From contig CAJPFI010000021.1 in NCBI GenBank assembly GCA_905339295.1, forward strand, positions 62,001 through 126,000: DNA of 64,000 bases. The letters are read 5' to 3'. The notes under the pieces are model-generated. The model made no database searches. It saw only the letters and a list, made by a program, of their open reading frames with translations, and had not been told where the DNA came from. Positions 1 to 64,000 of this stretch are shown here, in pieces; within the stretch, counting starts at the first letter, position 1, and the number at the start of each line of letters is the position of its first letter. Origin of the DNA: Burkholderiales bacterium (lineage in GTDB: Bacteria; Pseudomonadota; Gammaproteobacteria; Burkholderiales; Casimicrobiaceae). Made by a program: the position numbers and the translations under genes.

Positions 1-664
1 CGTGCTCGATCAGCACGATCGTCGTGCCGTACTGCTCGTTCACGTCGAGCACGAAGCGGCACATGTCCTGCTTTTCCTCGACATTCATTCCGGCCATCGG
101 CTCGTCCAACAGCAGCAGCGAGGGTTCCGCCGCGAGGGCGCGGGCGAGCTCGACGCGCTTCTGCAGGCCGTAGGGAAGACGGCCGACCGGCGTCTTGCGG
201 ATCGACTGGATCTCGAGGAAGTCGATCACCTCCTCGATCTTGCGGCGGTTCTCGAGCTCCTCCCGGCGCGCGCGCCCGACGTGGATCGCCTGCTCGACCA
301 CGGTCCCCTTCATGCGGAGATTGCGCCCGGTCATGATGTTGTCGAGCACGCTCATGCCCTTGAAGAGCGCGATGTTCTGGAACGTCCTCGCAATGCCCGA
401 CACCGCGGCGTCGTGCGGGACCATGTTGCGCCGGACCTTGCCGCGAAACGTGATGGTCCCCTGCTGCGGACAGTAGACGCCGTTGATCACGTTGAGCATC
501 GAGCTCTTCCCGGCCCCGTTCGGACCGATGATGGCCCGGATCTCGTGCTCGCGCACGTCGAAGCTCACTTCGATGAGCGCCCGGACCCCTCCGAAGGCGA
601 GCGAGATGCCCTCCATCCTGAGCATCTCGCCGCCGGGCAGACGGTCGCGCGGGCTCGACGGCAT
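1..664 (-). CDS. livG: ABC transporter ATPase, LivG type (3' part missing)
   Basis: Nucleotide-binding subunit of a branched-chain amino acid (HAAT) type importer; it hydrolyses ATP on the cytoplasmic side to drive uptake. Visible motifs are Walker A (GPNGAGKSS), the LivG-typical segment GIARTFQNIALFKGMSVLDN, the signature region LPYGLQKRVELARALA and Walker B LLLLDEPMAGM. The reading frame runs off the left edge, so the C-terminus is missing. The ATG at 664 lies 4 bases after the acyl-CoA ligase stop, so the two are one transcript. LivH, LivM and LivK are encoded at 15534-18951 on the other strand. The second ATPase (LivF) is not in the window and may lie further left. The cargo is inferred from context to be a carboxylic acid and not necessarily an amino acid. 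Confidence 0.92.
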   Translation of the reverse strand, partial: MPSSPRDRLPGGEMLRMEGISLAFGGVRALIEVSFDVREHEIRAIIGPNGAGKSSMLNVINGVYCPQQGTITFRGKVRRNMVPHDAAVSGIARTFQNIALFKGMSVLDNIMTGRNLRMKGTVVEQAIHVGRARREELENRRKIEEVIDFLEIQSIRKTPVGRLPYGLQKRVELARALAAEPSLLLLDEPMAGMNVEEKQDMCRFVLDVNEQYGTTIVLIEH

Positions 665-668
665 GGGA

Positions 669-2609
669 TCAGCCGGCAGCCGGAGCCGCGGCGCCGAACG
701 TCTGCGCCGTCTCGATACGAATGTCGGCCGCGACGATCCCGGTGCGTCCGTCCTCGAATCGCACCAGTGTCTCGACGTGCTGGACCGTCCGGCCCTCGTA
801 GAGCGCCTCGACCAGCGTGCCGTATTTCTCGGAGACGAAGCCTCGCCGCACCTTGCGCGTGCGCGTCAGCTCGTCATCGTCGGGATCAAGCTCCTTGTGC
901 AGCACGATGAAGCGGTGCACCTGCGATCCTGACACCGCAGCCTCTCTCGCGAGCTCGGCATTGACCTTCTCGACGCACTCCCGGACGAGGTCCCTCACCT
1001 CGGCCTTCTGCGCGAGGTCCGTGTAGCCCGAGTACGCCAGGCCGCGGCGCTCGGCCCAGTTGCCGACCGAGCTCATGTCGATGTTGACGAACGCGCAGAC
1101 CATCTCGCGGCCATTGCCGAACGCCACTGCCTCCTTGATGTGCGGAAAGAACTTGAGCTTGTTCTCGATGTAGTTGGGCGCGAAGAGCGTGCCGCTCGCG
1201 AGCTTGCCGACATCCTTGGCGCGATCGATGAGCTTCAGGTGGCCGTGCTCGTCGAAGAAGCCGGCGTCCCCGGTGTGGAAGTACCCTTCCCCGTCGATCG
1301 ACTCCATCGTGGCATCCGGCCGCTTGTAGTACTCCTTCAGGAGCATCGGACCACGCACCAGCACCTCCGAGCTTTCGGCGATACGCAGATCGACTCCCGG
1401 AGCGGGCCGGCCGACCGTGTCGAGCTTCACCTCGCGATCATGCTGCAAGCAGGTGTAGGCGCAGGTCTCGGTGGATCCGTAGAACTGCTTCAGGTTCACG
1501 CCGATCGACCGGTAGAATCTGAACAGGTCGGGACCGATCGCGGCCCCCGCCGTGTACGCGACGCGTATGCAGCTCAGGCCGAGCACGTTGCGCAGCGGGC
1601 CGTAGACCAGCAGGCTCCCCAGCCAGTACTTGATCCGGTCGGCGATCGGGACGGGCGAACCGTCCAGGACTTGCGCACCGCATCGTCGCGCGACCGCCAT
1701 GCAGCGGTCGAACATCCACCGCTTGAGTGCGCAGGCGTCCTCCATCCGGATCATGACCTGAGTCAGCACGTTCTCGAAGATGCGCGGTGGGGCGAAGTAG
1801 TAGGTCGGGCCGATCTCGCGCAGGTCCGTCATCACCGTGTCGGCCGATTCGGGGCAGTTGATCGTGAAGCCCGCCACGAGCCAGTTGACGTAGGAGAACA
1901 GGTGGTCGCCGACCCACGCCATCGGGAGGTAGGCAAGCACGCGGTCGCGAGGATTCAGCCCGTCGAATCCGCACGCGCCGCGCGCCGCCACCAGGAATGC
2001 GCCGTGCGTCTGGCACACTCCCTTGGGCCTTCCGGTGGTGCCCGACGTGTAGAGGATGATCGCGACGTCGTCCGCACTCCCCTTGGCGATTTCCTCCTCG
2101 AAGAACCGTGGATGGGCCGCCTCGAACTCGCGGCCGATGCGCTGGAGCTCGTCGAGCGCGACGATGCCTTCGTAGTTCCGGAGCCCGCGCGGGTCGTCGT
2201 AGTAGATGTGCTTGAGCGTACCGACCTGCGGCGCCGCTTCGATCAGCTTGTCGACCTGCTCCTGGTCCTCGACCACCGCGTAGACGATCGCGGCGTCCTT
2301 GAGGACGTAGACGAACTCGGCCGCCGGCGCGTCCTGGTACATCGGCACGGGGATGCCGCCAAGCGCCTGCGCCGCCGCCATCGCGAAGTAGAGCCGCGGG
2401 CGGTTGTCACCGACGATCGCCAGGTGCATGCCGCGACCGAACCCCTGGACCGTGAGGCCGCAGGCGATCGCGCGAACCTCGTCGGCGACCTGCCGCCACG
2501 TCCAGACCTGCCAGATGCCAAGGTCCTTTTCGCGCACGGCCGGACGGTCGCCGCGCGCCTGGACCTGCTGCAGCAGCAGGCCGGGAAGCGTGTCGCGTGA
2601 AGGAGTCAT
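669..2609 (-). CDS. AMP-dependent acyl-CoA ligase (long-chain/aryl type)
   Basis: Adenylate-forming ligase of 646 residues that would activate a carboxylic acid to its CoA thioester in the cytoplasm. Seen: the phosphate loop ILYTSGTTGRPKGV, the adenine motif YGSTETCAY, and YFHTGDAGFF with LIDRAKDVGK in the hinge and C-terminal region. The ATG at 2609 gives an N-terminus (MTPSRDTLPGLLL) that begins just before the conserved domain; an upstream in-frame start at 2744 adds 45 unlikely residues. The gene sits 141 bases after the crotonase gene and 4 bases before livG. Ligases of this kind are often embedded in Liv clusters of Betaproteobacteria that import aromatic or branched acids. The substrate cannot be read from the sequence. 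Confidence 0.9.
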   Translation of the reverse strand: MTPSRDTLPGLLLQQVQARGDRPAVREKDLGIWQVWTWRQVADEVRAIACGLTVQGFGRGMHLAIVGDNRPRLYFAMAAAQALGGIPVPMYQDAPAAEFVYVLKDAAIVYAVVEDQEQVDKLIEAAPQVGTLKHIYYDDPRGLRNYEGIVALDELQRIGREFEAAHPRFFEEEIAKGSADDVAIILYTSGTTGRPKGVCQTHGAFLVAARGACGFDGLNPRDRVLAYLPMAWVGDHLFSYVNWLVAGFTINCPESADTVMTDLREIGPTYYFAPPRIFENVLTQVMIRMEDACALKRWMFDRCMAVARRCGAQVLDGSPVPIADRIKYWLGSLLVYGPLRNVLGLSCIRVAYTAGAAIGPDLFRFYRSIGVNLKQFYGSTETCAYTCLQHDREVKLDTVGRPAPGVDLRIAESSEVLVRGPMLLKEYYKRPDATMESIDGEGYFHTGDAGFFDEHGHLKLIDRAKDVGKLASGTLFAPNYIENKLKFFPHIKEAVAFGNGREMVCAFVNIDMSSVGNWAERRGLAYSGYTDLAQKAEVRDLVRECVEKVNAELAREAAVSGSQVHRFIVLHKELDPDDDELTRTRKVRRGFVSEKYGTLVEALYEGRTVQHVETLVRFEDGRTGIVAADIRIETAQTFGAAAPAAG

Positions 2610-2750
2610 CGTCGCCGCAATGCGAAATTGACTGCCGCGCGGCGCTGCCGGCGACGGCGGAGATGCCCATGGACGGGTCCGCTGACCGCCGGGCCCGCGG
2701 CGGTCGTGCGAAATCCTTCCGGCGAGCGCTCGTCGTTCACGCAAATCCCG

Positions 2751-3560
2751 TCAGTTGAAGTGCGAGAAGTCGGCCTTGCGTTTTTCGAGGAACGCCGCGA
2801 ACGCCTCCTTGGCCTCGGCGGACGCCAGCCGCGCCCGAAACTCCGCGGACTCCGTCCTGATCGCGTCCTCGACTTCGGCGCGGAACGCGCGCCGCATCAA
2901 TGCCTTCGATACACGGACGGCGACAGGCGGCTTCGTCGCCAGCTTGCGCGCTTGCGCGGCCGCATGCGCGAGCACATCGCCGTCGGACAGCACGGCCCCG
3001 ACGATCCCGCACGAGGCGGCCGTTGCCGCGTCGAAGGGTTCGCCCAGCAGCAACAGCTCGGCGGCACGCGCGTGTCCGACCATGCGCGGAACGAGCACGC
3101 TCGACCCGGCCTCGGGGCAAAGACCTAGATTCACGAACGGAAGTGCGAAGACCGCGCCCTGCCCCGCATAGACCAGGTCGCAGTGCAGGAGCATCGTCGC
3201 CCCGACGCCGATGCAGGCGCCGTTCACGGCGGCCACGATCGGCTTCGAGGCCGAGCTGATCGTGCGAACGAACCTAAATGCCGGATGGCCATCGTCGAGC
3301 GCGGGCTGCCGCAGAAAGTCCTGGAGGTCATTGCCGCTCGTGAACACGTTCGGCTGGCCGTGCAGCAGAACGGCCCGTACCTCGGACCGGCGCTCCGCCT
3401 CCTCCAGCGCCGAAGTCAACCCCTCGTACATCGCGACGGTCAGCGCGTTCTTCTTCTCCGGCCGGCGCATCTCGATGTCGAGCACGCCGTCTGCGACCGA
3501 GACCACGATGTGCGCGGACTCGCGCCCGCCCTCCGCCGTCGCCACCGTTGGCGCCATCAT
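2751..3560 (-). CDS. crotonase-family protein (enoyl-CoA isomerase/hydratase-like)
   Basis: Protein of 269 residues with the crotonase fold; the CoA oxyanion-hole regions NVFTSGNDL and ACIGVGATM are visible. The first catalytic Glu of enoyl-CoA hydratase (in the QPE motif) is replaced: the matching segment reads FALPFVNLG. The later segment LCPEAGSSVLVPR is typical of delta3-delta2 enoyl-CoA isomerases. It is therefore more likely an isomerase, or a hydratase-like enzyme with altered chemistry, than a plain hydratase. The start codon (ATG 3560, or 3557) overlaps the stop of the B12-binding subunit by 4 bases, which implies translational coupling. A canonical hydratase is encoded separately at 13891-14673. 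Confidence 0.85.
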   Translation of the reverse strand: MMAPTVATAEGGRESAHIVVSVADGVLDIEMRRPEKKNALTVAMYEGLTSALEEAERRSEVRAVLLHGQPNVFTSGNDLQDFLRQPALDDGHPAFRFVRTISSASKPIVAAVNGACIGVGATMLLHCDLVYAGQGAVFALPFVNLGLCPEAGSSVLVPRMVGHARAAELLLLGEPFDAATAASCGIVGAVLSDGDVLAHAAAQARKLATKPPVAVRVSKALMRRAFRAEVEDAIRTESAEFRARLASAEAKEAFAAFLEKRKADFSHFN

Positions 3561-3970
3561 TCGGCGTGAACGCGCCGTGGACGCACGTTCGCGCGGATGA
3601 ACTCGACGACCGAGTCCGCGGACGAGCCGGGCCCGAAGATCCCCTTGACGCCCATCTCCCGCATGCCCGCGAAGTCGCGTTCGGGGATGACGCCACCGAA
3701 CACGACGAGCACGTCCTCCTTGCCGTTCTCCTTCAGCCGCCGGGTAACCTCGCGGGCAACCGGCAGGTGGCCCTCGACCGAGCTCGAGACCCCGACGACG
3801 TCGACGTCCTCCTGAATCGCCGCGTCGAGGATCTCCTTCGGCTCGAGGAAGTTGATGAAGATCACCTCCATGCCCGCCTCGCGCAGCTTGGTTGCCAGGT
3901 AGCGCACGCCACGGTCGTGCGCCTCCATCGTGGTCTTGCCCAGCAGTACGCGAATGATCCGCTGATTCAT
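3557..3970 (-). CDS. B12-binding small subunit of acyl-CoA mutase
   Basis: Stand-alone cobalamin-binding domain of 137 residues, matching the C-terminal domain of methylmalonyl-CoA mutase. Seen: VDVVGVSSSVEGHL and VVFGGVIPERDF, both typical of mutase B12 domains. The base-off B12 motif normally reads D-x-H-x-x-G; here it is Glu16-Ala-His18-Asp-Arg-Gly21, so the cobalt-ligating His is kept but the Asp that tunes it is Glu. The ATG at 3970 (MNQRIIRVLLGK) is preferred because the conserved domain begins there. A two-gene mutase is the layout of 2-hydroxyisobutyryl-CoA and isobutyryl-CoA mutases. It lies 73 bases after the large subunit gene and overlaps the crotonase gene by 4 bases. Confidence 0.93.
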   Translation of the reverse strand: MNQRIIRVLLGKTTMEAHDRGVRYLATKLREAGMEVIFINFLEPKEILDAAIQEDVDVVGVSSSVEGHLPVAREVTRRLKENGKEDVLVVFGGVIPERDFAGMREMGVKGIFGPGSSADSVVEFIRANVRPRRVHAE

Positions 3971-4043
3971 CCTTGCGCTCTCCAGAACCGAAGTCGATGG
4001 CGCCCCGCCGGAGCGCCGCATTGATTGCGGGCAGCCCGTCCGC

Positions 4044-5798
4044 TCAATGCGGCGGCGCCCAGCCCAGGTGCGCCTTGAGCACGGCCATCAGCTCGCCCGT
4101 GGTCGCGTCGGCATCCGACGCCTCGACCATCGCCGGGATCAGTCCGCCGACCTCGCCCGCCGCGAACCGCTCGGTCGCCCGGTGCACCTCGGCCATCGCC
4201 GCCTCCCACTTCGAGAGATCGCGGTTCGCGCGCAGCGCGTTCACGCGTTCGATCGCGATGCGCTCGGACTCGGGGTTCACCCGGAACACCTCGACCTCCT
4301 GCGTCTCGTCCGACACGTACTTGTTGACGCCCACGAGGATGCGCTCCTTCGCGTCCACCAGGTCGCGCCAACGCAGCGCGCTCGCCTCGATCTGCGCACG
4401 GACGTAGTCGTGGCACTTGTGGTATCCGCCGCGCTTCTCGACCTCGTCGTAGATCTTCAGCGCAGCCGACTCGATCTGGTTGGTGAGCGCCTCGACGTAG
4501 TAGGACCCGCCCAGCGGATCGGCGACGCGCGTGAGGCCACTCTCCTCCTGGAGGATCTGCTGGATGCGCAGCGCCATCGTCGCCGAATGCTCGGTGGGAA
4601 TCGCCAGCGCCTCGTCGAACGTGCTGACCTCCATCGCCTGCACCCCCGCCAGCGCCGCGCCGAGTGCGTGCAGCGTCGTGCGGATCAGGTTGTTGAGCGG
4701 CTGCTGGGCTGTGAGCACCGCACCGGACGTGTGGGTATGGATCCGGACGTGCATGCTGCGCGTGTCGCGCGCCCCGAGCTCGTGGCACTTGCGCGCCCAG
4801 ATGCGGCGCAGCGCGCGGATCTTGCAGATCTCCTCGAAGAGGTCGTTCGCCTGCGAGATCTGAAACCCGAACCGGCCGAGAAACACGTCCGGATCGAGCC
4901 CTTTCGCAATGCAGCCGCGCGCGTAGTCGATGCCTGCCGCGACGGTGAACGCCACTTCCTGCACGGCGGTCGCGCCCGCCTCCTCCATCCCGTAGCCGAA
5001 CAGGTTGAGCGTGTTCCAGCGCGGCATCCGTTTCGTGCAGAACGCGATCAGCTCGGCCGCGAGGTCCATGCCGGCCTTGGGCGGGAAGCAGGTCATGCCG
5101 ACGTATGCGCTCTGGTAGTACCAGCTCATCGAGTTCCCGCCCAGCTTCTCCCACGGTACGCCGCGCCGGCGGGCATAGGCGAGGTAGTGCGCGAGCACCG
5201 GCAGGTTCTCGTAATACGAGATGTGGACGACGTTCATCCTGTCGAGGGGCAGGCCGTCGAACAGGCGCGCGTTGTCCTCGCGCGAGTAGACGGCCATCCC
5301 GCACTGCCCGACGCGACCCTCGGCGGCCGGATGGTCGGGGTCGAGCCCCTCGTGCGACACGAGGTCGTAGACGAGGTTGTAGAACGTATTGCCGAAGTAT
5401 CCGGTCATGCCCTGCGCCTGCAGGTAGTCCATCCGACGCCGCGTCTCCTCGGGCAGGCCGTACCCGATCACCGGCTGGTTCGCCCAGGGCATGAACTGGT
5501 ACTGCGCCGCATTGAGCCCGCGCGTGAACGGGAACACGCCCGGCGCGGCCAGCACGTTCTCGGGGGTGTCGGCGACATCGTGCGGGAAGTAGGCCGGCTT
5601 GACCGGGAGCCCGGAGTCCGTGCGCTGGACGTACGACGCCCCGTCGACGCCGAACTTCTTCGCGAGCTGGTCGAATTTCGCGCGCCATTCGTCCTCGAGC
5701 GCGCGCGACCTGGCGATGAACTCGGGCGAGAACGGCGTGACCCCCTCTGCCGGCGAGACCGGCATGTCGGACCGTGTGATCTTGTCAGTGGCCTGCAT
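4044..5798 (-). CDS. B12-dependent acyl-CoA mutase, large subunit (divergent active site)
   Basis: Substrate-binding TIM-barrel subunit (584 residues) of an adenosylcobalamin-dependent acyl-CoA mutase. The frame matches the methylmalonyl-CoA mutase family: FPFTRGLN, FDGLPLDRM, MPRWNTLN, EAGATAVQEVAFT, RIHTHTSGAVLTAQQPLNN and DPLGGSYYVE. The active site is unusual. Where methylmalonyl-CoA mutase has RPWTIRQYAG it reads MPWANQPVIG (Tyr89 becomes Val). The segment carrying Arg207 is NSMSWYYQSAYVGMTCFPP, with no Arg. The SGYH motif reads FGYG, so the catalytic His is Gly270. From family knowledge, loss of Tyr89/Arg207 means the substrate is not a malonyl-type acid; loss of the His is not a feature of the isobutyryl- or 2-hydroxyisobutyryl-CoA mutases I know. 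The reaction is unknown. Gene order with MeaB, ligase and beta-oxidation enzymes suggests rearrangement of a branched acyl-CoA. Confidence 0.9.
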   Translation of the reverse strand: MQATDKITRSDMPVSPAEGVTPFSPEFIARSRALEDEWRAKFDQLAKKFGVDGASYVQRTDSGLPVKPAYFPHDVADTPENVLAAPGVFPFTRGLNAAQYQFMPWANQPVIGYGLPEETRRRMDYLQAQGMTGYFGNTFYNLVYDLVSHEGLDPDHPAAEGRVGQCGMAVYSREDNARLFDGLPLDRMNVVHISYYENLPVLAHYLAYARRRGVPWEKLGGNSMSWYYQSAYVGMTCFPPKAGMDLAAELIAFCTKRMPRWNTLNLFGYGMEEAGATAVQEVAFTVAAGIDYARGCIAKGLDPDVFLGRFGFQISQANDLFEEICKIRALRRIWARKCHELGARDTRSMHVRIHTHTSGAVLTAQQPLNNLIRTTLHALGAALAGVQAMEVSTFDEALAIPTEHSATMALRIQQILQEESGLTRVADPLGGSYYVEALTNQIESAALKIYDEVEKRGGYHKCHDYVRAQIEASALRWRDLVDAKERILVGVNKYVSDETQEVEVFRVNPESERIAIERVNALRANRDLSKWEAAMAEVHRATERFAAGEVGGLIPAMVEASDADATTGELMAVLKAHLGWAPPH

Positions 5799-5834
5799 TG
5801 CGCATCTCCTCGAACACTTCTCCGGGCCGGCCGG

Positions 5835-7028
5835 TTACTCGCAGAGCTCGACGAGGGCCGCGACTCCCATGCCGCCCCCCGCACCGATCGTGGCCACGCC
5901 GTATCGCGCGCCGGTGCGGCGCATCGCGTGGATCATCGTGACAACCGTGCGCACGCCGCTGCACCCGACCGGATGCCCAAGCGCGATGCCGCCGCCGAGC
6001 GGATTCACGCGGTCGAGGCCGATGCCGAGCTCGCGGCATGACGACAGCACGACCGACGAGAACGCCTCGTTGATTTCCCACCAGCCGATGTCGGACGGCC
6101 GGAGCCCCGCTCGCTTCAGCACGAGGCTCGCCGCTGGCGCCGGGCTCATGCAGATCAGCCTCGGGTCGACGCCCACGCGCGCGGTCGACAGGACGCGCGC
6201 CAACGGCTTCACGCCCAACGCATCGGCCTTCTCGCGGGACATGAGCATTGCCGCAGCGGCGCCGTCGCTCACCCCGGACGCGCTGCCCGCCGTGACCGTG
6301 CCGTCCTCGCCGAATGTCGGCGCGAGCTTGGACAGCGCCTCGAGGTTGCAGTCCCGGCGCGGATGCTCGTCCACGAGAAATTCGATCTCGCCCTGGCGTC
6401 GCTTGACCGTCAGCGGGACGATCTCGTCCCGGAACAAACCGCCGTCGATCGCCTTCACCGCGAGCGCGTGCGACCGCTGCGCGTACTCGTCCTGCTCGCG
6501 GCGCGATATCGAGTAGACCTTCGCGACGTGGTCGGCGGCCATGCCCATGTTGAACCGCCCGTAACGGTAGGTCGACGCCGACCAGGTCGACTCCTCGAAC
6601 TGGTCGACGACCTCGCTGTTCCCGCGGCGCGTCCCCCACCGGTGGCCGTGCAGCAGGAACGGGATGCCGCTCATGCTCTCGGTCCCGGCGGCGATCACGA
6701 CGTCCGAGTCGCCCTGCGCGATCTCGCGCACCGCGCAGTTGAACGCCTCCAGCGAGGAGCCGCACGCGGCGTTCACCGCGGTGCCGGAGACGGAGAACGG
6801 GAACCCGGCCTCGAGCGCGCAGAAGCGCCCGATGTTGAGCGCCTGCGACGTCTGGTACACCTGGCCGACGATCACCGTTTCGATGGCCTCCGCGGAAACG
6901 CCCGCGCGCGCGACCACCTGCTGCAACGGCGTCCGAACGAGCTCGTGAGCGGGCACGTCGCGCAACGTACCGCCGAACGTGCCCTGCGCCGTCCGGCAAC
7001 CCGCCACGACCACGACTTCACGCTTCAT
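5835..7028 (-). CDS. thiolase (acetyl-CoA acyltransferase family), CxG Cys missing
   Basis: Thiolase of 397 residues, expected to cleave or form 3-oxoacyl-CoA. The nucleophile motif NAACGSSLEAF, the segment EINEAFS and the GGGIALGHP motif are present. The second catalytic Cys, normally in CIGGGMG near the C-terminus, is replaced: the segment reads TIGAGGGMGVAALVE. A Cys does occur in GHPVGCSG, a position where some ordinary thiolases also have Cys. I prefer ATG 7028 (MKREVVVVAG) because GAGG lies 6 bases upstream; a GTG at 7040 overlapping the dehydrogenase stop is the alternative. Second member of the leftward operon to act on a 3-oxoacyl intermediate, directly after the dehydrogenase. Confidence 0.88.
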   Translation of the reverse strand: MKREVVVVAGCRTAQGTFGGTLRDVPAHELVRTPLQQVVARAGVSAEAIETVIVGQVYQTSQALNIGRFCALEAGFPFSVSGTAVNAACGSSLEAFNCAVREIAQGDSDVVIAAGTESMSGIPFLLHGHRWGTRRGNSEVVDQFEESTWSASTYRYGRFNMGMAADHVAKVYSISRREQDEYAQRSHALAVKAIDGGLFRDEIVPLTVKRRQGEIEFLVDEHPRRDCNLEALSKLAPTFGEDGTVTAGSASGVSDGAAAAMLMSREKADALGVKPLARVLSTARVGVDPRLICMSPAPAASLVLKRAGLRPSDIGWWEINEAFSSVVLSSCRELGIGLDRVNPLGGGIALGHPVGCSGVRTVVTMIHAMRRTGARYGVATIGAGGGMGVAALVELCE

Positions 7029-7036
7029 CTGCTGCC

Positions 7037-7966
7037 TCACTTGAGTTCGATCCCGTAGTAGTCGTACCAGCCGCCGCGGCTCCCGGGCTTCAGGCCCGGA
7101 GCCCCTCGAAAGCCGGATGCGAACACCTTGCGCGCGACAGGCGGGATCGAATAGCGCTCGCCGAGCGTCTCGTGCAGGTACTCCTGCGCGTGGTACCAGG
7201 CGTCGAACGACGCCGTCCTGTCGAGCAGCTCGAACACGCCCATCGGCCAGCCAAGCCCTGTCTTCACCATCTCGTCCACGTCCTGGATCCCGCAGATGCC
7301 CTCCTGGACCGCGCGCATCGCCTCCGCTGCGAAGATGTTGACGAACCGGGTCATGAAGAACCCGGGCGAGTCACGCACGACGACGGGCTTCTTGCCGATC
7401 ACTGCGAGGTAGCCGACGATCCGGTCGACCGCCCAGGACGCCGAGCGGTCCGCGCGCGCGACCTCGACCAGCGGCATCACGTTCGACGGATAGAACCAGT
7501 GCGCTCCGACGAGCCGCTCGACCTTGGCGAGCGCCCGGCCGAGCTCGCCGATCATGATCGAGGACGTATTGCTCGCGATCACGGCGTCGGGAAGGGCCGC
7601 CGACTCGATCTCGCGCAGCACCTCGATCTTCCGGTCGACGATCTCCGGAACACTCTCGAACACGATCTGCGCGTCGCGCACGCCTTCGGCAATGTCCAGC
7701 GTCGGCCGCAGGCGCGCGAGCGCCCGTTTCATGTCCGCGGCGTCCAGCTTCCCCTTGCGAACGGCGCCGTCGAGTCCGAACGGGCCCGCGCGCACCAGCG
7801 AGAGTCCGTGATCGAGCGACTCGCGCCGGCGCGCGACGAGGCGCACTTCCGCCTCCGGCGCGCCGAGCAGGCATGCGATCACGATGCCGTGACCCATCGA
7901 CCCGGCGCCGCCCACCACGGCCACTCGCTCGACCGGCGCCTCGTTGCCTGTTCCGGGATCGCTCAT
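7037..7966 (-). CDS. 3-hydroxyacyl-CoA dehydrogenase
   Basis: NAD-dependent 3-hydroxyacyl-CoA dehydrogenase of 309 residues that oxidises 3-hydroxyacyl-CoA to 3-oxoacyl-CoA. Seen: the Rossmann motif VVGGAGSMGHGI near residue 17, the catalytic Ser/Asn region ASNTSS, the catalytic His in GAHWFYPSNV, the partner Glu in PLVEV, and SPGFFMTRFVN where the family usually has SPGFVVNR. The C-terminal helical domain contains DEMVKTGLGWPMGVFELLD. It sits 13 bases after the MeaB gene and overlaps the longer thiolase start by 4 bases, so it feeds the thiolase directly in a beta-oxidation sequence. Confidence 0.93.
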   Translation of the reverse strand: MSDPGTGNEAPVERVAVVGGAGSMGHGIVIACLLGAPEAEVRLVARRRESLDHGLSLVRAGPFGLDGAVRKGKLDAADMKRALARLRPTLDIAEGVRDAQIVFESVPEIVDRKIEVLREIESAALPDAVIASNTSSIMIGELGRALAKVERLVGAHWFYPSNVMPLVEVARADRSASWAVDRIVGYLAVIGKKPVVVRDSPGFFMTRFVNIFAAEAMRAVQEGICGIQDVDEMVKTGLGWPMGVFELLDRTASFDAWYHAQEYLHETLGERYSIPPVARKVFASGFRGAPGLKPGSRGGWYDYYGIELK

Positions 7967-7979
7967 CTTGGTACGCTCC

Positions 7980-8957
7980 TCACGATTTCCCCGTCGGGTG
8001 GAACTCGTCCTCGATCGCGCGCGCCGCGTCGGCAGCGCTCATCCTGCGCGAGGCGACCGCGTCGGCCAGATCACCCAGCCTGCCCGACTGTGCGGCACGT
8101 CGAAGTGGCATGTCGACCATCGCCGCTTCCAGGCCGGCCCGGATTTCGGCGAGCGCGCGTCCGTGTTCGAGCGCCTTCAAGCGATCGGTCGATTGCAGGT
8201 ACTCGCGATGCGCGACGATGCGCTCCGCCAATTCCGGAACGCCCTCTCCCGAATGCGCGTTCGTACCGACCACGGGTATCTTCCAGCCGGGTGTCCGCTC
8301 TGCGGCGCGCTCGGCCAGCTCGCGAAGCTGCAGCATCTTCGCGTCGGTACCCGGAAGGTCGGCCTTGTTGATGCAGAACACCGACGCGATCTCGAGCACA
8401 CCGGCCTTCATCGCCTGAACCGCGTCGCCAAGGCCGGGCGCCTCGACGACCACGGCGGTGTGGGCTACCCGGCAGATGTCGATCTCGGACTGGCCGATGC
8501 CGACCGTTTCGACGATCACCGGGTCGTAGCCGACGGCGTCGAACACGCGCACGAAGTCGTAGGTCGCGCGCGCCACGCCCCCGAGGCATCCCCGGGTGGC
8601 GGCGCTCCGAATGAAGACGCTCTCGTGCCGACCCGCCCGGTTCATGCGCACGCGATCACCGAGGACCGCGCCGCCGGTGAACGGGCTGGTGGGATCGACT
8701 GCCACGATGCCGACACGCCTGCCGAGCGCCGCGAAGTGGAGCGCAAGTTCATTGACGAGCGTCGACTTTCCGGATCCTGGCGGACCCGTCACGCCGACGA
8801 TCTGGGCGCGCCCGCCGCGCGCGTGCAGGCGGGCGAGGAGCGCCCGCGCCGGCTCGCCGCCCGCCTCCACCCGACTGAGCGCCTCCCCCAAGGGCACCTT
8901 GTGCCCCGCGATCAGCGACTCGAACCAGGCTGAGACAGATGCGTCCGCTCGCGACAA
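7980..8957 (-). CDS. meaB: MeaB/ArgK-type GTPase, mutase chaperone
   Basis: G3E-family P-loop GTPase that loads and protects the adenosylcobalamin of acyl-CoA mutases. Seen: Walker A VTGPPGSGKSTLVNE, switch region VDPTSPFTGGAVLGDRVRM, ETVGIGQSE and the guanine-specificity motif NKADLP. The start is uncertain. A longer frame exists, but it would begin upstream of a good -35/-10 pair at 9047-9076, so the translated part must begin below about 9040. The only ordinary start codon left before the conserved region is TTG 8957, preceded by GGGGA; it gives 325 residues, normal for the family. It is the first gene of the leftward operon, which also encodes the mutase it should serve. Confidence 0.88.
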   Translation of the reverse strand: MSRADASVSAWFESLIAGHKVPLGEALSRVEAGGEPARALLARLHARGGRAQIVGVTGPPGSGKSTLVNELALHFAALGRRVGIVAVDPTSPFTGGAVLGDRVRMNRAGRHESVFIRSAATRGCLGGVARATYDFVRVFDAVGYDPVIVETVGIGQSEIDICRVAHTAVVVEAPGLGDAVQAMKAGVLEIASVFCINKADLPGTDAKMLQLRELAERAAERTPGWKIPVVGTNAHSGEGVPELAERIVAHREYLQSTDRLKALEHGRALAEIRAGLEAAMVDMPLRRAAQSGRLGDLADAVASRRMSAADAARAIEDEFHPTGKS

Positions 8958-9046
8958 GACTGGGTCCCCGGTGGCATGATCGGTCGTCGCGGCAGAAACG
9001 GTCGCGCCTCTCGCGCAGTGCGTCGGATCGTTCGCAGCGACGGCAT

Positions 9047-9091
9047 AGTCTAGCAGCCGGGTCGCAATTGAATCAAGCGCTCGCTCGAATT
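9047..9091 (-). promoter_or_regulatory. Promoter of the leftward operon with operator copy A
   Basis: On the minus strand TTGATT (9071-9076) and TAGACT (9047-9052) are separated by 18 bases and resemble a sigma70 promoter firing toward the MeaB gene. A degenerate palindrome, AATTGAATCAAGC facing GCTCGCTCGAATT (9066-9091, 9 of 13 positions paired), overlaps the -35. It is the least perfect of four related palindromes in this island and lies between the divergent MeaB and TetR genes, as expected for an autoregulated TetR system. Confidence 0.65.
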
Positions 9092-9231
9092 TCTTCGATA
9101 CTCGCCGGCGCCTTGCCCCCGCGACCGTTCGCATGCCCAACGCGGAAGCCGCGCCGGCCCGGCGCCGCGGGGGTCCCGCCGTGCGGACGGGCGTCGCCCG
9201 CCGGCGAGGATGCCGGCGTATACTCCCGCCC

Positions 9232-9813
9232 ATGAAGATGGACGACTCGGTCCGGCGGCAGGAATTGCTGTCATCGGCGGCGCGCCTGTTCCGCGACGTC
9301 GGCTACGCCCGCGCGACGGTCCGCGACATCGCCAAGGCGGTCGGCATCCAGTCCGGGAGCATCTTCTATTACTTCAAGACCAAGGAAGACATCCTGGTCG
9401 ACGTCATGGAGACGGCGATGCAGGCGTTCGTGGGCGCGGCACAACGCGCTCTGCGCGACGCCTCGACGCCTCGCGGCAAGCTGCGGGAACTGTTCGTGGG
9501 TCACCTCAAGGCGCTCCACGGAAGCACCGACGAGACCGCTGTCGTCCTGTCGGAGTGGCGCAGTCTGTCCCCGAAGTCGCGCCGTCGCATCGTCAAGCTC
9601 CGCGACCAGGTCGACGGCATGTGGGACGAGGCGCTGCGCGACGCGTCCACCGCCGGGCTGGTTCGCGGCGATCTTCGGCTGCTGAGGCTCGCGATGCTCG
9701 GGTCGCTGAACTGGTCGCTCCAGTGGTACGCGCCGAAGGGCGGGCTGTCGATCGAGGAGCTCGCCGACCGGTTCCTCGATTTCTTCGTGAGCTCGTCGAA
9801 GTCCCGTGGCTAG
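9232..9813 (+). CDS. TetR/AcrR-family transcriptional regulator
   Basis: Regulator of 193 residues with an N-terminal helix-turn-helix: ARLFRDVGYARATVRDIAKAVGIQSGSIFYYFKTKEDIL follows the TetR pattern closely (given here as the region at residues 16-54). The C-terminal part is the helical ligand domain. TetR proteins of acyl-CoA catabolism usually release DNA on binding an acyl-CoA. The ATG at 9232 is chosen because the conserved domain starts soon after; an earlier frame start at 9133 would add 33 Arg/Pro-rich residues. TATACT at 9219-9224 ends 7 bases before this ATG, so the message may be leaderless. Its likely targets are the CAAGCGCTTG palindromes at 9066, 9861, 11331 and 15386. Confidence 0.92.
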   Translation: MKMDDSVRRQELLSSAARLFRDVGYARATVRDIAKAVGIQSGSIFYYFKTKEDILVDVMETAMQAFVGAAQRALRDASTPRGKLRELFVGHLKALHGSTDETAVVLSEWRSLSPKSRRRIVKLRDQVDGMWDEALRDASTAGLVRGDLRLLRLAMLGSLNWSLQWYAPKGGLSIEELADRFLDFFVSSSKSRG

Positions 9814-9860
9814 TCCCCGGCGCCCTCGGGCAGCGACGCTCTTTTTTTCGGCCCCGTTTT

Positions 9861-9878
9861 CAAGCAAGCGCTTGCTTC
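9861..9878. promoter_or_regulatory. Operator copy B (best palindrome)
   Basis: CAAGCAAGC faces GCTTGCTTC, paired at 8 of 9 positions around the core CAAGCGCTTG (9865-9874). It lies between the TetR stop (9813) and the biotin-carboxylase-like start (9945). TTGCTT at 9872-9877 could be a -35, but I see no convincing -10 after it. Probable binding site of the neighbouring TetR protein. Confidence 0.7.
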
Positions 9879-9944
9879 CACGCTCTCGCCTCCCGGGGCA
9901 GGCTGAGCGTCTCGACGGGCAGGCGCGTCGGTCCCGCTTGCGCC

Positions 9945-11309
9945 ATGTTCGCTAAGCTCCTGATCGCCGATCGGGGTGCGGCCGCCCTGTGCGTTCTGCG
10001 CGCCTGCCGGGAGCTCGGCATCCGCACCGTTGCCGTGCACTCGGAGGCCGATCGCGAGCTTGCCTACCTGCGGCTGGCCGACGAGTCGGTGTGCATCGGA
10101 CCCGAACTGCCGGCCGACAGCTACCTCAACGTCGCGGCGGTGATCAGCGCCGCCGAGCTGACCGACGCAGACGCCATCCATCCGGGCAACGGCCCGCTTG
10201 CCGACGATCCGGATTTCGCCGAGGCGGTCGAGGCCAGCGGCTTCCGATTCGTCGGACCGGAGCCGGCGTTGCTTCGCCTTGCCGCGGATCGAATGCGGAT
10301 CCGGTCGGCGATGCGGGACATCGGCATGCCGTCGGTGCCCTACCACGACGGACCGCCGCCTTCCACGGTCGAAGGGGTGGCAGCTCTCGCCCGCCGGGTC
10401 GGGTTCCCGGTCATCGTCAAGGATCGCGCTGCGCGCGGCGGACGCGCGCCGCAGATCGTGCATTCGCCCGCGACGCTCATCCTCGCGATCAATCATCTGC
10501 ATGCCCAGAGACAGTCCACGGTCGGGCCCTCCTCGCTGCACATCGAGCACTATCTCGCGCGCTCCCGGCACATCCAGGTCCAGGTGCTCGCGGACGGTCG
10601 GGGCCGCGCCATCCACCTCGGCACGCGCGACTGCTCGATCCGCCACGAGCGTCGCGCGCTGCTCGCCGAGGCGCCCGCGCCGGGCATCCCGCCGGGCGGA
10701 CTCGCCGACATCTGCCAGAGGTGCGCTGCCGCCGCAGTCGCGCTCGGACTCCGGGGCGCCGCCACGTTCGACCTGCTCTACGAAGGGGGAGGCTTCCTCT
10801 TCCTCGCGCTCGTGCCGAGCGTCGATCCGGCGCACGCCGCGACCGAAGCAGTCACCGGAGTCGACCTCGTCCGCGAGCAGATCCTCGTCGCCGCGGACCA
10901 GTCGACAGCCCGCGCCATCGAGCTCCAGGGCCACGCGATCGCGTGCCACCTTCATGCCGAGCACCCGTTCCGCTTCGTGCCCTCGGTCGGCCGCATCGCC
11001 GGCTGGCACATGCCAGGCGGCCCATGGATCCGGCTGGACTCGTCCTGCAACGCAGGCAGTGTCATCCGGCCGCAAGGGTCGACGCTGCTCGGCAACCTGA
11101 CCGCGCGCGGTGCGGACCGCGCGCAGGCGATCGCACGCATGCGCGGTGCGCTCGGCGAGGCGGCGGTCGAGGGCATCCGCACGAACCTCAGGTTGCACCA
11201 GGGCATCATGGACGACGACGGCTTTCGCCGCGGAAGCGTCCACATCGGCTATCTCGACGAGCAGATCGCCAGGCGCTACCGGCCCGGACGTCCCGCGCGC
11301 CGCGGGTGA
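9945..11309 (+). CDS. biotin-carboxylase-like protein with degenerate active site
   Basis: Full-length homologue (454 residues) of acetyl-CoA carboxylase biotin carboxylase AccC. It aligns nearly without gaps; residue numbers match E. coli AccC around 226-297. Conserved landmarks are FAKLLIADRG, RACRELGI, TVAVHSEADRELAYLRLADE, Lys159, His209, Cys230 and Arg338 (IRLDS). Catalytic and ligand residues are replaced: Lys116 by Arg, Glu211 by Gln, Lys238 by Ala, Glu276 by Asp, Glu288 by Ala, Asn290 by Val, Arg292 by Ser, Gln294 by Asp and Glu296 by Ala. The ATP-gripping glycine loop GGGGGRGM reads RAARGGRAP. There is no frameshift or stop, so it looks maintained but unable to carboxylate biotin. 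It lies behind operator B. A scaffold, regulatory or different ATP-grasp role is possible; none can be shown here. Confidence 0.85.
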   Translation: MFAKLLIADRGAAALCVLRACRELGIRTVAVHSEADRELAYLRLADESVCIGPELPADSYLNVAAVISAAELTDADAIHPGNGPLADDPDFAEAVEASGFRFVGPEPALLRLAADRMRIRSAMRDIGMPSVPYHDGPPPSTVEGVAALARRVGFPVIVKDRAARGGRAPQIVHSPATLILAINHLHAQRQSTVGPSSLHIEHYLARSRHIQVQVLADGRGRAIHLGTRDCSIRHERRALLAEAPAPGIPPGGLADICQRCAAAAVALGLRGAATFDLLYEGGGFLFLALVPSVDPAHAATEAVTGVDLVREQILVAADQSTARAIELQGHAIACHLHAEHPFRFVPSVGRIAGWHMPGGPWIRLDSSCNAGSVIRPQGSTLLGNLTARGADRAQAIARMRGALGEAAVEGIRTNLRLHQGIMDDDGFRRGSVHIGYLDEQIARRYRPGRPARRG

Positions 11310-11330
11310 TCGCGACCCTCCCGATTCCAG

Positions 11331-11367
11331 CAAGCGCTTGATTGTCTGTCCGCCCGGATGGTACAGT
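11331..11367 (+). promoter_or_regulatory. Promoter with operator copy C
   Basis: The perfect 10-base palindrome CAAGCGCTTG (11331-11340) overlaps TTGATT (11338-11343), which is followed after 18 bases by TACAGT (11362-11367). This -35/-10 pair closely matches the one at copy A. It would drive the SCP2-type thiolase, acyl-CoA dehydrogenase and hydratase genes and should be blocked when a TetR dimer is bound. Confidence 0.7.
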
Positions 11368-11428
11368 CGCCGTGCCGGTTCCGCCGTCGTCGCGCGACTC
11401 CCGGCGATCATCGCCACGAGGACCTCCG

Positions 11429-12613
11429 ATGAGCAACCAAGTGATCATCGCCGGCGTCGGCATGATTCCGTTCACCAAGCCCGGGGCCGGCGAGCCCTAC
11501 ACGGCCATGGCGTCGACCGCCGCGAAGGCCGCGCTCGCCGACGCTCGATGCTCCTACGAGAACGTCGAGCAGGTGTATGCAGGCTTCGTCTACGGCGACT
11601 CGTGCAGCGGCCAGCGCGCGGCCTACGACATCGGGATGACCGGCGTGCCGATCGTCAACGTCAACAACAACTGCGCCACCGGCTCGACCGCGCTCTTCCT
11701 GGCGCGGCAGGCGGTCAGGAGCGGCGCCGCGGACTGCGTGCTCGCGCTGGGGTTCGAGCAGATGGGGGCCGGGGCGATCGGGACCAAGTTCAACGACCGG
11801 CCGACGCCGTTCGATCGCTTCGACGCCGAGACCGACGCGATGGTCGGCATGCCCGAGGTCGCCCTTGCGTTGCGGTACTTCGGCGGTGCCGGCATCGCCC
11901 ACATGAAGAAGTACGGCACCCGTCTCGAGACATTCGCGAAGATCCGCGCGAAGGCAAGCCGGCATGCCGCTCGCAATCCGTTCGCCATGCTGCGCAAGGA
12001 AATGACCGCCGACGATGTCCTGGCGTCCCCCACGATGATTCCCGGCGTGATGACGCGGCTCATGGCGTGCCCGCCGACCTGCGGCGCGGCCGCTGCCGTG
12101 ATCGTCTCCGGGCGCTACGCCGCGATGCACGGCATTCCGGCGACGGTCCGGATCCGGGCTCAGTCGATGACCACCGACACGGCCAGCACGTTCGAGTCTC
12201 GCGACATGATGCGGCTTGTCGGATACGACATGGCCCGCGCTGCGGCACACCAGGTCTACGAAGCGGCAGGCGTCGGCCCGGAGGACATCGACGTGGTCGA
12301 GCTCCACGACTGCTTCGCGCACAACGAGCTCATCACCTACGAAGCACTCGGCCTGTGCCCGGCGGGCGGCGCCGAGCGGTTCGTCGACGAAGGCGAAAAC
12401 ACCTATGGCGGCCAGGTGGTCACCAACCCGTCGGGCGGACTGCTGTCCAAGGGCCACCCGCTCGGGGCCACCGGACTCGCGCAGTGCTACGAGCTGACCC
12501 AGCAGCTGCGGGGCGCCGCGGGCGCGCGACAGGTCGACCACGCGCGTCTCGCGCTGCAGCACAACCTGGGGCTGGGTGGCGCGTGTGTCGTGACGCTCTA
12601 CGAGGCCGCATGA
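11429..12613 (+). CDS. SCP2-type thiolase (lipid-transfer protein/thiolase)
   Basis: Protein of 394 residues of the SCP2-thiolase branch. Seen: the nucleophilic Cys in VNNNCATGSTAL, the branch-specific HDCFAHNEL motif, SKGHPLGATGLAQ and a C-terminal LGLGGACVVTLY. Enzymes of this branch cleave 2-methyl-branched 3-oxoacyl-CoA in animals and take part in sterol side-chain and acyl-CoA breakdown in bacteria, which fits a branched substrate. The ATG at 11429 follows GAGGACCTCCG. It is the first gene behind operator C; 48 bases separate it from the acyl-CoA dehydrogenase gene. Confidence 0.9.
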   Translation: MSNQVIIAGVGMIPFTKPGAGEPYTAMASTAAKAALADARCSYENVEQVYAGFVYGDSCSGQRAAYDIGMTGVPIVNVNNNCATGSTALFLARQAVRSGAADCVLALGFEQMGAGAIGTKFNDRPTPFDRFDAETDAMVGMPEVALALRYFGGAGIAHMKKYGTRLETFAKIRAKASRHAARNPFAMLRKEMTADDVLASPTMIPGVMTRLMACPPTCGAAAAVIVSGRYAAMHGIPATVRIRAQSMTTDTASTFESRDMMRLVGYDMARAAAHQVYEAAGVGPEDIDVVELHDCFAHNELITYEALGLCPAGGAERFVDEGENTYGGQVVTNPSGGLLSKGHPLGATGLAQCYELTQQLRGAAGARQVDHARLALQHNLGLGGACVVTLYEAA

Positions 12614-12661
12614 GTCCGCCTGCGCCTTGAATCCGCGACCACCACGCGCCCCCTCGTACGC

Positions 12662-13807
12662 ATGACCGCGTACCGCTCTCCCTGGTCCGACGACGAGCTC
12701 GACGCGTTCCGCGACGCCGTCCGCCGTTTCGCGAGCAACGTGCTCGCGCCGCGAGAGCCGTCGTGGCAGGCCGCCCGGCGCGTCGATCCTGCGTCGTGGC
12801 GGGAGGTCGGCGCGATGGGGATGCTCCTCGCGGGCGTGCCGGACGCCTACGGCGGCGGCGGCGGCACGTTCGCGCACGACTGCGTCGTGTTCGAGGAGCT
12901 CGAGTACGCGGGCGTGGTGAGCCTCGGCAAGCACGTCCACGAGATCTGCGCGCACTACGTGCTGGCCCACGGCACCGAGGACCAGAAGCGACGCTGGCTG
13001 CCGCGCATGGCGCGCGGCGAGCTTGTCGGTGCCATCGCGATGTCCGAACCGTCGGCCGGATCCGACCTCCAGGGCGTACGGACGCGCGCCGTGCGCGCCG
13101 GGGGCGAGTACGTGCTGAACGGCTCGAAGACGTTCATCTCCAACGGGCAGATCTCCGGCCTGATCTGCGTCGTCGCGAAGAGCGATGTCTCGGTCGGCGC
13201 GAGCGGCATCTCGCTCATCATGGTCGAGACCGACGAGCTCGCGGGATTCCGCCGCGGTACGACGCTGGACAAGCTGGGCCTGCACGGCCAGGACACCTCG
13301 GAGCTGTACTTCGACGACTGCCGCGTTCCGGCCGAGAACCTGCTGGGGGGCACCGAAGGCGCCGGTTTCGCACAGCTCATGGAGCAGCTTCCCTACGAGC
13401 GGGCGATCATTGGCGTGGTCGCCGTCGCGGCGATGGAGCGGGCCGTGCGCCTGACCACCGACTACGCCCGCGAGCGTCGCGCGTTCGGCAAGGCGCTGGT
13501 CGACATGCAGAACACGCGCTTCGCGCTTGCCGAGGCGAAGACGATCGCACATGTCGGGCGCGTCTTCATCGACTCCTGCATCGAGCGCTGCATCGCCGGC
13601 ACGCTCGACACCGCCACCGCGTCGATGGCCAAGTGGTGGCTCACGGACATGCAGTGCCGCGTGATCGACGAATGCCTCCAGCTGCACGGCGGCTACGGCT
13701 ACATGCTCGAGTATCCGATCGCGCGCATGTACGCGGACGCCCGCGCGCAGCGGATCTACGGCGGCACCAACGAGATCATGAAGGAAATCATCGCCCGCGC
13801 GCTCTGA
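12662..13807 (+). CDS. acyl-CoA dehydrogenase
   Basis: FAD-dependent dehydrogenase of 381 residues introducing a 2,3-double bond into an acyl-CoA. Seen: the signature AMSEPSAGSDLQGV, NGSKTFISNG, YARERRAFGKAL and the C-terminal LQLHGGYGYMLEYPIARMYADAR. The Glu of medium-chain enzymes (YEGTSEI) is Gly here (YGGTNEIM), so the catalytic base is probably the Glu in LPYERAIIG, as in isovaleryl-CoA and long-chain dehydrogenases. That placement is typical of enzymes acting on branched substrates. It would use electron-transfer flavoprotein, which is not encoded in the window. Confidence 0.93.
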   Translation: MTAYRSPWSDDELDAFRDAVRRFASNVLAPREPSWQAARRVDPASWREVGAMGMLLAGVPDAYGGGGGTFAHDCVVFEELEYAGVVSLGKHVHEICAHYVLAHGTEDQKRRWLPRMARGELVGAIAMSEPSAGSDLQGVRTRAVRAGGEYVLNGSKTFISNGQISGLICVVAKSDVSVGASGISLIMVETDELAGFRRGTTLDKLGLHGQDTSELYFDDCRVPAENLLGGTEGAGFAQLMEQLPYERAIIGVVAVAAMERAVRLTTDYARERRAFGKALVDMQNTRFALAEAKTIAHVGRVFIDSCIERCIAGTLDTATASMAKWWLTDMQCRVIDECLQLHGGYGYMLEYPIARMYADARAQRIYGGTNEIMKEIIARAL

Positions 13808-13890
13808 TCGCGGCCCGCGCGTCCGGAGACGGGAGCACGCAACGTCTTCCGGCCCGCGGTTTTCGCTGGCGCGGGCACGACGAGACACCC

Positions 13891-14673
13891 ATGGCGTTCG
13901 ACACCCTGCTGCTCGACGAGCGGGAGCCCGGCCTCTGGCTCCTCACGCTCAACCGCCCCGAGACGCTCAATGCGCTGACGCCGCCGATGCTCGACGAGAT
14001 CGCGTCGGCGCTGCGCGTGGTCGAGGCGGGCGGCGGACGCTGCCTGCTGGTCACGGGCGCAGGCGGCCGGGCGTTCGCCGCCGGGGCGGACGTCGGCGCG
14101 ATGCGCCCCATGTCCGCGCTGGAATGCCGCGAGTTCGCGCTGCTCGGACACGCGACGATGCGCGCCGTCGAGAACACGCCGTTCCCGGTGATCGCGCTGG
14201 TCGACGGCTACGCGCTCGGCGCCGGCTGCGAGCTGGCGCTCGCCTGCGATTTCATCGTCGCGTCGTCGAAGGCGGTGTTCGGACTTCCCGAGGTCGGCCT
14301 GGGCATCTGCCCGGGCATGGGCGGCACGCAGCGCCTGACCCGTGTCGTGGGCAAGTCGCTCGCGATCGAGCTCGTGTGCACGGGGCGCCAGGTGTCCGCG
14401 GACGAGGCGCAGCGAATCGGCCTCGCCAACCACGTCGTCGATGCCCACGACCTGATGGCCAGGGGGCTCGACATCGCGAGGACGATCGCTGCCAGGGCGC
14501 CGGTCGCCGCGAGGATGGCCAGGCGGCTGATCCGGCACGGTCAGGACATCGACCTCGCCCATGCCAACGCGCTCGAGGTCGAGGCGTTCGCGGTGCTGTG
14601 CTCGACCGAGGATCGCCATGAAGGCATGGCAGCATTCGCCGAGCGGCGTGCCGCCCGCTTCGTCGGGCGGTGA
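13891..14673 (+). CDS. enoyl-CoA hydratase
   Basis: Crotonase-family hydratase of 260 residues. Both catalytic Glu are visible: one in FGLPEVGLGICPGMGGTQRL and one in SLAIELVCTG. The oxyanion-hole segments FAAGADVGAM and YALGAGCELALACD are intact. It should hydrate the product of the acyl-CoA dehydrogenase encoded 83 bases upstream, giving a 3-hydroxyacyl-CoA for the dehydrogenase at 7037-7966. The ATG at 13891 begins the conserved domain (MAFDTLLLDER). Confidence 0.93.
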   Translation: MAFDTLLLDEREPGLWLLTLNRPETLNALTPPMLDEIASALRVVEAGGGRCLLVTGAGGRAFAAGADVGAMRPMSALECREFALLGHATMRAVENTPFPVIALVDGYALGAGCELALACDFIVASSKAVFGLPEVGLGICPGMGGTQRLTRVVGKSLAIELVCTGRQVSADEAQRIGLANHVVDAHDLMARGLDIARTIAARAPVAARMARRLIRHGQDIDLAHANALEVEAFAVLCSTEDRHEGMAAFAERRAARFVGR

Positions 14674-14872
14674 TCGCCATGGTCGAATCTGCCGTCTCGC
14701 ACAACATCGATCGCGCACGACGCGCGGACGGGGGCTCCGCGGTGCCGACGCGAGCGTTCCGCAGCCGGCCGCGACCGCTGAAATGTCGGGCTCCCGCAGG
14801 CGTCCACGCGATCGGCGAGCGTGGCGTTGCCGGAAGCCCGTGGTCCACGACGTCGCATTGGCAGGGCCGCAC

Positions 14873-15337
14873 GTGGATCTGCGCGAGCTCGAGCAGCTCT
14901 TCGACATGATCCGCGGCTCGGGGATCGCCGTCCTCGAGATCGAGGATCCGACTCGGCGAATTCGGGTGAAATGCGCGCCGGCCGGTGAAACCGGCGCGCA
15001 GCGGCCGAATGCGCCTCGCGTCGCGTCCGCCGTGCCGTCGACTCCCGTCGCCTCGCATCCCGTAGTCGACCCGCAGGCGCCGGCCACCGAAACGCGCCCC
15101 GCCCGGCACGTGGTCAGGAGCTCGCTGGTCGGAACGATTCACCGCGCGGTCGCTCCCGGAACGAGGCCCTTCGTCGACGTGGGCGATGCGGTCGAGGCCG
15201 GTTGCACGCTGTGCGTCATCGAGGCGATGAAGCTCAGGAAGGAAATTCACGCCGACCGGGCCGGCGTCGTCACCGAGGTCCTCGTCGACTCCGGGCAACC
15301 GGTCGAGTACGGCCAGCCGCTGTTCGTGATCGCCTGA
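14873..15337 (+). CDS. AccB-like biotin carboxyl carrier protein
   Basis: Protein of 154 residues matching acetyl-CoA carboxylase AccB in length and layout: an N-terminal helix-rich segment (VDLRELEQLFDMIRGSGI, like the start of E. coli AccB), a Pro/Ala-rich linker, then a biotinyl domain with VEAGCTLCVIEAMKLRK. The biotin-accepting Lys in EAMKL is present. GTG 14873 is preferred because AGGG lies 6 bases upstream and the protein then starts exactly where E. coli AccB does; GTG 14840 is an alternative. The only biotin carboxylase homologue nearby (9945-11309) looks inactive and no carboxyltransferase is present, so its partner is unknown. Confidence 0.85.
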   Translation: MDLRELEQLFDMIRGSGIAVLEIEDPTRRIRVKCAPAGETGAQRPNAPRVASAVPSTPVASHPVVDPQAPATETRPARHVVRSSLVGTIHRAVAPGTRPFVDVGDAVEAGCTLCVIEAMKLRKEIHADRAGVVTEVLVDSGQPVEYGQPLFVIA

Positions 15338-15385
15338 CGCCGCCCCGGCGACGCCGGCGTCCGGAGCGCCTCCAGTCAATTCGAG

Positions 15386-15421
15386 CAAGCGCTTGAATAA
15401 TTCGCGGACGGGTGCTAAGGT
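15386..15421 (+). promoter_or_regulatory. Promoter with operator copy D
   Basis: The palindrome CAAGCGCTTG (15386-15395) overlaps TTGAAT (15393-15398), followed after 17 bases by TAAGGT (15416-15421). The pair would transcribe livH, livM and livK. It is the fourth copy of the island-specific palindrome, placing the transporter under the same regulator as the enzymes. Confidence 0.68.
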
Positions 15422-15533
15422 CTGCGTCGCGAGCCAACCGCCAGGGGCCGGAGACAACGGCCGTTGCTGCGAACGAGCGAGAGTGCATCGCCGGGGGCGC
15501 TCCCCCTGGAACCGCGACACCAGCGAGGAATTC

Positions 15534-16415
15534 GTGGAGTTCTTCTTCGAGGTGCTGATCGGCGGGCTGCTCGCCGGCGTCATGTACTCGCTCATCGCAC
15601 TCGGGTTCGTCCTCATCTACAAGGCGTCGGGCGTCTTCAACTTCGCCCAGGGCGCGATGGTGCTGTTCGCGGCGCTCACGTTCGTGAATCTCGTCGAGCG
15701 GGGCCTTCCCTTCTGGCTGGCGTTCGCCGCCACGCTTGCCGTCATGGCGCTCCTGGCCCTGCTCGTCGAGCGCCTGGTCCTGCGTCCCCTCGCGAACCAG
15801 CCCCCGATGTCGCTGTTCATGGCGACGATCGGGCTCGCCATCGTCATCGAGGGTGTCGGGCAACTGGTCTGGGGATCCAAGGCCTACGGCCTCGACCTCG
15901 GCATCAAGGACGTCCCTTTCGAGCTCGGCGGCGTACGCGTGAGCCAGTTCGACCTGTTCGCCGCCGCCGTCGCCGGAACGCTCGTGACGGCGCTCAGCAT
16001 CTTCTTCAGCCGCGCCGCCACCGGACGCGCGCTGCGGGCCGTGGCGGACGATCACCAGGCCGCGATGTCGATCGGCATCCCGCTGCCGCGCATGTGGCGC
16101 ATCGTCTGGGCCATCTCGGGCGCGGTCGCCCTCGTGACCGGACTGCTGTGGGGGTCGCGGCTGGGCGTGCAGTTCGGCCTCGTGGTGGTCGCCCTGAAGG
16201 CGCTCCCCGTCCTGATCCTGGGAGGATTCACGTCGGTGGCCGGCGCCATCGTCGGCGGCCTCATCATCGGCGCCTCCGAGAAGCTGGCCGAGATCTACCT
16301 GGGCCGGTACATCGGAGGCGGGATCGAGAACTGGTTCCCGTACATCTTCGCCATGCTGTTCCTGCTCGTGCGGCCGCACGGCCTGTTCGGCGAACGACGC
16401 ATCGAACGGGTGTAG
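15534..16415 (+). CDS. livH: Liv-type ABC permease LivH
   Basis: Inner-membrane permease of 293 residues for a branched-chain amino acid type importer. The start is typical of LivH (EVLIGGLLAGVMYSLIALGFVLIYKASGVFNFAQG region, residues 6-40) with about eight hydrophobic segments and a C-terminal LLVRPHGLFGERRIERV. GTG 15534 is chosen: GAGG lies 5 bases upstream and the first membrane helix follows at once. Three bases separate it from livM. It would pair with LivM and the LivG ATPase of the leftward operon. Confidence 0.93.
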   Translation: MEFFFEVLIGGLLAGVMYSLIALGFVLIYKASGVFNFAQGAMVLFAALTFVNLVERGLPFWLAFAATLAVMALLALLVERLVLRPLANQPPMSLFMATIGLAIVIEGVGQLVWGSKAYGLDLGIKDVPFELGGVRVSQFDLFAAAVAGTLVTALSIFFSRAATGRALRAVADDHQAAMSIGIPLPRMWRIVWAISGAVALVTGLLWGSRLGVQFGLVVVALKALPVLILGGFTSVAGAIVGGLIIGASEKLAEIYLGRYIGGGIENWFPYIFAMLFLLVRPHGLFGERRIERV

Positions 16416-16418
16416 CCG

Positions 16419-17486
16419 ATGTTCTACCGCGAAGCCGGCCAGTACAAGACAGCCTATGCGACGGACCAACGCATCTTCCCGATTCTCCAGGATCGGGCCG
16501 CCTTCACCGCGCTCATGGTCGCGGCGTTCGTCGTAATTCCGGTCACGGGCAACGATTACTGGTTCAACGGGCTGCTGATTCCGCTGCTCATCCTCTCGCT
16601 CGCGACGCTCGGACTCAACATCCTCACCGGTTACGCGGGCCAGATCTCGCTGGGATCGGCGGGCTTCATGGGCGTAGGCGCCTTCGCCGCCTACAACTTC
16701 ATGCTCCGCGTCGACGGAATGCCGATCCTCGGCAGCTTCGTCCTCGCCTCGCTGTGCGCGGCGCTCATCGGCGTGCTGTTCGGCCTCTCGTGCCACCGGA
16801 TCAAGGACTTCTACCTGATCGTCGCGACGCTCGGCTCGCAGTTCTTCATCGAATGGGTGCTGACCAAGTTCGCGTGGCTCACCGACTACAACCCGTCGGG
16901 CGTCATCACCGCGCAGAAGATCGTCATCCTCGGCGTCGCCTTCGACACGCCGATGCGGCGTTACCTGCTGGTCCTGACCATCGTCGTGCTGATGACGCTC
17001 GCCGCGAAGAACGTCATGCGCAGCGCCTTCGGCCGCAACTGCATGGCGGTTCGCGACATGGACGTCGCGGCCGAGGTCATCGGCATCAACGTCTTCCGGA
17101 CGAAGCTGACGGCGTTCGCGATGAGCTCGTTCTATTGCGGCATGGCCGGGGCGCTGTGGGCGTACGCGTACGTCGGGACGGTCGAGCCGCAGGCGTTCGA
17201 CCTCGACCGCTCGCTGCAGATCCTGTTCATGGCGATCATCGGCGGCCTTGGCAGCATCATGGGCAGCTTCCTCGGCGCGGCATTCGTCATGCTGCTGCCC
17301 ATCGTGATGAACATGGCGGGATCCGCCATGTTCGGGCACTCGATCGACGCCGGCATCGTCGCCAACGTCGAGCACATCATCTACGGCGCGTTGATCATCT
17401 GGCTGCTGATCGTCGAGCCGCACGGGCTGGTACGGCTGTGGCAGATCGGCAAGGAAAAGCTTCGGCTGTGGCCGTTCCCTCGGTGA
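16419..17486 (+). CDS. livM: Liv-type ABC permease LivM
   Basis: Second inner-membrane permease of 355 residues. Family features are LNILTGYAGQISLGSAGFMGVGAFAAY (residues 67-93), the cytoplasmic loop AVRDMDVAAEVIGINVFRTKL that contacts the ATPase, and the C-terminal EPHGLVRLW. About ten hydrophobic segments are visible. It follows livH after 3 bases and precedes livK by 130 bases. Confidence 0.93.
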   Translation: MFYREAGQYKTAYATDQRIFPILQDRAAFTALMVAAFVVIPVTGNDYWFNGLLIPLLILSLATLGLNILTGYAGQISLGSAGFMGVGAFAAYNFMLRVDGMPILGSFVLASLCAALIGVLFGLSCHRIKDFYLIVATLGSQFFIEWVLTKFAWLTDYNPSGVITAQKIVILGVAFDTPMRRYLLVLTIVVLMTLAAKNVMRSAFGRNCMAVRDMDVAAEVIGINVFRTKLTAFAMSSFYCGMAGALWAYAYVGTVEPQAFDLDRSLQILFMAIIGGLGSIMGSFLGAAFVMLLPIVMNMAGSAMFGHSIDAGIVANVEHIIYGALIIWLLIVEPHGLVRLWQIGKEKLRLWPFPR

Positions 17487-17616
17487 CGCGTGCGCGCGCG
17501 TCGTCCGGCGCGAGACGGCAGGGACCGGGTATCGATCGATGGGTTGGCCGGGCCTTCCGGCCTGATAGCGCGGATCGCAGAAAGCCGCGCGGTGCGTCCT
17601 TCAGGAGGAGTGAACG

Positions 17617-18951
17617 ATGAACGTGAGAATGTTGGTCAAGCGCTCGCTGGCCGGAGCGGCGCTGGGGCTTGCCGCGACCATGGCGCTTCCGGCCGGCGCG
17701 ACCCCCAACGAGCAGTACTTCCCGATGATCGGATGGCGCACCGGGCCGCTCACACCGCTCGGTGTCAACGTCGCCGCCGGCTGGATCGACTACATGGACT
17801 TGCTCAACAAGCGCGACGGCGGCATCAACGGCGTCAAGCTGACGTGGGAGGAGTGCGAGACCGCCTACAAGGTCGATCGCGGCGTCGAGTGCTACCAGCG
17901 CCTGCTGCGGAACGGCCCCACCGGCGCCTCGGCCTACAACCCGATCAGCACGGGCGTCGTCTACGCGCTGCTCGACCGGACCACGACGGACAAGGTTCCG
18001 ATCGTGACCATCGGGTCGGGGCGTACCGACACCACCGACGGCAGCGTGTTCCCGTTCGTCTTCCCGCTCGGGACAAACTACCTGTCGACGAACACGGTCA
18101 AGATCAAGTTCATCGGCATGCAGGAAGGCGGGATGGACAAGCTGAAGGGAAAGAAGATCGTCAACCTGCACATGGATTCTGCAGGCGGGCGCGAGACGAT
18201 CCCGCTGCTCGACGCGCAGGCCAGGAAGTATGGCTTCGAGGTCACCCACATCAGCGTCGCGATGCCCGGAAGCGAGCAGCAATCGGCATGGCTCGAGATC
18301 CGGCGGATCAAGCCGGACTGGGTGATCCTGCGTGAATGGGGAGTCGCTCCCGCCGTCGCGCTCAAGACGGCAGAGAAGACCGGGTTCCCGCTGAACCGCA
18401 TCGTCGGCGTACCGTTCGCCGGCACGGAGGACGATCTCATCCCCGCCGGCAGCTCGGCCAAGGGCTTCTACGTCGTTCACCCGATGCCGACCGGGGAATT
18501 TCCGGTGACGCAGGAGATCAGGAAGCATCTCTACGCCGGCGGCAACAAGGGCAATCTGCAGGACATGAGCCGCATGGGCCTCATCTACTACAACATGGGT
18601 CTCACCTACGGAGTCCTCAACACCGAGGCCGTGCGTACGGCGCAGAAGAAGTTCGGCAACAAGCCCCTGACCGGCGAGCAGATCCGCTGGGGGCTCGAGA
18701 ACCTCAACCTCGACGAGAAGCGGTTGAGGGAGCTCGGCGTCTGGGGGCTCGTGCAGACGATTCGCACCAGCTGCAGGGACCATGAAGGCGGAGGCGCGGC
18801 CAAGGTCTACCAGTGGGACGGAGCGAAGCTCGTCCAGGTGAGCGACTGGATCATGGCGGACAAGGCGATCACGCGTCCGCTGATCGAGGAGTCCTCCGCG
18901 AAGTATGCGAAGGAGAAGGGCATCACGCCTCGCGATTGCTCGAAGGAGTAG
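17617..18951 (+). CDS. livK: Liv-type periplasmic substrate-binding protein
   Basis: Periplasmic binding protein of 444 residues that captures substrate for LivHMG. A signal peptide is clear (MLVKRSLAGAALGLAATMAL followed by PAGA). The mature part has the type-1 binding-protein fold, with NKRDGGINGVKLTWEECE and KTAEKTGFPLNRIVGVPF. It is longer than amino-acid binding LivK proteins and resembles the versions found near aromatic or aliphatic acid catabolism genes. AGGAGG lies 8 bases before the ATG, the strongest ribosome site of the island, in keeping with the need for excess binding protein. Ligand unknown. Confidence 0.9.
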   Translation: MNVRMLVKRSLAGAALGLAATMALPAGATPNEQYFPMIGWRTGPLTPLGVNVAAGWIDYMDLLNKRDGGINGVKLTWEECETAYKVDRGVECYQRLLRNGPTGASAYNPISTGVVYALLDRTTTDKVPIVTIGSGRTDTTDGSVFPFVFPLGTNYLSTNTVKIKFIGMQEGGMDKLKGKKIVNLHMDSAGGRETIPLLDAQARKYGFEVTHISVAMPGSEQQSAWLEIRRIKPDWVILREWGVAPAVALKTAEKTGFPLNRIVGVPFAGTEDDLIPAGSSAKGFYVVHPMPTGEFPVTQEIRKHLYAGGNKGNLQDMSRMGLIYYNMGLTYGVLNTEAVRTAQKKFGNKPLTGEQIRWGLENLNLDEKRLRELGVWGLVQTIRTSCRDHEGGGAAKVYQWDGAKLVQVSDWIMADKAITRPLIEESSAKYAKEKGITPRDCSKE

Positions 18952-18963
18952 TCGCCGGAGTCC

Positions 18964-19001
18964 GGTGCCGGGACGCGCCGTGTCGTCCGTGTCCCGGCAC
19001 C
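18964..19001 (+). terminator. Hairpin after livK
   Basis: GGTGCCGGGAC (18964-18974) and GTCCCGGCACC (18991-19001) pair perfectly over 11 bases around a 16-base loop, 12 bases after the livK stop. No T-run follows, so it may protect the 3' end or act with Rho. Confidence 0.6.
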
Positions 19002-19086
19002 CTCCCCAATCGCAGCCCGGACGCCCGCGCGCCGGCGCGCGGTCGCCCCGCGCGGCGCGCTCCCGCCGACCCGACCCGAATCCCGG

Positions 19087-20112
19087 ATGATCCACGTCGC
19101 GTTCGTCGACACCGACCTCGCCCAGCTGCGCACCGACCGGCGCGGCTGGCCCTCGTCGTGCAACGTCTATCTCGTGCGCGACGGCGCGCGCAGCGTCATC
19201 GTCGATACCGGGCTGGGCGTCGAGCCGGACCTGGGCGAACTCGTCGGCACGGCGGCCGGCGTTCTGGCGTCCTGGGGCCAGACGGTCGCCGACGTCCACG
19301 CCATCCTGCTCACGCACACGCATACCGACCACGCCGGCGGCGCGGTCCCGCTCGCCCGAATCACCGGCGCCACGGTGCACCTCCCCGCACGCGGCTGGGC
19401 GCAAGCCGCGGATCCCTGGTGGCAGGTCCACCATATCCTGCCGCTGGAAGTCCGCCGCGAAGTCGCCGACGAGCACGCCATCGACGTGGCGGCGCACTTC
19501 CGCGCGGAGACGATGCCGGAGCTGTTCGTCGAGGCAGGCGACGTCGACTGGCGCCTCGTCGAGGACGGCGACGTGTTTCAGGCCGGTCGCTACCGGCTCG
19601 AGGCGATGCACCTCCCCGGACACGACGTCGCCCACATCGCGTGGGTCGATCGCGACGTCCGGCTCGCATTCACCGGCGACATGCTCGTTGCCCGGGGCAC
19701 GGCACTGCCGTGGTACCCGCCCAACGCCGGCGGCGTTCACGGCTACCTCGACTCGCTGGACCGGCTGGGCGCGCTCGAACTCCGCACGGTGTGCCCCGGT
19801 CATCATGCCGTGGGCCAGGGGGCGATCACCGTCGCCGGCCTGGTGCGCGCCACCACGCAGGCGATCCTCGATCGGGACGCGACGCTGATCACCGCCCTGC
19901 TCTCGGCGCCCGCAACGTTCGCGGCGCTCGACGACCTCGTCTACAACGCCGACGTGCGCGACGCCATCCCGTGGGCGTCCAGCGTCACGATGGCGCACCT
20001 GCGGCACCTCGAGGAAACCGGCGTCCTGTCGCGACGGCCGGACGGACTGTACGTCGCCGAGCGCGGCGGGGCATCGCGGTACCTCCGAAACCTCGCGATG
20101 CCGCTCGTATAG
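19087..20112 (+). CDS. MBL-fold metallo-hydrolase
   Basis: Metallo-beta-lactamase-fold protein of 341 residues. The metal motif is LLTHTHTDHAGG (HxHxDH), with further ligands in HLPGHD, FTGDML and PGHH. A C-terminal helical, winged-helix-like segment (residues 255-335) is typical of the glyoxalase II/LACTB2-like hydrolases. Such enzymes often hydrolyse thioesters, lactones or nucleic acids; the substrate is not deducible. It stands alone, 86 bases after the livK hairpin and outside the operator-marked units. Confidence 0.85.
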   Translation: MIHVAFVDTDLAQLRTDRRGWPSSCNVYLVRDGARSVIVDTGLGVEPDLGELVGTAAGVLASWGQTVADVHAILLTHTHTDHAGGAVPLARITGATVHLPARGWAQAADPWWQVHHILPLEVRREVADEHAIDVAAHFRAETMPELFVEAGDVDWRLVEDGDVFQAGRYRLEAMHLPGHDVAHIAWVDRDVRLAFTGDMLVARGTALPWYPPNAGGVHGYLDSLDRLGALELRTVCPGHHAVGQGAITVAGLVRATTQAILDRDATLITALLSAPATFAALDDLVYNADVRDAIPWASSVTMAHLRHLEETGVLSRRPDGLYVAERGGASRYLRNLAMPLV

Positions 20113-20187
20113 GCAGGCCGGGACGGGCGCCCGCGCGGGGGTTCGGCGCCGCCGGCCGCGGACCGGTCCGTCAGGTCGCCGCGGCTT

Positions 20188-20215
20188 TTGACGCTCGGCT
20201 GAAATCAGCTATAAT
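20188..20215 (+). promoter_or_regulatory. sigma70 promoter of the tRNA genes
   Basis: TTGACG (20188-20193) and TATAAT (20210-20215) with a 16-base spacer, 15 bases before tRNA-Gly. This is among the best promoter matches in the window, as expected for a stable RNA gene. Confidence 0.85.
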
Positions 20216-20230
20216 TCAAGGCTGTTCGAC

Positions 20231-20306
20231 GCGGGAATAGCTCAGTTGGTAGAGCGCAACCTTGCCAAGGTTGAGGTCGCGAGTTCGAGACTCGTTTCCC
20301 GCTCCA
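20231..20306 (+). tRNA. tRNA-Gly (GCC)
   Basis: Complete 76-base cloverleaf: acceptor GCGGGAA pairs with TTCCCGC, the D-arm contains AGCTCAGTTGGTAGAGC, the anticodon loop is CTTGCCAAG with GCC, the T-arm contains GAGTTCGAGACTC, and CCA is encoded. Confidence 0.97.
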
Positions 20307-20315
20307 TATACCCCG

Positions 20316-20353
20316 AGGGAGAGCCGGTCGCGTCGTAGCCAGCTCTCCCTTTT
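20316..20353 (+). terminator. Rho-independent terminator between two tRNA genes
   Basis: AGGGAGAGC (20316-20324) pairs with GCTCTCCCT (20342-20350) and is followed by TTTTCGTTT. It lies between tRNA-Gly and tRNA-Cys, so it may reduce rather than abolish read-through, or tRNA-Cys has its own promoter that I cannot see. Confidence 0.72.
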
Positions 20354-20393
20354 CGTTTGATCCGGACGCGCGTCGCGCGCCCGGCCCACCCTT

Positions 20394-20467
20394 GGCGGGG
20401 TGGCAGAGTGGTCATGCAGCGGCCTGCAAAGCCGTCTACGCCGGTTCGATTCCGACCCCCGCCTCCA
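20394..20467 (+). tRNA. tRNA-Cys (GCA)
   Basis: Complete 74-base cloverleaf: acceptor GGCGGGG pairs with CCCCGCC, the anticodon arm reads CGGCCTGCAAAGCCG with GCA, the T-arm contains CCGGTTCGATTCCGA, and CCA is encoded. Gly-Cys adjacency is common in Betaproteobacteria. Confidence 0.97.
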
Positions 20468-20833
20468 GGATCCGCCTCTCCGACCGCGCCCCTGACTCGA
20501 CGATCGGGTCCTGTCGCCTCTCGGATGGCGCCGACCCCTGCTGCCTCGTTCGCCTTCCGGCCTCCGACACCTGCAGCTTCGGTACAGCGTGCACGACATG
20601 CTCCAGTCCGCGACGCGCGGCAGGGCGACAGAGGGTGGGGTCGGCTGCAGCGAACGCCTGCATTGCAGCTGACTGGCGTTCGGCGTCCGCCGCGCAACCC
20701 GTCGCGGCATGCGCGCGCTGGAGGCTCGGATACTGCGCGAGCGTGACGCGCCAAGCCCGCCCGGGTCGGCGTGGTGTACCGTGCGCGTACCCGGGACCGA
20801 TGGCAGATCGATTTCCGCCCGGGCTCACGCCAC
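20468..20833. other. Intergenic stretch without a recognisable gene
   Basis: From tRNA-Cys to the acyltransferase start. I see no tRNA, conserved protein segment or clear promoter. A GTG at 20771 is in frame with the acyltransferase and could extend it by 21 residues. Confidence 0.5.
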
Positions 20834-21904
20834 ATGCAGACGCTGGAGCATCGCAAGCAGCTCGATGGACTTCGGTTCCTCGCGTTCCTGGGCGTGTTCC
20901 TGGTGCACACCGACATCACGCTCTTCTGGTGGGGCAGCTACGGCGTCTCCCTGTTCTTCGTGATCAGCGGATTCCTGATCACGCGGATCCTGATCGCGTA
21001 CGAGGACCGGCCGCGCTGGCAGGTGCTCAGGAGCTTCTACGCGCGCCGCGCGCTGCGGATCTTTCCCGCCTACTACCTCGTGCTGGGCGTGGCGGCGGCC
21101 ACGGTCGGCATCGCGTACCTGTGGGCGTTCGTTCTCTACGTGATGAACTGGGGGATCTTCTTCTACACGTGGGTCCAGCCGGATCTCGCGGACATCGCGT
21201 GGGATCCCGTGCGGACGTACGGCATCCACTTCTGGTCGCTGTGCGTCGAGGAGCAGTTCTATCTCGTCTTCCCGTTGCTTTTCACCTTCCTGCGGCCGGG
21301 GCGTGCGAGGCTATGCTGGCTGCTCGCGATGTGGGGGGCGAGCATCGGCTTTCGCATCCTGTTCGCCGTGTTCCTGCCGAAGTCGATGTACGGGCTGATC
21401 CCGCTGGTCTGCGGCGAATACCTGGTCGCGGGTGCCGTGGGCGCCGTGGTGTTCGCGGACACGTCGCGTGCCGCCGAATGGATTCGCGCCGCGGCCCGTC
21501 GATGGATGTTCCCGGCCGGCCTCGCGCTGGTGGTGGCGCTGTTCGCGCTGTTCCGGCCGGAGACGCCGTCGATCGACCACGTCATGCATCCGCCCCACAT
21601 GCAGACCGCGCTCGCGCTCGGATTCCTGGCGATGGTGCTGGGCCTGTGGCAGACGGACAATCGCTGGTTGCTCGCGTTCTTCAGCTACGCGCCGCTCCGC
21701 TTCCTCGGCAAGATCAGCTACGGCCTGTATCTCATCCACCTCTTCATGTGGCCGCTTCTCGATTGGCTCGCCGCGCGCTCTTCGTTCATGCGCGAGCTTC
21801 CTCCGGATGCGGTGCGGCTGGGACTGACGGTCCTGCTGGCGACGGCGATGTGGCACCTTGTCGAGGCGCCGATCCTGAAGCTCAAGGCCAGGCTCCCCTA
21901 TTGA
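20834..21904 (+). CDS. membrane acyltransferase (acyltransferase 3 / OafA family)
   Basis: Polytopic inner-membrane protein (356 residues, about ten hydrophobic segments) that transfers acyl groups, often acetyl, to sugars of surface glycans. Seen: the opening QLDGLRFLAFLGVFLVHTD with its conserved Arg and His, YGVSLFFVISGFLITRIL, FYARRALRIFPAYY and WSLCVEEQFYLVFPLL. The ATG at 20834 places the conserved opening a few residues in; GTG 20771 is the alternative. The neighbouring SGNH hydrolase gene is convergent. Either could modify the glycans or lipids implied by the downstream clusters, but this is context only. Confidence 0.88.
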   Translation: MQTLEHRKQLDGLRFLAFLGVFLVHTDITLFWWGSYGVSLFFVISGFLITRILIAYEDRPRWQVLRSFYARRALRIFPAYYLVLGVAAATVGIAYLWAFVLYVMNWGIFFYTWVQPDLADIAWDPVRTYGIHFWSLCVEEQFYLVFPLLFTFLRPGRARLCWLLAMWGASIGFRILFAVFLPKSMYGLIPLVCGEYLVAGAVGAVVFADTSRAAEWIRAAARRWMFPAGLALVVALFALFRPETPSIDHVMHPPHMQTALALGFLAMVLGLWQTDNRWLLAFFSYAPLRFLGKISYGLYLIHLFMWPLLDWLAARSSFMRELPPDAVRLGLTVLLATAMWHLVEAPILKLKARLPY

Positions 21905-22039
21905 CGGCGCTTCACAGGTGGCGACAGGCCCGAACGGATCGTGTGGCAACGGCCGAGGTGCATGGATATGCCCTCGAACGAAACACCGACGCGGCAGCAC
22001 CGCCCGTGGCTGGTTTCTCGCCCGGGCCGCCGGATCACG

Positions 22040-23422
22040 TCAAGTCGTGCACGCCGGGCAGACTGTCGCGTCCGGCCGTCCCGTCAGCGCCGACGCGCTT
22101 CTCGCATCGACTGCACGTCGCGCCGGGACCCGGTCCCCGAACAACGACAGGTCGACGGCATCGGCCATCGCCCGGTAGCCGGCATCGTTCGGATGCAGGT
22201 TGTCGCCGCTGTCGTAGGCCGGGCGCATCCTAGCCGGATGGCTGGGGTCGCGTATCGCCTTGTCGAAATCGATCACCGCGTCGTAGGCCTTGCCGGTCCG
22301 GATCCAGTGGTTGACGGCCTGGCGCATCGTCTCGCCATCGTCGGTGTAGTAGAGGCCGGGCAGGAACGACTGGAACGGCGTGAGGGTCCCTCCGTAGACC
22401 TTGAGGCCCATCGCGTGCGCGCGATCGATGATCTGGCGATGGCCGGCAATGATGTCGTCGGCGGTCGCGGTTCCGGGAAACCCGATGTCGTTGATGCCCA
22501 TCAGGACGATCAGGTAGCGCGCGCCGGTCTGCACCAGCACGTCGCGATCCAGGCGCGCCGACGCGTTCGTCGCCACGGTGTTGTGCAGAAGCCGATTGCC
22601 GCTGATGCCCGCATTGAGCACCGCGACCCTGCCGCCGCCCTTCCGCGCGCGCAGTCGCTCGGCCAGGCGATTCGGCCAGCGCTTGTTGGCGTCCACGGTC
22701 GAGTTCACCCCGTCGGTGATCGAGTCGCCGAGCACGACGACGGCCCTGGAGGCCGCGGGAGCGTCCACGTCGACGCCGGTCAGGAAGTGGAAGGACCGGG
22801 TGGTGGTCGCCGTCGGCAGGACGTCGGCGCCGGTGTAATCGCCTTCGGGCGAGACGTAGGTCGTCTGCAACCCCAGCGAATGCTCGGTGTCCGCACGCTG
22901 GTTGCCGGGTAACCAGATGCTGACCGCCAGGTTGCCTCCGTCGGGCACCCTCAGCTTCACCGGGTCGCTGATGACCAGCGCGCCGCGCGCGATCGACGTG
23001 GACTCGGAGCCGCCGAAGGTCAGCATGCGGTCCGAGCCTGCGGCGATCGAGGCCCCGCTGCCGTGCAGGCCCACACGCGCCGCGCCGATGTGCAGCAGTC
23101 CCGTGCCGTAGGCGTTGGACAGACGCACGCGCACCCGCGTGCCGCCGACGCTCACATGCACGATCTGGCGAATCGTCTGGCCATTGAGCTCGACCGGAAG
23201 GCTCGCGGGCTGGGGGCTCGCGCTCCACGTGCCGACCCAGTGGCCGGCATCACTCCCGTCCCTGGCGGCCGTCGCGGGCGCGATCGCGATCGCCGCCACG
23301 GCCAGAACCGTCGCCATGAGGACGGTGAGCGGCCGCCACAATGCCACGGCCGAATGCCGGGGCCCGCTCGCGAATTCCATGTCGCTGTCGGGCATCGAAC
23401 GCTGCGGTGTCGGTGACGGCAT
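22040..23422 (-). CDS. secreted SGNH/GDSL hydrolase
   Basis: Esterase-family protein of 460 residues. An N-terminal hydrophobic segment (PLTVLMATVLAVAAIAIA, ending ATAA) suggests export. The four SGNH blocks are present: GDSITDG with the nucleophilic Ser, the Gly in NAGISGNRLL, the Asn in LMGINDIG and the Asp/His pair in DNLHPNDAGY. A beta-rich N-terminal domain (residues 60-210) is shared with secreted lipases and acetylesterases. The ATG at 23422 has GGAGAA 4 bases upstream. It is divergent from the acyl-AMP ligase fusion gene. Confidence 0.88.
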   Translation of the reverse strand: MPSPTPQRSMPDSDMEFASGPRHSAVALWRPLTVLMATVLAVAAIAIAPATAARDGSDAGHWVGTWSASPQPASLPVELNGQTIRQIVHVSVGGTRVRVRLSNAYGTGLLHIGAARVGLHGSGASIAAGSDRMLTFGGSESTSIARGALVISDPVKLRVPDGGNLAVSIWLPGNQRADTEHSLGLQTTYVSPEGDYTGADVLPTATTTRSFHFLTGVDVDAPAASRAVVVLGDSITDGVNSTVDANKRWPNRLAERLRARKGGGRVAVLNAGISGNRLLHNTVATNASARLDRDVLVQTGARYLIVLMGINDIGFPGTATADDIIAGHRQIIDRAHAMGLKVYGGTLTPFQSFLPGLYYTDDGETMRQAVNHWIRTGKAYDAVIDFDKAIRDPSHPARMRPAYDSGDNLHPNDAGYRAMADAVDLSLFGDRVPARRAVDARSASALTGRPDATVCPACTT

Positions 23423-24006
23423 GGCTTCTCCGGAGACCTGACGAACGGCGCGGAACGCGGCCGCGCACGGGCGTGCCCTCGGACGAACTCCCGCCTCCAG
23501 CCGGTTTCGTGGGATCGCACGGGCAATCCTCCCCGGCATCGGTTCGACGCCGCGGCGACAACAGGCGATCGAGGCGACACGATCATCCCGACCGCGATTC
23601 TCCCAGCGCGCGCGTCGTCCCGTATGTACGCTATCCAACATTGACGCTCGCCCCGGCTGCGCGCGGGCCCGCGACGGGTGTGCGGTAGCGCACCGACCGC
23701 GTGCGCTCCACCCCCTAGGCTCGGGTAGCCAGTCACCGAGGGAGCATGCATGCGTACGGTCGTCCGACGACATTCGTTCCGAAATCACGGAGCCGGGTCC
23801 TCATGACTCTCGAGGTCCGGCCCGGATTCGCCACCGACGAGAAGCGGTCCGGCTCCGTCGCACACGCGAGAATGCGCGACCGCCTACCTGTCGGCGGCGC
23901 CGCAGGCGTCGTGCGCGTCGACGATGTCGTCAACGCGCGGCGGACGAGGACGGGAGAGGTTCCACCGATCCGGCTCGAGGCTCGGCCTGCGGTCCGGACT
24001 CCCGCA
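23423..24006. other. Divergent intergenic region
   Basis: Separates the SGNH hydrolase and the acyl-AMP ligase fusion genes and should hold both promoters. A TTGACG at 23641 has no convincing -10 at the right distance. In-frame starts at 23746 and 23803 would extend the fusion protein upstream by Arg-rich sequence with no domain similarity that I recognise. Confidence 0.4.
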
Positions 24007-27000
24007 ATGGCCGAGATCGAAACGGGGCCTGACCGCACCACTCTGGTGCGCCGGTTGCGTGTGCATGCGGCCGAACGCCCCGGCGCCACCGCATTCCTGC
24101 ACCTGATCGACGGTGAGACGCCGCAGGCGTCGCTGACCTACGCGCAGCTGGACCGGAGCGCCCGGGCCATCGCCGCGGCCCTCCAGGACATGCGGCTCGC
24201 AGGGCGGAACGTCGTGCTTGCCTACCCGCCCGGCCTCGAGTTCATCGCCGCCTTCTTCGGTGCGCTCTACGCCGGATGCGTCGCCGTGCCAGCCTACCCG
24301 CCCCGGGCACGAACGCTCGATCGCTTCCACGCGCTCGTTCGCGACGCCGGGGCTCCCGTGGTGCTCAGCACCGCCGCCACCGTCGCCTCGGCGACGGCGA
24401 TGAACGGTCGCGCCGCCGGGATCCGCTGGATCGGGACCGACGCGCTCGCCGAAGCGCCTGCCGGCGGCTGGATCGAACACGATCCGGACCCCGAGTCGCT
24501 GGCGATGATCCAGTACACGTCGGGCTCCACCAGCCGGCCCAAGGGCGTGATGCTCAGCCACGCCAATCTCGTCGCCAACACGCGCGCCATCTGCGACGCG
24601 TTCGAGGTCGGACCCGACACGAAGGGCGTGTTCTGGCTGCCTGCCTGCCACGACATGGGCCTCATCGGCGGCGTCCTCGCGCCGATCTACTGCGGCATCC
24701 AGAACATCATCATCGCGCCCGCGATGTTCGTCCAGAATCCCTTCCTCTGGCTCGACACGATCAGCCGGTTCGGCGCGACTGCCTCCGGCGGGCCCAACTT
24801 CGCTTACGACCTGTGCGTCCGCAAGGTCACGGCGGAGCAGCGCGCCGTCCTCGACCTTTCCTCGTGGTCCGTCGCGTTCATCGGCGCCGAGACCGTCGAG
24901 CCGGCCACGCTCGCCCGCTTCGCCGAGGCCTTCGCCCCGTGCGGATTCCGGCCCGAGTCCTTCTATCCCTGCTACGGCCTCGCGGAGGCGACGCTGATGG
25001 TCACCGGACCCAGGTCCGGACGCGGTGCGTCGGTGCGCGCATTCCGCGACGATGCGCTCGCGCAGAACGTCGTCGTGCCGCTGCCCGACCACGCACCCGG
25101 CGCCCGGCCGCTCGTCGGCTGCGGCGCGCCCGTCGGCTCGTTGCGCGTGGCCATCGTCACGCCCGAGACCGGCGTGCGGGCGGCGCCCGACCGCGTCGGC
25201 GAGATCTGGGTCGCGGGCGAATCCGTCGGCATGGGCTACTGGCGCAATCCCGGAAAGACCGCGGCGACGTTTCGTGCCCGACTGGCCGATGCCGACGACG
25301 CTCCGTTCCTGCGGACCGGCGACCTGGGCTTCATGCACGACCAGCAGCTCTACATCACCGGACGGATCGACGACCTCATCATCGTGCGCGGCCTCAATCA
25401 TCACCCGCAGGACATCGAAGCCACCGCGCGTCAGAGCCATCCGCTCCTCGCCCCCGGCCTCGGCGCGGCTTTCGCGTTCGAGGAGCGCGGCGCGCAGCGC
25501 CTCGTCCTCGTGCACGAAGTCGTCCGCGACGGGAACGCCGATCTGGCCCCGGTCATCGACGCGCTGCGCGCCGCGGTGACCGAGGAGCACGGCCTGGCGC
25601 TCGATGGCGTTGTCCTGATCCGCTGCGGCACCATCGCCAAGACCTCCAGCGGAAAGGTCCAGCGTCACGCGATCCGAGACGCATTCCGCGCCGACGAGCT
25701 GAAACCGCTCGCCCGGTACCGGTCGCCTTCCGCGCTCGCCGCGTCGGCAGTTGCCGCGCCGCCCACCCCCCCGACGGAGTCCACCGCGTTCGCCGCCGTT
25801 TGCCAGCACGCGCTCGCGATGTCGGGCACCGGTCTCGCCGACGTCGCGCCCGAAACGCCGATCTCGGCACTCGGCCTCGATTCGTTGCAGCGTGTCGAGC
25901 TCGTGGCCGCACTCGAGAAGAGCTTCGGGCGCCATCTGCCGGACACGGTTTACCGCCAGGCGACGACCCTCGGCGACCTCGCCGCCGCCGTCCAGAAGCA
26001 TCTCGTCGATCACCCGCGTTCCGACGTGTCCGCATGCGACGTTCCGGCGGAAAACTGCGACGTGGCGCAGTTCCCCGAATACCTGGAGCTCATGCGCCAC
26101 AAGCGCATGCTGCTGGCCGTCACCGAAGCGAACCCCTACTTTCGCGTGGACCGGGGCGACGACGCGACGCACGGCATCCCCGGCGTCGCCCGCATCGACG
26201 ACCGGACGCCGACCAACTTCTGCGCCTACGACTACGTCGGGATGGCGCACGACCCGGAGGTCATCGCGGCAACCAAGGACGCGATCGATCGCTACGGCAC
26301 CGGCGCGGGCGCGAGCCGCCTCGTCTCCGGCGAAAAGCTGGTCCATCGCGAGCTCGAGCAGGCGCTCGCCGCATTCCTCGGCACGCCCGCCGCGATCGTC
26401 TTCGTCTCCGGGCACGCGACCAACGTCACGACCATCGGGCACCTGATGGGCGCGGGGGACCTCATCGTCCACGACATCCTGGCGCACAACTCGATCCTCC
26501 AGGGCGCGCGCCTCTCCGGCGCGACCTGCCGCGGATTCGCGCACAACGACTGGCGCGCGCTCGACGCGCTCCTGGCGGGCATCCGCCACGACTACCGTCG
26601 CGTGCTCATCGCGATCGAAGGCGTCTACAGCATGGATGGCGACTACCCCGACCTGGCGCGATTCGTCGACATCAAGGAAAGGCATCGCGCGATGCTCTAC
26701 GTCGACGAGGCGCATTCGCTCGGAACCATGGGCAGGACCGGGCGCGGCCTCGCCGAGCACGCCGCAGTCGCCCCCTCCCGCGTCGACGTGTGGATGGGCA
26801 CGCTGTCCAAGTCGCTGGCCAGTTGCGGCGGCTACATCGCGGGCTCGGCCGAGCTCGTCGAGTACCTCAAGTACACGGCGCCCGGCTTCGTCTACAGCGT
26901 GGGAATCTCCCCGCCCAACGCGGCCACGGCGCTGGCCGCCCTGACAGTACTCCGGCGCGAGCCGCGGCGCGTCGCGCGGCTCCACGAGCTGTCGAGCCTC

Positions 27001-27264
27001 TTCCTCCGGCTCGCGCGCGAGCGCGGGCTCGATACGGGGGTCGCCGCGGGGACCCCGGTGATCCCGGTCATCGTCGGCAACTCGGTCCGCTGCCTGCTGC
27101 TCTCCCGCGCCCTCCTGCGTCGCGGCATCAATGTCCAGCCGATCATCCATCCGGCCGTGCCCGAGCACGCCACGCGGTTGCGGGTGTTCGTCACGATCAA
27201 TCACACCGAGTCGCTCGTCCGGGGCGCCGTCGATGCGATCGCGGAGGAACTCGCGAAGCTCTAG
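24007..27264 (+). CDS. fused fatty-acyl-AMP ligase, acyl carrier and oxoamine synthase (SPT-like)
   Basis: Three-domain protein of 1085 residues. Residues 1-580 are a fatty-acyl-AMP ligase (IQYTSGSTSRPKGVMLSHAN; PACHDMGLIGG; FYPCYGLAEATL; FLRTGDLGF). Residues 590-690 are an acyl carrier domain with GLDSLQRVEL; Ser626 should carry phosphopantetheine. Residues 715-1085 are a PLP-dependent alpha-oxoamine synthase (HDILAHNSILQGARLSG; YVDEAHSLGTMGRTGRG; MGTLSKSLAS with Lys935 as the PLP lysine). The chain logic is to activate a fatty acid, load it on the carrier, and condense it with an amino acid with loss of CO2. In Caulobacter the serine palmitoyltransferase, carrier and acyl-ACP synthetase are separate proteins. 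The genes after it look like ceramide synthase and 3-ketosphinganine reductase, so serine palmitoyltransferase is the favoured role. Confidence 0.85.
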   Translation: MAEIETGPDRTTLVRRLRVHAAERPGATAFLHLIDGETPQASLTYAQLDRSARAIAAALQDMRLAGRNVVLAYPPGLEFIAAFFGALYAGCVAVPAYPPRARTLDRFHALVRDAGAPVVLSTAATVASATAMNGRAAGIRWIGTDALAEAPAGGWIEHDPDPESLAMIQYTSGSTSRPKGVMLSHANLVANTRAICDAFEVGPDTKGVFWLPACHDMGLIGGVLAPIYCGIQNIIIAPAMFVQNPFLWLDTISRFGATASGGPNFAYDLCVRKVTAEQRAVLDLSSWSVAFIGAETVEPATLARFAEAFAPCGFRPESFYPCYGLAEATLMVTGPRSGRGASVRAFRDDALAQNVVVPLPDHAPGARPLVGCGAPVGSLRVAIVTPETGVRAAPDRVGEIWVAGESVGMGYWRNPGKTAATFRARLADADDAPFLRTGDLGFMHDQQLYITGRIDDLIIVRGLNHHPQDIEATARQSHPLLAPGLGAAFAFEERGAQRLVLVHEVVRDGNADLAPVIDALRAAVTEEHGLALDGVVLIRCGTIAKTSSGKVQRHAIRDAFRADELKPLARYRSPSALAASAVAAPPTPPTESTAFAAVCQHALAMSGTGLADVAPETPISALGLDSLQRVELVAALEKSFGRHLPDTVYRQATTLGDLAAAVQKHLVDHPRSDVSACDVPAENCDVAQFPEYLELMRHKRMLLAVTEANPYFRVDRGDDATHGIPGVARIDDRTPTNFCAYDYVGMAHDPEVIAATKDAIDRYGTGAGASRLVSGEKLVHRELEQALAAFLGTPAAIVFVSGHATNVTTIGHLMGAGDLIVHDILAHNSILQGARLSGATCRGFAHNDWRALDALLAGIRHDYRRVLIAIEGVYSMDGDYPDLARFVDIKERHRAMLYVDEAHSLGTMGRTGRGLAEHAAVAPSRVDVWMGTLSKSLASCGGYIAGSAELVEYLKYTAPGFVYSVGISPPNAATALAALTVLRREPRRVARLHELSSLFLRLARERGLDTGVAAGTPVIPVIVGNSVRCLLLSRALLRRGINVQPIIHPAVPEHATRLRVFVTINHTESLVRGAVDAIAEELAKL

Positions 27265-27274
27265 CCCGGCCACC

Positions 27275-28249
27275 ATGCCCGTCCCGCGCCAGCGAAGCGC
27301 CCCATCCGTGCCAGACACCGGCCCCGCCATCGTGGTGGACAGGCTCTGCAAGCGCTACGGGGCATTCAGGGCCGTCGACGACATCTCGTTCACCGTCAGG
27401 TCGGGCGAGGTGTTCGCGTTCCTCGGCCCCAACGGCGCCGGGAAGAGCACGACCGCCGAAGTGATCGAGACCATCCGCGCCCCGACGTCGGGAACCGTCA
27501 CGGTGCTCGGCATGGACGTCACGAAGCGCAAGGCCGACGTGGTCCGGCGGATCGGCGTGCTGCCGCAGAACTTCAGCTCGTTCGATCGCATCACGGTGCG
27601 CGAGAGCCTGCAGTACTACGCCCGCGTGTTCGGGTCCCGCGCCGACATCGACGCCCTGATGGATCTGACCAACCTGCGCGACAAGTCCGCGGCCCTGTTC
27701 AACACCCTCTCCGGCGGTCTCAAACAACGCCTCGGGATCGCGGTCGCGCTGGTCTGCGACCCGGAGATCGTCTTCCTCGACGAACCCACGACCGGTCTCG
27801 ACCCCCACGCCCGGCGCCAGGTCTGGGAGGTGCTCAAGGGGCTGAAACGCCGCGGGAAGACGGTCTTCCTCACGACCCATTACATGGAGGAAGCCGAGCT
27901 CCTGGCCGATACCGTCGCGATCATCTCCAACGGACGCATCGTCGCGATCGACTCGCCGGCGAGGCTGACCGAGAAGCACGCCGAACAGATGCGGCTGACG
28001 CTGAAGTCGATCGACCCGGCCGCGGCGGGGCTGATCCGGAACCTGGGCTTTTCCCCGATTCCGATGGGCGACGACGATCTTTGCGTCCCCGTGAAGACTC
28101 CCGGAGATGTCCACCGCATCCTCGAGGCGATCCAGCGATCCGGGCTGGCGCTCGGCGGGCTCGACGTGCGCAAGCCCAACCTCGAGGAGGTGTTCCTGAA
28201 GCTGACGTCCGAGTCCCCCGCGGCCGGCGACCGGGACCGCGCCGCATGA
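27275..28249 (+). CDS. ABC transporter ATPase (ABC-2 / lipid or drug exporter type)
   Basis: ATPase of 324 residues. Walker A is FLGPNGAGKSTT, the Q-loop is GVLPQNFSSFD, the signature is LSGGLKQRLGIAVAL, Walker B is IVFLDEPTTGLD and the H-loop is LTTHYMEEAE. The C-terminal extension is typical of DrrA-like exporters. The ATG at 27275 lies 10 bases after the fusion gene; GTG 27308 is possible. The gene overlaps its permease gene by 4 bases. In this cluster it could move a sphingolipid or glycolipid precursor. Confidence 0.92.
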   Translation: MPVPRQRSAPSVPDTGPAIVVDRLCKRYGAFRAVDDISFTVRSGEVFAFLGPNGAGKSTTAEVIETIRAPTSGTVTVLGMDVTKRKADVVRRIGVLPQNFSSFDRITVRESLQYYARVFGSRADIDALMDLTNLRDKSAALFNTLSGGLKQRLGIAVALVCDPEIVFLDEPTTGLDPHARRQVWEVLKGLKRRGKTVFLTTHYMEEAELLADTVAIISNGRIVAIDSPARLTEKHAEQMRLTLKSIDPAAAGLIRNLGFSPIPMGDDDLCVPVKTPGDVHRILEAIQRSGLALGGLDVRKPNLEEVFLKLTSESPAAGDRDRAA

Positions 28250-29361
28250 CCCCCCGGATCATCGCCGCCAATCTCGGCGTGCGGCTCAGGAGCTTCTATC
28301 GCGAGCGGTCGGCGATGTTCTTCACGTTCGCCTTCCCGGTGATCCTGGTGCTCGTGTTCGGCACGATCTTCACCAAGCCCGAGCACCTCAACCTCGACCT
28401 CCGGGTCCAGGACAACAGCCGCAGCGAAGCGTCGGCACGGCTTCTCGGCGCCCTCGCCGCCGGCGACGCGTTCACGGTCACGCCGGTGCCGGTCGACGTC
28501 GACGCCACGCAGTACGCGAAGGAACACGGGCTGAACCTGCTGCTCGTGATCCCGAAGGACTTCGAGGCCCTGCAGCAACAGCGCGTCACCGGCCCCCGCG
28601 CCGGCGTCCCGGTGCCGCTCACCTATGTGTACGACCCCAGCTCGACGTCGGTGGACACCAAGATCCGGCTCCTGGACACGATCGTGGCCGCGGCCAACCA
28701 GCAGGCGACCGGCAGCCCCCCGGCGATCAGGCTCGTCGCCGCGTCGATCCTGCCCGAACGCTACCGCTTCATCGAATTCTTCGTCCCCGGCATCATCGCG
28801 ATGGCGATCATGACCTCGTGCCTGTCGAACGTGCTCAACATGAATGCGGAGCTGCGCCAGAAGGGCATCCTCCGCAAGCTCGCCACGACGCCGATCACGC
28901 GCGCCGACTGGCTCGCCTCGAGCATCGTCTACCAGCTCATCCTGTCGGTCGTCTCGACCGTCGCCATCCTGCTCGTCAGCTACTTCGTGTTCGACGTCCG
29001 GCTGCACATCGGGATCTGGCTGCCGCTCATCCTCTTCGTCGAGGTCATCGCCTTCGTCGGCATCGGCATGCTGCTCACCCCGTTCGCCAAGGAGGCCGAG
29101 AGCGCGTCCGCGGTCGCCAACGCCTTCCTGTTCCCGATGATGTTCCTTTCCGGAACCTTCTTTCCGGTGGAGATGATGCCGGCCTTCCTGCAGGCGTTCG
29201 CCAAGCTGCTCCCGCTCTATTACGTCAACGAGGCGCTGCGCGCGGCGATGATCTTCGTCGACGACGCGGCGACCTTGCGGTCCCTCGGCGTGACGGCCGC
29301 GTTCGCCGCGGTCGTGTTCGTCGCCGGGACGTTCAGGACGCGGTGGGACGAGGGCACATGA
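28246..29361 (+). CDS. ABC-2 type permease
   Basis: Membrane subunit of 371 residues. One N-terminal membrane helix (AMFFTFAFPVILVLVFGTIF), a periplasmic domain (residues 45-180) and five C-terminal helices including FFVPGIIAMAIMTSCLSNVL are visible, the classic ABC-2 layout. The segment RQKGILRKLATTPITRADWL is the coupling region. The start overlaps the ATPase stop (ATGA). Its own stop overlaps the ATG of a short repeat-encoded frame. Confidence 0.9.
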   Translation: MTPRIIAANLGVRLRSFYRERSAMFFTFAFPVILVLVFGTIFTKPEHLNLDLRVQDNSRSEASARLLGALAAGDAFTVTPVPVDVDATQYAKEHGLNLLLVIPKDFEALQQQRVTGPRAGVPVPLTYVYDPSSTSVDTKIRLLDTIVAAANQQATGSPPAIRLVAASILPERYRFIEFFVPGIIAMAIMTSCLSNVLNMNAELRQKGILRKLATTPITRADWLASSIVYQLILSVVSTVAILLVSYFVFDVRLHIGIWLPLILFVEVIAFVGIGMLLTPFAKEAESASAVANAFLFPMMFLSGTFFPVEMMPAFLQAFAKLLPLYYVNEALRAAMIFVDDAATLRSLGVTAAFAAVVFVAGTFRTRWDEGT

Positions 29362-29615
29362 GCGCGCCGGGCCGCCCCAAGCGCGAATGCCGGAGCGCGC
29401 AGCGCGAAGGCTTCCACTTCCGCGCGCCGGGCCGCCCCAAGCGCGAATGCCGGAGCGCGCAGCGCGAAGGCTTCCACTTCCGCGCGCCGGGCCGCCCCAG
29501 GCGCGAATACCGGAGCGCGCAGCGCGAAGGCTTCCTCTTCCGCGCGCCGGGCCGCCCCAGGCGCGAACGACTCCCTCCGGGGGGGACGGCGCGCAGCGGC
29601 ACGGAGGCCCTCTGA
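29358..29615 (+). CDS. short repeat-encoded frame (20-residue repeats)
   Basis: An ATG overlaps the permease stop (ATGA) and opens an 85-codon frame made almost entirely of a 20-residue unit, APGRPKRECRSAQREGFHFR, present about 3.4 times. It ends at TGA 29613-29615, just after GGAGG and right at the next gene. Nothing suggests a folded protein. It may be translated simply because it bridges two coupled genes. I recall similar GRPK/SAQREG peptides from other Betaproteobacteria, but no function for them. Confidence 0.4.
   Translation: MSAPGRPKRECRSAQREGFHFRAPGRPKRECRSAQREGFHFRAPGRPRREYRSAQREGFLFRAPGRPRRERLPPGGTARSGTEAL
29362..29567. repeat. 60-bp tandem repeat, 3.4 copies
   Basis: The unit starting GCGCGCCGGGCCGCCCC repeats with exact 60-base spacing at 29362, 29422, 29482 and 29542 (partial). 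Copies 1 and 2 are identical; copy 3 differs at three positions and copy 4 breaks off after about 26 bases. The length keeps reading frame, so copy number can change without frameshift. It sits inside an operon between the ABC permease and a transferase gene. Confidence 0.97.
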
Positions 29616-30586
29616 GTGCCGACAAGCGCATCCTGTTCATCTGCGGCTCGATGAACCAGACGACCCAGATGCATCAGATCTCGCGGCACCTGACCGGATA
29701 CCGGCAAGCATTCACGCCGTTCTACTGCGACGGCCTGCAGGAGGCGATGCGGCGGCTGAAGCTCCTCGAGTTCACGATCATCGGCGCCAAGCTCGCGGAG
29801 CGCTGCCATCGATACCTGCGCGACGCGGATCTCGCGATCGACTACCAGGGGCGGCGCGGCCCGTACGACCTCGTGGTCACCTGCTCCGATGTCCTCGTCC
29901 AGAAGAACATCCGCGGCAGCCGGATCGTCCTGGTGCAGGAAGGCATCACCGATCCGGAGACCGCCGCCTTCCGCCTCGTGCAGCGGCACCGCTCGCTCCC
30001 GCTGTGGATCGCGGGGACCGCCGCGACCGGCCTCTCCGACGCCTACCGGGCCTTCTGCGTCGCCAGCGACGGATACCGCGACCTGTTCGTCCGCAAGGGC
30101 GCGAAGGCGGAGAAGATCGTCGTCACCGGCATCCCGAACTTCGACCATTGCGAGCGCTATCGCGACAACGCGTTTCCGCACCGTCACTACGTGCTCGTCT
30201 GCACGTCGCCGCTGCGGGAGGTCTTCCGAGGCGAGGATCGGCCCGCGTTCATCCGCCATGCCGTCGCGCTTGCCAACGGCCGCCCGATGATCTTCAAGTT
30301 CCATCCCAACGAGGACATGGCCCGGGCCGAGAAGGAAGTGCGGCAATACGCGCCGGGCGCGCTGACGTTCAGGGACGGCAGTGCGGAGGAGATGATCGCG
30401 AACTGCGACGTGCTGATCTCCCGGTACTCGTCCACGGCGTTCGTCGGATTGGCGCTGGGCAAGGAAACCCACTCGGACATCCCGGCGGACGAACTGCGCC
30501 GATTGCTGCCGGTGCAGAACAACGCCGCCGCGGCGAACATCGCGGAGGTCTGCCGGCGGGTCATCGCCGACCGGGGCATCCGGTGA
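29612..30586 (+). CDS. GT-B-like transferase (CDP-glycerol phosphotransferase-like)
   Basis: About 324 residues with a GT-B look: an N-terminal Rossmann-like start (KRILFICGSMNQTTQ), a central VVTGIPNFDHCERY, then MIFKFHPNEDMARAEKEV and DVLISRYSSTAFVGLALGKE. The HPNE and S-S-T patterns resemble CDP-glycerol glycerophosphotransferases and UDP-GlcNAc 2-epimerase-like proteins. The start is unclear: no ATG or GTG in frame lies just before the domain. CTG 29612 has GGAGG 4 bases upstream. ATG 29447 would add repeat-derived residues, and ATG 29651 would cut the first strand. It may add a head group to the lipid made by this cluster. Confidence 0.7.
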   Translation: MSADKRILFICGSMNQTTQMHQISRHLTGYRQAFTPFYCDGLQEAMRRLKLLEFTIIGAKLAERCHRYLRDADLAIDYQGRRGPYDLVVTCSDVLVQKNIRGSRIVLVQEGITDPETAAFRLVQRHRSLPLWIAGTAATGLSDAYRAFCVASDGYRDLFVRKGAKAEKIVVTGIPNFDHCERYRDNAFPHRHYVLVCTSPLREVFRGEDRPAFIRHAVALANGRPMIFKFHPNEDMARAEKEVRQYAPGALTFRDGSAEEMIANCDVLISRYSSTAFVGLALGKETHSDIPADELRRLLPVQNNAAAANIAEVCRRVIADRGIR

Positions 30587-31710
30587 GCGGCGGAATCACC
30601 GTCCGGGCGGTGACGGCGTGGCGGGATCGGCGGCGTTTCCAGCGGCTCCCCTGGACGATCTACGCGAACGACCCGAACTGGGTCCCGCCGATCCTCTCGC
30701 AGGAGCGGCGGCTGCTCGGCTGGGGGCGGCACCCCTTCTTCGATCACGCGGAAATGGTGACGCTCGTCGCCGAACGGGACGGCAAGGTCGGCGGACGCAT
30801 CGCGGTGTTCGTCAACGACGTCCACAACGCGAAGTACGACGAAGGACGCGGGTTCTTCGGCTTCTTCGAATGCGTCGACGACCTCGGCGTCGCGCGCGCG
30901 CTCTTCGATGCGGGCCGTGCCTGGCTCCTGCAGCGCGGGATGACCACGTGGCGGGGACCGGTCAATCCGTCGCTCAACTACACCTGCGGCCTGCTGGTCG
31001 AGGGCTTCGACCGCCCGCCGGTGTTCCTGACGACCTACAACCCGCCGCACTACGCCGCGCTGATCGAGGCGTGCGGCTTCGCCAAGGCGCAGGACCTGTA
31101 CGCCTACGAGATGGACGTGGCGCTCCTCGCGAAGCTGGTCGATCGCTACAAGCCCGCGGTCCTGTCGGCGCTCGAAGGCGACGACCTCTCGGTGCGCCGG
31201 TTCGACCCGTCGCGCTTCGCCGCGGAGATCGGGACGTTCCTGGACATCTACAACCGCGCGCTCGACGGCACGTGGGGCTTCACCCCGCTGCAGGAGGGCG
31301 AGGTGAAGCACATCGCCGCCGAACTGGGGCACATCATCGCGCCGGAGTTCGCGGCATTCGCCGTGGTCGACGGCAAGGCCGTCGGCGCCGTGCTGGCGCT
31401 GCTCGACTACAACCAGATCCTGCGCAAGCTCGACGGCCGGCTGTTCCCCTTCGGCATCCTCAGGCTCATGTGGGGGCGCAGGCGGATCAACGTCGCGCGG
31501 GCGATGGCCGTGATCATGGTTCCCGGGTGGCAGTCATCGGGCCTCGGCATCGTGCTGCTGGATCGCCTCGTCGAGGCCGCGAAGCCGTGGGGTCTCGAGC
31601 GCTGGGAGTTCTCGTGGGTGCTCGAGAGCAACGACAGCTCGCGCGGGACGCTCGAGCGGGCGGGAACGAAGCGGGCCAGGACCTACCGCATCTACGACCG
31701 AGCGCTGTGA
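30583..31710 (+). CDS. GNAT-like N-acyltransferase, bacterial ceramide synthase type
   Basis: Protein of 375 residues. Diagnostic segments are DPNWVPPILSQERRLL, HPFFDHAEM, GGRIAVFVNDVHNAKYDEG, GFFGFFECVDD, RGPVNPSLNYTCGLLVEGFD and YNPPHYAALIEACGF. These match the family that includes the Caulobacter ceramide synthase (bCerS), which N-acylates sphinganine or 3-ketosphinganine. The GTG start overlaps the previous stop by 4 bases (GTGA). Together with the SPT-like fusion and the epimerase-like reductase it completes the three known steps of bacterial ceramide synthesis. Family membership is read from recalled motifs. Confidence 0.75.
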   Translation: MSGGITVRAVTAWRDRRRFQRLPWTIYANDPNWVPPILSQERRLLGWGRHPFFDHAEMVTLVAERDGKVGGRIAVFVNDVHNAKYDEGRGFFGFFECVDDLGVARALFDAGRAWLLQRGMTTWRGPVNPSLNYTCGLLVEGFDRPPVFLTTYNPPHYAALIEACGFAKAQDLYAYEMDVALLAKLVDRYKPAVLSALEGDDLSVRRFDPSRFAAEIGTFLDIYNRALDGTWGFTPLQEGEVKHIAAELGHIIAPEFAAFAVVDGKAVGAVLALLDYNQILRKLDGRLFPFGILRLMWGRRRINVARAMAVIMVPGWQSSGLGIVLLDRLVEAAKPWGLERWEFSWVLESNDSSRGTLERAGTKRARTYRIYDRAL

Positions 31711-31713
31711 GCG

Positions 31714-31771
31714 CGCGGCGGCTTCCGGACCCGGCCGGCGCCGCGTCCGGGATGCCGGTTCGGCCGCCGCG
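31714..31771. terminator. Inverted repeat between convergent genes
   Basis: CGCGGCGGC (31714-31722) pairs with GCCGCCGCG (31763-31771); inside, CCGGAC (31725-31730) pairs with GTCCGG (31745-31750). It lies between the convergent ceramide-synthase-like and epimerase-like genes and could serve both strands. No T-run is present. Confidence 0.5.
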
Positions 31772-31787
31772 GCACGACGCAGGACGC

Positions 31788-32846
31788 TCAAAGCCAGCCC
31801 ACGTCGCGGTACCACTGCGCGGTTTCGCGCAGCCGATCGGCGAGGGTCGTCGTCGGCAACCAGCCGAACTGCCGGCGCGCTTTCGCCGACGAGCACGTCC
31901 ACGAGCCTGCGAGAACGTCGCGGACCTTGTCGCGCCCGATCCACCCCGGTCGCCGGCGGATCTGCGACATGACGTCGCCAAGCCGGCCGATCGTCCGCAT
32001 CGACCACGCCGGCAGACGGAGGACACGGGGCGGCGGCCTCCCGAGCGCGCGTGCGATCGCCATGCCGAGCTCGACGTGCGACATGTCGTCCGCCGCCGCG
32101 AAATAGATGCCGTGTCCCGCCACGCCGGTCACGAGCCGCTCGCCCTGCTCTGCGGCAAGCACGAGGCACTCGACCAGGTCCGCCACGGCGACGAGCGAGA
32201 CGCGGCGGTCGCCTGACCCACCGACGACATGCAGGCCCGATCGGGCGATCGGCCTGAACACCTCGACCATCCCCCGATCCCCTGCGCCGAACACGATGCA
32301 GGGCCGCACGACCGTGATGGGCAACGCGTCGGCGTAGGTCAGGGCCACCCGCTCGCCGGCGAGCTTGCTGCGACCGTACTGCGAGACCGGCGCCGGCAGG
32401 TCGCTCTCGACGGCCGGTCTGGCCCCCGAGGGCCCGACTGCCGCGAGCGACGAGACCAGCACGAGGACCGGAGGGTCGGGCAGGCCGGCGCACGCTTCCG
32501 CAACCGCCTCGACGCCTCCCGCGTTCACCCGCAGGAAGTCTCCCGCGTCCATCGCCCGGACGAGTCCCGCGACGTGGAACACGAAGCGGGCGTTCGACGA
32601 CGCGATGGCACGCGCGACCGATGCGCGGTCGACGATGTCGCAGTCGACGAGCCGGGCGCCCGTCGCGCGCAGCTCGTCGACTCCCGACGTCGCACGCACG
32701 GCGCACGACACGCGGCAGCCACTCGCGGTCAGCCGGCGGACGAGGTGCCCGCCGATGAAGCCGCTGGCGCCGGTGACCAGAACCGGCCGGCCCGTGACGG
32801 ACGTCACGCGCGACGGCCCGGGGGCCGCAGCGGGCGTCTCCGGCAT
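31788..32846 (-). CDS. NAD-dependent epimerase/reductase (3-ketosphinganine reductase candidate)
   Basis: Extended SDR protein of 352 residues: VLVTGASGFIGGHLVRRL near residue 22, the Asn/Ala segment FHVAGLVRAMDAGDFLRVN, the Ser in VLVSSLAAVG, the catalytic YGRSK and the following TVVRPCIVFGAGDRG. The Caulobacter 3-ketosphinganine reductase CerR is an epimerase-like SDR encoded near serine palmitoyltransferase, which makes that role likely here. Proteins that reduce flavonoids or sterols look similar, so the sequence alone does not settle it. It is convergent with the ceramide-synthase-like gene and 37 bases after the chalcone-isomerase-like gene on the same strand. Confidence 0.78.
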   Translation of the reverse strand: MPETPAAAPGPSRVTSVTGRPVLVTGASGFIGGHLVRRLTASGCRVSCAVRATSGVDELRATGARLVDCDIVDRASVARAIASSNARFVFHVAGLVRAMDAGDFLRVNAGGVEAVAEACAGLPDPPVLVLVSSLAAVGPSGARPAVESDLPAPVSQYGRSKLAGERVALTYADALPITVVRPCIVFGAGDRGMVEVFRPIARSGLHVVGGSGDRRVSLVAVADLVECLVLAAEQGERLVTGVAGHGIYFAAADDMSHVELGMAIARALGRPPPRVLRLPAWSMRTIGRLGDVMSQIRRRPGWIGRDKVRDVLAGSWTCSSAKARRQFGWLPTTTLADRLRETAQWYRDVGWL

Positions 32847-32883
32847 GGCGGGATGCGGCGAATCGACCGGGGGCTCGCGCGCG

Positions 32884-33450
32884 TCAGCCGCCCAGCATCG
32901 CCTTCCTGAGGTTTCGCTGGGCCGGCTTGTCGCCGAGCCAGATCCGGGTGAGCGCGCTGTTGAACGCCGCGCCCGGAATCACGCCCCGGACTTCGCCGTT
33001 GATGGCGACCTTCGTACCACCGTCGACGAAATCCATCGTCAGGACGTCGTTCTGCTTCGCGTCCACGTCCTTGAACCGCGTCAGGATCCCTACGAGCTCG
33101 TCCATCGGCGCCTTGACCGCCGCCATGTCGGCGGACGAATTGTTGTCGTTGAGACCGCCCACCAGGGCGCCGACCAGCTGATCGGCCGTCAGGTCGCGCA
33201 GGAGGTTCATCTGGATCCGGCGCGGACCTTTCGCCAGCACGCCCGCAAGATCCCCGACCTTCTGCGGCAGATACAGGCTCCCGACATAGATGCGGAAGAA
33301 CCACTTGTCGCGAACACCGGCGCCGTTCAGCACGAGCGTCTGCCCGCCAACCGACACGCTATCGGCGAGCGTGACGCCCGCCACCTCCGCGGCGAACGCC
33401 GGCGTCCCGAGGCTCAACGCCAATGCCAGACAGGCAACCCGTCGCTTCAT
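32884..33450 (-). CDS. chalcone-isomerase-like exported protein
   Basis: Protein of 188 residues with a signal peptide (MKRRVACLALALSLGTPAFA) and a domain seen in many Proteobacteria as chalcone isomerase-like: LNGAGVRDKWFFRIYVGSLYLP, RIQMNLLRDLTADQL, NALTRIWLGDKP-type ending (here NSALTRIWLGDKPAQ) and a C-terminal LRKAMLGG. Family members lack a known enzymatic role and are often placed next to lipid genes; some plant relatives bind fatty acids. A periplasmic fatty-acid or lipid-binding role is an inference. It precedes the epimerase gene on the same strand and may be co-transcribed with it. Confidence 0.82.
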   Translation of the reverse strand: MKRRVACLALALSLGTPAFAAEVAGVTLADSVSVGGQTLVLNGAGVRDKWFFRIYVGSLYLPQKVGDLAGVLAKGPRRIQMNLLRDLTADQLVGALVGGLNDNNSSADMAAVKAPMDELVGILTRFKDVDAKQNDVLTMDFVDGGTKVAINGEVRGVIPGAAFNSALTRIWLGDKPAQRNLRKAMLGG

Positions 33451-33891
33451 CGTTCCCTCCGTGGCGATTGCCCGCGCGCGGCATCCCGGCCGCGGGTGGC
33501 CGTCGAATCGCCCGTTTCACCGCCCGGCGAGGACGCGGCGCGCCCCTCCATCCATCGAAGTGTACATAGAACGGCGCGGTCCGGATGCGGGGTGAGGCAG
33601 TGCGGGACGGCGCGAGTTCCCCGCGGCCGAGCCCGTCGTTTCGGGACTGGCCGCCGGCAAGCAAGGCCCCGCTGGCGCGAAAGGTCCGTTGGCCGTCCAT
33701 CCGATCAGCGGCGGCATGGATCCCGCGATCGTCATTCACGACGGCGTGCTCGTGCGTCGCGAGCCGATGGATGTGAACGACGGCCCCGCCATCGAGCTTG
33801 CGCCGAACCCCATCTTCCCACCTGCGGGTTTCCGATCGCTCGACGCCACGACGGCGCAGGTCTCCCGACCCTTGCGAGCGACGGCGCGTCC
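33451..33891. other. Intergenic stretch without a recognisable gene
   Basis: Between the chalcone-isomerase-like start and the stop of the large glycosyltransferase gene, both on the minus strand. Short frames exist on both strands, but none has conserved-looking sequence. It should contain the promoter of the chalcone-isomerase-like gene; I cannot point to it. Confidence 0.4.
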
Positions 33892-36396
33892 TCAAGTCGA
33901 CTCGGTCGGCGGGGCGTAGCCAACGTGAAACGCCTCCAACCGATGCACCATCGCTCGCAGATCCGGTCCACCGGACTGCCAAAGCGACCGCCGTCGCGCA
34001 TGCGCGACCTTCGCGAACAGTCCGTTGTTGTCCTGGATCGGAAGTGAAAACTCGGCGATCGGCAGGCCTGTCTTCCAGAGCACGTAGTTCAGGCTCAGTT
34101 GATCGCGGCGCGATCCCTGGCAGATCTCCTTCCACCACTGCCGATTGAAACTCTTCAAGGCGTCGCTATGGCGGCGAAGGATGACCGCTGCCTGATTCAG
34201 TCCGTTCCATGCCGGATAGCCTTCCTGGCGGTAGCGTGCCATCTGATCGTCGATGATCCGTGCGGAGTCCAGGCGACGCGCCTTGCAGACTTCCGCTTCC
34301 TGGTAGAGGCAGGAACGTGCGTGGTGACGAGCGATGCAGATGTCGGCGTCGGCCAGAAAGAGCGCGATCAGCCGATGGATGTCGAACGGGTAGATGAGCG
34401 AGACATTGCCGTCGATCCACAGACTGTACTCCGCGTCGGGGAAGCACAGGTCCGGCAGGATCTTGTACCGCTTCGCCTGCCGATTGGGGTCATGCGCATG
34501 ACCGTCGATGTCGCGGATCTCCCAGTTTCCCCTGGACGTCGCGGCGGAACGCGTTGCCTCGTCGAGAAATGCGATCTGGCGAGCCGGCCTCACGCACCGA
34601 TCCTTCAGGGGCAGGAGGCGGTCGTACCCGTTCGTGATCGCCGTGTAGACCACGACCTTGTCGCTCGTTCGGACGCGGGGCATTGGTGGGCGGGAGCGCG
34701 GCATCTCCGCGTCGAGCGCGGATTCGACTTCGTATCCGAGTTGACGAACGCGTTGCACGAGGTCGAGGTCGCCGCAGCACGGCGACGTCATCGCGGGTCC
34801 CGGATGGTAGCCCCTGAGCGCGAGCCAGACGGCGCGCCTGACGAGGAAGGTGGCGCCCACATCGACGTCGGCATCCACGTCTTCGGCCCGCACGACGATC
34901 GCCGTCTGCGGATGGTTTTCCAGGTCGGTGACCGCCTTCCTGATCCACGCGACGTCGTTGCCGGTCAGCCGCGAAATGAAGGCGAAGTAGCCCCCTTCGG
35001 CGTACGCCGATGCCAGCATTCGGTCCCTGAGAACCGCGCGCCTCGGCCAGCGGGAGATCGTCTTGAAGCGGAGTGCCGCGCGGTCCACTCTCGGAGGAGG
35101 TCCAAACGCAATGATCTCCCAACCGTCGGGTATTGCCCTCGCGAACTCGCTTGCGAAACCATCCTCGTTCCGCGATGAGAAATCGACGAGTACCGACACG
35201 GCGGGCGGCTTTCGATCCGCCGCGGCATCGAGCTCGCTGCACGTCACGTAGCCGGGCACGTAGTCGCGGCATGCCTGCAGGATCTGCGTGGCGCGAGGAG
35301 AGGCGTCTTCCCAGGAGGCGCCGAGCGTTCGACGGATGCGCCAGGCCCGGAAATAACCCTGCCACTGCGCCGGTCCCCTGCCGTCCCCGAAGTCCCGGGA
35401 AACGGGGGTGCAGCGGGCGACGGATCGGACCGTGCCAGGCGATCCATGGCCGACAACCTCTTCCAGACAGCGTCGGTACGCGAGAGCAACGGCCTCCGGC
35501 CGGATTCGACCGTCGAGAACGTCGCTGAAGGCCCGGGTGCGGTTCCAGTACTCATGACAGAACCAGCGTTGGTGATCCTCGACGTCCGCGACGTCGAATC
35601 CGAACTCCAGCAGATCCGGGACGGCCGAGTTGTTCCTGTTGGTGGCGTACGGGATGCCCGACACGATGAACTGGTGCGCCTTGGTCGGTGGCTTCGTGAA
35701 CTGAACGAAGTCCTCCTGGCCTCCCTTGATATCCAGCGCAGCCTTGCAGGCCGCCATCATGGCCCGCTGCGTTGCCGGGTCCCATTCGACCATCGGGATG
35801 CCGTTGACGCGGTCCCGCCTCACATCGAGCTCGACCCCGAGGCGACGAGCGAGCGCGAGCGTCATCGCCATGCCTTTGACCGACGTGCGCCGTCCGTTGG
35901 TGAGGACCTTGAGCTCGTGGGGCAGCTCGGCCTTCTCTTTCCAGCGCAGCAGGTACGGGAGGTTCAGGAAATCGCCGATCCAGAGCAGGTAGCCGTCCCG
36001 CCGGTAGGGCGGCTTCGCGGCAAGCCCATCGAGGTTGGGATGGTCGACATGCCAGATCGCGGCGTTGTGCCGGGCAAGGAAAGTCCCGAGAGGTCTCGAG
36101 TGCACGAGCAGGCCCGAGCACCGTGCGAGAAAGGGGGCGTCCGCGTCGAGTTGCGCCCGGGACCGGTAGAAATCCACGGGCATGTAGATGATGCGACATC
36201 CATGGTCGCTGGCCTGGTCGAGCGGCCGTTGCGGCCGTTCCTTGACGAAAACGGCCACATCGCAATGCGGCATTTCCCCGTCGCGGAAGAAGCGGATCGT
36301 GCATGCGTCCGCAAGACTTCGTGCCAGATGCGGCCCGAGCCACCGCCACGACGCGCGTGGCAGGATGGGCCCGATGGCGACGTGTATCCTTTTCAC
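33892..36396 (-). CDS. multidomain glycosyltransferase with C-terminal DUF616 domain
   Basis: Large protein of 834 residues. Residues 1-320 look like a GT-B domain (MPVDFYRSRAQ; LLVHSRPLGTFLARHN; YLLWIGDFLNLPYLLRWKEK; KALDIKG-type region reads KAALDIKGGQEDF). Residues 390-560 resemble a GT-A-like segment (VSVLVDFSSRNEDGFASEF; FISRLTGNDVAWIRKAV; SPCCGDLDLVQRVRQLGYEV). Residues 580-820 match the DUF616 glycosyltransferase-like family (VVVYTAITNGYDRLLPLK; QAKRYKILPDL; DAEYSLWIDGNVSL). Three domains in one chain suggest sequential assembly of a surface glycan. The acceptor and sugars are unknown. It is divergent from the GT92-like gene. Confidence 0.75.
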   Translation of the reverse strand: MKRIHVAIGPILPRASWRWLGPHLARSLADACTIRFFRDGEMPHCDVAVFVKERPQRPLDQASDHGCRIIYMPVDFYRSRAQLDADAPFLARCSGLLVHSRPLGTFLARHNAAIWHVDHPNLDGLAAKPPYRRDGYLLWIGDFLNLPYLLRWKEKAELPHELKVLTNGRRTSVKGMAMTLALARRLGVELDVRRDRVNGIPMVEWDPATQRAMMAACKAALDIKGGQEDFVQFTKPPTKAHQFIVSGIPYATNRNNSAVPDLLEFGFDVADVEDHQRWFCHEYWNRTRAFSDVLDGRIRPEAVALAYRRCLEEVVGHGSPGTVRSVARCTPVSRDFGDGRGPAQWQGYFRAWRIRRTLGASWEDASPRATQILQACRDYVPGYVTCSELDAAADRKPPAVSVLVDFSSRNEDGFASEFARAIPDGWEIIAFGPPPRVDRAALRFKTISRWPRRAVLRDRMLASAYAEGGYFAFISRLTGNDVAWIRKAVTDLENHPQTAIVVRAEDVDADVDVGATFLVRRAVWLALRGYHPGPAMTSPCCGDLDLVQRVRQLGYEVESALDAEMPRSRPPMPRVRTSDKVVVYTAITNGYDRLLPLKDRCVRPARQIAFLDEATRSAATSRGNWEIRDIDGHAHDPNRQAKRYKILPDLCFPDAEYSLWIDGNVSLIYPFDIHRLIALFLADADICIARHHARSCLYQEAEVCKARRLDSARIIDDQMARYRQEGYPAWNGLNQAAVILRRHSDALKSFNRQWWKEICQGSRRDQLSLNYVLWKTGLPIAEFSLPIQDNNGLFAKVAHARRRSLWQSGGPDLRAMVHRLEAFHVGYAPPTEST

Positions 36397-36521
36397 GGCT
36401 GCGGCATTCGACCCGACTCGGCGGCGTTGGCGGGTTCGCGGAGGGCCATGCCGCGACGTGATCGCCTCCGATCGAAATGCCGGGACACGGGGAAACCGAA
36501 CCGGCCGAGGCCGGGACCTCC

Positions 36522-37571
36522 ATGAAGACGAATACCGACTTCTCGGTTTGCGCCGTTGCCATCGTGAAGGGAGAAAACCGGTTCATCGAGGAGTGGCTCG
36601 CCTACCACGCGCTGCTCGGCGTGAATCACTTCTTCCTCTACGACAACGATCCCAGGCTCCCGTTGCGGTCCTTGCTGAGCGCCCATGGGAGCCTCGTGAC
36701 CGTCGTCGACTGGCCCGGAGATCCCACTGCCAGCTGGCCCGGGCGAAATCTCCAGATCAGGACCTACACGCACGCACTCGTCCGCCAGGCCCCTTCCCAT
36801 GCATGGGTGACGTTTCTCGATCCGGACGAGTTCATCGTGCTTCGCAAGCACGAGACCCTCCCGGAGTTCCTGTCGTCCCTCGGGGACATCGGAAGCGTGC
36901 GCCTCAACTGGCACGTGTTCGGCCATAACGGGTACTTCGACGACCCGACGGGGCTCGTCACCTCGGCTCTCACGAGACGGATGGCGACGCCGAGTCCCCG
37001 CACGAAGGCGATCAGCCGGACCGAAGCCGTCGCCTCGATCGACAGCGCCCACTATTGCAGGCTGAAGCGGGGATGGCGCACGGTGGACGCGAACGGTCGG
37101 CCCTACTCCGAGGAGCCCTACCCGGGCAAGACCGACTGCGCCCACGTCAATCACTATCAATGCCGGTCGTTCCTCGCCTGGATGGACCGAGTCCGCCGGG
37201 GCGACGTGTCTTTCGACCGATCCAACGTGCCGGCCGATCAAAGGTGGCGGCTCGACGAGCATCTCTGCCTCCGGCAGTTCGTCGAGACCGTCGCCAAGGA
37301 CAAGAACGAGCTGGTCGACGACTACATGTTGCGGTTCGAGAGTCGCATTCTGACGCACCTCGCCGCTCACGCCGGCCGTGGCGCCCCCGACCCGGATCGC
37401 CCTCGATCGGACGCGATCGACTTTTCGTCTGCCATCCATGGCTCGCCGACGATCCCCGAGCGCCGCCGAGGCTGGCTCCCCGGGCTTGCCGCCAGGTTAT
37501 CCGACGGCCTCGACCGCGTGAACGGATGGCGCCTGCGGCGGCGACTCCAGCGCAGTCGCGCCGGCCGATGA
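36522..37571 (+). CDS. glycosyltransferase, GT92/GT2-like
   Basis: Protein of 349 residues starting FSVCAVAIVKGENRFIEEWLAYHALLGVNHFFLYDND (positions 6-42), the hallmark of the GT92/DUF23-like group. The metal-binding motif is FLDPDEFIVL. The downstream part contains CAHVNHYQCRSFLAWMDRVR, typical of this group. The ATG at 36522 is preferred over 36477 because the conserved domain starts at once. No membrane segment is seen. It is probably part of the same surface glycan set as its neighbours. Confidence 0.83.
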   Translation: MKTNTDFSVCAVAIVKGENRFIEEWLAYHALLGVNHFFLYDNDPRLPLRSLLSAHGSLVTVVDWPGDPTASWPGRNLQIRTYTHALVRQAPSHAWVTFLDPDEFIVLRKHETLPEFLSSLGDIGSVRLNWHVFGHNGYFDDPTGLVTSALTRRMATPSPRTKAISRTEAVASIDSAHYCRLKRGWRTVDANGRPYSEEPYPGKTDCAHVNHYQCRSFLAWMDRVRRGDVSFDRSNVPADQRWRLDEHLCLRQFVETVAKDKNELVDDYMLRFESRILTHLAAHAGRGAPDPDRPRSDAIDFSSAIHGSPTIPERRRGWLPGLAARLSDGLDRVNGWRLRRRLQRSRAGR

Positions 37572-37688
37572 CCGACCTGCCGACGCACGTCGTGGACGGT
37601 CGTGCGACTTTCCGAGCCCGGTTCCGAGCGATGGCTCTGCCACGCACACGGCTCGAGCGAGGACCGGGTTGCCCCTGCAAGGGAGTTC

Positions 37689-38828
37689 TCAGGACTTCTG
37701 TTCGAACAACGCCGACAATGCCTGCTCGGTCCGGTCGATCATGAGTTCGAGATTGTAGTTCTCCTCGATTCTCCTTCTCCTGCGTTCTCGAATCCCGGGG
37801 CGCCGATCCTGCGCGAGGGCCGCAATCCACGCGTCGGCCAGGGCGCGCGGATTCCGGGGCGGGACAATCCAGCCGAGGTCACCGAGGATGAGGGCGGCGT
37901 CGCCTACGTCGGTGACGACGCAGGGAACGCCGCACGCCATGGCCTCGGCGACGACGTTCGGAAAGCCCTCCCCGAACGCAGAGGTGAGCGTAGCCACGTC
38001 CAGAGCGCAGTACACCGCGGACATGTCCTGTCGGAACCCTGCCCAGATGACACGATCGTCCAACCCGAGCTTTCCTGCCTGCGCCTCGAGACCCGCGCGA
38101 GCGGACGCCGGCCGATCGCCTACGCAGACAAACCGCAGGTCAGCTCGCTCGAGGGCGGCAATGGCCGCGGCGCGCAGGAAGGTGTCATGGTCCTTCTTGG
38201 CTTCGAATCGCCCCACCAGGCCGATCACTGTCTCGAAGGCGGCAATTCCCCATTCGGCGCGGATTCCTGTCCCGGCGTCGGGATCGGGGCGGAAGGCCTC
38301 GGTGTCGATGCCGTTGTGGATCACCGTGATGGCATTCCGATCGAAACCGAGAGCAACCGCGTCGTCGCGACCATGGAACGAGTTGGCGATGATTACGTCG
38401 GCGACCCGTGATAGCCGGCTCTCGAGCCACGTGACAAGGCCCGACAGCGCGTTGGAACGGGTGCGAAAGTCGCTCGTACGGATGCCCCAGACCACTCTCG
38501 CCTTCCGACGAAGGAGCTTAAGGGGCACGGTCAGGAGGTTCGGAACCTGGAGAAAGGCGTAAACCACATGGGAGTCCCGGGTCAGCGCCTCGGCGAGGAA
38601 TCGGACCAGGTAGCGGTACGCGTCCCAGCGGCCCCGGACACCCAGGACCCGAAAGGGCGTCCCTGTCTCCCGCAGAGACGCTTCGACGTACCGATTCGGG
38701 AAAAAAACGACGACCAGCACGTCGTGACCGCGACGTCGCAGGCCGCAGGCGAGGTTCACGAGCTGGCGCTCGGCGCCGCCCAGTTCCCGGGACCACGCAA
38801 GCAGGGTGACTTTCACGGATTGCGTCAC
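37689..38828 (-). CDS. glycosyltransferase family 4 (GT-B)
   Basis: Cytoplasmic GT-B retaining glycosyltransferase of 379 residues. Seen: the acceptor-domain start VTLLAWSRELGGAERQLVNLACGL, IIANSFHGRDDAVALG, VIHNGIDTEAFRPD, VGRFEAKKDHDTFLRAA and the donor-site EX7E motif region EGFPNVVAEAMACGVPCVVTDVG (in pieces FGEGFPNVVAEAMACG and VPCVVTDVGD). It is convergent with the GT92-like gene. Role in capsule, exopolysaccharide or glycolipid assembly is inferred. Confidence 0.9.
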   Translation of the reverse strand: MTQSVKVTLLAWSRELGGAERQLVNLACGLRRRGHDVLVVVFFPNRYVEASLRETGTPFRVLGVRGRWDAYRYLVRFLAEALTRDSHVVYAFLQVPNLLTVPLKLLRRKARVVWGIRTSDFRTRSNALSGLVTWLESRLSRVADVIIANSFHGRDDAVALGFDRNAITVIHNGIDTEAFRPDPDAGTGIRAEWGIAAFETVIGLVGRFEAKKDHDTFLRAAAIAALERADLRFVCVGDRPASARAGLEAQAGKLGLDDRVIWAGFRQDMSAVYCALDVATLTSAFGEGFPNVVAEAMACGVPCVVTDVGDAALILGDLGWIVPPRNPRALADAWIAALAQDRRPGIRERRRRRIEENYNLELMIDRTEQALSALFEQKS

Positions 38829-39099
38829 GCCCCTTGACTCCGCCGTCCGCTCGGCGAAGTGTCAGGGACAACGGTGACTTTGGGATTGACTTGACGTCAT
38901 TCTAGCGTCGCAGCCCCGCGTGCAGAGGCGGCCGTCGCCTTCTGTCGTTCGTTGTCCTGTCCGGCGAGCCGACCCGCATCCGTGTCGAAGCGCGGGCGAA
39001 CACTCTGTGACCCACGTCACCGGGGTGGCGCCGCCGCGGGCGGATAATGGTGTCCGGACGCGCCTCGCCGAACGCCAGGCGCGGGCGACCCTTCCCCCC

Positions 39100-41049
39100 G
39101 TGACCGATTCGACGCATCCCTCCCGACTGCATCCAAGCGTCCCGATGCTGTTTGCGGTGGTGGCGCTCGCCGCATTCACGTTCACGCGCATCTGCCTCGC
39201 GCTGTGGACGGGCCTCGACGCGGTGCCGTTCTCCGACTGGCCCGCCATGCTCGCCACGGGCTTGTGGTTCGACCTTGCGGTGCTGACAGCGCTGCTTGCG
39301 CCGGTCCTTCTGTACGAGGCGCTCCTGCCCTCCCGCTGGCGTGAGGCGCGTGTGCACCGTGCGCTTCGCTTCGCGTGGTTCGCGTTCGTCGTGTTCGCGC
39401 TGCTGTTCGGCGCAGTCGCCGAGGCGACATTCTGGCTCGAGTTCGCGACGCGGTTCAACTTCATCGCCGTCGACTACCTGCTGTACACGCACGAGGTGAT
39501 CGGCAACGTCCGCGAGTCGTATCCGGTGGGCTGGATCGTCGCGGGGCTCGCGCTGGCTTCGCTCGCCGTCGCGACCGCGTTGCGGCCGTGGCTCGAGCGC
39601 GCCGATGCGCTGCCGGTATCGCGTCGCCGGCGCCTGGCGTGGGCCGTCGCCGCGATCGTGCTTCCCGCCACGATGATGACGCTCGCCTCGATCGACCAGA
39701 TGCTGCCGACCGGCAACGCGTGGGCGAACGAGCTCGCGGGGAACGGCCTGTTCACGTTCGCCGCGGCGATGCGCCGCAACGAGCTCGACTACGACCGGTT
39801 CTACGCGACGATGCCGCAGGACGAGGCCGACGCCGTCCTGCGTTCGCTGCTGGTGAGCCGCAAGCCGCTCGACCGGAACGCGCCGCGCGTCGCAGCCGTC
39901 GAGCACGAGTCGACGGAGTCGCACAGCGCCGGTCTTCCCCGCCGACCGAGGCACGTCGTCCTCGTGATGGTGGAGAGCCTCTCCGCGGAATTCGTGGGCG
40001 CATGGGGCTCGACGCAGGGGCTCACCCCCAACCTCGACCGGCTCGCGCGCGAGGGGCTCGTGTTCTCGAACGTCTACGCGACCGGCACGCGCACGGTGCG
40101 CGGGCTCGAGGCGGTGTCCCTCGGCACGCCGCCGGTGCCCGGCCAGGCGATCGTGCGCCGGCCAGGCAACGACCACCTCGCGACGATCGGCGAGGTGCTC
40201 GAGCACCAGGGCTACGCGACGAGCTTCGTCTACGGCGGCTACGGCTATTTCGACAACATGAACGCGTACTTCGACGCCAACGACTACCGCGTCGTCGACC
40301 GCACCGATTTCCCGAAGGCCTCGATCGTGTTCGAGAACATCTGGGGCGTCGCCGACGAGTCGCTGTTCGCCAACGCGCTCGCCGTGATCGACGCGAGCGT
40401 CGCCACGGGCAAGCCGTCGTTCACGCACGTCATGACGACGTCGAACCATCGACCGTTCACGTATCCGGCGGGGCGCATCGACCTCCCGTCGCCGGGCGGG
40501 CGCGAGGGCGGCGTCAAGTACACCGACTGGGCGATCGGCCGCTTCGTCGAGGACGCGCGCGCGCGCCCCTGGTTCGACCAGACGCTGTTCGTGTTCGTCG
40601 CCGACCACTGCGCGGCGGTGGCGGGAAGGACCGCGCTGCCGGTGGGCGGCTATCGCATCCCGCTGATCTTCTATGCGCCGAAGCTCGTCGCCCCCGCGGA
40701 GTACGCACCGTTGATGAGCCAGATCGACGTCCCGCCGACGATCCTCGACGTGCTCGGCGTCGACGGCGACGACCACTTCTTCGGGCGCTCGGTGTTCGAG
40801 CTTCCCGCGACGCCGGAGCGCGCATTCATCAGCAACTACCAGTCGCTGGGCTACCTGCGCGGCGGCGTGCTCACGGTGCTCTCGCCGGGCCGCCGGGTCG
40901 ACGCGTACCGCGTCGAAGCGCGCACGCACGAGTCCGTGCCGATCCCCGTCGAGCCCGCGCTGGAGCGCGAGGCGATCGCCTACTACCAGACCGCCTCGCG
41001 CGCGTTCCGGCAGGGGGCGCTCAGGGCGCCCGACTACGCGCAGCGCTGA
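39100..41049 (+). CDS. LtaS-like membrane sulfatase/phosphoglycerol transferase
   Basis: About 649 residues: five hydrophobic segments in the first 210 residues, then a large periplasmic alkaline-phosphatase-fold domain. Metal and nucleophile motifs are LVMVESLSAEFVGAWG, the Thr in ATGTRTVRGLEA, TSNHRPFTYP and FVFVADHC. Family members move phosphoglycerol or phosphoethanolamine from phospholipids to glycans or lipids. The start is uncertain: GTG 39100 or ATG 39145; neither has a clear ribosome site. Its last 29 bases overlap the 3' end of the convergent dehydrogenase gene. A head-group transfer role for the surface lipid or glycan is possible. Confidence 0.88.
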   Translation: MTDSTHPSRLHPSVPMLFAVVALAAFTFTRICLALWTGLDAVPFSDWPAMLATGLWFDLAVLTALLAPVLLYEALLPSRWREARVHRALRFAWFAFVVFALLFGAVAEATFWLEFATRFNFIAVDYLLYTHEVIGNVRESYPVGWIVAGLALASLAVATALRPWLERADALPVSRRRRLAWAVAAIVLPATMMTLASIDQMLPTGNAWANELAGNGLFTFAAAMRRNELDYDRFYATMPQDEADAVLRSLLVSRKPLDRNAPRVAAVEHESTESHSAGLPRRPRHVVLVMVESLSAEFVGAWGSTQGLTPNLDRLAREGLVFSNVYATGTRTVRGLEAVSLGTPPVPGQAIVRRPGNDHLATIGEVLEHQGYATSFVYGGYGYFDNMNAYFDANDYRVVDRTDFPKASIVFENIWGVADESLFANALAVIDASVATGKPSFTHVMTTSNHRPFTYPAGRIDLPSPGGREGGVKYTDWAIGRFVEDARARPWFDQTLFVFVADHCAAVAGRTALPVGGYRIPLIFYAPKLVAPAEYAPLMSQIDVPPTILDVLGVDGDDHFFGRSVFELPATPERAFISNYQSLGYLRGGVLTVLSPGRRVDAYRVEARTHESVPIPVEPALEREAIAYYQTASRAFRQGALRAPDYAQR

Positions 41050-42283
41050 ACCGCTCCGCCGCGAACGGCGTCGGATCCATGTACGGCGTTTCGTCGGCGA
41101 TGAGCGCGGCGACGATCTCGCCGGTCGACGGCGCGGCCGTGAGTCCCACGTGGCCGTGGCCGAACGCGAAGAAGGCGTTGGGCACGCGCGGCGAGCGGCC
41201 GATGACGGGCTTGGAATCGGGCAGCGACGGACGGTGGCCCATCCAGCGCTCGACACTTCCGTGGGTAAGCGCAGGGAGCAGGCGCCTGGCGCCTTCGACC
41301 AGCACGTCCGCGCGGCGGTGGTTCGGCGGGGCGTCGAGCCCGCCGAGCTCGACGGTCCCCGCGATTCGCAGGCCGCCTTCCATCGGCGTCGCGAAGTACT
41401 TGCCCTCGCCCGAGCACACCGGAATGCGCGGCTGCACGCTGGGCGACGCGAGCATCGCGTGGTAGCCGCGCTCGGTCTCCAGCGGAACGTTCGCCCCGAG
41501 CTGCGAGGACAGCGCGTTCGAGTGCGCGCCCGCCGCGATCACCACGTGGTCGGTGTCGACCGGACCCTGGTCGGTCGCGACGCGGCTGATGCGGCCGCCC
41601 GAGAACTCGAATCCCCTCGCCTCGCGCCTGGCGAACGTCGCGCCGCCGGCGCGCAGGCGCTCGGCCAGCGCCTGCGAAAGCCGCAGGGGATTCGGGACGT
41701 GACCCTGCTCGGGCAGGATCACGAGGTGCGTGAGCTTCGGCGACAGCGCCGGATCGAACTCGCGAATCGCGCCGCCGGTCAGCACGTCGATCTTCACGCC
41801 GCGCGCGCGGCGCAGCTCGCGGCCGAGCGCGTCGCCGTCGAACCCGGCCTCGCTCTCGTAGGCGAATCCGTAGCCCTCCTGTCGGATCAGCTCGGGAACC
41901 CCGGCCCAGGCGGCCAGCGGGCGCCATTTCTCGATGCAGACGTCGAGCAGCGCGTGCAGCGCGTCGGCGATCGCGTTGACGCGGTCGATCGACGTGTTCT
42001 GCTGGAAGCGCCACAGCCACGGCAGGATCCTCGGCATGTAGCGCGGCGGGATGACGAGCGGACCGCGGGGGTCGAGCAGCCATCGCGGCGCCTTCTTCCA
42101 CGTGCCCGGCAGGCCGAGCGGAACGCACGACGCGCGCGAGAGGCAGCCGGCGTTGCCCGACGAGCAGCCGGTTCCCGGGTCGCGCGGATCGACCAGCGTG
42201 ACGTCGTAGCCGCGAATCTGCAGGCGGCTCGCGCAGGCAAGGCCGACCACGCCCGCGCCGATGACGGCGACGCGCCTGGGCAT
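41021..42283 (-). CDS. FAD-dependent D-amino acid dehydrogenase-like oxidoreductase
   Basis: DadA-like flavoprotein of 420 residues: VAVIGAGVVGLACASRLQIRGYDVTLVD (first 30 residues), GTGCSSGNAGCLS, VIAAGAHSNAL, ERGYHAML, RIAGTVELGG and the C-terminal GHGHVGLTAAPSTGEIVAALI. Such enzymes oxidise D-amino acids to keto acids in the membrane-associated respiratory chain. The 3' end overlaps the convergent LtaS-like gene. It lies 113 bases after the Bug-type binding protein gene on the same strand, so co-transcription is possible. Confidence 0.88.
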   Translation of the reverse strand: MPRRVAVIGAGVVGLACASRLQIRGYDVTLVDPRDPGTGCSSGNAGCLSRASCVPLGLPGTWKKAPRWLLDPRGPLVIPPRYMPRILPWLWRFQQNTSIDRVNAIADALHALLDVCIEKWRPLAAWAGVPELIRQEGYGFAYESEAGFDGDALGRELRRARGVKIDVLTGGAIREFDPALSPKLTHLVILPEQGHVPNPLRLSQALAERLRAGGATFARREARGFEFSGGRISRVATDQGPVDTDHVVIAAGAHSNALSSQLGANVPLETERGYHAMLASPSVQPRIPVCSGEGKYFATPMEGGLRIAGTVELGGLDAPPNHRRADVLVEGARRLLPALTHGSVERWMGHRPSLPDSKPVIGRSPRVPNAFFAFGHGHVGLTAAPSTGEIVAALIADETPYMDPTPFAAERFSAARSRAP

Positions 42284-42396
42284 TCAGCGCTCCATGCCGG
42301 CGAAGCCGGGACCGCCGTTGCGCTTGACGCGCCCACGCGGCATGGCGAGCGCGGCCGCGACGGGCAGGGAGCGCGGCCGCACCGGAAGCCGGACGC

Positions 42397-43371
42397 CTAG
42401 TCGAGCTTCGTGCCGGCGATCTCGGCGATCTTCTTCCACTTCGCGTTCTCCGAGCGCAGGAAGGCGGCGAACTCGTCCGGCGTGTCGCCCACGACGTCGA
42501 AGCCCAGCTCGCCGAACCGCGCGCGCACGTCGGGCTGCGCGAGGATCGCGCGGATCTCGTCGTTCATGCGCTTGACGACCTCCGGCGGCGTGCCGGCCGG
42601 CGCCGCGATGCCGAACCACTGCACCGCCTCGTAGCCGGGAACGCCCGCCTCCGACACGGTCGGCAGTTGTGTCTGCGTCGTCGAGCGCTTCGGGTTGGTC
42701 ACCGCGAGCGCGACGACCTTGCCCGTCCTGACGTGCGGCAGGAACGCGACCGCCGTGCCGAAAGCCATGCTCACCTGTCCGCCGATCAGGTCGGTCACCA
42801 TCTGCGCGTCGCCCTTGTACGGCACGTGCAGCAGCTCGACGTGCGCCATCGACTTGAAGTACTCGCCCAGCAGGTGCGAGATCGAGCCGTTGCCGCCGGA
42901 GGCGAACGAGAGCTTGCCCGGGTTGGCCTTCGCGTGGTCGAGCAGCTCCTTCACCGTGCGCACCGGCACCTGCGCATTGACGACGATCATGATGTCGGCG
43001 GTGCCGAGCAGCACGACGGGCGCGAGGTCGCGCGTCGGGTTGTACGGGAGCTTCGTGTACAGGTACGGCGCGATGGCCATCGTGCTGCTGGTGCCGACGA
43101 GGTACGTGTAGCCGTCGGCCGGCGACTTCGCGACGTGGTCGGAACCGATCGCGCCGCCGGCGCCGGCGCGGTTGTCCACCAGCACCGGCTGGCCCAGCCG
43201 CGGGCCGAGCTTCTCGGCGATGATGCGCGCCACCGTGTCGGTCGATCCGCCCGCGGTGAACGGCACGACCAGCCTGATCGGCTTCGCCGGCCACGATTGC
43301 GCCGGCGCGATTGTCGACGCGAACGTCAGCGCGACCGCGGCCGCGCCGGAGAGGAATTCCCTGATTCTCAT
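42397..43371 (-). CDS. Bug/TctC-family periplasmic solute-binding protein
   Basis: Exported binding protein of 324 residues with signal peptide (MRIREFLSGAAAVALTFAST then IAPAQS). Seen: WPAKPIRLVVPFTAGGSTDTVAR, VDNRAGAGGAIGSDHVAKSPADGYT and LHVPYKGDAQMVTDLIGGQV, all typical of this family, which is greatly expanded in Burkholderiales. No TctA/TctB membrane genes are nearby, as is common for orphan Bug proteins. Its start overlaps the M19-like gene stop by 4 bases, so both are translated together and probably share a ligand. Confidence 0.93.
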   Translation of the reverse strand: MRIREFLSGAAAVALTFASTIAPAQSWPAKPIRLVVPFTAGGSTDTVARIIAEKLGPRLGQPVLVDNRAGAGGAIGSDHVAKSPADGYTYLVGTSSTMAIAPYLYTKLPYNPTRDLAPVVLLGTADIMIVVNAQVPVRTVKELLDHAKANPGKLSFASGGNGSISHLLGEYFKSMAHVELLHVPYKGDAQMVTDLIGGQVSMAFGTAVAFLPHVRTGKVVALAVTNPKRSTTQTQLPTVSEAGVPGYEAVQWFGIAAPAGTPPEVVKRMNDEIRAILAQPDVRARFGELGFDVVGDTPDEFAAFLRSENAKWKKIAEIAGTKLD

Positions 43372-44432
43372 TGCCAGACCTCCTTCAGTACCCGGATGAA
43401 ATTCCCTCCCAGGAGCTTGCCGATCCGCTCGGCGCCGTAGCCGCGCTTCAGCATGCCCTCGACGACCCGCACGAGCTCGGAGCGCTGCGCGAACCCGATC
43501 AGCCCGAGGCCGCCGTACTGCTTGCCCTGCGTCACCTCGGGGTAGTACCAGGGCGTCGCCCAGTTGACCCGGGTCTTGCCGTCGAACCAGTCGGTCGCGA
43601 ACGTGACGTGATCCTCGCCGATCAGGTCGATCGCGTAGTCGTAGTGGTCGAGGTAGTCGTCGAGCGTCGGCTGGCGGTCGGTGCGGATGAACGGCGAGAA
43701 GGTCGTGATGCCGATCGTGCCGCCCTTGTCGGCCACCGCCTTCATCTGCTCGTCCGTGACGCAGCGCGGGTTCTCGGTGATCGCGCGCACCGCCGTGTGC
43801 GAGACGACGACCGGCTTCGCCGAGAGCCTGACCGCGTCGAGCGTCGTCCTGACGCCCACGTGCGAGCAGTCGATCAGGACGCCCAGCCGGTTGCACTCGC
43901 GCACGACCTGCATGCCGAAGTTCGTGAGGCCGCGGTTCTCGGGCTCGAGGCAGCCGTCGCCGACATGGTTGCGCTCCATGTAGGTGAGCTGCAGCGAGCG
44001 CAGGCCGAGCTTGTGCAGCAGCCGCAGGCGCTCGCGCTCGGTGCCGATCCAGCTCGAGTTCTGCACGCCGAGGATCACGCCGAGCTGCCCGCTTCGCTTC
44101 GCCTCGGCGATGTCGCCGACGCGTTCGACGTGGCGCACCTTCGGGCTCATCGCGAAGTTGAGCAGGTTCTCGTAAACGGCCGTGAGCAGCTGCTCGAAGG
44201 TCGGCGAGTACGACGGTTCGGAGACGAGGCAGGCGTGGAGCACGTTCCAGCCGTGCCCCACCATCATCTCCTCGTAGGTGCCCTCCGCGACGTGCGGCGT
44301 CGGGTGGACGACGGCGCCGCCGAGCGTGTCGACGACCGTCGCCGTGGCGAGGATCTCGCGGGCCGCCGCGAGGCGGCCGGGGGCGGACGGGTCGGGCACG
44401 GCGGGCACTCCGGTGGGGGTCCGGAAGAGCAT
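43368..44432 (-). CDS. peptidase M19 (membrane dipeptidase)-like protein, altered metal site
   Basis: TIM-barrel protein of 354 residues related to renal dipeptidase. Second-site ligands are kept: the His of VLIDCSHVG, the His of VVVSHTAVRAI and the Asp of FATDWFDG. First-site ligands are not: the H-x-D motif near the start reads VVDTLGGAV, and the bridging Glu of the GVEGG segment is Gln (VILGVQNSSWIG). A normal two-zinc dipeptidase mechanism is therefore unlikely; a one-metal amidohydrolase or a non-peptidase role is possible. The gene overlaps the Bug protein gene by 4 bases and lies 56 bases after the LysR gene. Confidence 0.82.
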   Translation of the reverse strand: MLFRTPTGVPAVPDPSAPGRLAAAREILATATVVDTLGGAVVHPTPHVAEGTYEEMMVGHGWNVLHACLVSEPSYSPTFEQLLTAVYENLLNFAMSPKVRHVERVGDIAEAKRSGQLGVILGVQNSSWIGTERERLRLLHKLGLRSLQLTYMERNHVGDGCLEPENRGLTNFGMQVVRECNRLGVLIDCSHVGVRTTLDAVRLSAKPVVVSHTAVRAITENPRCVTDEQMKAVADKGGTIGITTFSPFIRTDRQPTLDDYLDHYDYAIDLIGEDHVTFATDWFDGKTRVNWATPWYYPEVTQGKQYGGLGLIGFAQRSELVRVVEGMLKRGYGAERIGKLLGGNFIRVLKEVWQ

Positions 44433-44488
44433 AGCCGGGCGCCATCATAACGGCTAATCAGAATTTCGCTGTCTCCCATGAATTCTGT

Positions 44489-45373
44489 TTATGCGATCGC
44501 GGTTGCGCGCAGGTGCGCGACGAACGGGTCGAGCACGCGCGAGGCCGCGGCCAGGCGTGGCCGCAGCAGCAGGCTGCGCAGCTCGATCCTCGGCTCGACC
44601 GGCCGCATCACGAATCCGGGCACGGGGCGCGCCGCGAACAGCGCGGTCTCGATCAGCGCGACGCCCGCGCCGTGAGCCGCGAGCATGATCGCCGTCGACG
44701 ACGTCCCCGTCTCCACCGAAATGGCGATCGGCGACGCCTTCTCGCTCAGGAAGCGGTCGATGTGCGGACGCAGGAGCGCCTGCGGCAGGTAGGTGACGAC
44801 CGGATACGGCGCAAGGTCGCGCGCGCGGACCGTCGCGCGCTTCGCGAGCGGGTGCCTCGCCGGCATGACGCAGCCGATCGACGCGCGCATCACCTCCTCG
44901 GTGTGCACGGCGGCGCTCACCACCGGCTCGTACACGACGCCCAGGTCGACCTCGCGGTTGACCACGCGGTCGAGCACGATCGGCGAGGCGAGCGACTGCA
45001 GCGAAATCTTCACGCCGGGCCGCTTCGCCACGAACGTCGCGACCGCCTTCGCGACGAAGCCGTCGCACAGCGGCGGCGTCGCGGCGATCGAGAGAACGCC
45101 CCGCGCGCCCCCGGCGAGGTCCTGGCTCAGCCGTTCGACCGCGCCCAGCCGGCCGAAGATCTCCGCGACGTCGGGCAGCAGCGCCTTCGCCTCGGGCGTG
45201 GGCCGCAGTCGCCCGCCCGAGCGGTCGAAGAGCTTCATCCTGAGGCGGCTCTCCAGGTGCTTGAGCGCGACGCTCACCGCAGGCTGCGTCACGTTCAGGA
45301 TGCGCGCGGCCTCGGTGATCGAGCCCGCGCGCATGATCGCGTAGAAGACCTCGACGTGGCGCAGGTTGATCAC
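44489..45373 (-). CDS. LysR-family transcriptional regulator
   Basis: Regulator of 294 residues. The N-terminal helix-turn-helix is RHVEVFYAIMRAGSITEAAR with LNVTQPAVSVALKHLESRL; the effector domain follows (GVLSIAATPPLC; REVDLGVVYEP; GAGVALIE). It is encoded in the same direction as the M19-like and Bug genes and 56 bases upstream of them, not divergently, so it may head that operon. An AT-rich patch (44450-44470) between the two genes could hold its operator, but I cannot define a site. Confidence 0.92.
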   Translation of the reverse strand: MINLRHVEVFYAIMRAGSITEAARILNVTQPAVSVALKHLESRLRMKLFDRSGGRLRPTPEAKALLPDVAEIFGRLGAVERLSQDLAGGARGVLSIAATPPLCDGFVAKAVATFVAKRPGVKISLQSLASPIVLDRVVNREVDLGVVYEPVVSAAVHTEEVMRASIGCVMPARHPLAKRATVRARDLAPYPVVTYLPQALLRPHIDRFLSEKASPIAISVETGTSSTAIMLAAHGAGVALIETALFAARPVPGFVMRPVEPRIELRSLLLRPRLAAASRVLDPFVAHLRATAIA

Positions 45374-45517
45374 GTGTTCGTTGCCACGGGCGGCGGGACG
45401 TTCCCGGCCCCCGCGGAAGGCATGGCGGTCGCGGTGCTCGGCGGCGCCTCGACTAGCGGGACCGGGCCCTGGCTTCGAGCGCTGCCGCTGCGGCAGCGCC
45501 GGGCGCGGGGTCCGACC

Positions 45518-45712
45518 CTACGCTTCTTTCGGCCGCGGCGGAACCCCGCCGCCGGCATGCCAGTCGTGGCGCTCGACGTCGACGAACACGACCTGCGTGG
45601 CCTCGGCAGTCGTGCCGAGGTTGCGAACGACGGCGTCGACGACGTCGCGGGCGCACGCCGCCTTCTGGTCCGGCGTGTGGCCGGCGTAGAGCTCGATGCG
45701 GACGATGGGCAT
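45518..45712 (-). CDS. 4-oxalocrotonate tautomerase-like protein
   Basis: Small protein of 64 residues of the tautomerase superfamily: after Met removal Pro1 is N-terminal (MPIVRIELYAGHTPDQKAA), the catalytic base of the family. Arg11 of classic 4-oxalocrotonate tautomerase is His here (AGHTPDQK), so the substrate is likely different. It is 144 bases upstream of the LysR gene on the same strand. Probable hexamer-forming cytoplasmic enzyme of unknown substrate. Confidence 0.85.
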   Translation of the reverse strand: MPIVRIELYAGHTPDQKAACARDVVDAVVRNLGTTAEATQVVFVDVERHDWHAGGGVPPRPKEA

Positions 45713-46449
45713 GGCGAGTCGGCTCTCCGAGAGGCCGGCGGGCCGATTCTACCCGTGCGCTTCCCGCCGCGAACGCTCCCGCGTGCTCCGGAGTGGACGG
45801 ACGCATCCTTCGGGGCGCGGTCGCGCAGTGCCCGACGAGCGAGAAGGGTCGCCACGCGTCCGATCGCGGCTTCTTCGGCGGGTTCACCGGGCGCCGGTTC
45901 GCCTCGCCCCGCCGCCGCCCGTGATGACCGCGATACCCGTCAGGGACCTGCCGCTCCGGAGCGACGACTGCGGCAAGGACTCCCCGACCGTCGCGCACGT
46001 CTTCTCGAAAGCGATCGCGGACGCCGTGCTGTTCTCGCACCCGAGTTCAACCGTCCGATTCCCGGCGGCGTCAGGAACGCCATCGACCGGGCGAGCCGGC
46101 CGCGGCGCAGAGCTCGTCCGCATGCACGCCTTCATCGATCATCGCCACCACGCCGGGAGCGATCGGCAACGCGATCGCGCGGCAACGGCTGCGCGGCATG
46201 CTCCCGTTCCGCAACTCGCCGCAGATGAACGCGACCGAGGCCTGCATCCCGTTCACGCCGGTGCCCGTCGCCGCCCTGGGCAAGGTCACGAACGACTCGA
46301 CCTCGACCCCGCGTTCCTGCGAAACGGCGTGAACCAGCCGCACGGCTTCGTCACGCGCGTCCGCGCGGTGCCGCCCCAGGGGCACGTAGCGGGCAGCGGT
46401 CCGCCTCCTCGTCGCACGGCGGAAGCCCCGCGCCATCGTCGCCGGATCG
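45713..46449. other. 737-base region with no convincing gene
   Basis: Open frames exist on both strands (for example from ATG 45924 on the plus strand and 46071-46436 on the minus strand), but none shows a domain I recognise and they overlap in conflict. Segments such as HVFSKAIADAVLFSHP followed in another frame by NRPIPGGVRNAIDRA hint at an eroded gene. It may be pseudogene remnants. Confidence 0.35.
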
Positions 46450-46776
46450 TCAGGACTCGTGCAGCGGCGGCGGGACGTCGCCCCCCCTCTGACGCTTGCG
46501 GAACAGGGCGGCGCGCGCGATCAGCACGGTGGTGACCGGCAGCGTGATCGCCAGCACGATCGGGATCACCCACGCATGCAGCACCGGCCGCGACTCGAGC
46601 GCCGAGAAGTAGACGATCGACGCCGCCGCGACCGCCCAGGCGCCGAACGTGCTGGCGAGCGCGGGCGGGTGCATCCGCTGGAAGAACGACGTCAGGCGCA
46701 CGAGCCCGATCGCCGCGACCAGCGTCGCGAGGCCGCTCGCGACGAGCAGCGTCGCGACCGCCGCCTCGACCCACAT
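46450..46776 (-). CDS. mnhG: Pha/Mrp antiporter subunit G
   Basis: Small membrane protein of 108 residues with three hydrophobic segments, including LVAAIGLVRLTSFFQRMHPPALASTFGAW, the pattern of MnhG/PhaG. ATG 46776 (MWVEAAVATLL) gives the usual family length; a GTG at 46809 would add 11 residues. Last gene of the antiporter operon, 67 bases after the F subunit stop. Confidence 0.88.
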   Translation of the reverse strand: MWVEAAVATLLVASGLATLVAAIGLVRLTSFFQRMHPPALASTFGAWAVAAASIVYFSALESRPVLHAWVIPIVLAITLPVTTVLIARAALFRKRQRGGDVPPPLHES

Positions 46777-46843
46777 CGGTGCGGCGGGAGTCACGCGAGA
46801 CTCCCGCACTCCGTGCGCCGGGATCGCAATGCACGCGGCCGAT

Positions 46844-47122
46844 TCACTCGATCACCTCGCCGCGCAGCAGGAACTTGGCCAGCGCTGCCGAGCTCACGAA
46901 GCCGGCGAGCGCGATCAGCAGCGCCGCCTCGAAAAGCATGCCGCTCGCGTAACGTATGCCCAGCGCGAGGACCGCCAGCATCCCGACGATGTACATGAAG
47001 TCGAGCGCGAGCACGCGGTCCTCCGCGGTGGGACCGCGCATCAGCCGCGCCGCGGCCAGCGCCATCGCCACGCCGTAGCACGCGAGGGTCGCGACGATCG
47101 CGACCGTGAGCAGGGGACTCAT
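46844..47122 (-). CDS. mnhF: Pha/Mrp antiporter subunit F
   Basis: Membrane protein of 92 residues with three helices and the family segment ARLMRGPTAEDRVLALDFMY. The ATG overlaps the E subunit stop by 4 bases. A required membrane subunit of the multisubunit Na+(K+)/H+ antiporter. Confidence 0.92.
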   Translation of the reverse strand: MSPLLTVAIVATLACYGVAMALAAARLMRGPTAEDRVLALDFMYIVGMLAVLALGIRYASGMLFEAALLIALAGFVSSAALAKFLLRGEVIE

Positions 47123-47607
47123 TCGAAGATCTCCATGAGGGGCCGCTCGTAGCAGGACTTGTAATGCTCGACGAACGCCGGTACGTCGTCGACGTCGAAC
47201 AGGTGCAGCAGCACTGCGCTGCGGTCCCGGGCGAGTTCGGACCACACGGTGCCGGGCACGCCCGTCGTGATGACCGCGAGCGCGGCGAGCCCGTTCACGT
47301 CGCGCAGTTCGAGCGGGATCCTGACGAACGCCGCCGACGGGGGCCGCGCGCCCGCGCGCAGGACCGCGCGCCCCACCAGCCAGTTCGACAGGATGACGTC
47401 GCGCCCGACCGCGAGGATCAGGCGCAGCAGGACCCATGGCCGGCGGATGCGCACGCGCTGCGGCCGCAGCGGTGTCGCGGCCACCGGCAGCGCCACCGCG
47501 ACGATCGCCGCGATCAGCACCTGCCCCGCGCCGGGCGGCGGGTTCAGCACGAGCCAAAGCGCGAACAGCGAGAGCGAGAGCAGCGGCGCGGGCAGTATCC
47601 GTTTCAT
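47119..47607 (-). CDS. mnhE: Pha/Mrp antiporter subunit E
   Basis: Protein of 162 residues: two N-terminal helices (LSLFALWLVLNPPPGAGQVLIAA region) and a cytoplasmic domain with FVRIPLELRDVNGLAALAVI and TTGVPGTVWSEL, typical of MnhE. It overlaps both the D subunit stop and the F subunit start by 4 bases. Confidence 0.92.
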   Translation of the reverse strand: MKRILPAPLLSLSLFALWLVLNPPPGAGQVLIAAIVAVALPVAATPLRPQRVRIRRPWVLLRLILAVGRDVILSNWLVGRAVLRAGARPPSAAFVRIPLELRDVNGLAALAVITTGVPGTVWSELARDRSAVLLHLFDVDDVPAFVEHYKSCYERPLMEIFE

Positions 47608-49307
47608 GTCCCTCCCTCCTTGGCCGACGCCTCCGGGCGCCACGACGGCTGCGTCACCGGTCGCGCCGACATCACCGCGTCGATGTAGACCGAGGGCCGG
47701 TGCAATGCCAGCGCCGTGTCCTGCGCGTAGCGGAGCACGGGCTCCGCCCGCACGGTGAGCGCCGCGCACGCGAAGAGCAGCGCGGCGATCGGCAGGCACT
47801 CGACGACCCGCAGGCGCGGCGCGGGACGGTCCTGCGGCGCCCAGAAATAGCGGATGCCCGCGCGCGCGAGCGAGATCGTCGCGACCAGTCCCGAGCCGAT
47901 CAGCAGCGCGACCAGCACCCAGCCCGCGACGGGGACCGGCGTCGCGCCGAGGTCGCCGAGCCCGCCGGGATTGAGCAGCGCCGACAGCATGCCGAACTTC
48001 GCCACGAAGCCCGAAAGCGGCGGCAGCCCCGCGATCAGCAGCGCGCAGCCGATGAACGCGATGCCGAGGAACACGATCGCCGCCGGGAACACCTTGCCGA
48101 CCAGCGCATGCTCGTCGTCGTCGAGGTTCACGTCCTGCGGCAGCTCGACCAGCTCGAGCGCGAACGGGAGGTGATCGGTGTCGTCGTCGGGTTCCGGCGC
48201 GTCGACGTTGACCGCCCGCGCGCGCTCGACCAGCTCGATCAGCAGGTAGAACGCGCCGACCGCGAGCGTCGTGCTCGCAAGGTAGTAGAGCGCACCGCCG
48301 GTGAGCGCCGGGAGGCCAAGGCCTGTCGCGGCGAGCAGCGTGCCGGACGACACGACGATCGAGAAACCGGCGAGCCGGCCGAGCCGCTGCGACGCCATCA
48401 CGCCGAGTGCGCCGAAGGCGAGCGTGGCGAGCCCGCCGACGACGAGCATCCCCGACCCGAACGCCGCCGACGCGTCGTCGCCGCCGGCGAAGAACAGCGT
48501 CCACACGCGCAGCACCGCGTAGATGCCGACCTTGGTCATGATCGCGAACAGCGCCGCCGCCGGGGCGCTCGCGGCCGCGTAGGCCGGCGCGAGCCAGAAT
48601 CCCAGCGGCCACATCGCCGCCTTGGCGAGGAACGCCACCGACAGGATCGCCACGGCCGCGTTCAGCAGCCCGCGGTCGCTCGCCGGCACCGCGGCGAGCT
48701 TCTGCGCCATGTCGGCCATGTTGAGCGTGCCGGTGACGCCGTAGAGCATCGACACGCCGATGAGGAACACCGACGAGGCGAGCAGGTTGATCGCGATGTA
48801 GTGCAGCCCGGCGCGCACGCGCGCGGTGCCCGAGCCATGCAGCAGCAGGCCGTACGACGCCGCGAGCATCACCTCGAAGAACACGAACAGGTTGAACAGG
48901 TCCGCGGTCAGGAACGCGCCGTTCAGCCCCATGAGCTGGAGCTGGAACAGCGGGTGGAAGTGCACGCCTGCGCGATCCCACCGCGCGGTCGAGTAGAGCA
49001 CCGCCGCTGCGCCGAGGACGCCGGCCAGCACCAGCATCAGCGCCGACAGCCGGTCGACGACTAGCGCGATGCCGAACGGCACCGGCCAGTTCCCCGCCAG
49101 GTAGACGCCGGGAACGCCCTCGCCGTCGACCCAGACGAGCAGTGCGACCGCGACCGCGAGCCCGAGGAGGCTCGCGAGCACGTTGACGAGCGCGCGGCCG
49201 GCGCGTCGCCGCTCGCCCATCGCGACCATCAGCGCCGCCGCGAACAGCGGCAGCAGGATCGGCGCCGCGATCAGGTGCGGCATGCCCTGGCCGAGCCAAC
49301 CGATCAT
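47604..49307 (-). CDS. mnhD: Pha/Mrp antiporter subunit D (NuoN-like)
   Basis: Large membrane subunit of 567 residues homologous to complex I antiporter-like subunits; about 14 hydrophobic segments. Proton-channel features are the Glu in LFNLFVFFEVMLAASYGLLL (a 20-residue piece around residue 140) and the Lys in VAFLAKAAMWPLGFWLAPAY. An acidic insertion, DAPEPDDDTDHL and DVNLDDDEH, lies between later helices. Overlaps the C and E subunit genes by 4 bases each. Confidence 0.93.
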   Translation of the reverse strand: MIGWLGQGMPHLIAAPILLPLFAAALMVAMGERRRAGRALVNVLASLLGLAVAVALLVWVDGEGVPGVYLAGNWPVPFGIALVVDRLSALMLVLAGVLGAAAVLYSTARWDRAGVHFHPLFQLQLMGLNGAFLTADLFNLFVFFEVMLAASYGLLLHGSGTARVRAGLHYIAINLLASSVFLIGVSMLYGVTGTLNMADMAQKLAAVPASDRGLLNAAVAILSVAFLAKAAMWPLGFWLAPAYAAASAPAAALFAIMTKVGIYAVLRVWTLFFAGGDDASAAFGSGMLVVGGLATLAFGALGVMASQRLGRLAGFSIVVSSGTLLAATGLGLPALTGGALYYLASTTLAVGAFYLLIELVERARAVNVDAPEPDDDTDHLPFALELVELPQDVNLDDDEHALVGKVFPAAIVFLGIAFIGCALLIAGLPPLSGFVAKFGMLSALLNPGGLGDLGATPVPVAGWVLVALLIGSGLVATISLARAGIRYFWAPQDRPAPRLRVVECLPIAALLFACAALTVRAEPVLRYAQDTALALHRPSVYIDAVMSARPVTQPSWRPEASAKEGGT

Positions 49308-49711
49308 GCGTGCTCCCTGTCCGCCGCCGGCGTCGTGTCGATCGCGACCGCCGCGCCGGGCGGTGCGTCGTCCGGGTCCTCGGCCCCGTCGACATGGTCG
49401 GTGCCGGTGAGCCCGCGCGAGGCGAGAAGCACGACGAGGAACAGGGCGGTCATCGCGAAGCCGATGACGATCGCGGTGAGCACCAGCGCCTGCGGCATCG
49501 GATCGGTGTAGTGCGCGAGGTCCGGCGGAACGCCGGGAACGATGATCGGCTCCGCATCGATCGACAGGCTGCCCATGCTGAAGATGAACAGGTTGACCGC
49601 GTAGGACATCAGCGACAGGCCCATGACGACCTGGAAGGTGCGCGGGCGCAGCACGAGCCAGACGCCGCAGCCGCCGAGCACGCCGATCGCCGCCGACATC
49701 ACGAGCTCCAT
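49304..49711 (-). CDS. mnhC: Pha/Mrp antiporter subunit C (NuoK-like)
   Basis: Membrane protein of 135 residues like NuoK: three helices with GCGVWLVLRPRTFQVVMGLSL and DPMPQALVLTAIVIGFAMTA. The acidic tail (GAEDPDDAPPG) is longer than usual. The ATG and the AB subunit stop share one base. Confidence 0.93.
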   Translation of the reverse strand: MELVMSAAIGVLGGCGVWLVLRPRTFQVVMGLSLMSYAVNLFIFSMGSLSIDAEPIIVPGVPPDLAHYTDPMPQALVLTAIVIGFAMTALFLVVLLASRGLTGTDHVDGAEDPDDAPPGAAVAIDTTPAADREHA

Positions 49712-52611
49712 CACCCGCCTCCCGCTTCGGCCGTCGCCGGCTTGCGCGTCGCGCGGATCGACTGGTGCGCGAGCGCGATCAGGATGAGGAGCGTCGCGCC
49801 GATCACCGCCGCGAACACGCCGATGTCGAACAGGATCGCGCTGGGCACGTGCACCTCGCCCACGAGCGGCAGCGCGACGTGGGCGGTGTGCGTGGTCAGG
49901 AACGGGTAGCCCCATGCCAGCGCGCCCAGTCCCGTGAGGACCGCGAGCGCGAGTCCCGCCGCGATCCAGCGCACCGGATGCGGGTTCATGCGCTGCTCGA
50001 CCCACAGGGTCCCGGCCACCATGTACTGCGCGATCAGCGCGATCGCCACGACGAGCCCGGCGACGAAGCCGCCGCCGGGCTGGTTGTGCCCGCGCATGAA
50101 CAGGTGCACCGCGACGAGTCCCGCGATCGGCAGGATCAGCCGCGAGAGCACCGCGGGCACCACCAGGTATCCCAGCGCCGTGTCGGGCGCCGTGCGCGGG
50201 TTGACGAGGTCGGTCTTCAGGTCGGCGGGCAGCACGCGCTGCTGCCGCGGCGCCTCGACGCTCTCGCGCGGCGGCCGGAAGCGCCGCAGCAGCGCGTACA
50301 CGGCGAGCGCCACGGCGCCGAGCACCGTGATCTCGCCCAGCGTGTCCAGGCTGCGGAAGTCCACGAGCATCACGTTGACCACGTTGGTCCCGCCGCCCTC
50401 GGGCAGCGCGTGCGACAGGAAGAACGGCGAGATGCTTTGCGGCGCGAGGCGCGTGAGCATCGCGTAGGACAGCGCCGCGAGCCCGCCCCCGGCCGCGAGC
50501 GCGATCGCGAGGTCGCGCCCGCGGCGCGCCCGGTCGCGCAGCGTCGGATGCCGTACCGCCTCCGGGATGCGCTTCGGCAGCCAGCGCAGGCCCAGCAGGA
50601 ACAGCACGGTCGTGACGACCTCGACCGCGAGCTGGGTCAAAGCGAGGTCGGGCGCCGAGAACCACGCGAAGGTGAGGCAGACGACCAGTCCGGCGACCGC
50701 CATCATCATGAGCGCGGCGAGGCGATGGAACTTCGCCTGCACGGCCGCGCCGATCGCGCAGGCGATGCCGATCGACCACAGCAGCACGAATTCCAGCGAG
50801 GCCGGCACGCGCGGCCGGTCGCCCCACCCGACGCCGTGGCCCTGCAGCGCGGCGAACGCGGCGACGAGGCACGCGACGACGACCCAGAGAAGCTGCATCT
50901 GCAGGCGCCGTGTACCGGCAACGCGCACGCCCCCGCGCGAGAGCGCGCCGAGGGCGACGAGCGAACGGTCGAACAGGCGACGGCCGTCGAAGCGATCCAT
51001 GATCGGCACGCGCCGCAGTCGCCCGCTTTCGAGCAGCGGGGCGAGCAGCAGGTAGCCCGCGATGCCGCCGGCCATCGCCACGAGGCTCATCGCGAACGGC
51101 GCGTTGAACCCGTGCCAGACCGCGAGGCTGAACTCGGGCAGCGTGCCGCCGACGACCGGGAGCGCCGCGGCATCGAGGAACGCGCCGACCGACCACGCCG
51201 GGGCGACGCCGACCACGAGGCACGCGAGGACCAGGAGCTCGATCGGCACGCGCATCCAGCGCGCCGGCTCGTGCGGCTCGCGCGGCAGGTCGGTCGAAAG
51301 CGGCCCGAAGAAGATGTCGAACGAGAAGCGCAGCGCGTAGACGACCGCGAAGATGCCGGCGAGCGTCGCGATCAGCGGCAGCGCGAGCTCGACCCACGGG
51401 TACGACGACAGGTACACCGTCTCGGAGAAGAACATCTCCTTCGACAGGAAGCCGTTCAGCAGCGGCACGCCGGCCATCGCCGCGCTCGCCACCAGCGCGA
51501 GGGTTCCGGTGATCGGCATCACCTTGTAGAGCCCGTCGAGGCGCCGGATGTCGCGCGTCCCGGTCTCGTGGTCGATGACGCCGGCGGCCATGAACAGCGA
51601 CGCCTTGAACGTGGCGTGGTTCATGATGTGGAACACCGCTGCGACGGCGGCGAGCTCGCTGTTCAGGCCCAGCAGCAGCGTGATCAGTCCGAGGTGGCTG
51701 ATCGTCGAGTACGCCAGCAGGCGCTTCAGGTCGTTCTGGAACATCGCGGCGTACGCGGCCAGCAGCAGCGAGAGCGCGCCCGCGCCGGTCACGACCCAGA
51801 ACCACAGTTCGGACTGCGCGAGCACCGGCCACAGGCGCGCGAGCAGGAACACGCCCGCCTTCACCATCGTCGCCGAGTGCAGGTACGCCGACACCGGCGT
51901 CGGCGCCGCCATCGCGCGCGGCAGCCAGAACTGGAACGGGAACTGCGCGCTCTTGGTGAGCGCGCCGAGCAGGACCAGCACGAGCATCGGCGGATACAGC
52001 GGGTGCGAGTGGATCACCTCGCGGGCGCCGAGCACCGCGTCGAGGTCGTAGCTGCCGACGATGCGCCCGAGCAGCAGCACGCCGGCGAACAGGCACAGCC
52101 CGCCGGTTCCGGTGACGACGAGCGCCATGCGGGCGCCGCGGCGCGCGTCGCTTCGGTGGTGCCAGTAGCCGATCAGCAGGAACGAGAACAGGCTCGTCAG
52201 CTCCCAGAAGAACACGAGCTGGATCAGGTTCCCCGACAGCACGATCCCCTGCATGGCCCCCATGAACGCGAGGAACAGCGAGAAGAAGCGCGGCACCGGG
52301 TCGGCCGGCGACATGTAGTAGCGCGCGTACACGGCGACAAGCGTGCCGATGCCGGAGATCAGCATCGCGAACATCCACGCGAACCCGTCCATCCGGATCG
52401 AGAACTCGAGGCCCATGTCGGGCACCCAGTGGAACGACTGCCGCAGCACGCCGCCGTCGCGCACCTCCGGGAACATCAGGCCGAACTGGACCACGCAGGC
52501 GAGCGCGACGGCGGTCGTCCACGTCGCCGCGGTGTTCCTGGCGTTGGTGGGCAACAGCGCGGCGGCGACGCTGCCGACGAACGGCAGCGCGAGCAGGAGG
52601 GCCAGCGACAT
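49711..52611 (-). CDS. mnhA: Pha/Mrp antiporter fused subunit A-B (NuoL-like)
   Basis: Protein of 966 residues. Residues 1-500 are the NuoL-like A domain with about 14 helices (VFFWELTSLFSFLLIGYWHH; LLGALTKSAQFPFQFWLPRA; PVSAYLHSATMVKAGVFLLA). Residues 600-780 are the C-terminal part of A, and residues 830-966 are the MnhB domain (VVPAVLSRLILPIAGLVAVH; GHNQPGGGFVAGLVVA). A fused A-B subunit marks the PhaAB or group-2 type of Mrp antiporter. First gene of a six-gene operon; the complex exchanges Na+ or K+ for protons at the inner membrane. Confidence 0.95.
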   Translation of the reverse strand: MSLALLLALPFVGSVAAALLPTNARNTAATWTTAVALACVVQFGLMFPEVRDGGVLRQSFHWVPDMGLEFSIRMDGFAWMFAMLISGIGTLVAVYARYYMSPADPVPRFFSLFLAFMGAMQGIVLSGNLIQLVFFWELTSLFSFLLIGYWHHRSDARRGARMALVVTGTGGLCLFAGVLLLGRIVGSYDLDAVLGAREVIHSHPLYPPMLVLVLLGALTKSAQFPFQFWLPRAMAAPTPVSAYLHSATMVKAGVFLLARLWPVLAQSELWFWVVTGAGALSLLLAAYAAMFQNDLKRLLAYSTISHLGLITLLLGLNSELAAVAAVFHIMNHATFKASLFMAAGVIDHETGTRDIRRLDGLYKVMPITGTLALVASAAMAGVPLLNGFLSKEMFFSETVYLSSYPWVELALPLIATLAGIFAVVYALRFSFDIFFGPLSTDLPREPHEPARWMRVPIELLVLACLVVGVAPAWSVGAFLDAAALPVVGGTLPEFSLAVWHGFNAPFAMSLVAMAGGIAGYLLLAPLLESGRLRRVPIMDRFDGRRLFDRSLVALGALSRGGVRVAGTRRLQMQLLWVVVACLVAAFAALQGHGVGWGDRPRVPASLEFVLLWSIGIACAIGAAVQAKFHRLAALMMMAVAGLVVCLTFAWFSAPDLALTQLAVEVVTTVLFLLGLRWLPKRIPEAVRHPTLRDRARRGRDLAIALAAGGGLAALSYAMLTRLAPQSISPFFLSHALPEGGGTNVVNVMLVDFRSLDTLGEITVLGAVALAVYALLRRFRPPRESVEAPRQQRVLPADLKTDLVNPRTAPDTALGYLVVPAVLSRLILPIAGLVAVHLFMRGHNQPGGGFVAGLVVAIALIAQYMVAGTLWVEQRMNPHPVRWIAAGLALAVLTGLGALAWGYPFLTTHTAHVALPLVGEVHVPSAILFDIGVFAAVIGATLLILIALAHQSIRATRKPATAEAGGG

Positions 52612-52869
52612 GGGCCCGAGTCTACGATGTCCCGCCCGCCCCCGTCAGGCGCGGCGCAACCCGCGCCGACCCCGTCGCCTGCGGCGGGCTACCGCGAACC
52701 CGCCCGCACGGCGCGGGCGCAGGCACGTCCGGCGCGCGCGCGTCGCATTGCGGATCGTCGATCGGCGAGGCGTGCCGCGGCGGATGCCGCGCCCGTCACG
52801 CCGGGCTGCGCGGGCGCCGGCCGTCGTCACCGGCGCGTCCCGCGCACGCCCGGTCTCCCGGCCCGCGGC

Positions 52870-54498
52870 CTACAGGTGCTCCGGTTCCATGCGTATCGCG
52901 CCGCAGGGGCACTCGGAGACGCAGATGCCGCATCCCTTGCAGTAGTCGTAGTTGAAGCGGAAGCGCTTGCCCGGACCCAGCTTGATGACCGCGTTGTCCG
53001 GGCACACGCCATAGCAGTTGTCGCACTCGAAGCAGTTGCCGCACGACAGGCAGCGACGCGCCTCGAAGAGCGCGTTGCCTTCGTCGAGTCCGCCCTGCAC
53101 CTCGTCGAACGACGACGTGCGCCGCACGAGGTCGAGCATCGGGCGCACGGTCTTGGGAGCGTCCGCGTAGTACCACGGATTGAGGTGCCCGGGCGTCGCC
53201 AGCTCGTGCTTTTCCGGCGGCTTCCAGTCGCCGCCCGCGAGCCACGCGTCGACGTGCCGAGCGGCCTTCTTGCCGTGCCCCACGGCGACGGTCACCGTGC
53301 GCTCCGACGGGACCATGTCGCCGCCGGCGAACACGCCCGGGTGGCCGGTCATCATGTTGGCGCCGACCTCGACGACGCCGTCGCGGATGACGAGCCCCGG
53401 GACGCCGTCGAGCAGCGAAAGGTCGACATCCTGCCCCAGCGCGAGCACCAGCGAGTCGGCCTCGAGCGTCTCGAACTCGCCGGTGGGCTGCGGGAAGCCC
53501 TTGTCGTCGAGCTTCATCCTCTCGACCGTGAGCGTGCCCTCGTCGGCCATGTTCCTGATGGTCGACAGCCACTTGATGAGGATGCCCTCCTGCAGCGCCT
53601 CCTCGACCTCGAAGTCGTGCGCCGGCATCTTTTCGCGCGTGCGGCGGTACACGATGATCGCTTCCGACGCGCCGAGGCGCCTGGCGGTACGCGCGACGTC
53701 GATCGCCGTGTTGCCGCCGCCGTAGACCACGACGCGGCGGCCGAGCATCGGCTTGTCCTCCCCCTCCATGCCGCGCAGCACGGACACCGCGTCGAGCATC
53801 CGGGCGGCCGAGCCGGCCGGGATGTACGCCCGCCTGCCGATGTGCGCTCCGACGGCGAGGAAGGCGGCATCGAAGCCCCCGCCGGTCATCTCGGCGCGGA
53901 TGTCGGCCACCTTGCGGTTCAGCGTGAGCTCGACACCGAGATCGAGGATGCGCCGCACCTCGGCGTCGAGCACGTCGCGGGGCAGCCGGTACTTCGGGAT
54001 GCCGAAGCGCATCATTCCGCCCGCGTGCGGCCCCGCCTCGACGAGCGCCACAGCGTGGCCGGCGCGACGCAGGTGATAGGCGGCCGCCAGCCCCGACGGA
54101 CCGGCGCCGACCACCAGCACGCGCTTGCCGGTCTCGCGCGCGGGAGGCTCGAACGCCCAGCCGCGCGCGATCGCGAGGTCGCCCAGGAACCGCTCGACCG
54201 AGTTGATGCCCACCGCAGCGTCGACCGTGGCGCGGTTGCACGCGCCTTCGCACGGGTGGTAGCACACGCGCCCCATGACCGCGGGCAGCGGGTTGTCCTC
54301 GACGAGGAGCCGCCACGCCGCCTCGTAATCGCCGCCTTCGGCGTGGTAGAGCCAGCCCTGGATGTTCTCGCCCGCGGGACACGCGTGGTTGCACGGCGGC
54401 AGGCGGTCGACGTAGACCGGGCGCATCGTGCGCCAGCTGCCGGTCTTGTTGGCGAGCGAGCTGCCGACGTCGAGCGTGATCGCGAACGGCTTGTCCAT
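52870..54498 (-). CDS. GltD-like NAD(P)H oxidoreductase with C-terminal ferredoxin domain
   Basis: Protein of 542 residues in three parts. Residues 35-125 are the Cys-rich helical Fe-S domain (CNHACPAGENIQGWLYH; CYHPCEGACNRATVD). Residues 125-440 are the flavin and NADPH modules (VLVVGAGPSGLAAAYHL; VVVYGGGNTAIDVARTARRL; VFAGGDMV). Residues 470-542 hold a two-cluster ferredoxin (CGNCFECDNCYGVCPDNA; YCKGCGICVSECPCGAI). It shares one base with the beta subunit stop of the 2-oxoacid oxidoreductase. It probably passes electrons between NAD(P)H and that enzyme and replaces the usual delta subunit. Confidence 0.88.
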   Translation of the reverse strand: MDKPFAITLDVGSSLANKTGSWRTMRPVYVDRLPPCNHACPAGENIQGWLYHAEGGDYEAAWRLLVEDNPLPAVMGRVCYHPCEGACNRATVDAAVGINSVERFLGDLAIARGWAFEPPARETGKRVLVVGAGPSGLAAAYHLRRAGHAVALVEAGPHAGGMMRFGIPKYRLPRDVLDAEVRRILDLGVELTLNRKVADIRAEMTGGGFDAAFLAVGAHIGRRAYIPAGSAARMLDAVSVLRGMEGEDKPMLGRRVVVYGGGNTAIDVARTARRLGASEAIIVYRRTREKMPAHDFEVEEALQEGILIKWLSTIRNMADEGTLTVERMKLDDKGFPQPTGEFETLEADSLVLALGQDVDLSLLDGVPGLVIRDGVVEVGANMMTGHPGVFAGGDMVPSERTVTVAVGHGKKAARHVDAWLAGGDWKPPEKHELATPGHLNPWYYADAPKTVRPMLDLVRRTSSFDEVQGGLDEGNALFEARRCLSCGNCFECDNCYGVCPDNAVIKLGPGKRFRFNYDYCKGCGICVSECPCGAIRMEPEHL

Positions 54499-55493
54499 CA
54501 CGCGGGCTCGCGGACGAGGTCGAACCTGACGACGTTGCGATCGGCGATCGCCTGGATGTGCGCGACGCGCGCCTCGCCCCCGGGCGCGAACAGGTGCGCG
54601 AAGCGCTTCTGCAGCCGCAGGTAGTCCGTCACCGGCACTCGGCGACGGATCGGCGTGGACGACGCGATCTCGCCATTGATCGCCTCGAACAGCGGGTAGA
54701 GACCCGACTCGACCGCAAGGCGCGCCACGCGGATCGTGTCGGCAGGCGCGCTTCCCCAGCCGAGCGGGCACGGAACGTGGATGTGCAGGTAGCGCGCGCC
54801 GCGGAAGCCCATCGCGCGCGTCACCTTGTACTCGAGATCGCGCAGGTTCGCCACGCTGGCCGTGGCGACGTAGGGAATCTGGTGCGCCACCGCGATCAGC
54901 GGCACGTTCTTGCCGGTCCCGAACACGTTGCCCGGCTCCGCGCCCATCGCCGGCGTCGTCGCCGTGCGGGCGGCCGGCGGCGTCGCGCTCGAGCGCTGCA
55001 CGCCGGTGTTCATGTACGCCTCGTTGTCGTAGCAGATGTAGAGGACGTCGTCGTTGCGCTCGAACATCCCCGACAGGCAGCCGAAGCCGATGTCGGTCGT
55101 CCCGCCGTCGCCGCCCTGCGCGATCACGCGCACGTCGTCGCGGCCCTTCATGCGCATGGCGGCGGCCACGCCGGACGCGACCGCCGCCGCATTGCCGAAC
55201 AGCGAGTGGATCCACGGCACCTGCCAGGACGTCTCGGGATAAGGCGTCGAGAAGACCTCGAGGCAGCCGGTTGCATTGACCGCGACGATCCGGTCGCCGG
55301 TGGCCCGCATCGCGGCGTCGATCGCGTAGCGCGCCCCCAGCGCCTCTCCGCAGCCCTGGCAGGCGCGGTGGCCGGACGTGAGCGCGTTGGCGCGCTGCGC
55401 CTCGGCCTGAACCGAGCGCTCGTGCGGGGCGAGCAGCCGGTTGCCCACGGTGAACGTGCCGGTCTGATAGAACTTGACGGTCTGCATCGCCAT
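54498..55493 (-). CDS. porB: 2-oxoacid:ferredoxin oxidoreductase, beta subunit
   Basis: Thiamine diphosphate-binding subunit of 331 residues. Seen: HRACQGCGEALGARYAID with the first Fe-S cysteines, the TPP motif GDGGTTDIGFGCLSG and the DNEAYMNTGVQRS segment shared with pyruvate:ferredoxin oxidoreductases. HVPCPLGWG supplies another cluster Cys. Pyruvate is the likely substrate, but other 2-oxoacids are possible. Eight bases separate it from the alpha subunit. Confidence 0.9.
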   Translation of the reverse strand: MAMQTVKFYQTGTFTVGNRLLAPHERSVQAEAQRANALTSGHRACQGCGEALGARYAIDAAMRATGDRIVAVNATGCLEVFSTPYPETSWQVPWIHSLFGNAAAVASGVAAAMRMKGRDDVRVIAQGGDGGTTDIGFGCLSGMFERNDDVLYICYDNEAYMNTGVQRSSATPPAARTATTPAMGAEPGNVFGTGKNVPLIAVAHQIPYVATASVANLRDLEYKVTRAMGFRGARYLHIHVPCPLGWGSAPADTIRVARLAVESGLYPLFEAINGEIASSTPIRRRVPVTDYLRLQKRFAHLFAPGGEARVAHIQAIADRNVVRFDLVREPA

Positions 55494-55501
55494 GGCCGCT
55501 C

Positions 55502-56755
55502 CTACCCGATCCGCGAGGACACCGAGCCGAGCCGCCGAAGCAGCGCCTCGGCGGTCGGCCCCGAGCGTCGCGCGCTCCCTTCGCGCTCGAGCTCGTGCTC
55601 GATCAGGTCGGTGTTGAGGTCGAGGAACGTCACCTGAGCGAGCGCGTCGCGGCCGGCGTCGTCGAACAGGCGCCGCAGCGACGAGCGCGTGATCGCGCGC
55701 CCGCCGAGGCCGGCGATCACCGTGTAGCCGTTGAGCGCGATCCCCGAGAGGCTCTTGCGCACGCCATCGGAGACGATGCCGCCCAGGCCGACGGCGAGGC
55801 ATTTCTCGAGCACGACCACCCGCCTGGCGCCGGCGAGCACCGCGCGCAGCGCCGCGAGAGGGAACGGCCTGAACGACGTGATGCCGACCGACCCGATCGC
55901 CACGCCGTCGGCGCGCATCTCGTCGACCACTTCCTGCACCGTGCCGTTGACCGATCCCAGCGCGACCACGATCGTCTCGGCCCCCTCGGTGCGGTAGGGC
56001 CGGATCAGGCCGCCGGACTCGCGGCCGAACCGCGCGGCGAACTCGGCGGCCAGCTGCGGGATCCGGTCGAGGGCGCGCAACTGCTTGTGGTGGGCGAGGT
56101 AGCGCACCTCGGTGAACGCCTCGGGACCGACCATCGCGCCGATGGTCACCGGCTCGGCCGGGTCGAGCACCTGCCTCGGCTCGAACGGCGGCAGGTACGC
56201 GTCGACGTCCTGCTGCGACGGCACGTCGATGCGCTCGTAGGCGTGGGTCAGGATGAAGCCGTCCATGCACACCATGACCGGACACGACAGTTCCTCCGCG
56301 AGCCGGAACGCCTGCACGTGCAGGTCGAGCGCCTCCTGGTTGGTCTCGGCATAGAGCTGGATCCAGCCCGCGTCGCGCATCGACATCGCGTCGGAGTGGT
56401 CGTTCCAGATGTTGATCGGCGCGCCGATCGCGCGGTTGCCGATGGTCATCACGATCGGCAGGCCCAGCCCGGAGGCGTTGTAGACCGCCTCGGCCATGAA
56501 CAGCAGTCCCTGGCTCGACGTCGCGGTGTAGGTGCGCACGCCGGCGGCCGACGAGCCGATCGCCACCGACAGCGCGGCGAACTCGCTTTCCACGTTGATG
56601 AACTCGCAAGCCGGGAGCCCGCCGGTCTTGACCATCTCGCCCAGCCCCTCGACGATGTGCGTCTGAGGCGTGATCGGATAGGCGCAGATCACCTGCGGGC
56701 GGCAAAGGGCGACGCCTTCGGCGATGCCGCGCGAGCCTTCGATCTGCCTAAGCAT
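55502..56755 (-). CDS. porA: 2-oxoacid:ferredoxin oxidoreductase, alpha subunit
   Basis: Alpha subunit of 417 residues: VICAYPITPQTHIVEGLGEM, ESEFAALSVAIGSSAAGVRT, TATSSQGLLFMAEAVYNASG and ALGSVNGTVQEVVDEM are characteristic of the pyruvate:ferredoxin oxidoreductase family. The ATG at 56755 (MLRQIEGSRGIAEG) is used; it overlaps the gamma subunit stop by 8 bases. Confidence 0.92.
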   Translation of the reverse strand: MLRQIEGSRGIAEGVALCRPQVICAYPITPQTHIVEGLGEMVKTGGLPACEFINVESEFAALSVAIGSSAAGVRTYTATSSQGLLFMAEAVYNASGLGLPIVMTIGNRAIGAPINIWNDHSDAMSMRDAGWIQLYAETNQEALDLHVQAFRLAEELSCPVMVCMDGFILTHAYERIDVPSQQDVDAYLPPFEPRQVLDPAEPVTIGAMVGPEAFTEVRYLAHHKQLRALDRIPQLAAEFAARFGRESGGLIRPYRTEGAETIVVALGSVNGTVQEVVDEMRADGVAIGSVGITSFRPFPLAALRAVLAGARRVVVLEKCLAVGLGGIVSDGVRKSLSGIALNGYTVIAGLGGRAITRSSLRRLFDDAGRDALAQVTFLDLNTDLIEHELEREGSARRSGPTAEALLRRLGSVSSRIG

Positions 56756-57326
56756 GGGTCGTCTCCAGCAACCGGCGCGTGTGCTCGAAGGCGGCCTGCG
56801 CCGCGGCGACATTGGTCCCTGCGAGGTGTGCGTCGAACTTGCCGCGGATCGCAGCGATCACCGAGTCGAGGCGCACGATGCCGGTCAGCGCCGCGAAGGC
56901 GCCGAGCAACGGCACGTTGGGCACCGGTCGGCCGACGTGGTCGAGCGCGATGTCGGTGGCGGGCAGCGCCACGAGCCGTTCCGGACGCATGCGGCGCGCG
57001 AGGTCGGCGAGCCCCAGCGACTCGTAGCTGCGCCGCGAGTTGAGCAGCACGTAGCCGTCGGCGGCGAGCCCGCTGAACAGGTCGACCTGGTGCAGCAGCG
57101 TCGAGTCCTGGATGACGAGCACGTCGGGCGCCATCACCGGCTCGCGCAGCCGGATCGGCTTGTCGTCGATGCGACAGAACGCCATCACCGGCGCGCCCAT
57201 GCGCTCGGAGCCGAAGCTCGGAAACGCCTGCGCGTGACGGCCTTCGTGGAACGCGGCGACCGACAGCATCTCGGCCCCCGAGACGACGCCCTGGCCGCCG
57301 CGGCCGTGCATTCGAACCTGGAACAC
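56748..57326 (-). CDS. porG: 2-oxoacid:ferredoxin oxidoreductase, gamma subunit
   Basis: Gamma subunit of 192 residues with the family opening RMHGRGGQGVVSGAEMLS and PSFGSERMGAPVMAFCRI. GTG 57326 has GGGAGG 8 bases upstream and puts the motif at residue 5; no ATG suits better. It is the first gene of the oxidoreductase unit and follows an FNR-like palindrome at 57412-57425. Confidence 0.88.
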   Translation of the reverse strand: MFQVRMHGRGGQGVVSGAEMLSVAAFHEGRHAQAFPSFGSERMGAPVMAFCRIDDKPIRLREPVMAPDVLVIQDSTLLHQVDLFSGLAADGYVLLNSRRSYESLGLADLARRMRPERLVALPATDIALDHVGRPVPNVPLLGAFAALTGIVRLDSVIAAIRGKFDAHLAGTNVAAAQAAFEHTRRLLETTHA

Positions 57327-57411
57327 GCGATGACCCTCCCGCGACGCACGCGCCGCCACGCGCCGCGCGGCGTCCTCAGCCGAGATCGTGCGCGAACGCG
57401 CGCCGGACCCC

Positions 57412-57425
57412 TTGACGGAAGTCAA
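57412..57425. promoter_or_regulatory. FNR-like palindrome before the 2-oxoacid oxidoreductase genes
   Basis: TTGACGGAAGTCAA, symmetric around a 4-base spacer; the perfect pairing extends to CCCTTGAC and GTCAAGGG (57409-57428). It differs from the FNR consensus TTGAT-N4-ATCAA at one symmetric position. It is centred 92 bases before porG. The -10 at the expected distance is weak. It could instead be an RNA hairpin after frdD. Confidence 0.5.
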
Positions 57426-57511
57426 GGGCGATGGCGCGCCGCCGGCGTATCCGCTTCGCGGGCGCACCGGCGCGCGGCGCAGGTTCGCCACGCACGTCGC
57501 CAGGCCGCACG

Positions 57512-57883
57512 TCAGAAGCCGAGCGCTCCGAGCGCGACCACCGCGACCAGCGAGACCAGCGCCGCGCCGCCATAGCACGCAAGCTTCGACGATGCGCCGG
57601 TCGGCAGCCCGAGGTCGTGCAGGCTGTGGAAGATGCGGTGCGCCGCGTGCCACGCGAACAGCACGATGACGGCGGCGAGGAAGGCCTTGCCGGCCCAGTG
57701 CTGCGCGAACGCCAGCGCGCGAGGGTAGCTCAGCAGGTCGCCCGGCAGCGTCCACCCGAGCGGCACCGCGAGGCCGGTGACGAACACCAGCATCGGTCCG
57801 AACAGCGCGGCGAGCATGCCGCCCGCGCCGAACAGCAACCAGAGGACCGGCGCGTTCGAAGGCCGCAGGCGCAGGGTCGTCAT
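57512..57883 (-). CDS. frdD: fumarate reductase membrane subunit D
   Basis: Membrane anchor of 123 residues with three helices. Family pattern: APVLWLLFGAGGMLAALFGP, LPGDLLSYPRALAFAQHWAG and FAWHAAHRIFHSLHDLGL. It anchors the reductase and forms part of the quinol site. Overlaps the FrdC stop by 4 bases. Confidence 0.92.
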   Translation of the reverse strand: MTTLRLRPSNAPVLWLLFGAGGMLAALFGPMLVFVTGLAVPLGWTLPGDLLSYPRALAFAQHWAGKAFLAAVIVLFAWHAAHRIFHSLHDLGLPTGASSKLACYGGAALVSLVAVVALGALGF

Positions 57884-58314
57884 GGCCGCAGCGCCCACGC
57901 GAGCGCGAACAACGCCGCCGCCGCGACGACCGCCGCGGCAAGGCCGGCGCGCGTGATCGCGCTCGCGGCGACCGGCCTGCCTCCGACGAACAGCAACGGC
58001 ATCGTCTTGGGCATGATGTCGAACCAGCTCCACGCGTGGCTCACCATGCCGACCAGCAGCGCCGCGTGGATCGCGATCGAGACCGGACTGCGCATCGCCG
58101 AGAGCCAGCCGTTCCAGGCCGCTTCGCCCGACGCGAGGCACACGACGCCCGCGAGCAGCACCAGCGTGTAGACCGCCACGGCGACGGCCGTGACCTCGCG
58201 GACCATGTACCAGACGAAGTACGGGTTCCGGCGCCACCAGCCCGCCATCGGGCGCCGGTAACCGCGACCGTGCGAAGCCGCGCCGCCGCGCGGGTCGTCC
58301 GCGGAATGGCTCAC
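57880..58314 (-). CDS. frdC: fumarate reductase membrane subunit C
   Basis: Membrane anchor of 144 residues: MAGWWRRNPYFVWYMVREVT and HAALLVGMVSHAWSWFDIMP are typical of FrdC. GTG 58314 overlaps the FrdB stop (GTGA); an internal ATG at 58248 is closer to the E. coli start and is a fair alternative. Confidence 0.9.
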   Translation of the reverse strand: MSHSADDPRGGAASHGRGYRRPMAGWWRRNPYFVWYMVREVTAVAVAVYTLVLLAGVVCLASGEAAWNGWLSAMRSPVSIAIHAALLVGMVSHAWSWFDIMPKTMPLLFVGGRPVAASAITRAGLAAAVVAAAALFALAWALRP

Positions 58315-59078
58315 GTGCCGCCCCCTTTCAGCCCGGCCCGCCGCTTCACCCAGTCGAGCGCGCCGTTGACCTTGTTCTGGTTGACCGCGTTCGCCGGGTC
58401 GACGTGCTTCGGGCAGACGACGGAGCAGTAGCCCACCGCGGTGCAACTCCACACGCCCTGCTCGGCGTTGATCAGCTCCATCCGCTCCGCGCGGGCGCCG
58501 TCGCGGGAGTCGGCGTTGTAGCGGTGGATCAGCGCCATCAGTCCGGGGCCGATGAATTCCGGGTCGAGCCCGTACTGCGGGCACGCGGCGTAGCACAGCA
58601 TGCAGTTGATGCAGCCGGCGAACTGGCGGAACTGCTCGAGCTGGCGCGGCGTCTGCAGGTACTCGCCCTGCTCGACCGTGCGCGCCTCGCGCGGGACGAG
58701 GTACGGCGTGATGCCCTCGAGCTTGTGCACGAAGTCCTCGGCCGACACGACGAGGTCGCGCTCGATCGGCATGTGGTCGAGCGGCGCGACGCGCACCTTG
58801 CCGGGGAAGAACTCGCGCAGGAACGTGTGGCACGCGAGCCGCGGCACGCCGTCGATCATCATCCCGCAGCTGCCGCAGATCGCCATCCGGCACGACCAGC
58901 GGAACGAGAGCGACCCGTCGAGATCGTCCTTGATCGCCTGCAGCCCCTCGAGCACGGAGGTGTCGTCGAGGAACGGGACGCGGAAGCTCTGCCACACCGG
59001 CTCGGCGTCGGTGCCGGGCCGGTAGCGCAGCACCTCGATCTCGATGACGCGCGCAGCCTTGCTTCCGGACTCGCTCAT
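58311..59078 (-). CDS. frdB: fumarate reductase iron-sulfur subunit
   Basis: Iron-sulfur subunit of 255 residues: the [2Fe-2S] motif WSCRMAICGSCGMMIDG, then CINCMLCYAACPQYGLDP and YCSVVCPKHVDP for the [4Fe-4S] and [3Fe-4S] clusters. It carries electrons from quinol to FrdA. It overlaps frdA and frdC by 4 bases each. Confidence 0.95.
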   Translation of the reverse strand: MSESGSKAARVIEIEVLRYRPGTDAEPVWQSFRVPFLDDTSVLEGLQAIKDDLDGSLSFRWSCRMAICGSCGMMIDGVPRLACHTFLREFFPGKVRVAPLDHMPIERDLVVSAEDFVHKLEGITPYLVPREARTVEQGEYLQTPRQLEQFRQFAGCINCMLCYAACPQYGLDPEFIGPGLMALIHRYNADSRDGARAERMELINAEQGVWSCTAVGYCSVVCPKHVDPANAVNQNKVNGALDWVKRRAGLKGGGT

Positions 59079-60868
59079 TTGGCCGCTCCCGCCGCCGCCT
59101 CGGCGTGCTCGCCGGCCGCGCCATAGGCGCGCGTGCCCGGCGGCGAGCGCGTGATCTTCACGTCGCCGTATCCGATTCCCGGCGCCTGCGCGCCGCCGTA
59201 ACGGGCCAGCGTGTGCTTGAGGAAACGCACGTCGTCCCGCTGCGCGAATCCGTCGATCCGCTGGTGCGCGCCGCGCGACTCCTCGCGCGCGAGCGCGCTG
59301 TGCGCGATCGCCTGCGCCACCTCGAGCTGGTAGCCCAGCTCGACGGCATTGAGCCATTCGGTGTTCCACGCCGTCGAGGTGTCGTCCAGCTTCACGCCCC
59401 GGTATCGCTCCCGCAGTTCGGCGAGCTTGTCGCAGGTCGCCTGCATCTCGGGGCCGGTGCGGTAGATGCCGCAACCGTTCTCCATGCTCTGCGCCATCTC
59501 CTTGCGGACCGTGGACAGACGCTCGCGCCCGTCGCTGCGCACGACGAGCTCGCGCACCCGCGCGACGGCGTTCTCGGCCTGGCGCGTGAGCGTGGCGGTG
59601 TCGACGCGTGGCGTCGTCCTCGCGCATCGCGCAGCCTCCTCGCCCGCCACGCGGCCGAAGACGGAGAGCTCGGCCAGCGAGTTGGAGCCGAGCCGGTTCG
59701 CGCCATGGATCCCGACGCTCGAGCACTCGCCCGCCGCGTAGAGCCCCGGCAGGGGCGACGCGGTGCGCCCGTCGACCAGGATGCCGCCCATCGTGTAGTG
59801 GACGGCGGGCCGCACGGGAATCGGCGCGTCCGCGGGGTCGATGCCCAGGAACTCCTGGGCCAGCTCGCAGATCAGCGGCAGGCGCTCGCGCAGCTTCTTC
59901 TCGCCCAGGTGGCGCAGGTCGAGGTTGACCGCGCTCCCGTGCGGCGTCTGCACGGTGCGGCCCTTGCGGTCCTCGTGCCAGAACGCCTGCGACAGCCGGT
60001 CGCGCGGGCCGAGCTCCATCGCCTTCTTGCGCGGCCACGGATCCGCGGGCCCGAGGCCGTAGTCCTGCAGGTAGCGGTACCCCTCCCTGTTGGTCAGGAT
60101 GCCGCCCTCGCCGCGGCACGCCTCGGTGAACAGGAGCCCGGTGCCGGGCATGCATGTCGGGTGGTACTGCATGAACTCCATGTCGCGCAGCGGCACGCCG
60201 TGGCGGTACGCGAGCGCCATGCCGTCGCCCGTGACGATGCCGCCGTTCGTGTTCTCGCGGAACACGCGGCCCGCGCCGCCGGTGGCGATCACGACCGCCC
60301 CCGCCTCGATGAGCACGAAGCGGCCGGTCGCGATGTCCAGGGCCACGACACCGCGGCAGCGTCCCTCGTCGACCACGAGGTCGACGACGAAATGCTCGTC
60401 GAAGCGCCGGATCGACGGGTACCTGATCGAGGTCTGGAACAGCGTGTGCAGGATGTGGAAGCCGGTCTTGTCGGCCGCGAACCAGGTGCGCTCGATCTTC
60501 ATGCCGCCGAACGCGCGCACGTTGACGTGCCCGTCCTCCTTGCGGCTCCACGGGCAGCCCCAGTGCTCGAGCCGGACCATCTCGGGCGTGCACTGCGAGA
60601 CGAAATAGTCGACCACGTCCTGCTCGCAGAGCCAGTCGCCGCCGGTGACCGTATCGTCGAAGTGCTGCTGCAGGCTGTCGTGCGCCTGCACGACGCCCGC
60701 CGAACCCCCCTCGGCCGCCACCGTGTGGCTGCGCATCGGATAGACCTTCGACACCAGCGCCACCGTGAGCCCGGGGTCGATTTCGGCCGCGGCGATCGCC
60801 GCGCGCAGTCCCGCCCCGCCGGCTCCGACGATCGCGACATCGGCCTTGAAGGTTTCGAGCATGGGCAT
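59075..60868 (-). CDS. frdA: fumarate reductase flavoprotein subunit
   Basis: Catalytic subunit of 597 residues. The FAD motif is VAIVGAGGAGLRAAIAAAE; the covalent-FAD His is in MRSHTVAAEGG. Further landmarks are MEFMQYHPTCMPGTG, LTNREGYRYLQDYG, the active-site Arg region RDRLSQAF, HYTMGGILVDGRT and ANRLGSNSLAE. It reduces fumarate to succinate; a succinate dehydrogenase role cannot be excluded by motifs alone, but the FrdC/FrdD-type anchors and the adjacent rquA favour reductase. Confidence 0.93.
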   Translation of the reverse strand: MPMLETFKADVAIVGAGGAGLRAAIAAAEIDPGLTVALVSKVYPMRSHTVAAEGGSAGVVQAHDSLQQHFDDTVTGGDWLCEQDVVDYFVSQCTPEMVRLEHWGCPWSRKEDGHVNVRAFGGMKIERTWFAADKTGFHILHTLFQTSIRYPSIRRFDEHFVVDLVVDEGRCRGVVALDIATGRFVLIEAGAVVIATGGAGRVFRENTNGGIVTGDGMALAYRHGVPLRDMEFMQYHPTCMPGTGLLFTEACRGEGGILTNREGYRYLQDYGLGPADPWPRKKAMELGPRDRLSQAFWHEDRKGRTVQTPHGSAVNLDLRHLGEKKLRERLPLICELAQEFLGIDPADAPIPVRPAVHYTMGGILVDGRTASPLPGLYAAGECSSVGIHGANRLGSNSLAELSVFGRVAGEEAARCARTTPRVDTATLTRQAENAVARVRELVVRSDGRERLSTVRKEMAQSMENGCGIYRTGPEMQATCDKLAELRERYRGVKLDDTSTAWNTEWLNAVELGYQLEVAQAIAHSALAREESRGAHQRIDGFAQRDDVRFLKHTLARYGGAQAPGIGYGDVKITRSPPGTRAYGAAGEHAEAAAGAAK

Positions 60869-60915
60869 GGGCAGGTGGGTACGGCGCGACGCCGGATCGC
60901 GCGGGGGCGCCGCGC

Positions 60916-61674
60916 TCAGCGCGTGATCACGACCTTCTGGTAGAGCCCGCCGAAATACGTTTCCCGGATCATCGCCGCGGGCGGGACGTCGCGCGGCATG
61001 AACGCGTCGATCGGGTGATGCCACAGGTCGATCGCATACGGCTCGAGCCGGTGGAACACCATCCGCATCAGGCCGCGCATCGGATGCCCGCGCCACGGGC
61101 GGTGGTAGTCGACGACGACGATCCTGCCGCCGGGACGCACGACGCGCATCGCCTCGGCCAGCGTCGCGCGCCGCACCGCCTCGGGCTGCTCGTGGAGCAG
61201 GAAGAACAGCAGCGCCTGGTCGACGCTCGCGTCGGGCTGCGGGAGCGCCGAGGCGTCGGCCTGCCGCAGCGTCACGCGCCCGTCGGCCGGCAGCTTCGCC
61301 CGCAGGTTGGCGATCTGGATCGGCAGGATGTCGATGACCTCGAGGCGCGCGTCGTGCGCCAGCCGCCCGAGCAGGCGCGCAGTCAGGTTGCCGTACACGC
61401 ACGCGACCTGGAGCGTGAGCCCGCGCACGCGGCGGCCGAGCTCGTCGAGGGCGGCGTCGCGCAGCCGTGCGTAGTTGCCGAAGAGGATCGCGTTGACGAG
61501 CCACTCGCGCTCGAACGTCTCGACCGCGCGAGGGGTCACGTAGGCCCAGCTGTAGACCTGCTCGAGGTAGCCCGGGATCGACGGCGCGTCCGGCGCGACG
61601 GTGGCGAACGCGGGGGTCGCCACCGCGACGTCGTCGCCATGCAGCGCGCGGGCGCCGCGCAAGGTCCGGCTCAC
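60916..61674 (-). CDS. rquA: rhodoquinone biosynthesis protein RquA
   Basis: SAM-binding protein of 252 residues. It carries RquA hallmarks: IPGYLEQVYSWAYVTPRAVE, FEREWLVNAILFGNYARLRD, LQVACVYGNLTARLL in place of the usual methyltransferase glycine motif, LLFFLLHEQPEAVRRATLAE, VVDYHRPWRGHPMRGLMR and ETYFGGLYQKVVITR. RquA converts ubiquinone to rhodoquinone, reported to use SAM as amino donor. The low-potential rhodoquinol feeds fumarate reductase, encoded just downstream. GTG 61674 has GAGGGG 7 bases upstream. It is the first gene of the rquA-frdABCD unit. Confidence 0.9.
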   Translation of the reverse strand: MSRTLRGARALHGDDVAVATPAFATVAPDAPSIPGYLEQVYSWAYVTPRAVETFEREWLVNAILFGNYARLRDAALDELGRRVRGLTLQVACVYGNLTARLLGRLAHDARLEVIDILPIQIANLRAKLPADGRVTLRQADASALPQPDASVDQALLFFLLHEQPEAVRRATLAEAMRVVRPGGRIVVVDYHRPWRGHPMRGLMRMVFHRLEPYAIDLWHHPIDAFMPRDVPPAAMIRETYFGGLYQKVVITR

Positions 61675-62140
61675 GCGCCGGCCCCTCGGCCGCGCGCGAA
61701 CGCCGAACCCGGCGTCACCGCGCGGATGGCGGGGCAGCCCGTGCCGCCGTTCGCATTCGAGTGCCCATCGCCGGAACGCCGACCCGCCACGTTGCCCTCC
61801 ATGGCAACGCGGTGCGGTTGCCAGTACGTCTCGAATGCTTCGCGAAGTTGCGCGCTGCGAGTTCCCGGACAGTAAACGAACCTCCTCGATATTTCTACAC
61901 GAACCCCGGCGCTGCCGCTTGATCGCCGTCAACGGCGGTGCCGGGTCGCGCGGAACGATGCGCCCGCCCGGCGCCGGCATCGACGACCCATCGACCTCGA
62001 GCTCGACTCCCGCGCCCCGGACCACGCGACCTCCGGGGCCGCCGGACGCTTCGACCGGCTCGGGCCCGGCATGTCCGCATGGTACGCGTACCCGCGAGGC
62101 GCCGTCAGCGCCCATGCCCGATACGCCGCGGCGGCACCCC
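61675..62140. other. Leader and control region upstream of rquA
   Basis: Between rquA and the zinc-ribbon gene. It holds an FNR-like promoter (61892-61932) and, within the predicted 210-base leader, a hairpin CGTTGCC/GGCAACG (61790-61809). No convincing coding sequence is seen, although the rquA frame stays open through much of it. Confidence 0.5.
61892..61932 (-). promoter_or_regulatory. FNR-type promoter for the rquA-frd operon
   Basis: On the minus strand TTGACGGCGATCAA (61919-61932) matches the FNR consensus TTGAT-N4-ATCAA at 9 of 10 positions. A -10-like TAGAAA (61892-61897) is centred 31 bases downstream, the spacing of a class II FNR promoter (site at -41.5). The predicted start is near 61884, about 210 bases before the rquA GTG. 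Confidence 0.65.
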
Positions 62141-62356
62141 TCAGTCCGTGCCGCCGTCCTCGGACGCCGCCGCCGGCGTCGCCTTCGCCCCGGAGCGCGC
62201 CTGCCAGGCCTCCGCGGCCTCGACGAACCTGCGCGCTTCCGCGGCAGGGATGGGCGTGCCGCACTCGTAGCAGGTGTCGGTCATGCGGTCGAACCAGCGG
62301 CATCCGCAGGCGTCGCAGCCGAGCTCCGGGGCCCCCGAGGGATTGCGGAAGATCAT
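62141..62356 (-). CDS. small zinc-ribbon protein
   Basis: Protein of 71 residues with two Cys pairs, LGCDACGCRW and DTCYECGTP, likely a zinc ribbon or rubredoxin-like knuckle, followed by an Ala-rich tail. It lies 10 bases after the 166-residue gene and in the same direction as the flavin oxidoreductase, so the three are probably one operon. Function unknown; it might be an assembly or electron-transfer partner. Confidence 0.6.
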   Translation of the reverse strand: MIFRNPSGAPELGCDACGCRWFDRMTDTCYECGTPIPAAEARRFVEAAEAWQARSGAKATPAAASEDGGTD

Positions 62357-62366
62357 CGCGGCGGCC

Positions 62367-62867
62367 TCACCGGCACGCCCCGAGAAAGGCGAGGCCGAGC
62401 GAGTCGAGAAAGTCCTCGTAGCCCGCGTCCTGCAACTCGCCCTTCGTGCGGAACACGAAGAACATCACCGCCCCCTCGCGCAACAGCCGCTTCATCGCAG
62501 GCAGCACCGCGTCGCAGGGCAATGCCTCGAGATCGGCCTGCGCGCGATCCTCGGCGACGAACAAGAGGTCGACGCCCGCGTGCTCGACGCCACCGAACGG
62601 CCGCACGTCGACGCGGATGCCGCCGTCCGCCGCGTCGAACGCGAGCATCGGAGGGTCGGAGTCGTCCACGGCGGCGGCGCGCATCGCGGCGATGCGCCGC
62701 CCCGCGCCGGCGTGCCACCCCGATCGTGCGACGAGCCCCATGCGCGCGCCCGGACGCAGGTCCGCGAAGAGCGCCGCGTCGCGATCGAAGGTCGCCTGCC
62801 AGAGCGCGACGGCGTCCCGCCGGTCCTTCGTCCGCGAGGGGGGCGTGGCGGGCGTTTCCATCGGCAT
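62367..62867 (-). CDS. hypothetical protein
   Basis: Protein of 166 residues that I do not recognise. It is acidic, soluble and has no Cys cluster or membrane segment; notable stretches are ALWQATFDRDAALFADLRPG and EGAVMFFVFRTKGELQDAGY. It is bracketed by 13 and 10 bases between the oxidoreductase and the zinc-ribbon genes, so it likely belongs to their pathway. Confidence 0.6.
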   Translation of the reverse strand: MPMETPATPPSRTKDRRDAVALWQATFDRDAALFADLRPGARMGLVARSGWHAGAGRRIAAMRAAAVDDSDPPMLAFDAADGGIRVDVRPFGGVEHAGVDLLFVAEDRAQADLEALPCDAVLPAMKRLLREGAVMFFVFRTKGELQDAGYEDFLDSLGLAFLGACR

Positions 62868-62880
62868 CGCCCCGCGTCCG

Positions 62881-64000
62881 CTACAGCCTCGCGCCCAGCC
62901 TGAAACCCTCGTGGATCGCCGCGTCGAGCCCGCGCGGCACGAGCGCGTCGCCGCAGCCGTGCACCTCGTCGATCATCCACTCGAAGTCGTGGAAGAGCTG
63001 CTGGTTGGGCAGGCGCGGCGTCGCGGCGATCACGGTGTCGGCGGCGAGGTGCCGCTCGCCGCCCTTCTCCGACGCGACGTCGACGCCCTGCGGCGTCACG
63101 CGCAGCACACGGGTCTGGACGAGCGTCGCGATGCCCAGCTCCTCGACCCAGCTCGCGTGGCGCCACTTGAACGACGGCATCACGTCGCCGGCGATGCGCT
63201 TGTCCTCCTCGACGATCGTGACCTTCGCTCCCTTGCTCGCGAGCGATTCGGCGACGACCAGTCCGATCTTGCCGGCGCCGATGACCACGACCTCGCGCCC
63301 GGTGGGTACGCGGCCGTGCGCGACGTCGATCGCGTCGAGCACGAGCTCCTGCCCGGCGACGATGCGCAGCCGGTCGCGGTCGATGCGCGCGCCGGCCGCC
63401 ACCACGGCCACGTCGAACTGGTGCAGCATCCCGCGCATGAGCTTGGGCGTCGCCTCGACGCCGAGGCGGACCTCGATCCCGAGCTTCTTCGTCATGACCT
63501 CGTAGTGGCGCACGATGCTCGCGAGGTCGTCGGCGCGGGCGAGGTCGTTCTGCGCGTACGCGACGAGGTTGCCGCCGATGCGTCCCGATTTCTCGAGGAT
63601 CACGACCTCGTGGCCGCGCTTCGCGGCGGTGATCGCGCACTCGAGTCCCGCCGGACCCGCGCCGACGACCATGATCTTCTTCCTCACCTCGGCCGGTGTG
63701 ATCCGGTAACCGGGCTCGACCTCGTGGCCGAGCGCCGGGTTCATCGTGCACGTGTACGGAAGGTCGCGGAACAGGCGCGACAGGCAGTTGAGCGAACCCA
63801 CGCAGCGGCGCACTTCGTCGAGCCGGTCCTCGGCCGCCTTGTGGACGAGGTCCGGGTCGGCGAGGAGCGGCCGGCACACTTCCCAGAAGTCGAACTCGCC
63901 GGCGCGGATGCACTCGTTGGCCATGACCGGGTCGGGCAGCCGGTTGCCGAAGGCGATGAGCGTGTCCGGGAACAGCTTCTTGGCCCGGGCCGCGAGGTAG
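62881..64000 (-). CDS. Old-Yellow-Enzyme/TMADH-family oxidoreductase (5' part missing)
   Basis: C-terminal 373 residues of an NADH:flavin oxidoreductase of the trimethylamine dehydrogenase/2,4-dienoyl-CoA reductase type; the frame continues past the right edge. Seen: the end of the FMN barrel (LIAFGNRLPDPVMANECI; VCRPLLADPDLV), the Fe-S loop RRCVGSLNCLSRLFRDLPYTC, then FAD and NADH modules (IMVVGAGPAGLECAITAAKR; VVVIGAGKIGLVVAESLA). In trimethylamine dehydrogenase the loop is C-x2-C-x2-C-x11-C; here the second Cys is Ser with identical spacing. Substrate unknown: amines and unsaturated acyl-CoAs are both possible. Confidence 0.85.
   Translation of the reverse strand, partial: YLAARAKKLFPDTLIAFGNRLPDPVMANECIRAGEFDFWEVCRPLLADPDLVHKAAEDRLDEVRRCVGSLNCLSRLFRDLPYTCTMNPALGHEVEPGYRITPAEVRKKIMVVGAGPAGLECAITAAKRGHEVVILEKSGRIGGNLVAYAQNDLARADDLASIVRHYEVMTKKLGIEVRLGVEATPKLMRGMLHQFDVAVVAAGARIDRDRLRIVAGQELVLDAIDVAHGRVPTGREVVVIGAGKIGLVVAESLASKGAKVTIVEEDKRIAGDVMPSFKWRHASWVEELGIATLVQTRVLRVTPQGVDVASEKGGERHLAADTVIAATPRLPNQQLFHDFEWMIDEVHGCGDALVPRGLDAAIHEGFRLGARL

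Follow-up and report, generated by a model that had tools for sequence, protein, structure and literature searches.

An inserted gene block with a remodelled B12-dependent acyl-CoA mutase in a Burkholderiales bacterium

Judged by its genes, a 22.7-kb block of DNA in a member of the Burkholderiales appears to code for the import and degradation of a branched acid via a B12 enzyme. The block extends from about 2.5 kb to the left of the window (the 64,000-nucleotide stretch analyzed here) to position 20112; the island had originally been predicted for 1-18951. As judged by alignment, the substrate pocket of its B12-dependent mutase is different from those of the known relatives compared, the methylmalonyl-CoA mutase (MCM) and 2-hydroxyisobutyryl-CoA mutase (HCM) rows. 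We give a probability of about 0.5 to the reading that the block is a catabolic island, acquired by insertion and under TetR control, that serves an alpha-branched carboxylic acid with no second carboxylate; the substrate would probably be a tertiary 2-hydroxy acid of greater bulk than 2-hydroxyisobutyrate. What the sequence itself shows is the gene identities, the shared operator sequence, the insertion, the distinct mutase clade with its changed active site, and the linkage of mutase, dehydrogenase, and thiolase.

The insertion, its operators, and its accessory genes

The island sits between an aminotransferase gene and a tRNA-Gly gene (20231-20306), which directly adjoin each other in 16 of 21 genomes of the same genus. 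Comparison with such closed sites (seven fetched, with flank alignments to four) places the right junction near 20177 (junction and tRNA, 20177-20306, + strand). The block is a real insertion into the chromosome. The prediction of one catabolic block under one palindrome type is borne out: GCAAGCGCTTG, with three forward matches and one reverse match, marks three places in the 4,028,452-base (4.03-Mb) genome, all of them promoters within the island cluster, while a reversed control string gives 27 matches. When one mismatch is allowed, a 16-mer form of the palindrome also finds three places genome-wide, all in the cluster, including a fourth site (9071-9086, - strand, one mismatch) in the divergent promoter between the MeaB and TetR genes. 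The other sites are AAGCAAGCGCTTGCTT (9862-9877, symmetric, no strand assigned) before the biotin carboxylase-like gene, 11328-11343 (+) before the SCP2-type thiolase gene, and 15383-15398 (+) before livH; relative to the 16-mer, that at 9862-9877 has two mismatches, and so do sequences in other parts of the genome. Each of the four sites lies between genes. Because the operator occurs only in this cluster and the block forms a single insertion, the idea that the genes are unlinked was ruled out.

The TetR-family regulator (9232-9813, +; Pfam TetR_C_24) has 4mxm as its best solved relative (2.3e-40), with KstR2 also among the solved relatives (1.6e-17), and the palindrome at its putative target promoters has the core CAAGCGCTTG, as in TetR regulons of the AtuR/KstR2 type. 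The operator core is AGCAAGCGCTTG for AtuR and AnCAAGnnCTTGnT for KstR2, as given in PMC9973270 and PMC3068626, respectively. By sequence, then, the island palindromes are of the AtuR/KstR2-like operator type, and a novel operator was ruled out because this core is already that of AtuR and KstR2. These regulons are like the island in operator core and TetR family, but the genes they regulate differ from those of the island, whose operator is predicted. No operator copy was found in six of 12 related loci (stretches of 3.9-21.7 kb).

Profile searches confirmed the gene set predicted at 1-18951, the Liv permeases and ATPases being named by eye; some gene names come from a home-made gene caller combined with reading by eye. 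Matches to TIGR00640, TIGR00641, TIGR01930, TIGR00750, PRK08256, and TIGR00531 lie above the curated cut-offs, while the AMP-dependent ligase, crotonase, 3-hydroxyacyl-CoA dehydrogenase (HBD), TetR, biotin carboxylase-like, acyl-CoA dehydrogenase, LivK, and metallo-beta-lactamase-fold calls are Pfam-domain calls. The transport genes are LivF (left of the window), a LivG-like ATPase (2-664, -; an open reading frame running off the window's left end), LivH-like (15537-16415, +; a start a few codons earlier is possible) and LivM-like (16419-17486, +) permeases, and a LivK-like binding protein (17617-18951, +; Peripla_BP_6 8e-34). In related loci, LivG-like homologs of 87% identity occupy the same place in L035 and L038, LivH-like (82-85%) and LivM-like (79-80%) homologs occur in L035, L036, and L038, and LivK-like homologs are found in five of 12. 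A metallo-beta-lactamase-fold hydrolase (19087-20112, +; Lactamase_B 1.5e-29) travels with livK, which its homologs adjoin in L035, L036, and L038. Candidates for activation are a long-chain-type AMP-forming acyl-CoA ligase (FadD-like; 669-2609, -; AMP-binding 9.5e-67) and, directly beyond the window's left end, a PaaK-like ligase (L008:15552-16814); the latter and the biotin carboxylase-like protein are absent from the original list. A crotonase-fold protein, Ech1 (2751-3560, -; ECH_1 1e-58), was aligned with three close homologs, and the MeaB GTPase chaperone (7980-8957, -; TIGR00750 2.7e-88) is found in six of 12 related loci. A PduO-type adenosyltransferase is present in the genome, in which a CobA-type enzyme was looked for and not found.

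The mutase and its conserved partners

The mutase consists of a large subunit (4044-5798, -; TIGR00641 2.2e-138) and a B12-binding small subunit (3557-3976, -; TIGR00640 8.3e-34). It belongs to the MCM-type AdoCbl acyl-CoA mutase superfamily, with a TIM-barrel domain (PF01642 4.1e-152, together with PDB matches) and a B12 domain (PF02310 1.6e-22) whose cobalt-ligand His is present in 13 of 13 clade members, and it shares family and fold with MCM (E 1e-102; Foldseek best hits). The small-subunit motif DxHxxG reads ExHxxG here, the leading residue being Glu in ten clade members and Asp in three; in one related locus (L040) the small subunit is split over two frames. The 13 clade sequences, which come from Burkholderiales, Bacillota, and Acidobacteriota with a mean column identity of 79% across these three phyla, form a well-supported group separate from the HCM clade (each 100/100) in a tree that contains MCM and HCM rows. 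A predicted model (mean pLDDT 62.1, pTM 0.65, low around the insert described below) is usable for the fold only.

In MCM, Arg207 and Tyr89 bind the carboxylate, and His244 is important in catalysis. In the active-site alignment none of these is retained in any of the 13 clade members: Tyr89 is Val, there is no Arg at 207, and His244 is Gly. All 13 also have a 6-residue insert at an active-site strand, and the Ser285, Gln330, and Asn366 positions are changed as well. (Y89F and H244A occur as titles of PDB entries among the structure matches.) A further difference from MCM is that the B12 domain lies on the separate small subunit. HCM contacts its substrate through Asp117 and Ile90; the corresponding columns here hold Val and Val, and rows with the HCM residues intact occur in related genomes. 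By contrast with these changes, the positions of Asn236, Arg283, His328, and Gln361, which we take to be CoA contacts, are kept in 13 of 13, and together with the cobalt-ligand His this fits a working CoA-dependent B12 enzyme.

The partners of the mutase are altered too. The HBD (7037-7966, -; Pfam/profile match and alignment) has two canonical Asn residues replaced by Tyr and Thr; the motif readings cover 11 of 12 rows, as the HBD of L034 starts after them. The thiolase (5835-7028, -; TIGR01930 1e-125) departs from the classical pattern of nucleophile Cys, NEAF, GHP, and CxG loops, since Gly stands in place of the CxG Cys in all 12 rows; the remaining three loops can be recognized, and the GHP loop has Cys in nine of 12 rows where the reference has Ala. 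The predicted altered enzymes are thus real, with mutase, HBD, and thiolase changed in conserved ways. As with the Gly for His244 in the mutase, the loss of the CxG Cys may mean that the enzyme has lost or changed its chemistry. HBD and thiolase adjoin the mutase in 11 of 12 relatives (eight betaproteobacterial and three Bacillota records; for the twelfth, L044, sequence upstream is lacking), a linkage conserved across two phyla.

The extra block comprises a biotin carboxylase-like protein (9945-11309, +; Pfam domain and structure-chain alignments), an SCP2-type thiolase/lipid-transfer protein (11429-12613, +; PRK08256 4.8e-199; 4.8e-132 to PDB 6hsj, an SCP2-thiolase type-1), an acyl-CoA dehydrogenase (12662-13807, +; Pfam domains, NCBIfam matches below cut-off), a second crotonase, the enoyl-CoA hydratase Ech2 (13891-14673, +; PRK05809 2.1e-79, below cut-off), and a biotin carboxyl carrier protein (BCCP; 14843-15337, +; TIGR00531 6e-38) with the biotinylation motif EAMKL. 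The catalytic residues of biotin carboxylase, Lys238, Glu288, Arg292, and Glu296 (E. coli numbering), are Ala, Ala, Ser, and Ala in the carboxylase-like protein; at 296 one reference chain is itself a Glu-to-Ala variant, and the alignment with 2c00 shows the wild-type Glu. At E 1e-140, a search of the other 63 genomes of the family gave no match to this protein. Neither a carboxyl transferase nor a CoA-transferase was recognized among the island proteins scanned by profile, and a complete carboxylase was ruled out given the missing transferase and the motif-dead carboxylase-like protein. The block is missing in three relatives where TetR and LivH are visible 250-560 bases apart, and it is not part of the conserved core. 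In the related loci the neighborhood is found for mutase, HBD, and thiolase, but not for the acyl-CoA dehydrogenase/AccB block.

The conserved HBD and thiolase point to a mutase product that is already a 3-hydroxyacyl-CoA. Furthermore, the window's acyl-CoA dehydrogenase had no match at E 1e-5 in the 12 related loci (3.9-21.7 kb each), so that the shared product would be expected to join beta-oxidation at the HBD step. This argument is weakened, however, because missing steps could be filled by general beta-oxidation enzymes encoded outside the island, and the window itself has an acyl-CoA dehydrogenase. The predicted catabolic block is supported; the proposal that the mutase shifts a branch so that a full beta-oxidation round can proceed is not fully supported, the conserved neighbors suggesting a product at the 3-hydroxyacyl-CoA level instead.

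All mutase matches in a plasmid collection were below 60% identity (best 39% among the best 30 of 418 records). The HBD matched seven plasmid records at E 1e-40, haloarchaeal and 35-39% identical, with no annotated mutase near the matches in the one region examined, and the thiolase had no plasmid match at E 1e-100. In samples of the phylum and the order, the mutase matched its own genome only among 398 genomes at E 1e-120, and among 399 at E 1e-110 it matched its own genome, G468 (probably the same record as related locus L039), and G573, which has HCM-type residues. No description of the clade was seen among the matches listed in the open-access literature (titles and abstract openings), and it may be in print elsewhere.

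A proposed pathway and its alternatives

In the pathway suggested by these gene families, LivFGHMK would import the acid, and the FadD-like or PaaK-like ligase would activate it with CoA. The mutase, with MeaB, would then convert R-C(OH)(CH3)-CO-SCoA to the 3-hydroxyacyl-CoA R-CH(OH)-CH2-CO-SCoA, which the dedicated HBD would oxidize and the dedicated thiolase cleave to R-CO-SCoA and acetyl-CoA. The extra block (acyl-CoA dehydrogenase, hydratase, and SCP2-type thiolase), with the same operator upstream, could degrade the remaining acyl-CoA. With HCM's Asp117 and Ile90 absent, it is the gene set, rather than the residues, that argues for a 2-hydroxy substrate. CoA activation followed by a mutase step to a 3-hydroxyacyl-CoA is the logic of the HCM pathway (PDB 4r3u), whose mutase has the same two-subunit architecture, and is the 2-hydroxyisobutyrate route as cited in PMC13188929.

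Could the island simply be that described route? It has the same kinds of genes (ligase, both mutase subunits, MeaB, HBD, thiolase), and HCM is among the closest solved structures. However, identity to HCM is 32% in the structural alignment, the clades are separate, HCM's Asp, Ile, and His are all replaced, the insert is added, HBD and thiolase are dedicated and altered, and related genomes hold rows with intact HCM residues; 2-hydroxyisobutyrate catabolism by an HCM-type mutase is thus very unlikely. A mutase of the dicarboxylyl-CoA class (methylmalonyl-, ethylmalonyl-, alkyl-, or benzylmalonyl-CoA) is extremely improbable: human MCM is the best PDB match, yet the carboxylate-binding Arg and Tyr are absent in 13 of 13. 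Within that class, the anaerobic auxin (iaa) cluster, as described in PMC8360864, has a ligase (IaaB), a binding protein (IaaM), and a mutase (IaaGH), to which the island's PaaK-like ligase, Liv binding protein, and mutase are similar as a gene set. The island differs in having no recognized CoA-transferase and a mutase without the carboxylate-binding residues. Active-site residues and gene content were accordingly the grounds for dismissing HCM-, MCM-, and iaa-type assignments.

More serious, though still unlikely, is a reaction resembling that of pivalyl-CoA mutase, by which a quaternary 2,2-dimethyl-type acyl-CoA would become a beta-methyl acyl-CoA, to be dehydrogenated and carboxylated in the manner of leucine or acyclic-terpene degradation. 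The tree places closest to the clade, with 100/99 support and on a long branch, a mutase from a plasmid of Sphingobium sp. WTD-1 (NZ_CP119128.1). This enzyme shares the position of the insert, is likewise without Arg207 and His244, and sits among genes annotated as acyl-CoA dehydrogenase, isovaleryl-CoA dehydrogenase, biotin carboxylase, carboxyl transferase, and AtuA family, while the window itself carries an acyl-CoA dehydrogenase, BCCP, and an AtuR-type operator. The plasmid enzyme, however, is 39% identical to the island mutase and has Asn for His244, and the island's missing transferase, its carboxylase-like protein without catalytic residues, the absence of the acyl-CoA dehydrogenase block from related loci, and the conserved HBD and thiolase in place of a carboxylase all speak against carboxylation. 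It is distinctly unlikely that the mutase pathway no longer exists, the mutase-, thiolase-, and dehydrogenase-like proteins carrying out some other CoA-ester reaction or the mutase being a non-catalytic relic. The Gly residues for His244 and the thiolase Cys, the two replaced HBD Asn residues, and the motif-dead carboxylase-like neighbor would fit this reading, and first-shell active-site changes left a related HCM inactive (PMC11599936). Nevertheless, the conservation of the mutase across three phyla, the presence of MeaB in half of the related loci, and the invariant cobalt-ligand His argue for a working B12 enzyme.

Beyond a catabolic island for a bulky tertiary 2-hydroxy acid, we tentatively suggest that the clade may be a new specificity class of B12 acyl-CoA mutases, working without His244 and the carboxylate-binding Arg on bulky (isoprenoid, alicyclic, or aryl) tertiary 2-hydroxy- or quaternary acyl-CoAs. 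With its co-adapted dehydrogenase and thiolase without the CxG Cys, it could form a horizontally moving module that removes isopropenyl- or tert-alkyl-derived carbons. If the mutase is active, carbon-skeleton rearrangement in this family would be possible without the conserved active-site His, and a new substrate class would join the family's few natural specificities. Such an enzyme would also provide a genetic marker for microbes that degrade branch-blocked acids, as well as a new scaffold for mutase engineering.

Gene content and insertion of the cluster

The original prediction placed one catabolic island under one operator, and the genes that it named have been borne out by open reading frames and profile searches. 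Leftward, in order, lie MeaB, a 3-hydroxyacyl-CoA dehydrogenase (HBD), a thiolase, the mutase large and small subunits, a crotonase, a ligase, and LivG, followed beyond the window edge (L008) by LivF and then a PaaK-like ligase. Rightward lie TetR, a biotin carboxylase-like protein, an SCP2-type thiolase, an acyl-CoA dehydrogenase, a hydratase, BCCP, LivH, LivM, LivK, and, last of the set, a metallo-beta-lactamase-fold protein (19087-20112), whose gene also adjoins livK in 3 of the 12 related loci. The names LivG, LivH, LivM, and LivF were assigned by eye.

In 16 of 21 same-genus genomes, the left-flank aminotransferase gene and the right-flank tRNA-Gly/tRNA-Cys lie within ~110 bases on one contig. 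The same flanks are 2.2 kb apart in G055, and no flank pair was obtained in G052, G053, G056, or G063. When the two flanks are aligned to the closed G050 site, ~5 bases stay unassigned and the junctions fall at ~59468 of the window's contig (C21) and at window 20177 (C21:82177); consequently, ~22.7 kb has been inserted. In G051 the site is closed, and a copy of the cluster is present on a different contig. Outside the island, window 46001-52000 has an AT skew >0.2 across 6 kb.

The window acyl-CoA dehydrogenase has no match in the 12 related loci at E 1e-5. In L035, L036, and L038, the TetR-livH gap is just 250-560 bases, and thus the carboxylase-like/dehydrogenase block is either an addition here or a loss there. 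In the biotin carboxylase-like protein, the E. coli AccC residues Lys238, Glu276, Glu288, Asn290, and Arg292 are replaced by Ala, Asp, Ala, Val, and Ser, respectively, and the Glu296 position (Glu taken from the 2c00 alignment) is occupied by Ala; a search of the remaining 63 family genomes for this protein at E 1e-140 gave no match.

Operator and regulator

A whole-genome search with GCAAGCGCTTG yielded three sites, all within the cluster; its reversed control string gave 27 matches in the same genome. A 16-base version with at most one mismatch also gave three matches, all in the cluster, among them a fourth operator site between MeaB and TetR. With two and three mismatches, matches are spread genome-wide, for a total of 66 strand matches versus 51 for the control. 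The exact core CAAGCGCTTG is present in 6 of the 12 related loci (L035, L036, L038, L039, L040, and L045) as seven copies, two of them in L036, and every copy adjoins a TetR gene. No copy was found in L037, L044, any of the three Bacillota loci, or L034, whose sequence spans just 3.9 kb. One report gives the same core for AtuR (PMC9973270), and another gives the form AnCAAGnnCTTGnT for KstR2 (PMC3068626). A profile search found a TetR_C_24 domain in the TetR protein, whose solved relatives include KstR2, though others are closer.

A mutase clade with shared partners and an altered active site

A total of 84,980 species, each represented by one genome, were scanned for the exact peptide AAQYQFM or FGYGMEE, a requirement that overlooks more distant members. 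The scan yielded 12 loci: eight betaproteobacterial records, three Bacillota (Sulfobacillus benefaciens among them), and one Pyrinomonadaceae. The mutase occurs at >=82% identity in 5 of 64 family genomes, own counted, in the own genome and G468 in an order sample (n=399), and in the own genome only in a phylum sample (n=398, E 1e-120); several of these matches are the same records as the scan loci. The 12 mutases and that of the window form one clade (support 100/100), separate from the methylmalonyl-CoA mutase (MCM) and 2-hydroxyisobutyryl-CoA mutase (HCM) rows; the deeper branching order is unsure because long branches were flagged.

Neighboring the clade (100/99) is a related altered mutase on a Sphingobium sp. 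WTD-1 plasmid (NZ_CP119128.1; positions 5261-17005 of locus L047), found near MeaB, AtuA-family, biotin carboxylase, and carboxyl transferase genes, with an isovaleryl-CoA dehydrogenase gene just upstream and transposases nearby. The own genome has three further mutase-like genes, L056 (C24:14000-15577), L057 (C24:53826-55403), and L058 (C6:192050-193594), two of which have other odd active sites; L056 adjoins a thiamine-pyrophosphate enzyme (PRK08199) and, by eye, PrpD-like and MeaB-like genes.

HBD and thiolase adjoin the mutase in 11 of the 12 related loci (L044 starts 174 bases ahead of the mutase), and MeaB is present in six. A window-like ligase (74-77% identity) occurs in L035, L036, and L038. 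L041 and L043 have distant AMP-forming ligases (one in L041 Pfam-checked), and genes judged ligase-like by eye are present in L039, L040, and L045. The HBD motifs are altered from HFFNP to HWFYP and from PGFxxNR to PGFxxTR in all 11 readable rows, and the thiolase CxG cysteine is Gly in 12/12, with the remaining three loops kept. In the Sulfobacillus-type Bacillota loci L041 and L043, the vicinity of the mutase set includes a pair of adjacent AMP-forming ligases as well as a zinc alcohol dehydrogenase and an aldolase-II-like protein (named by eye; three L041 proteins Pfam-checked). The L040 small subunit (11802-12213) is read in two different frames, which may reflect an assembly error.

Across 19 active-site columns, all 13 clade members are identical to one another. 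In MCM numbering, positions 82, 85, 87, and 89 are Met, Ala, Gln, and Val, 197 is Met, 207 is not Arg, and 244 is Gly in 13/13, and a 6-residue insert immediately precedes position 116. His244 is present in 19 of the 21 other loci tabulated; the exceptions are L047 (Asn) and L015 (Asp), the latter a further altered mutase on a 3-kb contig (G050:C322). PDB entry titles include the mutants Y89F and H244A. The cobalt-ligand His is retained in 13/13, as are Asn236, Arg283, His328, and Gln361, presumably CoA contacts; Ser285, Gln330, and Asn366 are changed. A predicted structure supports the mutase fold, a support limited to the fold.

Substrate and product

A dicarboxylyl-CoA substrate is disfavored by the loss of the carboxylate-binding pair, and 2-hydroxyisobutyryl-CoA itself by the loss of the HCM contacts. 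Where MCM has Tyr89 and His244, the residues here are smaller, which suggests a bulkier acid. Counting against mutase activity is the inactivation of an HCM by first-shell changes (PMC11599936). The supply of AdoCbl is plausible, since the genome encodes a PduO-type adenosyltransferase; a CobA-type enzyme was not found in the genome. Because the shared set consists of the mutase, HBD, thiolase, and usually a ligase, with no acyl-CoA dehydrogenase found, a mutase product that is already a 3-hydroxyacyl-CoA fits it best. This is the same logic as in 2-hydroxyisobutyrate catabolism, whose ligase and mutase steps are described in PMC13188929.
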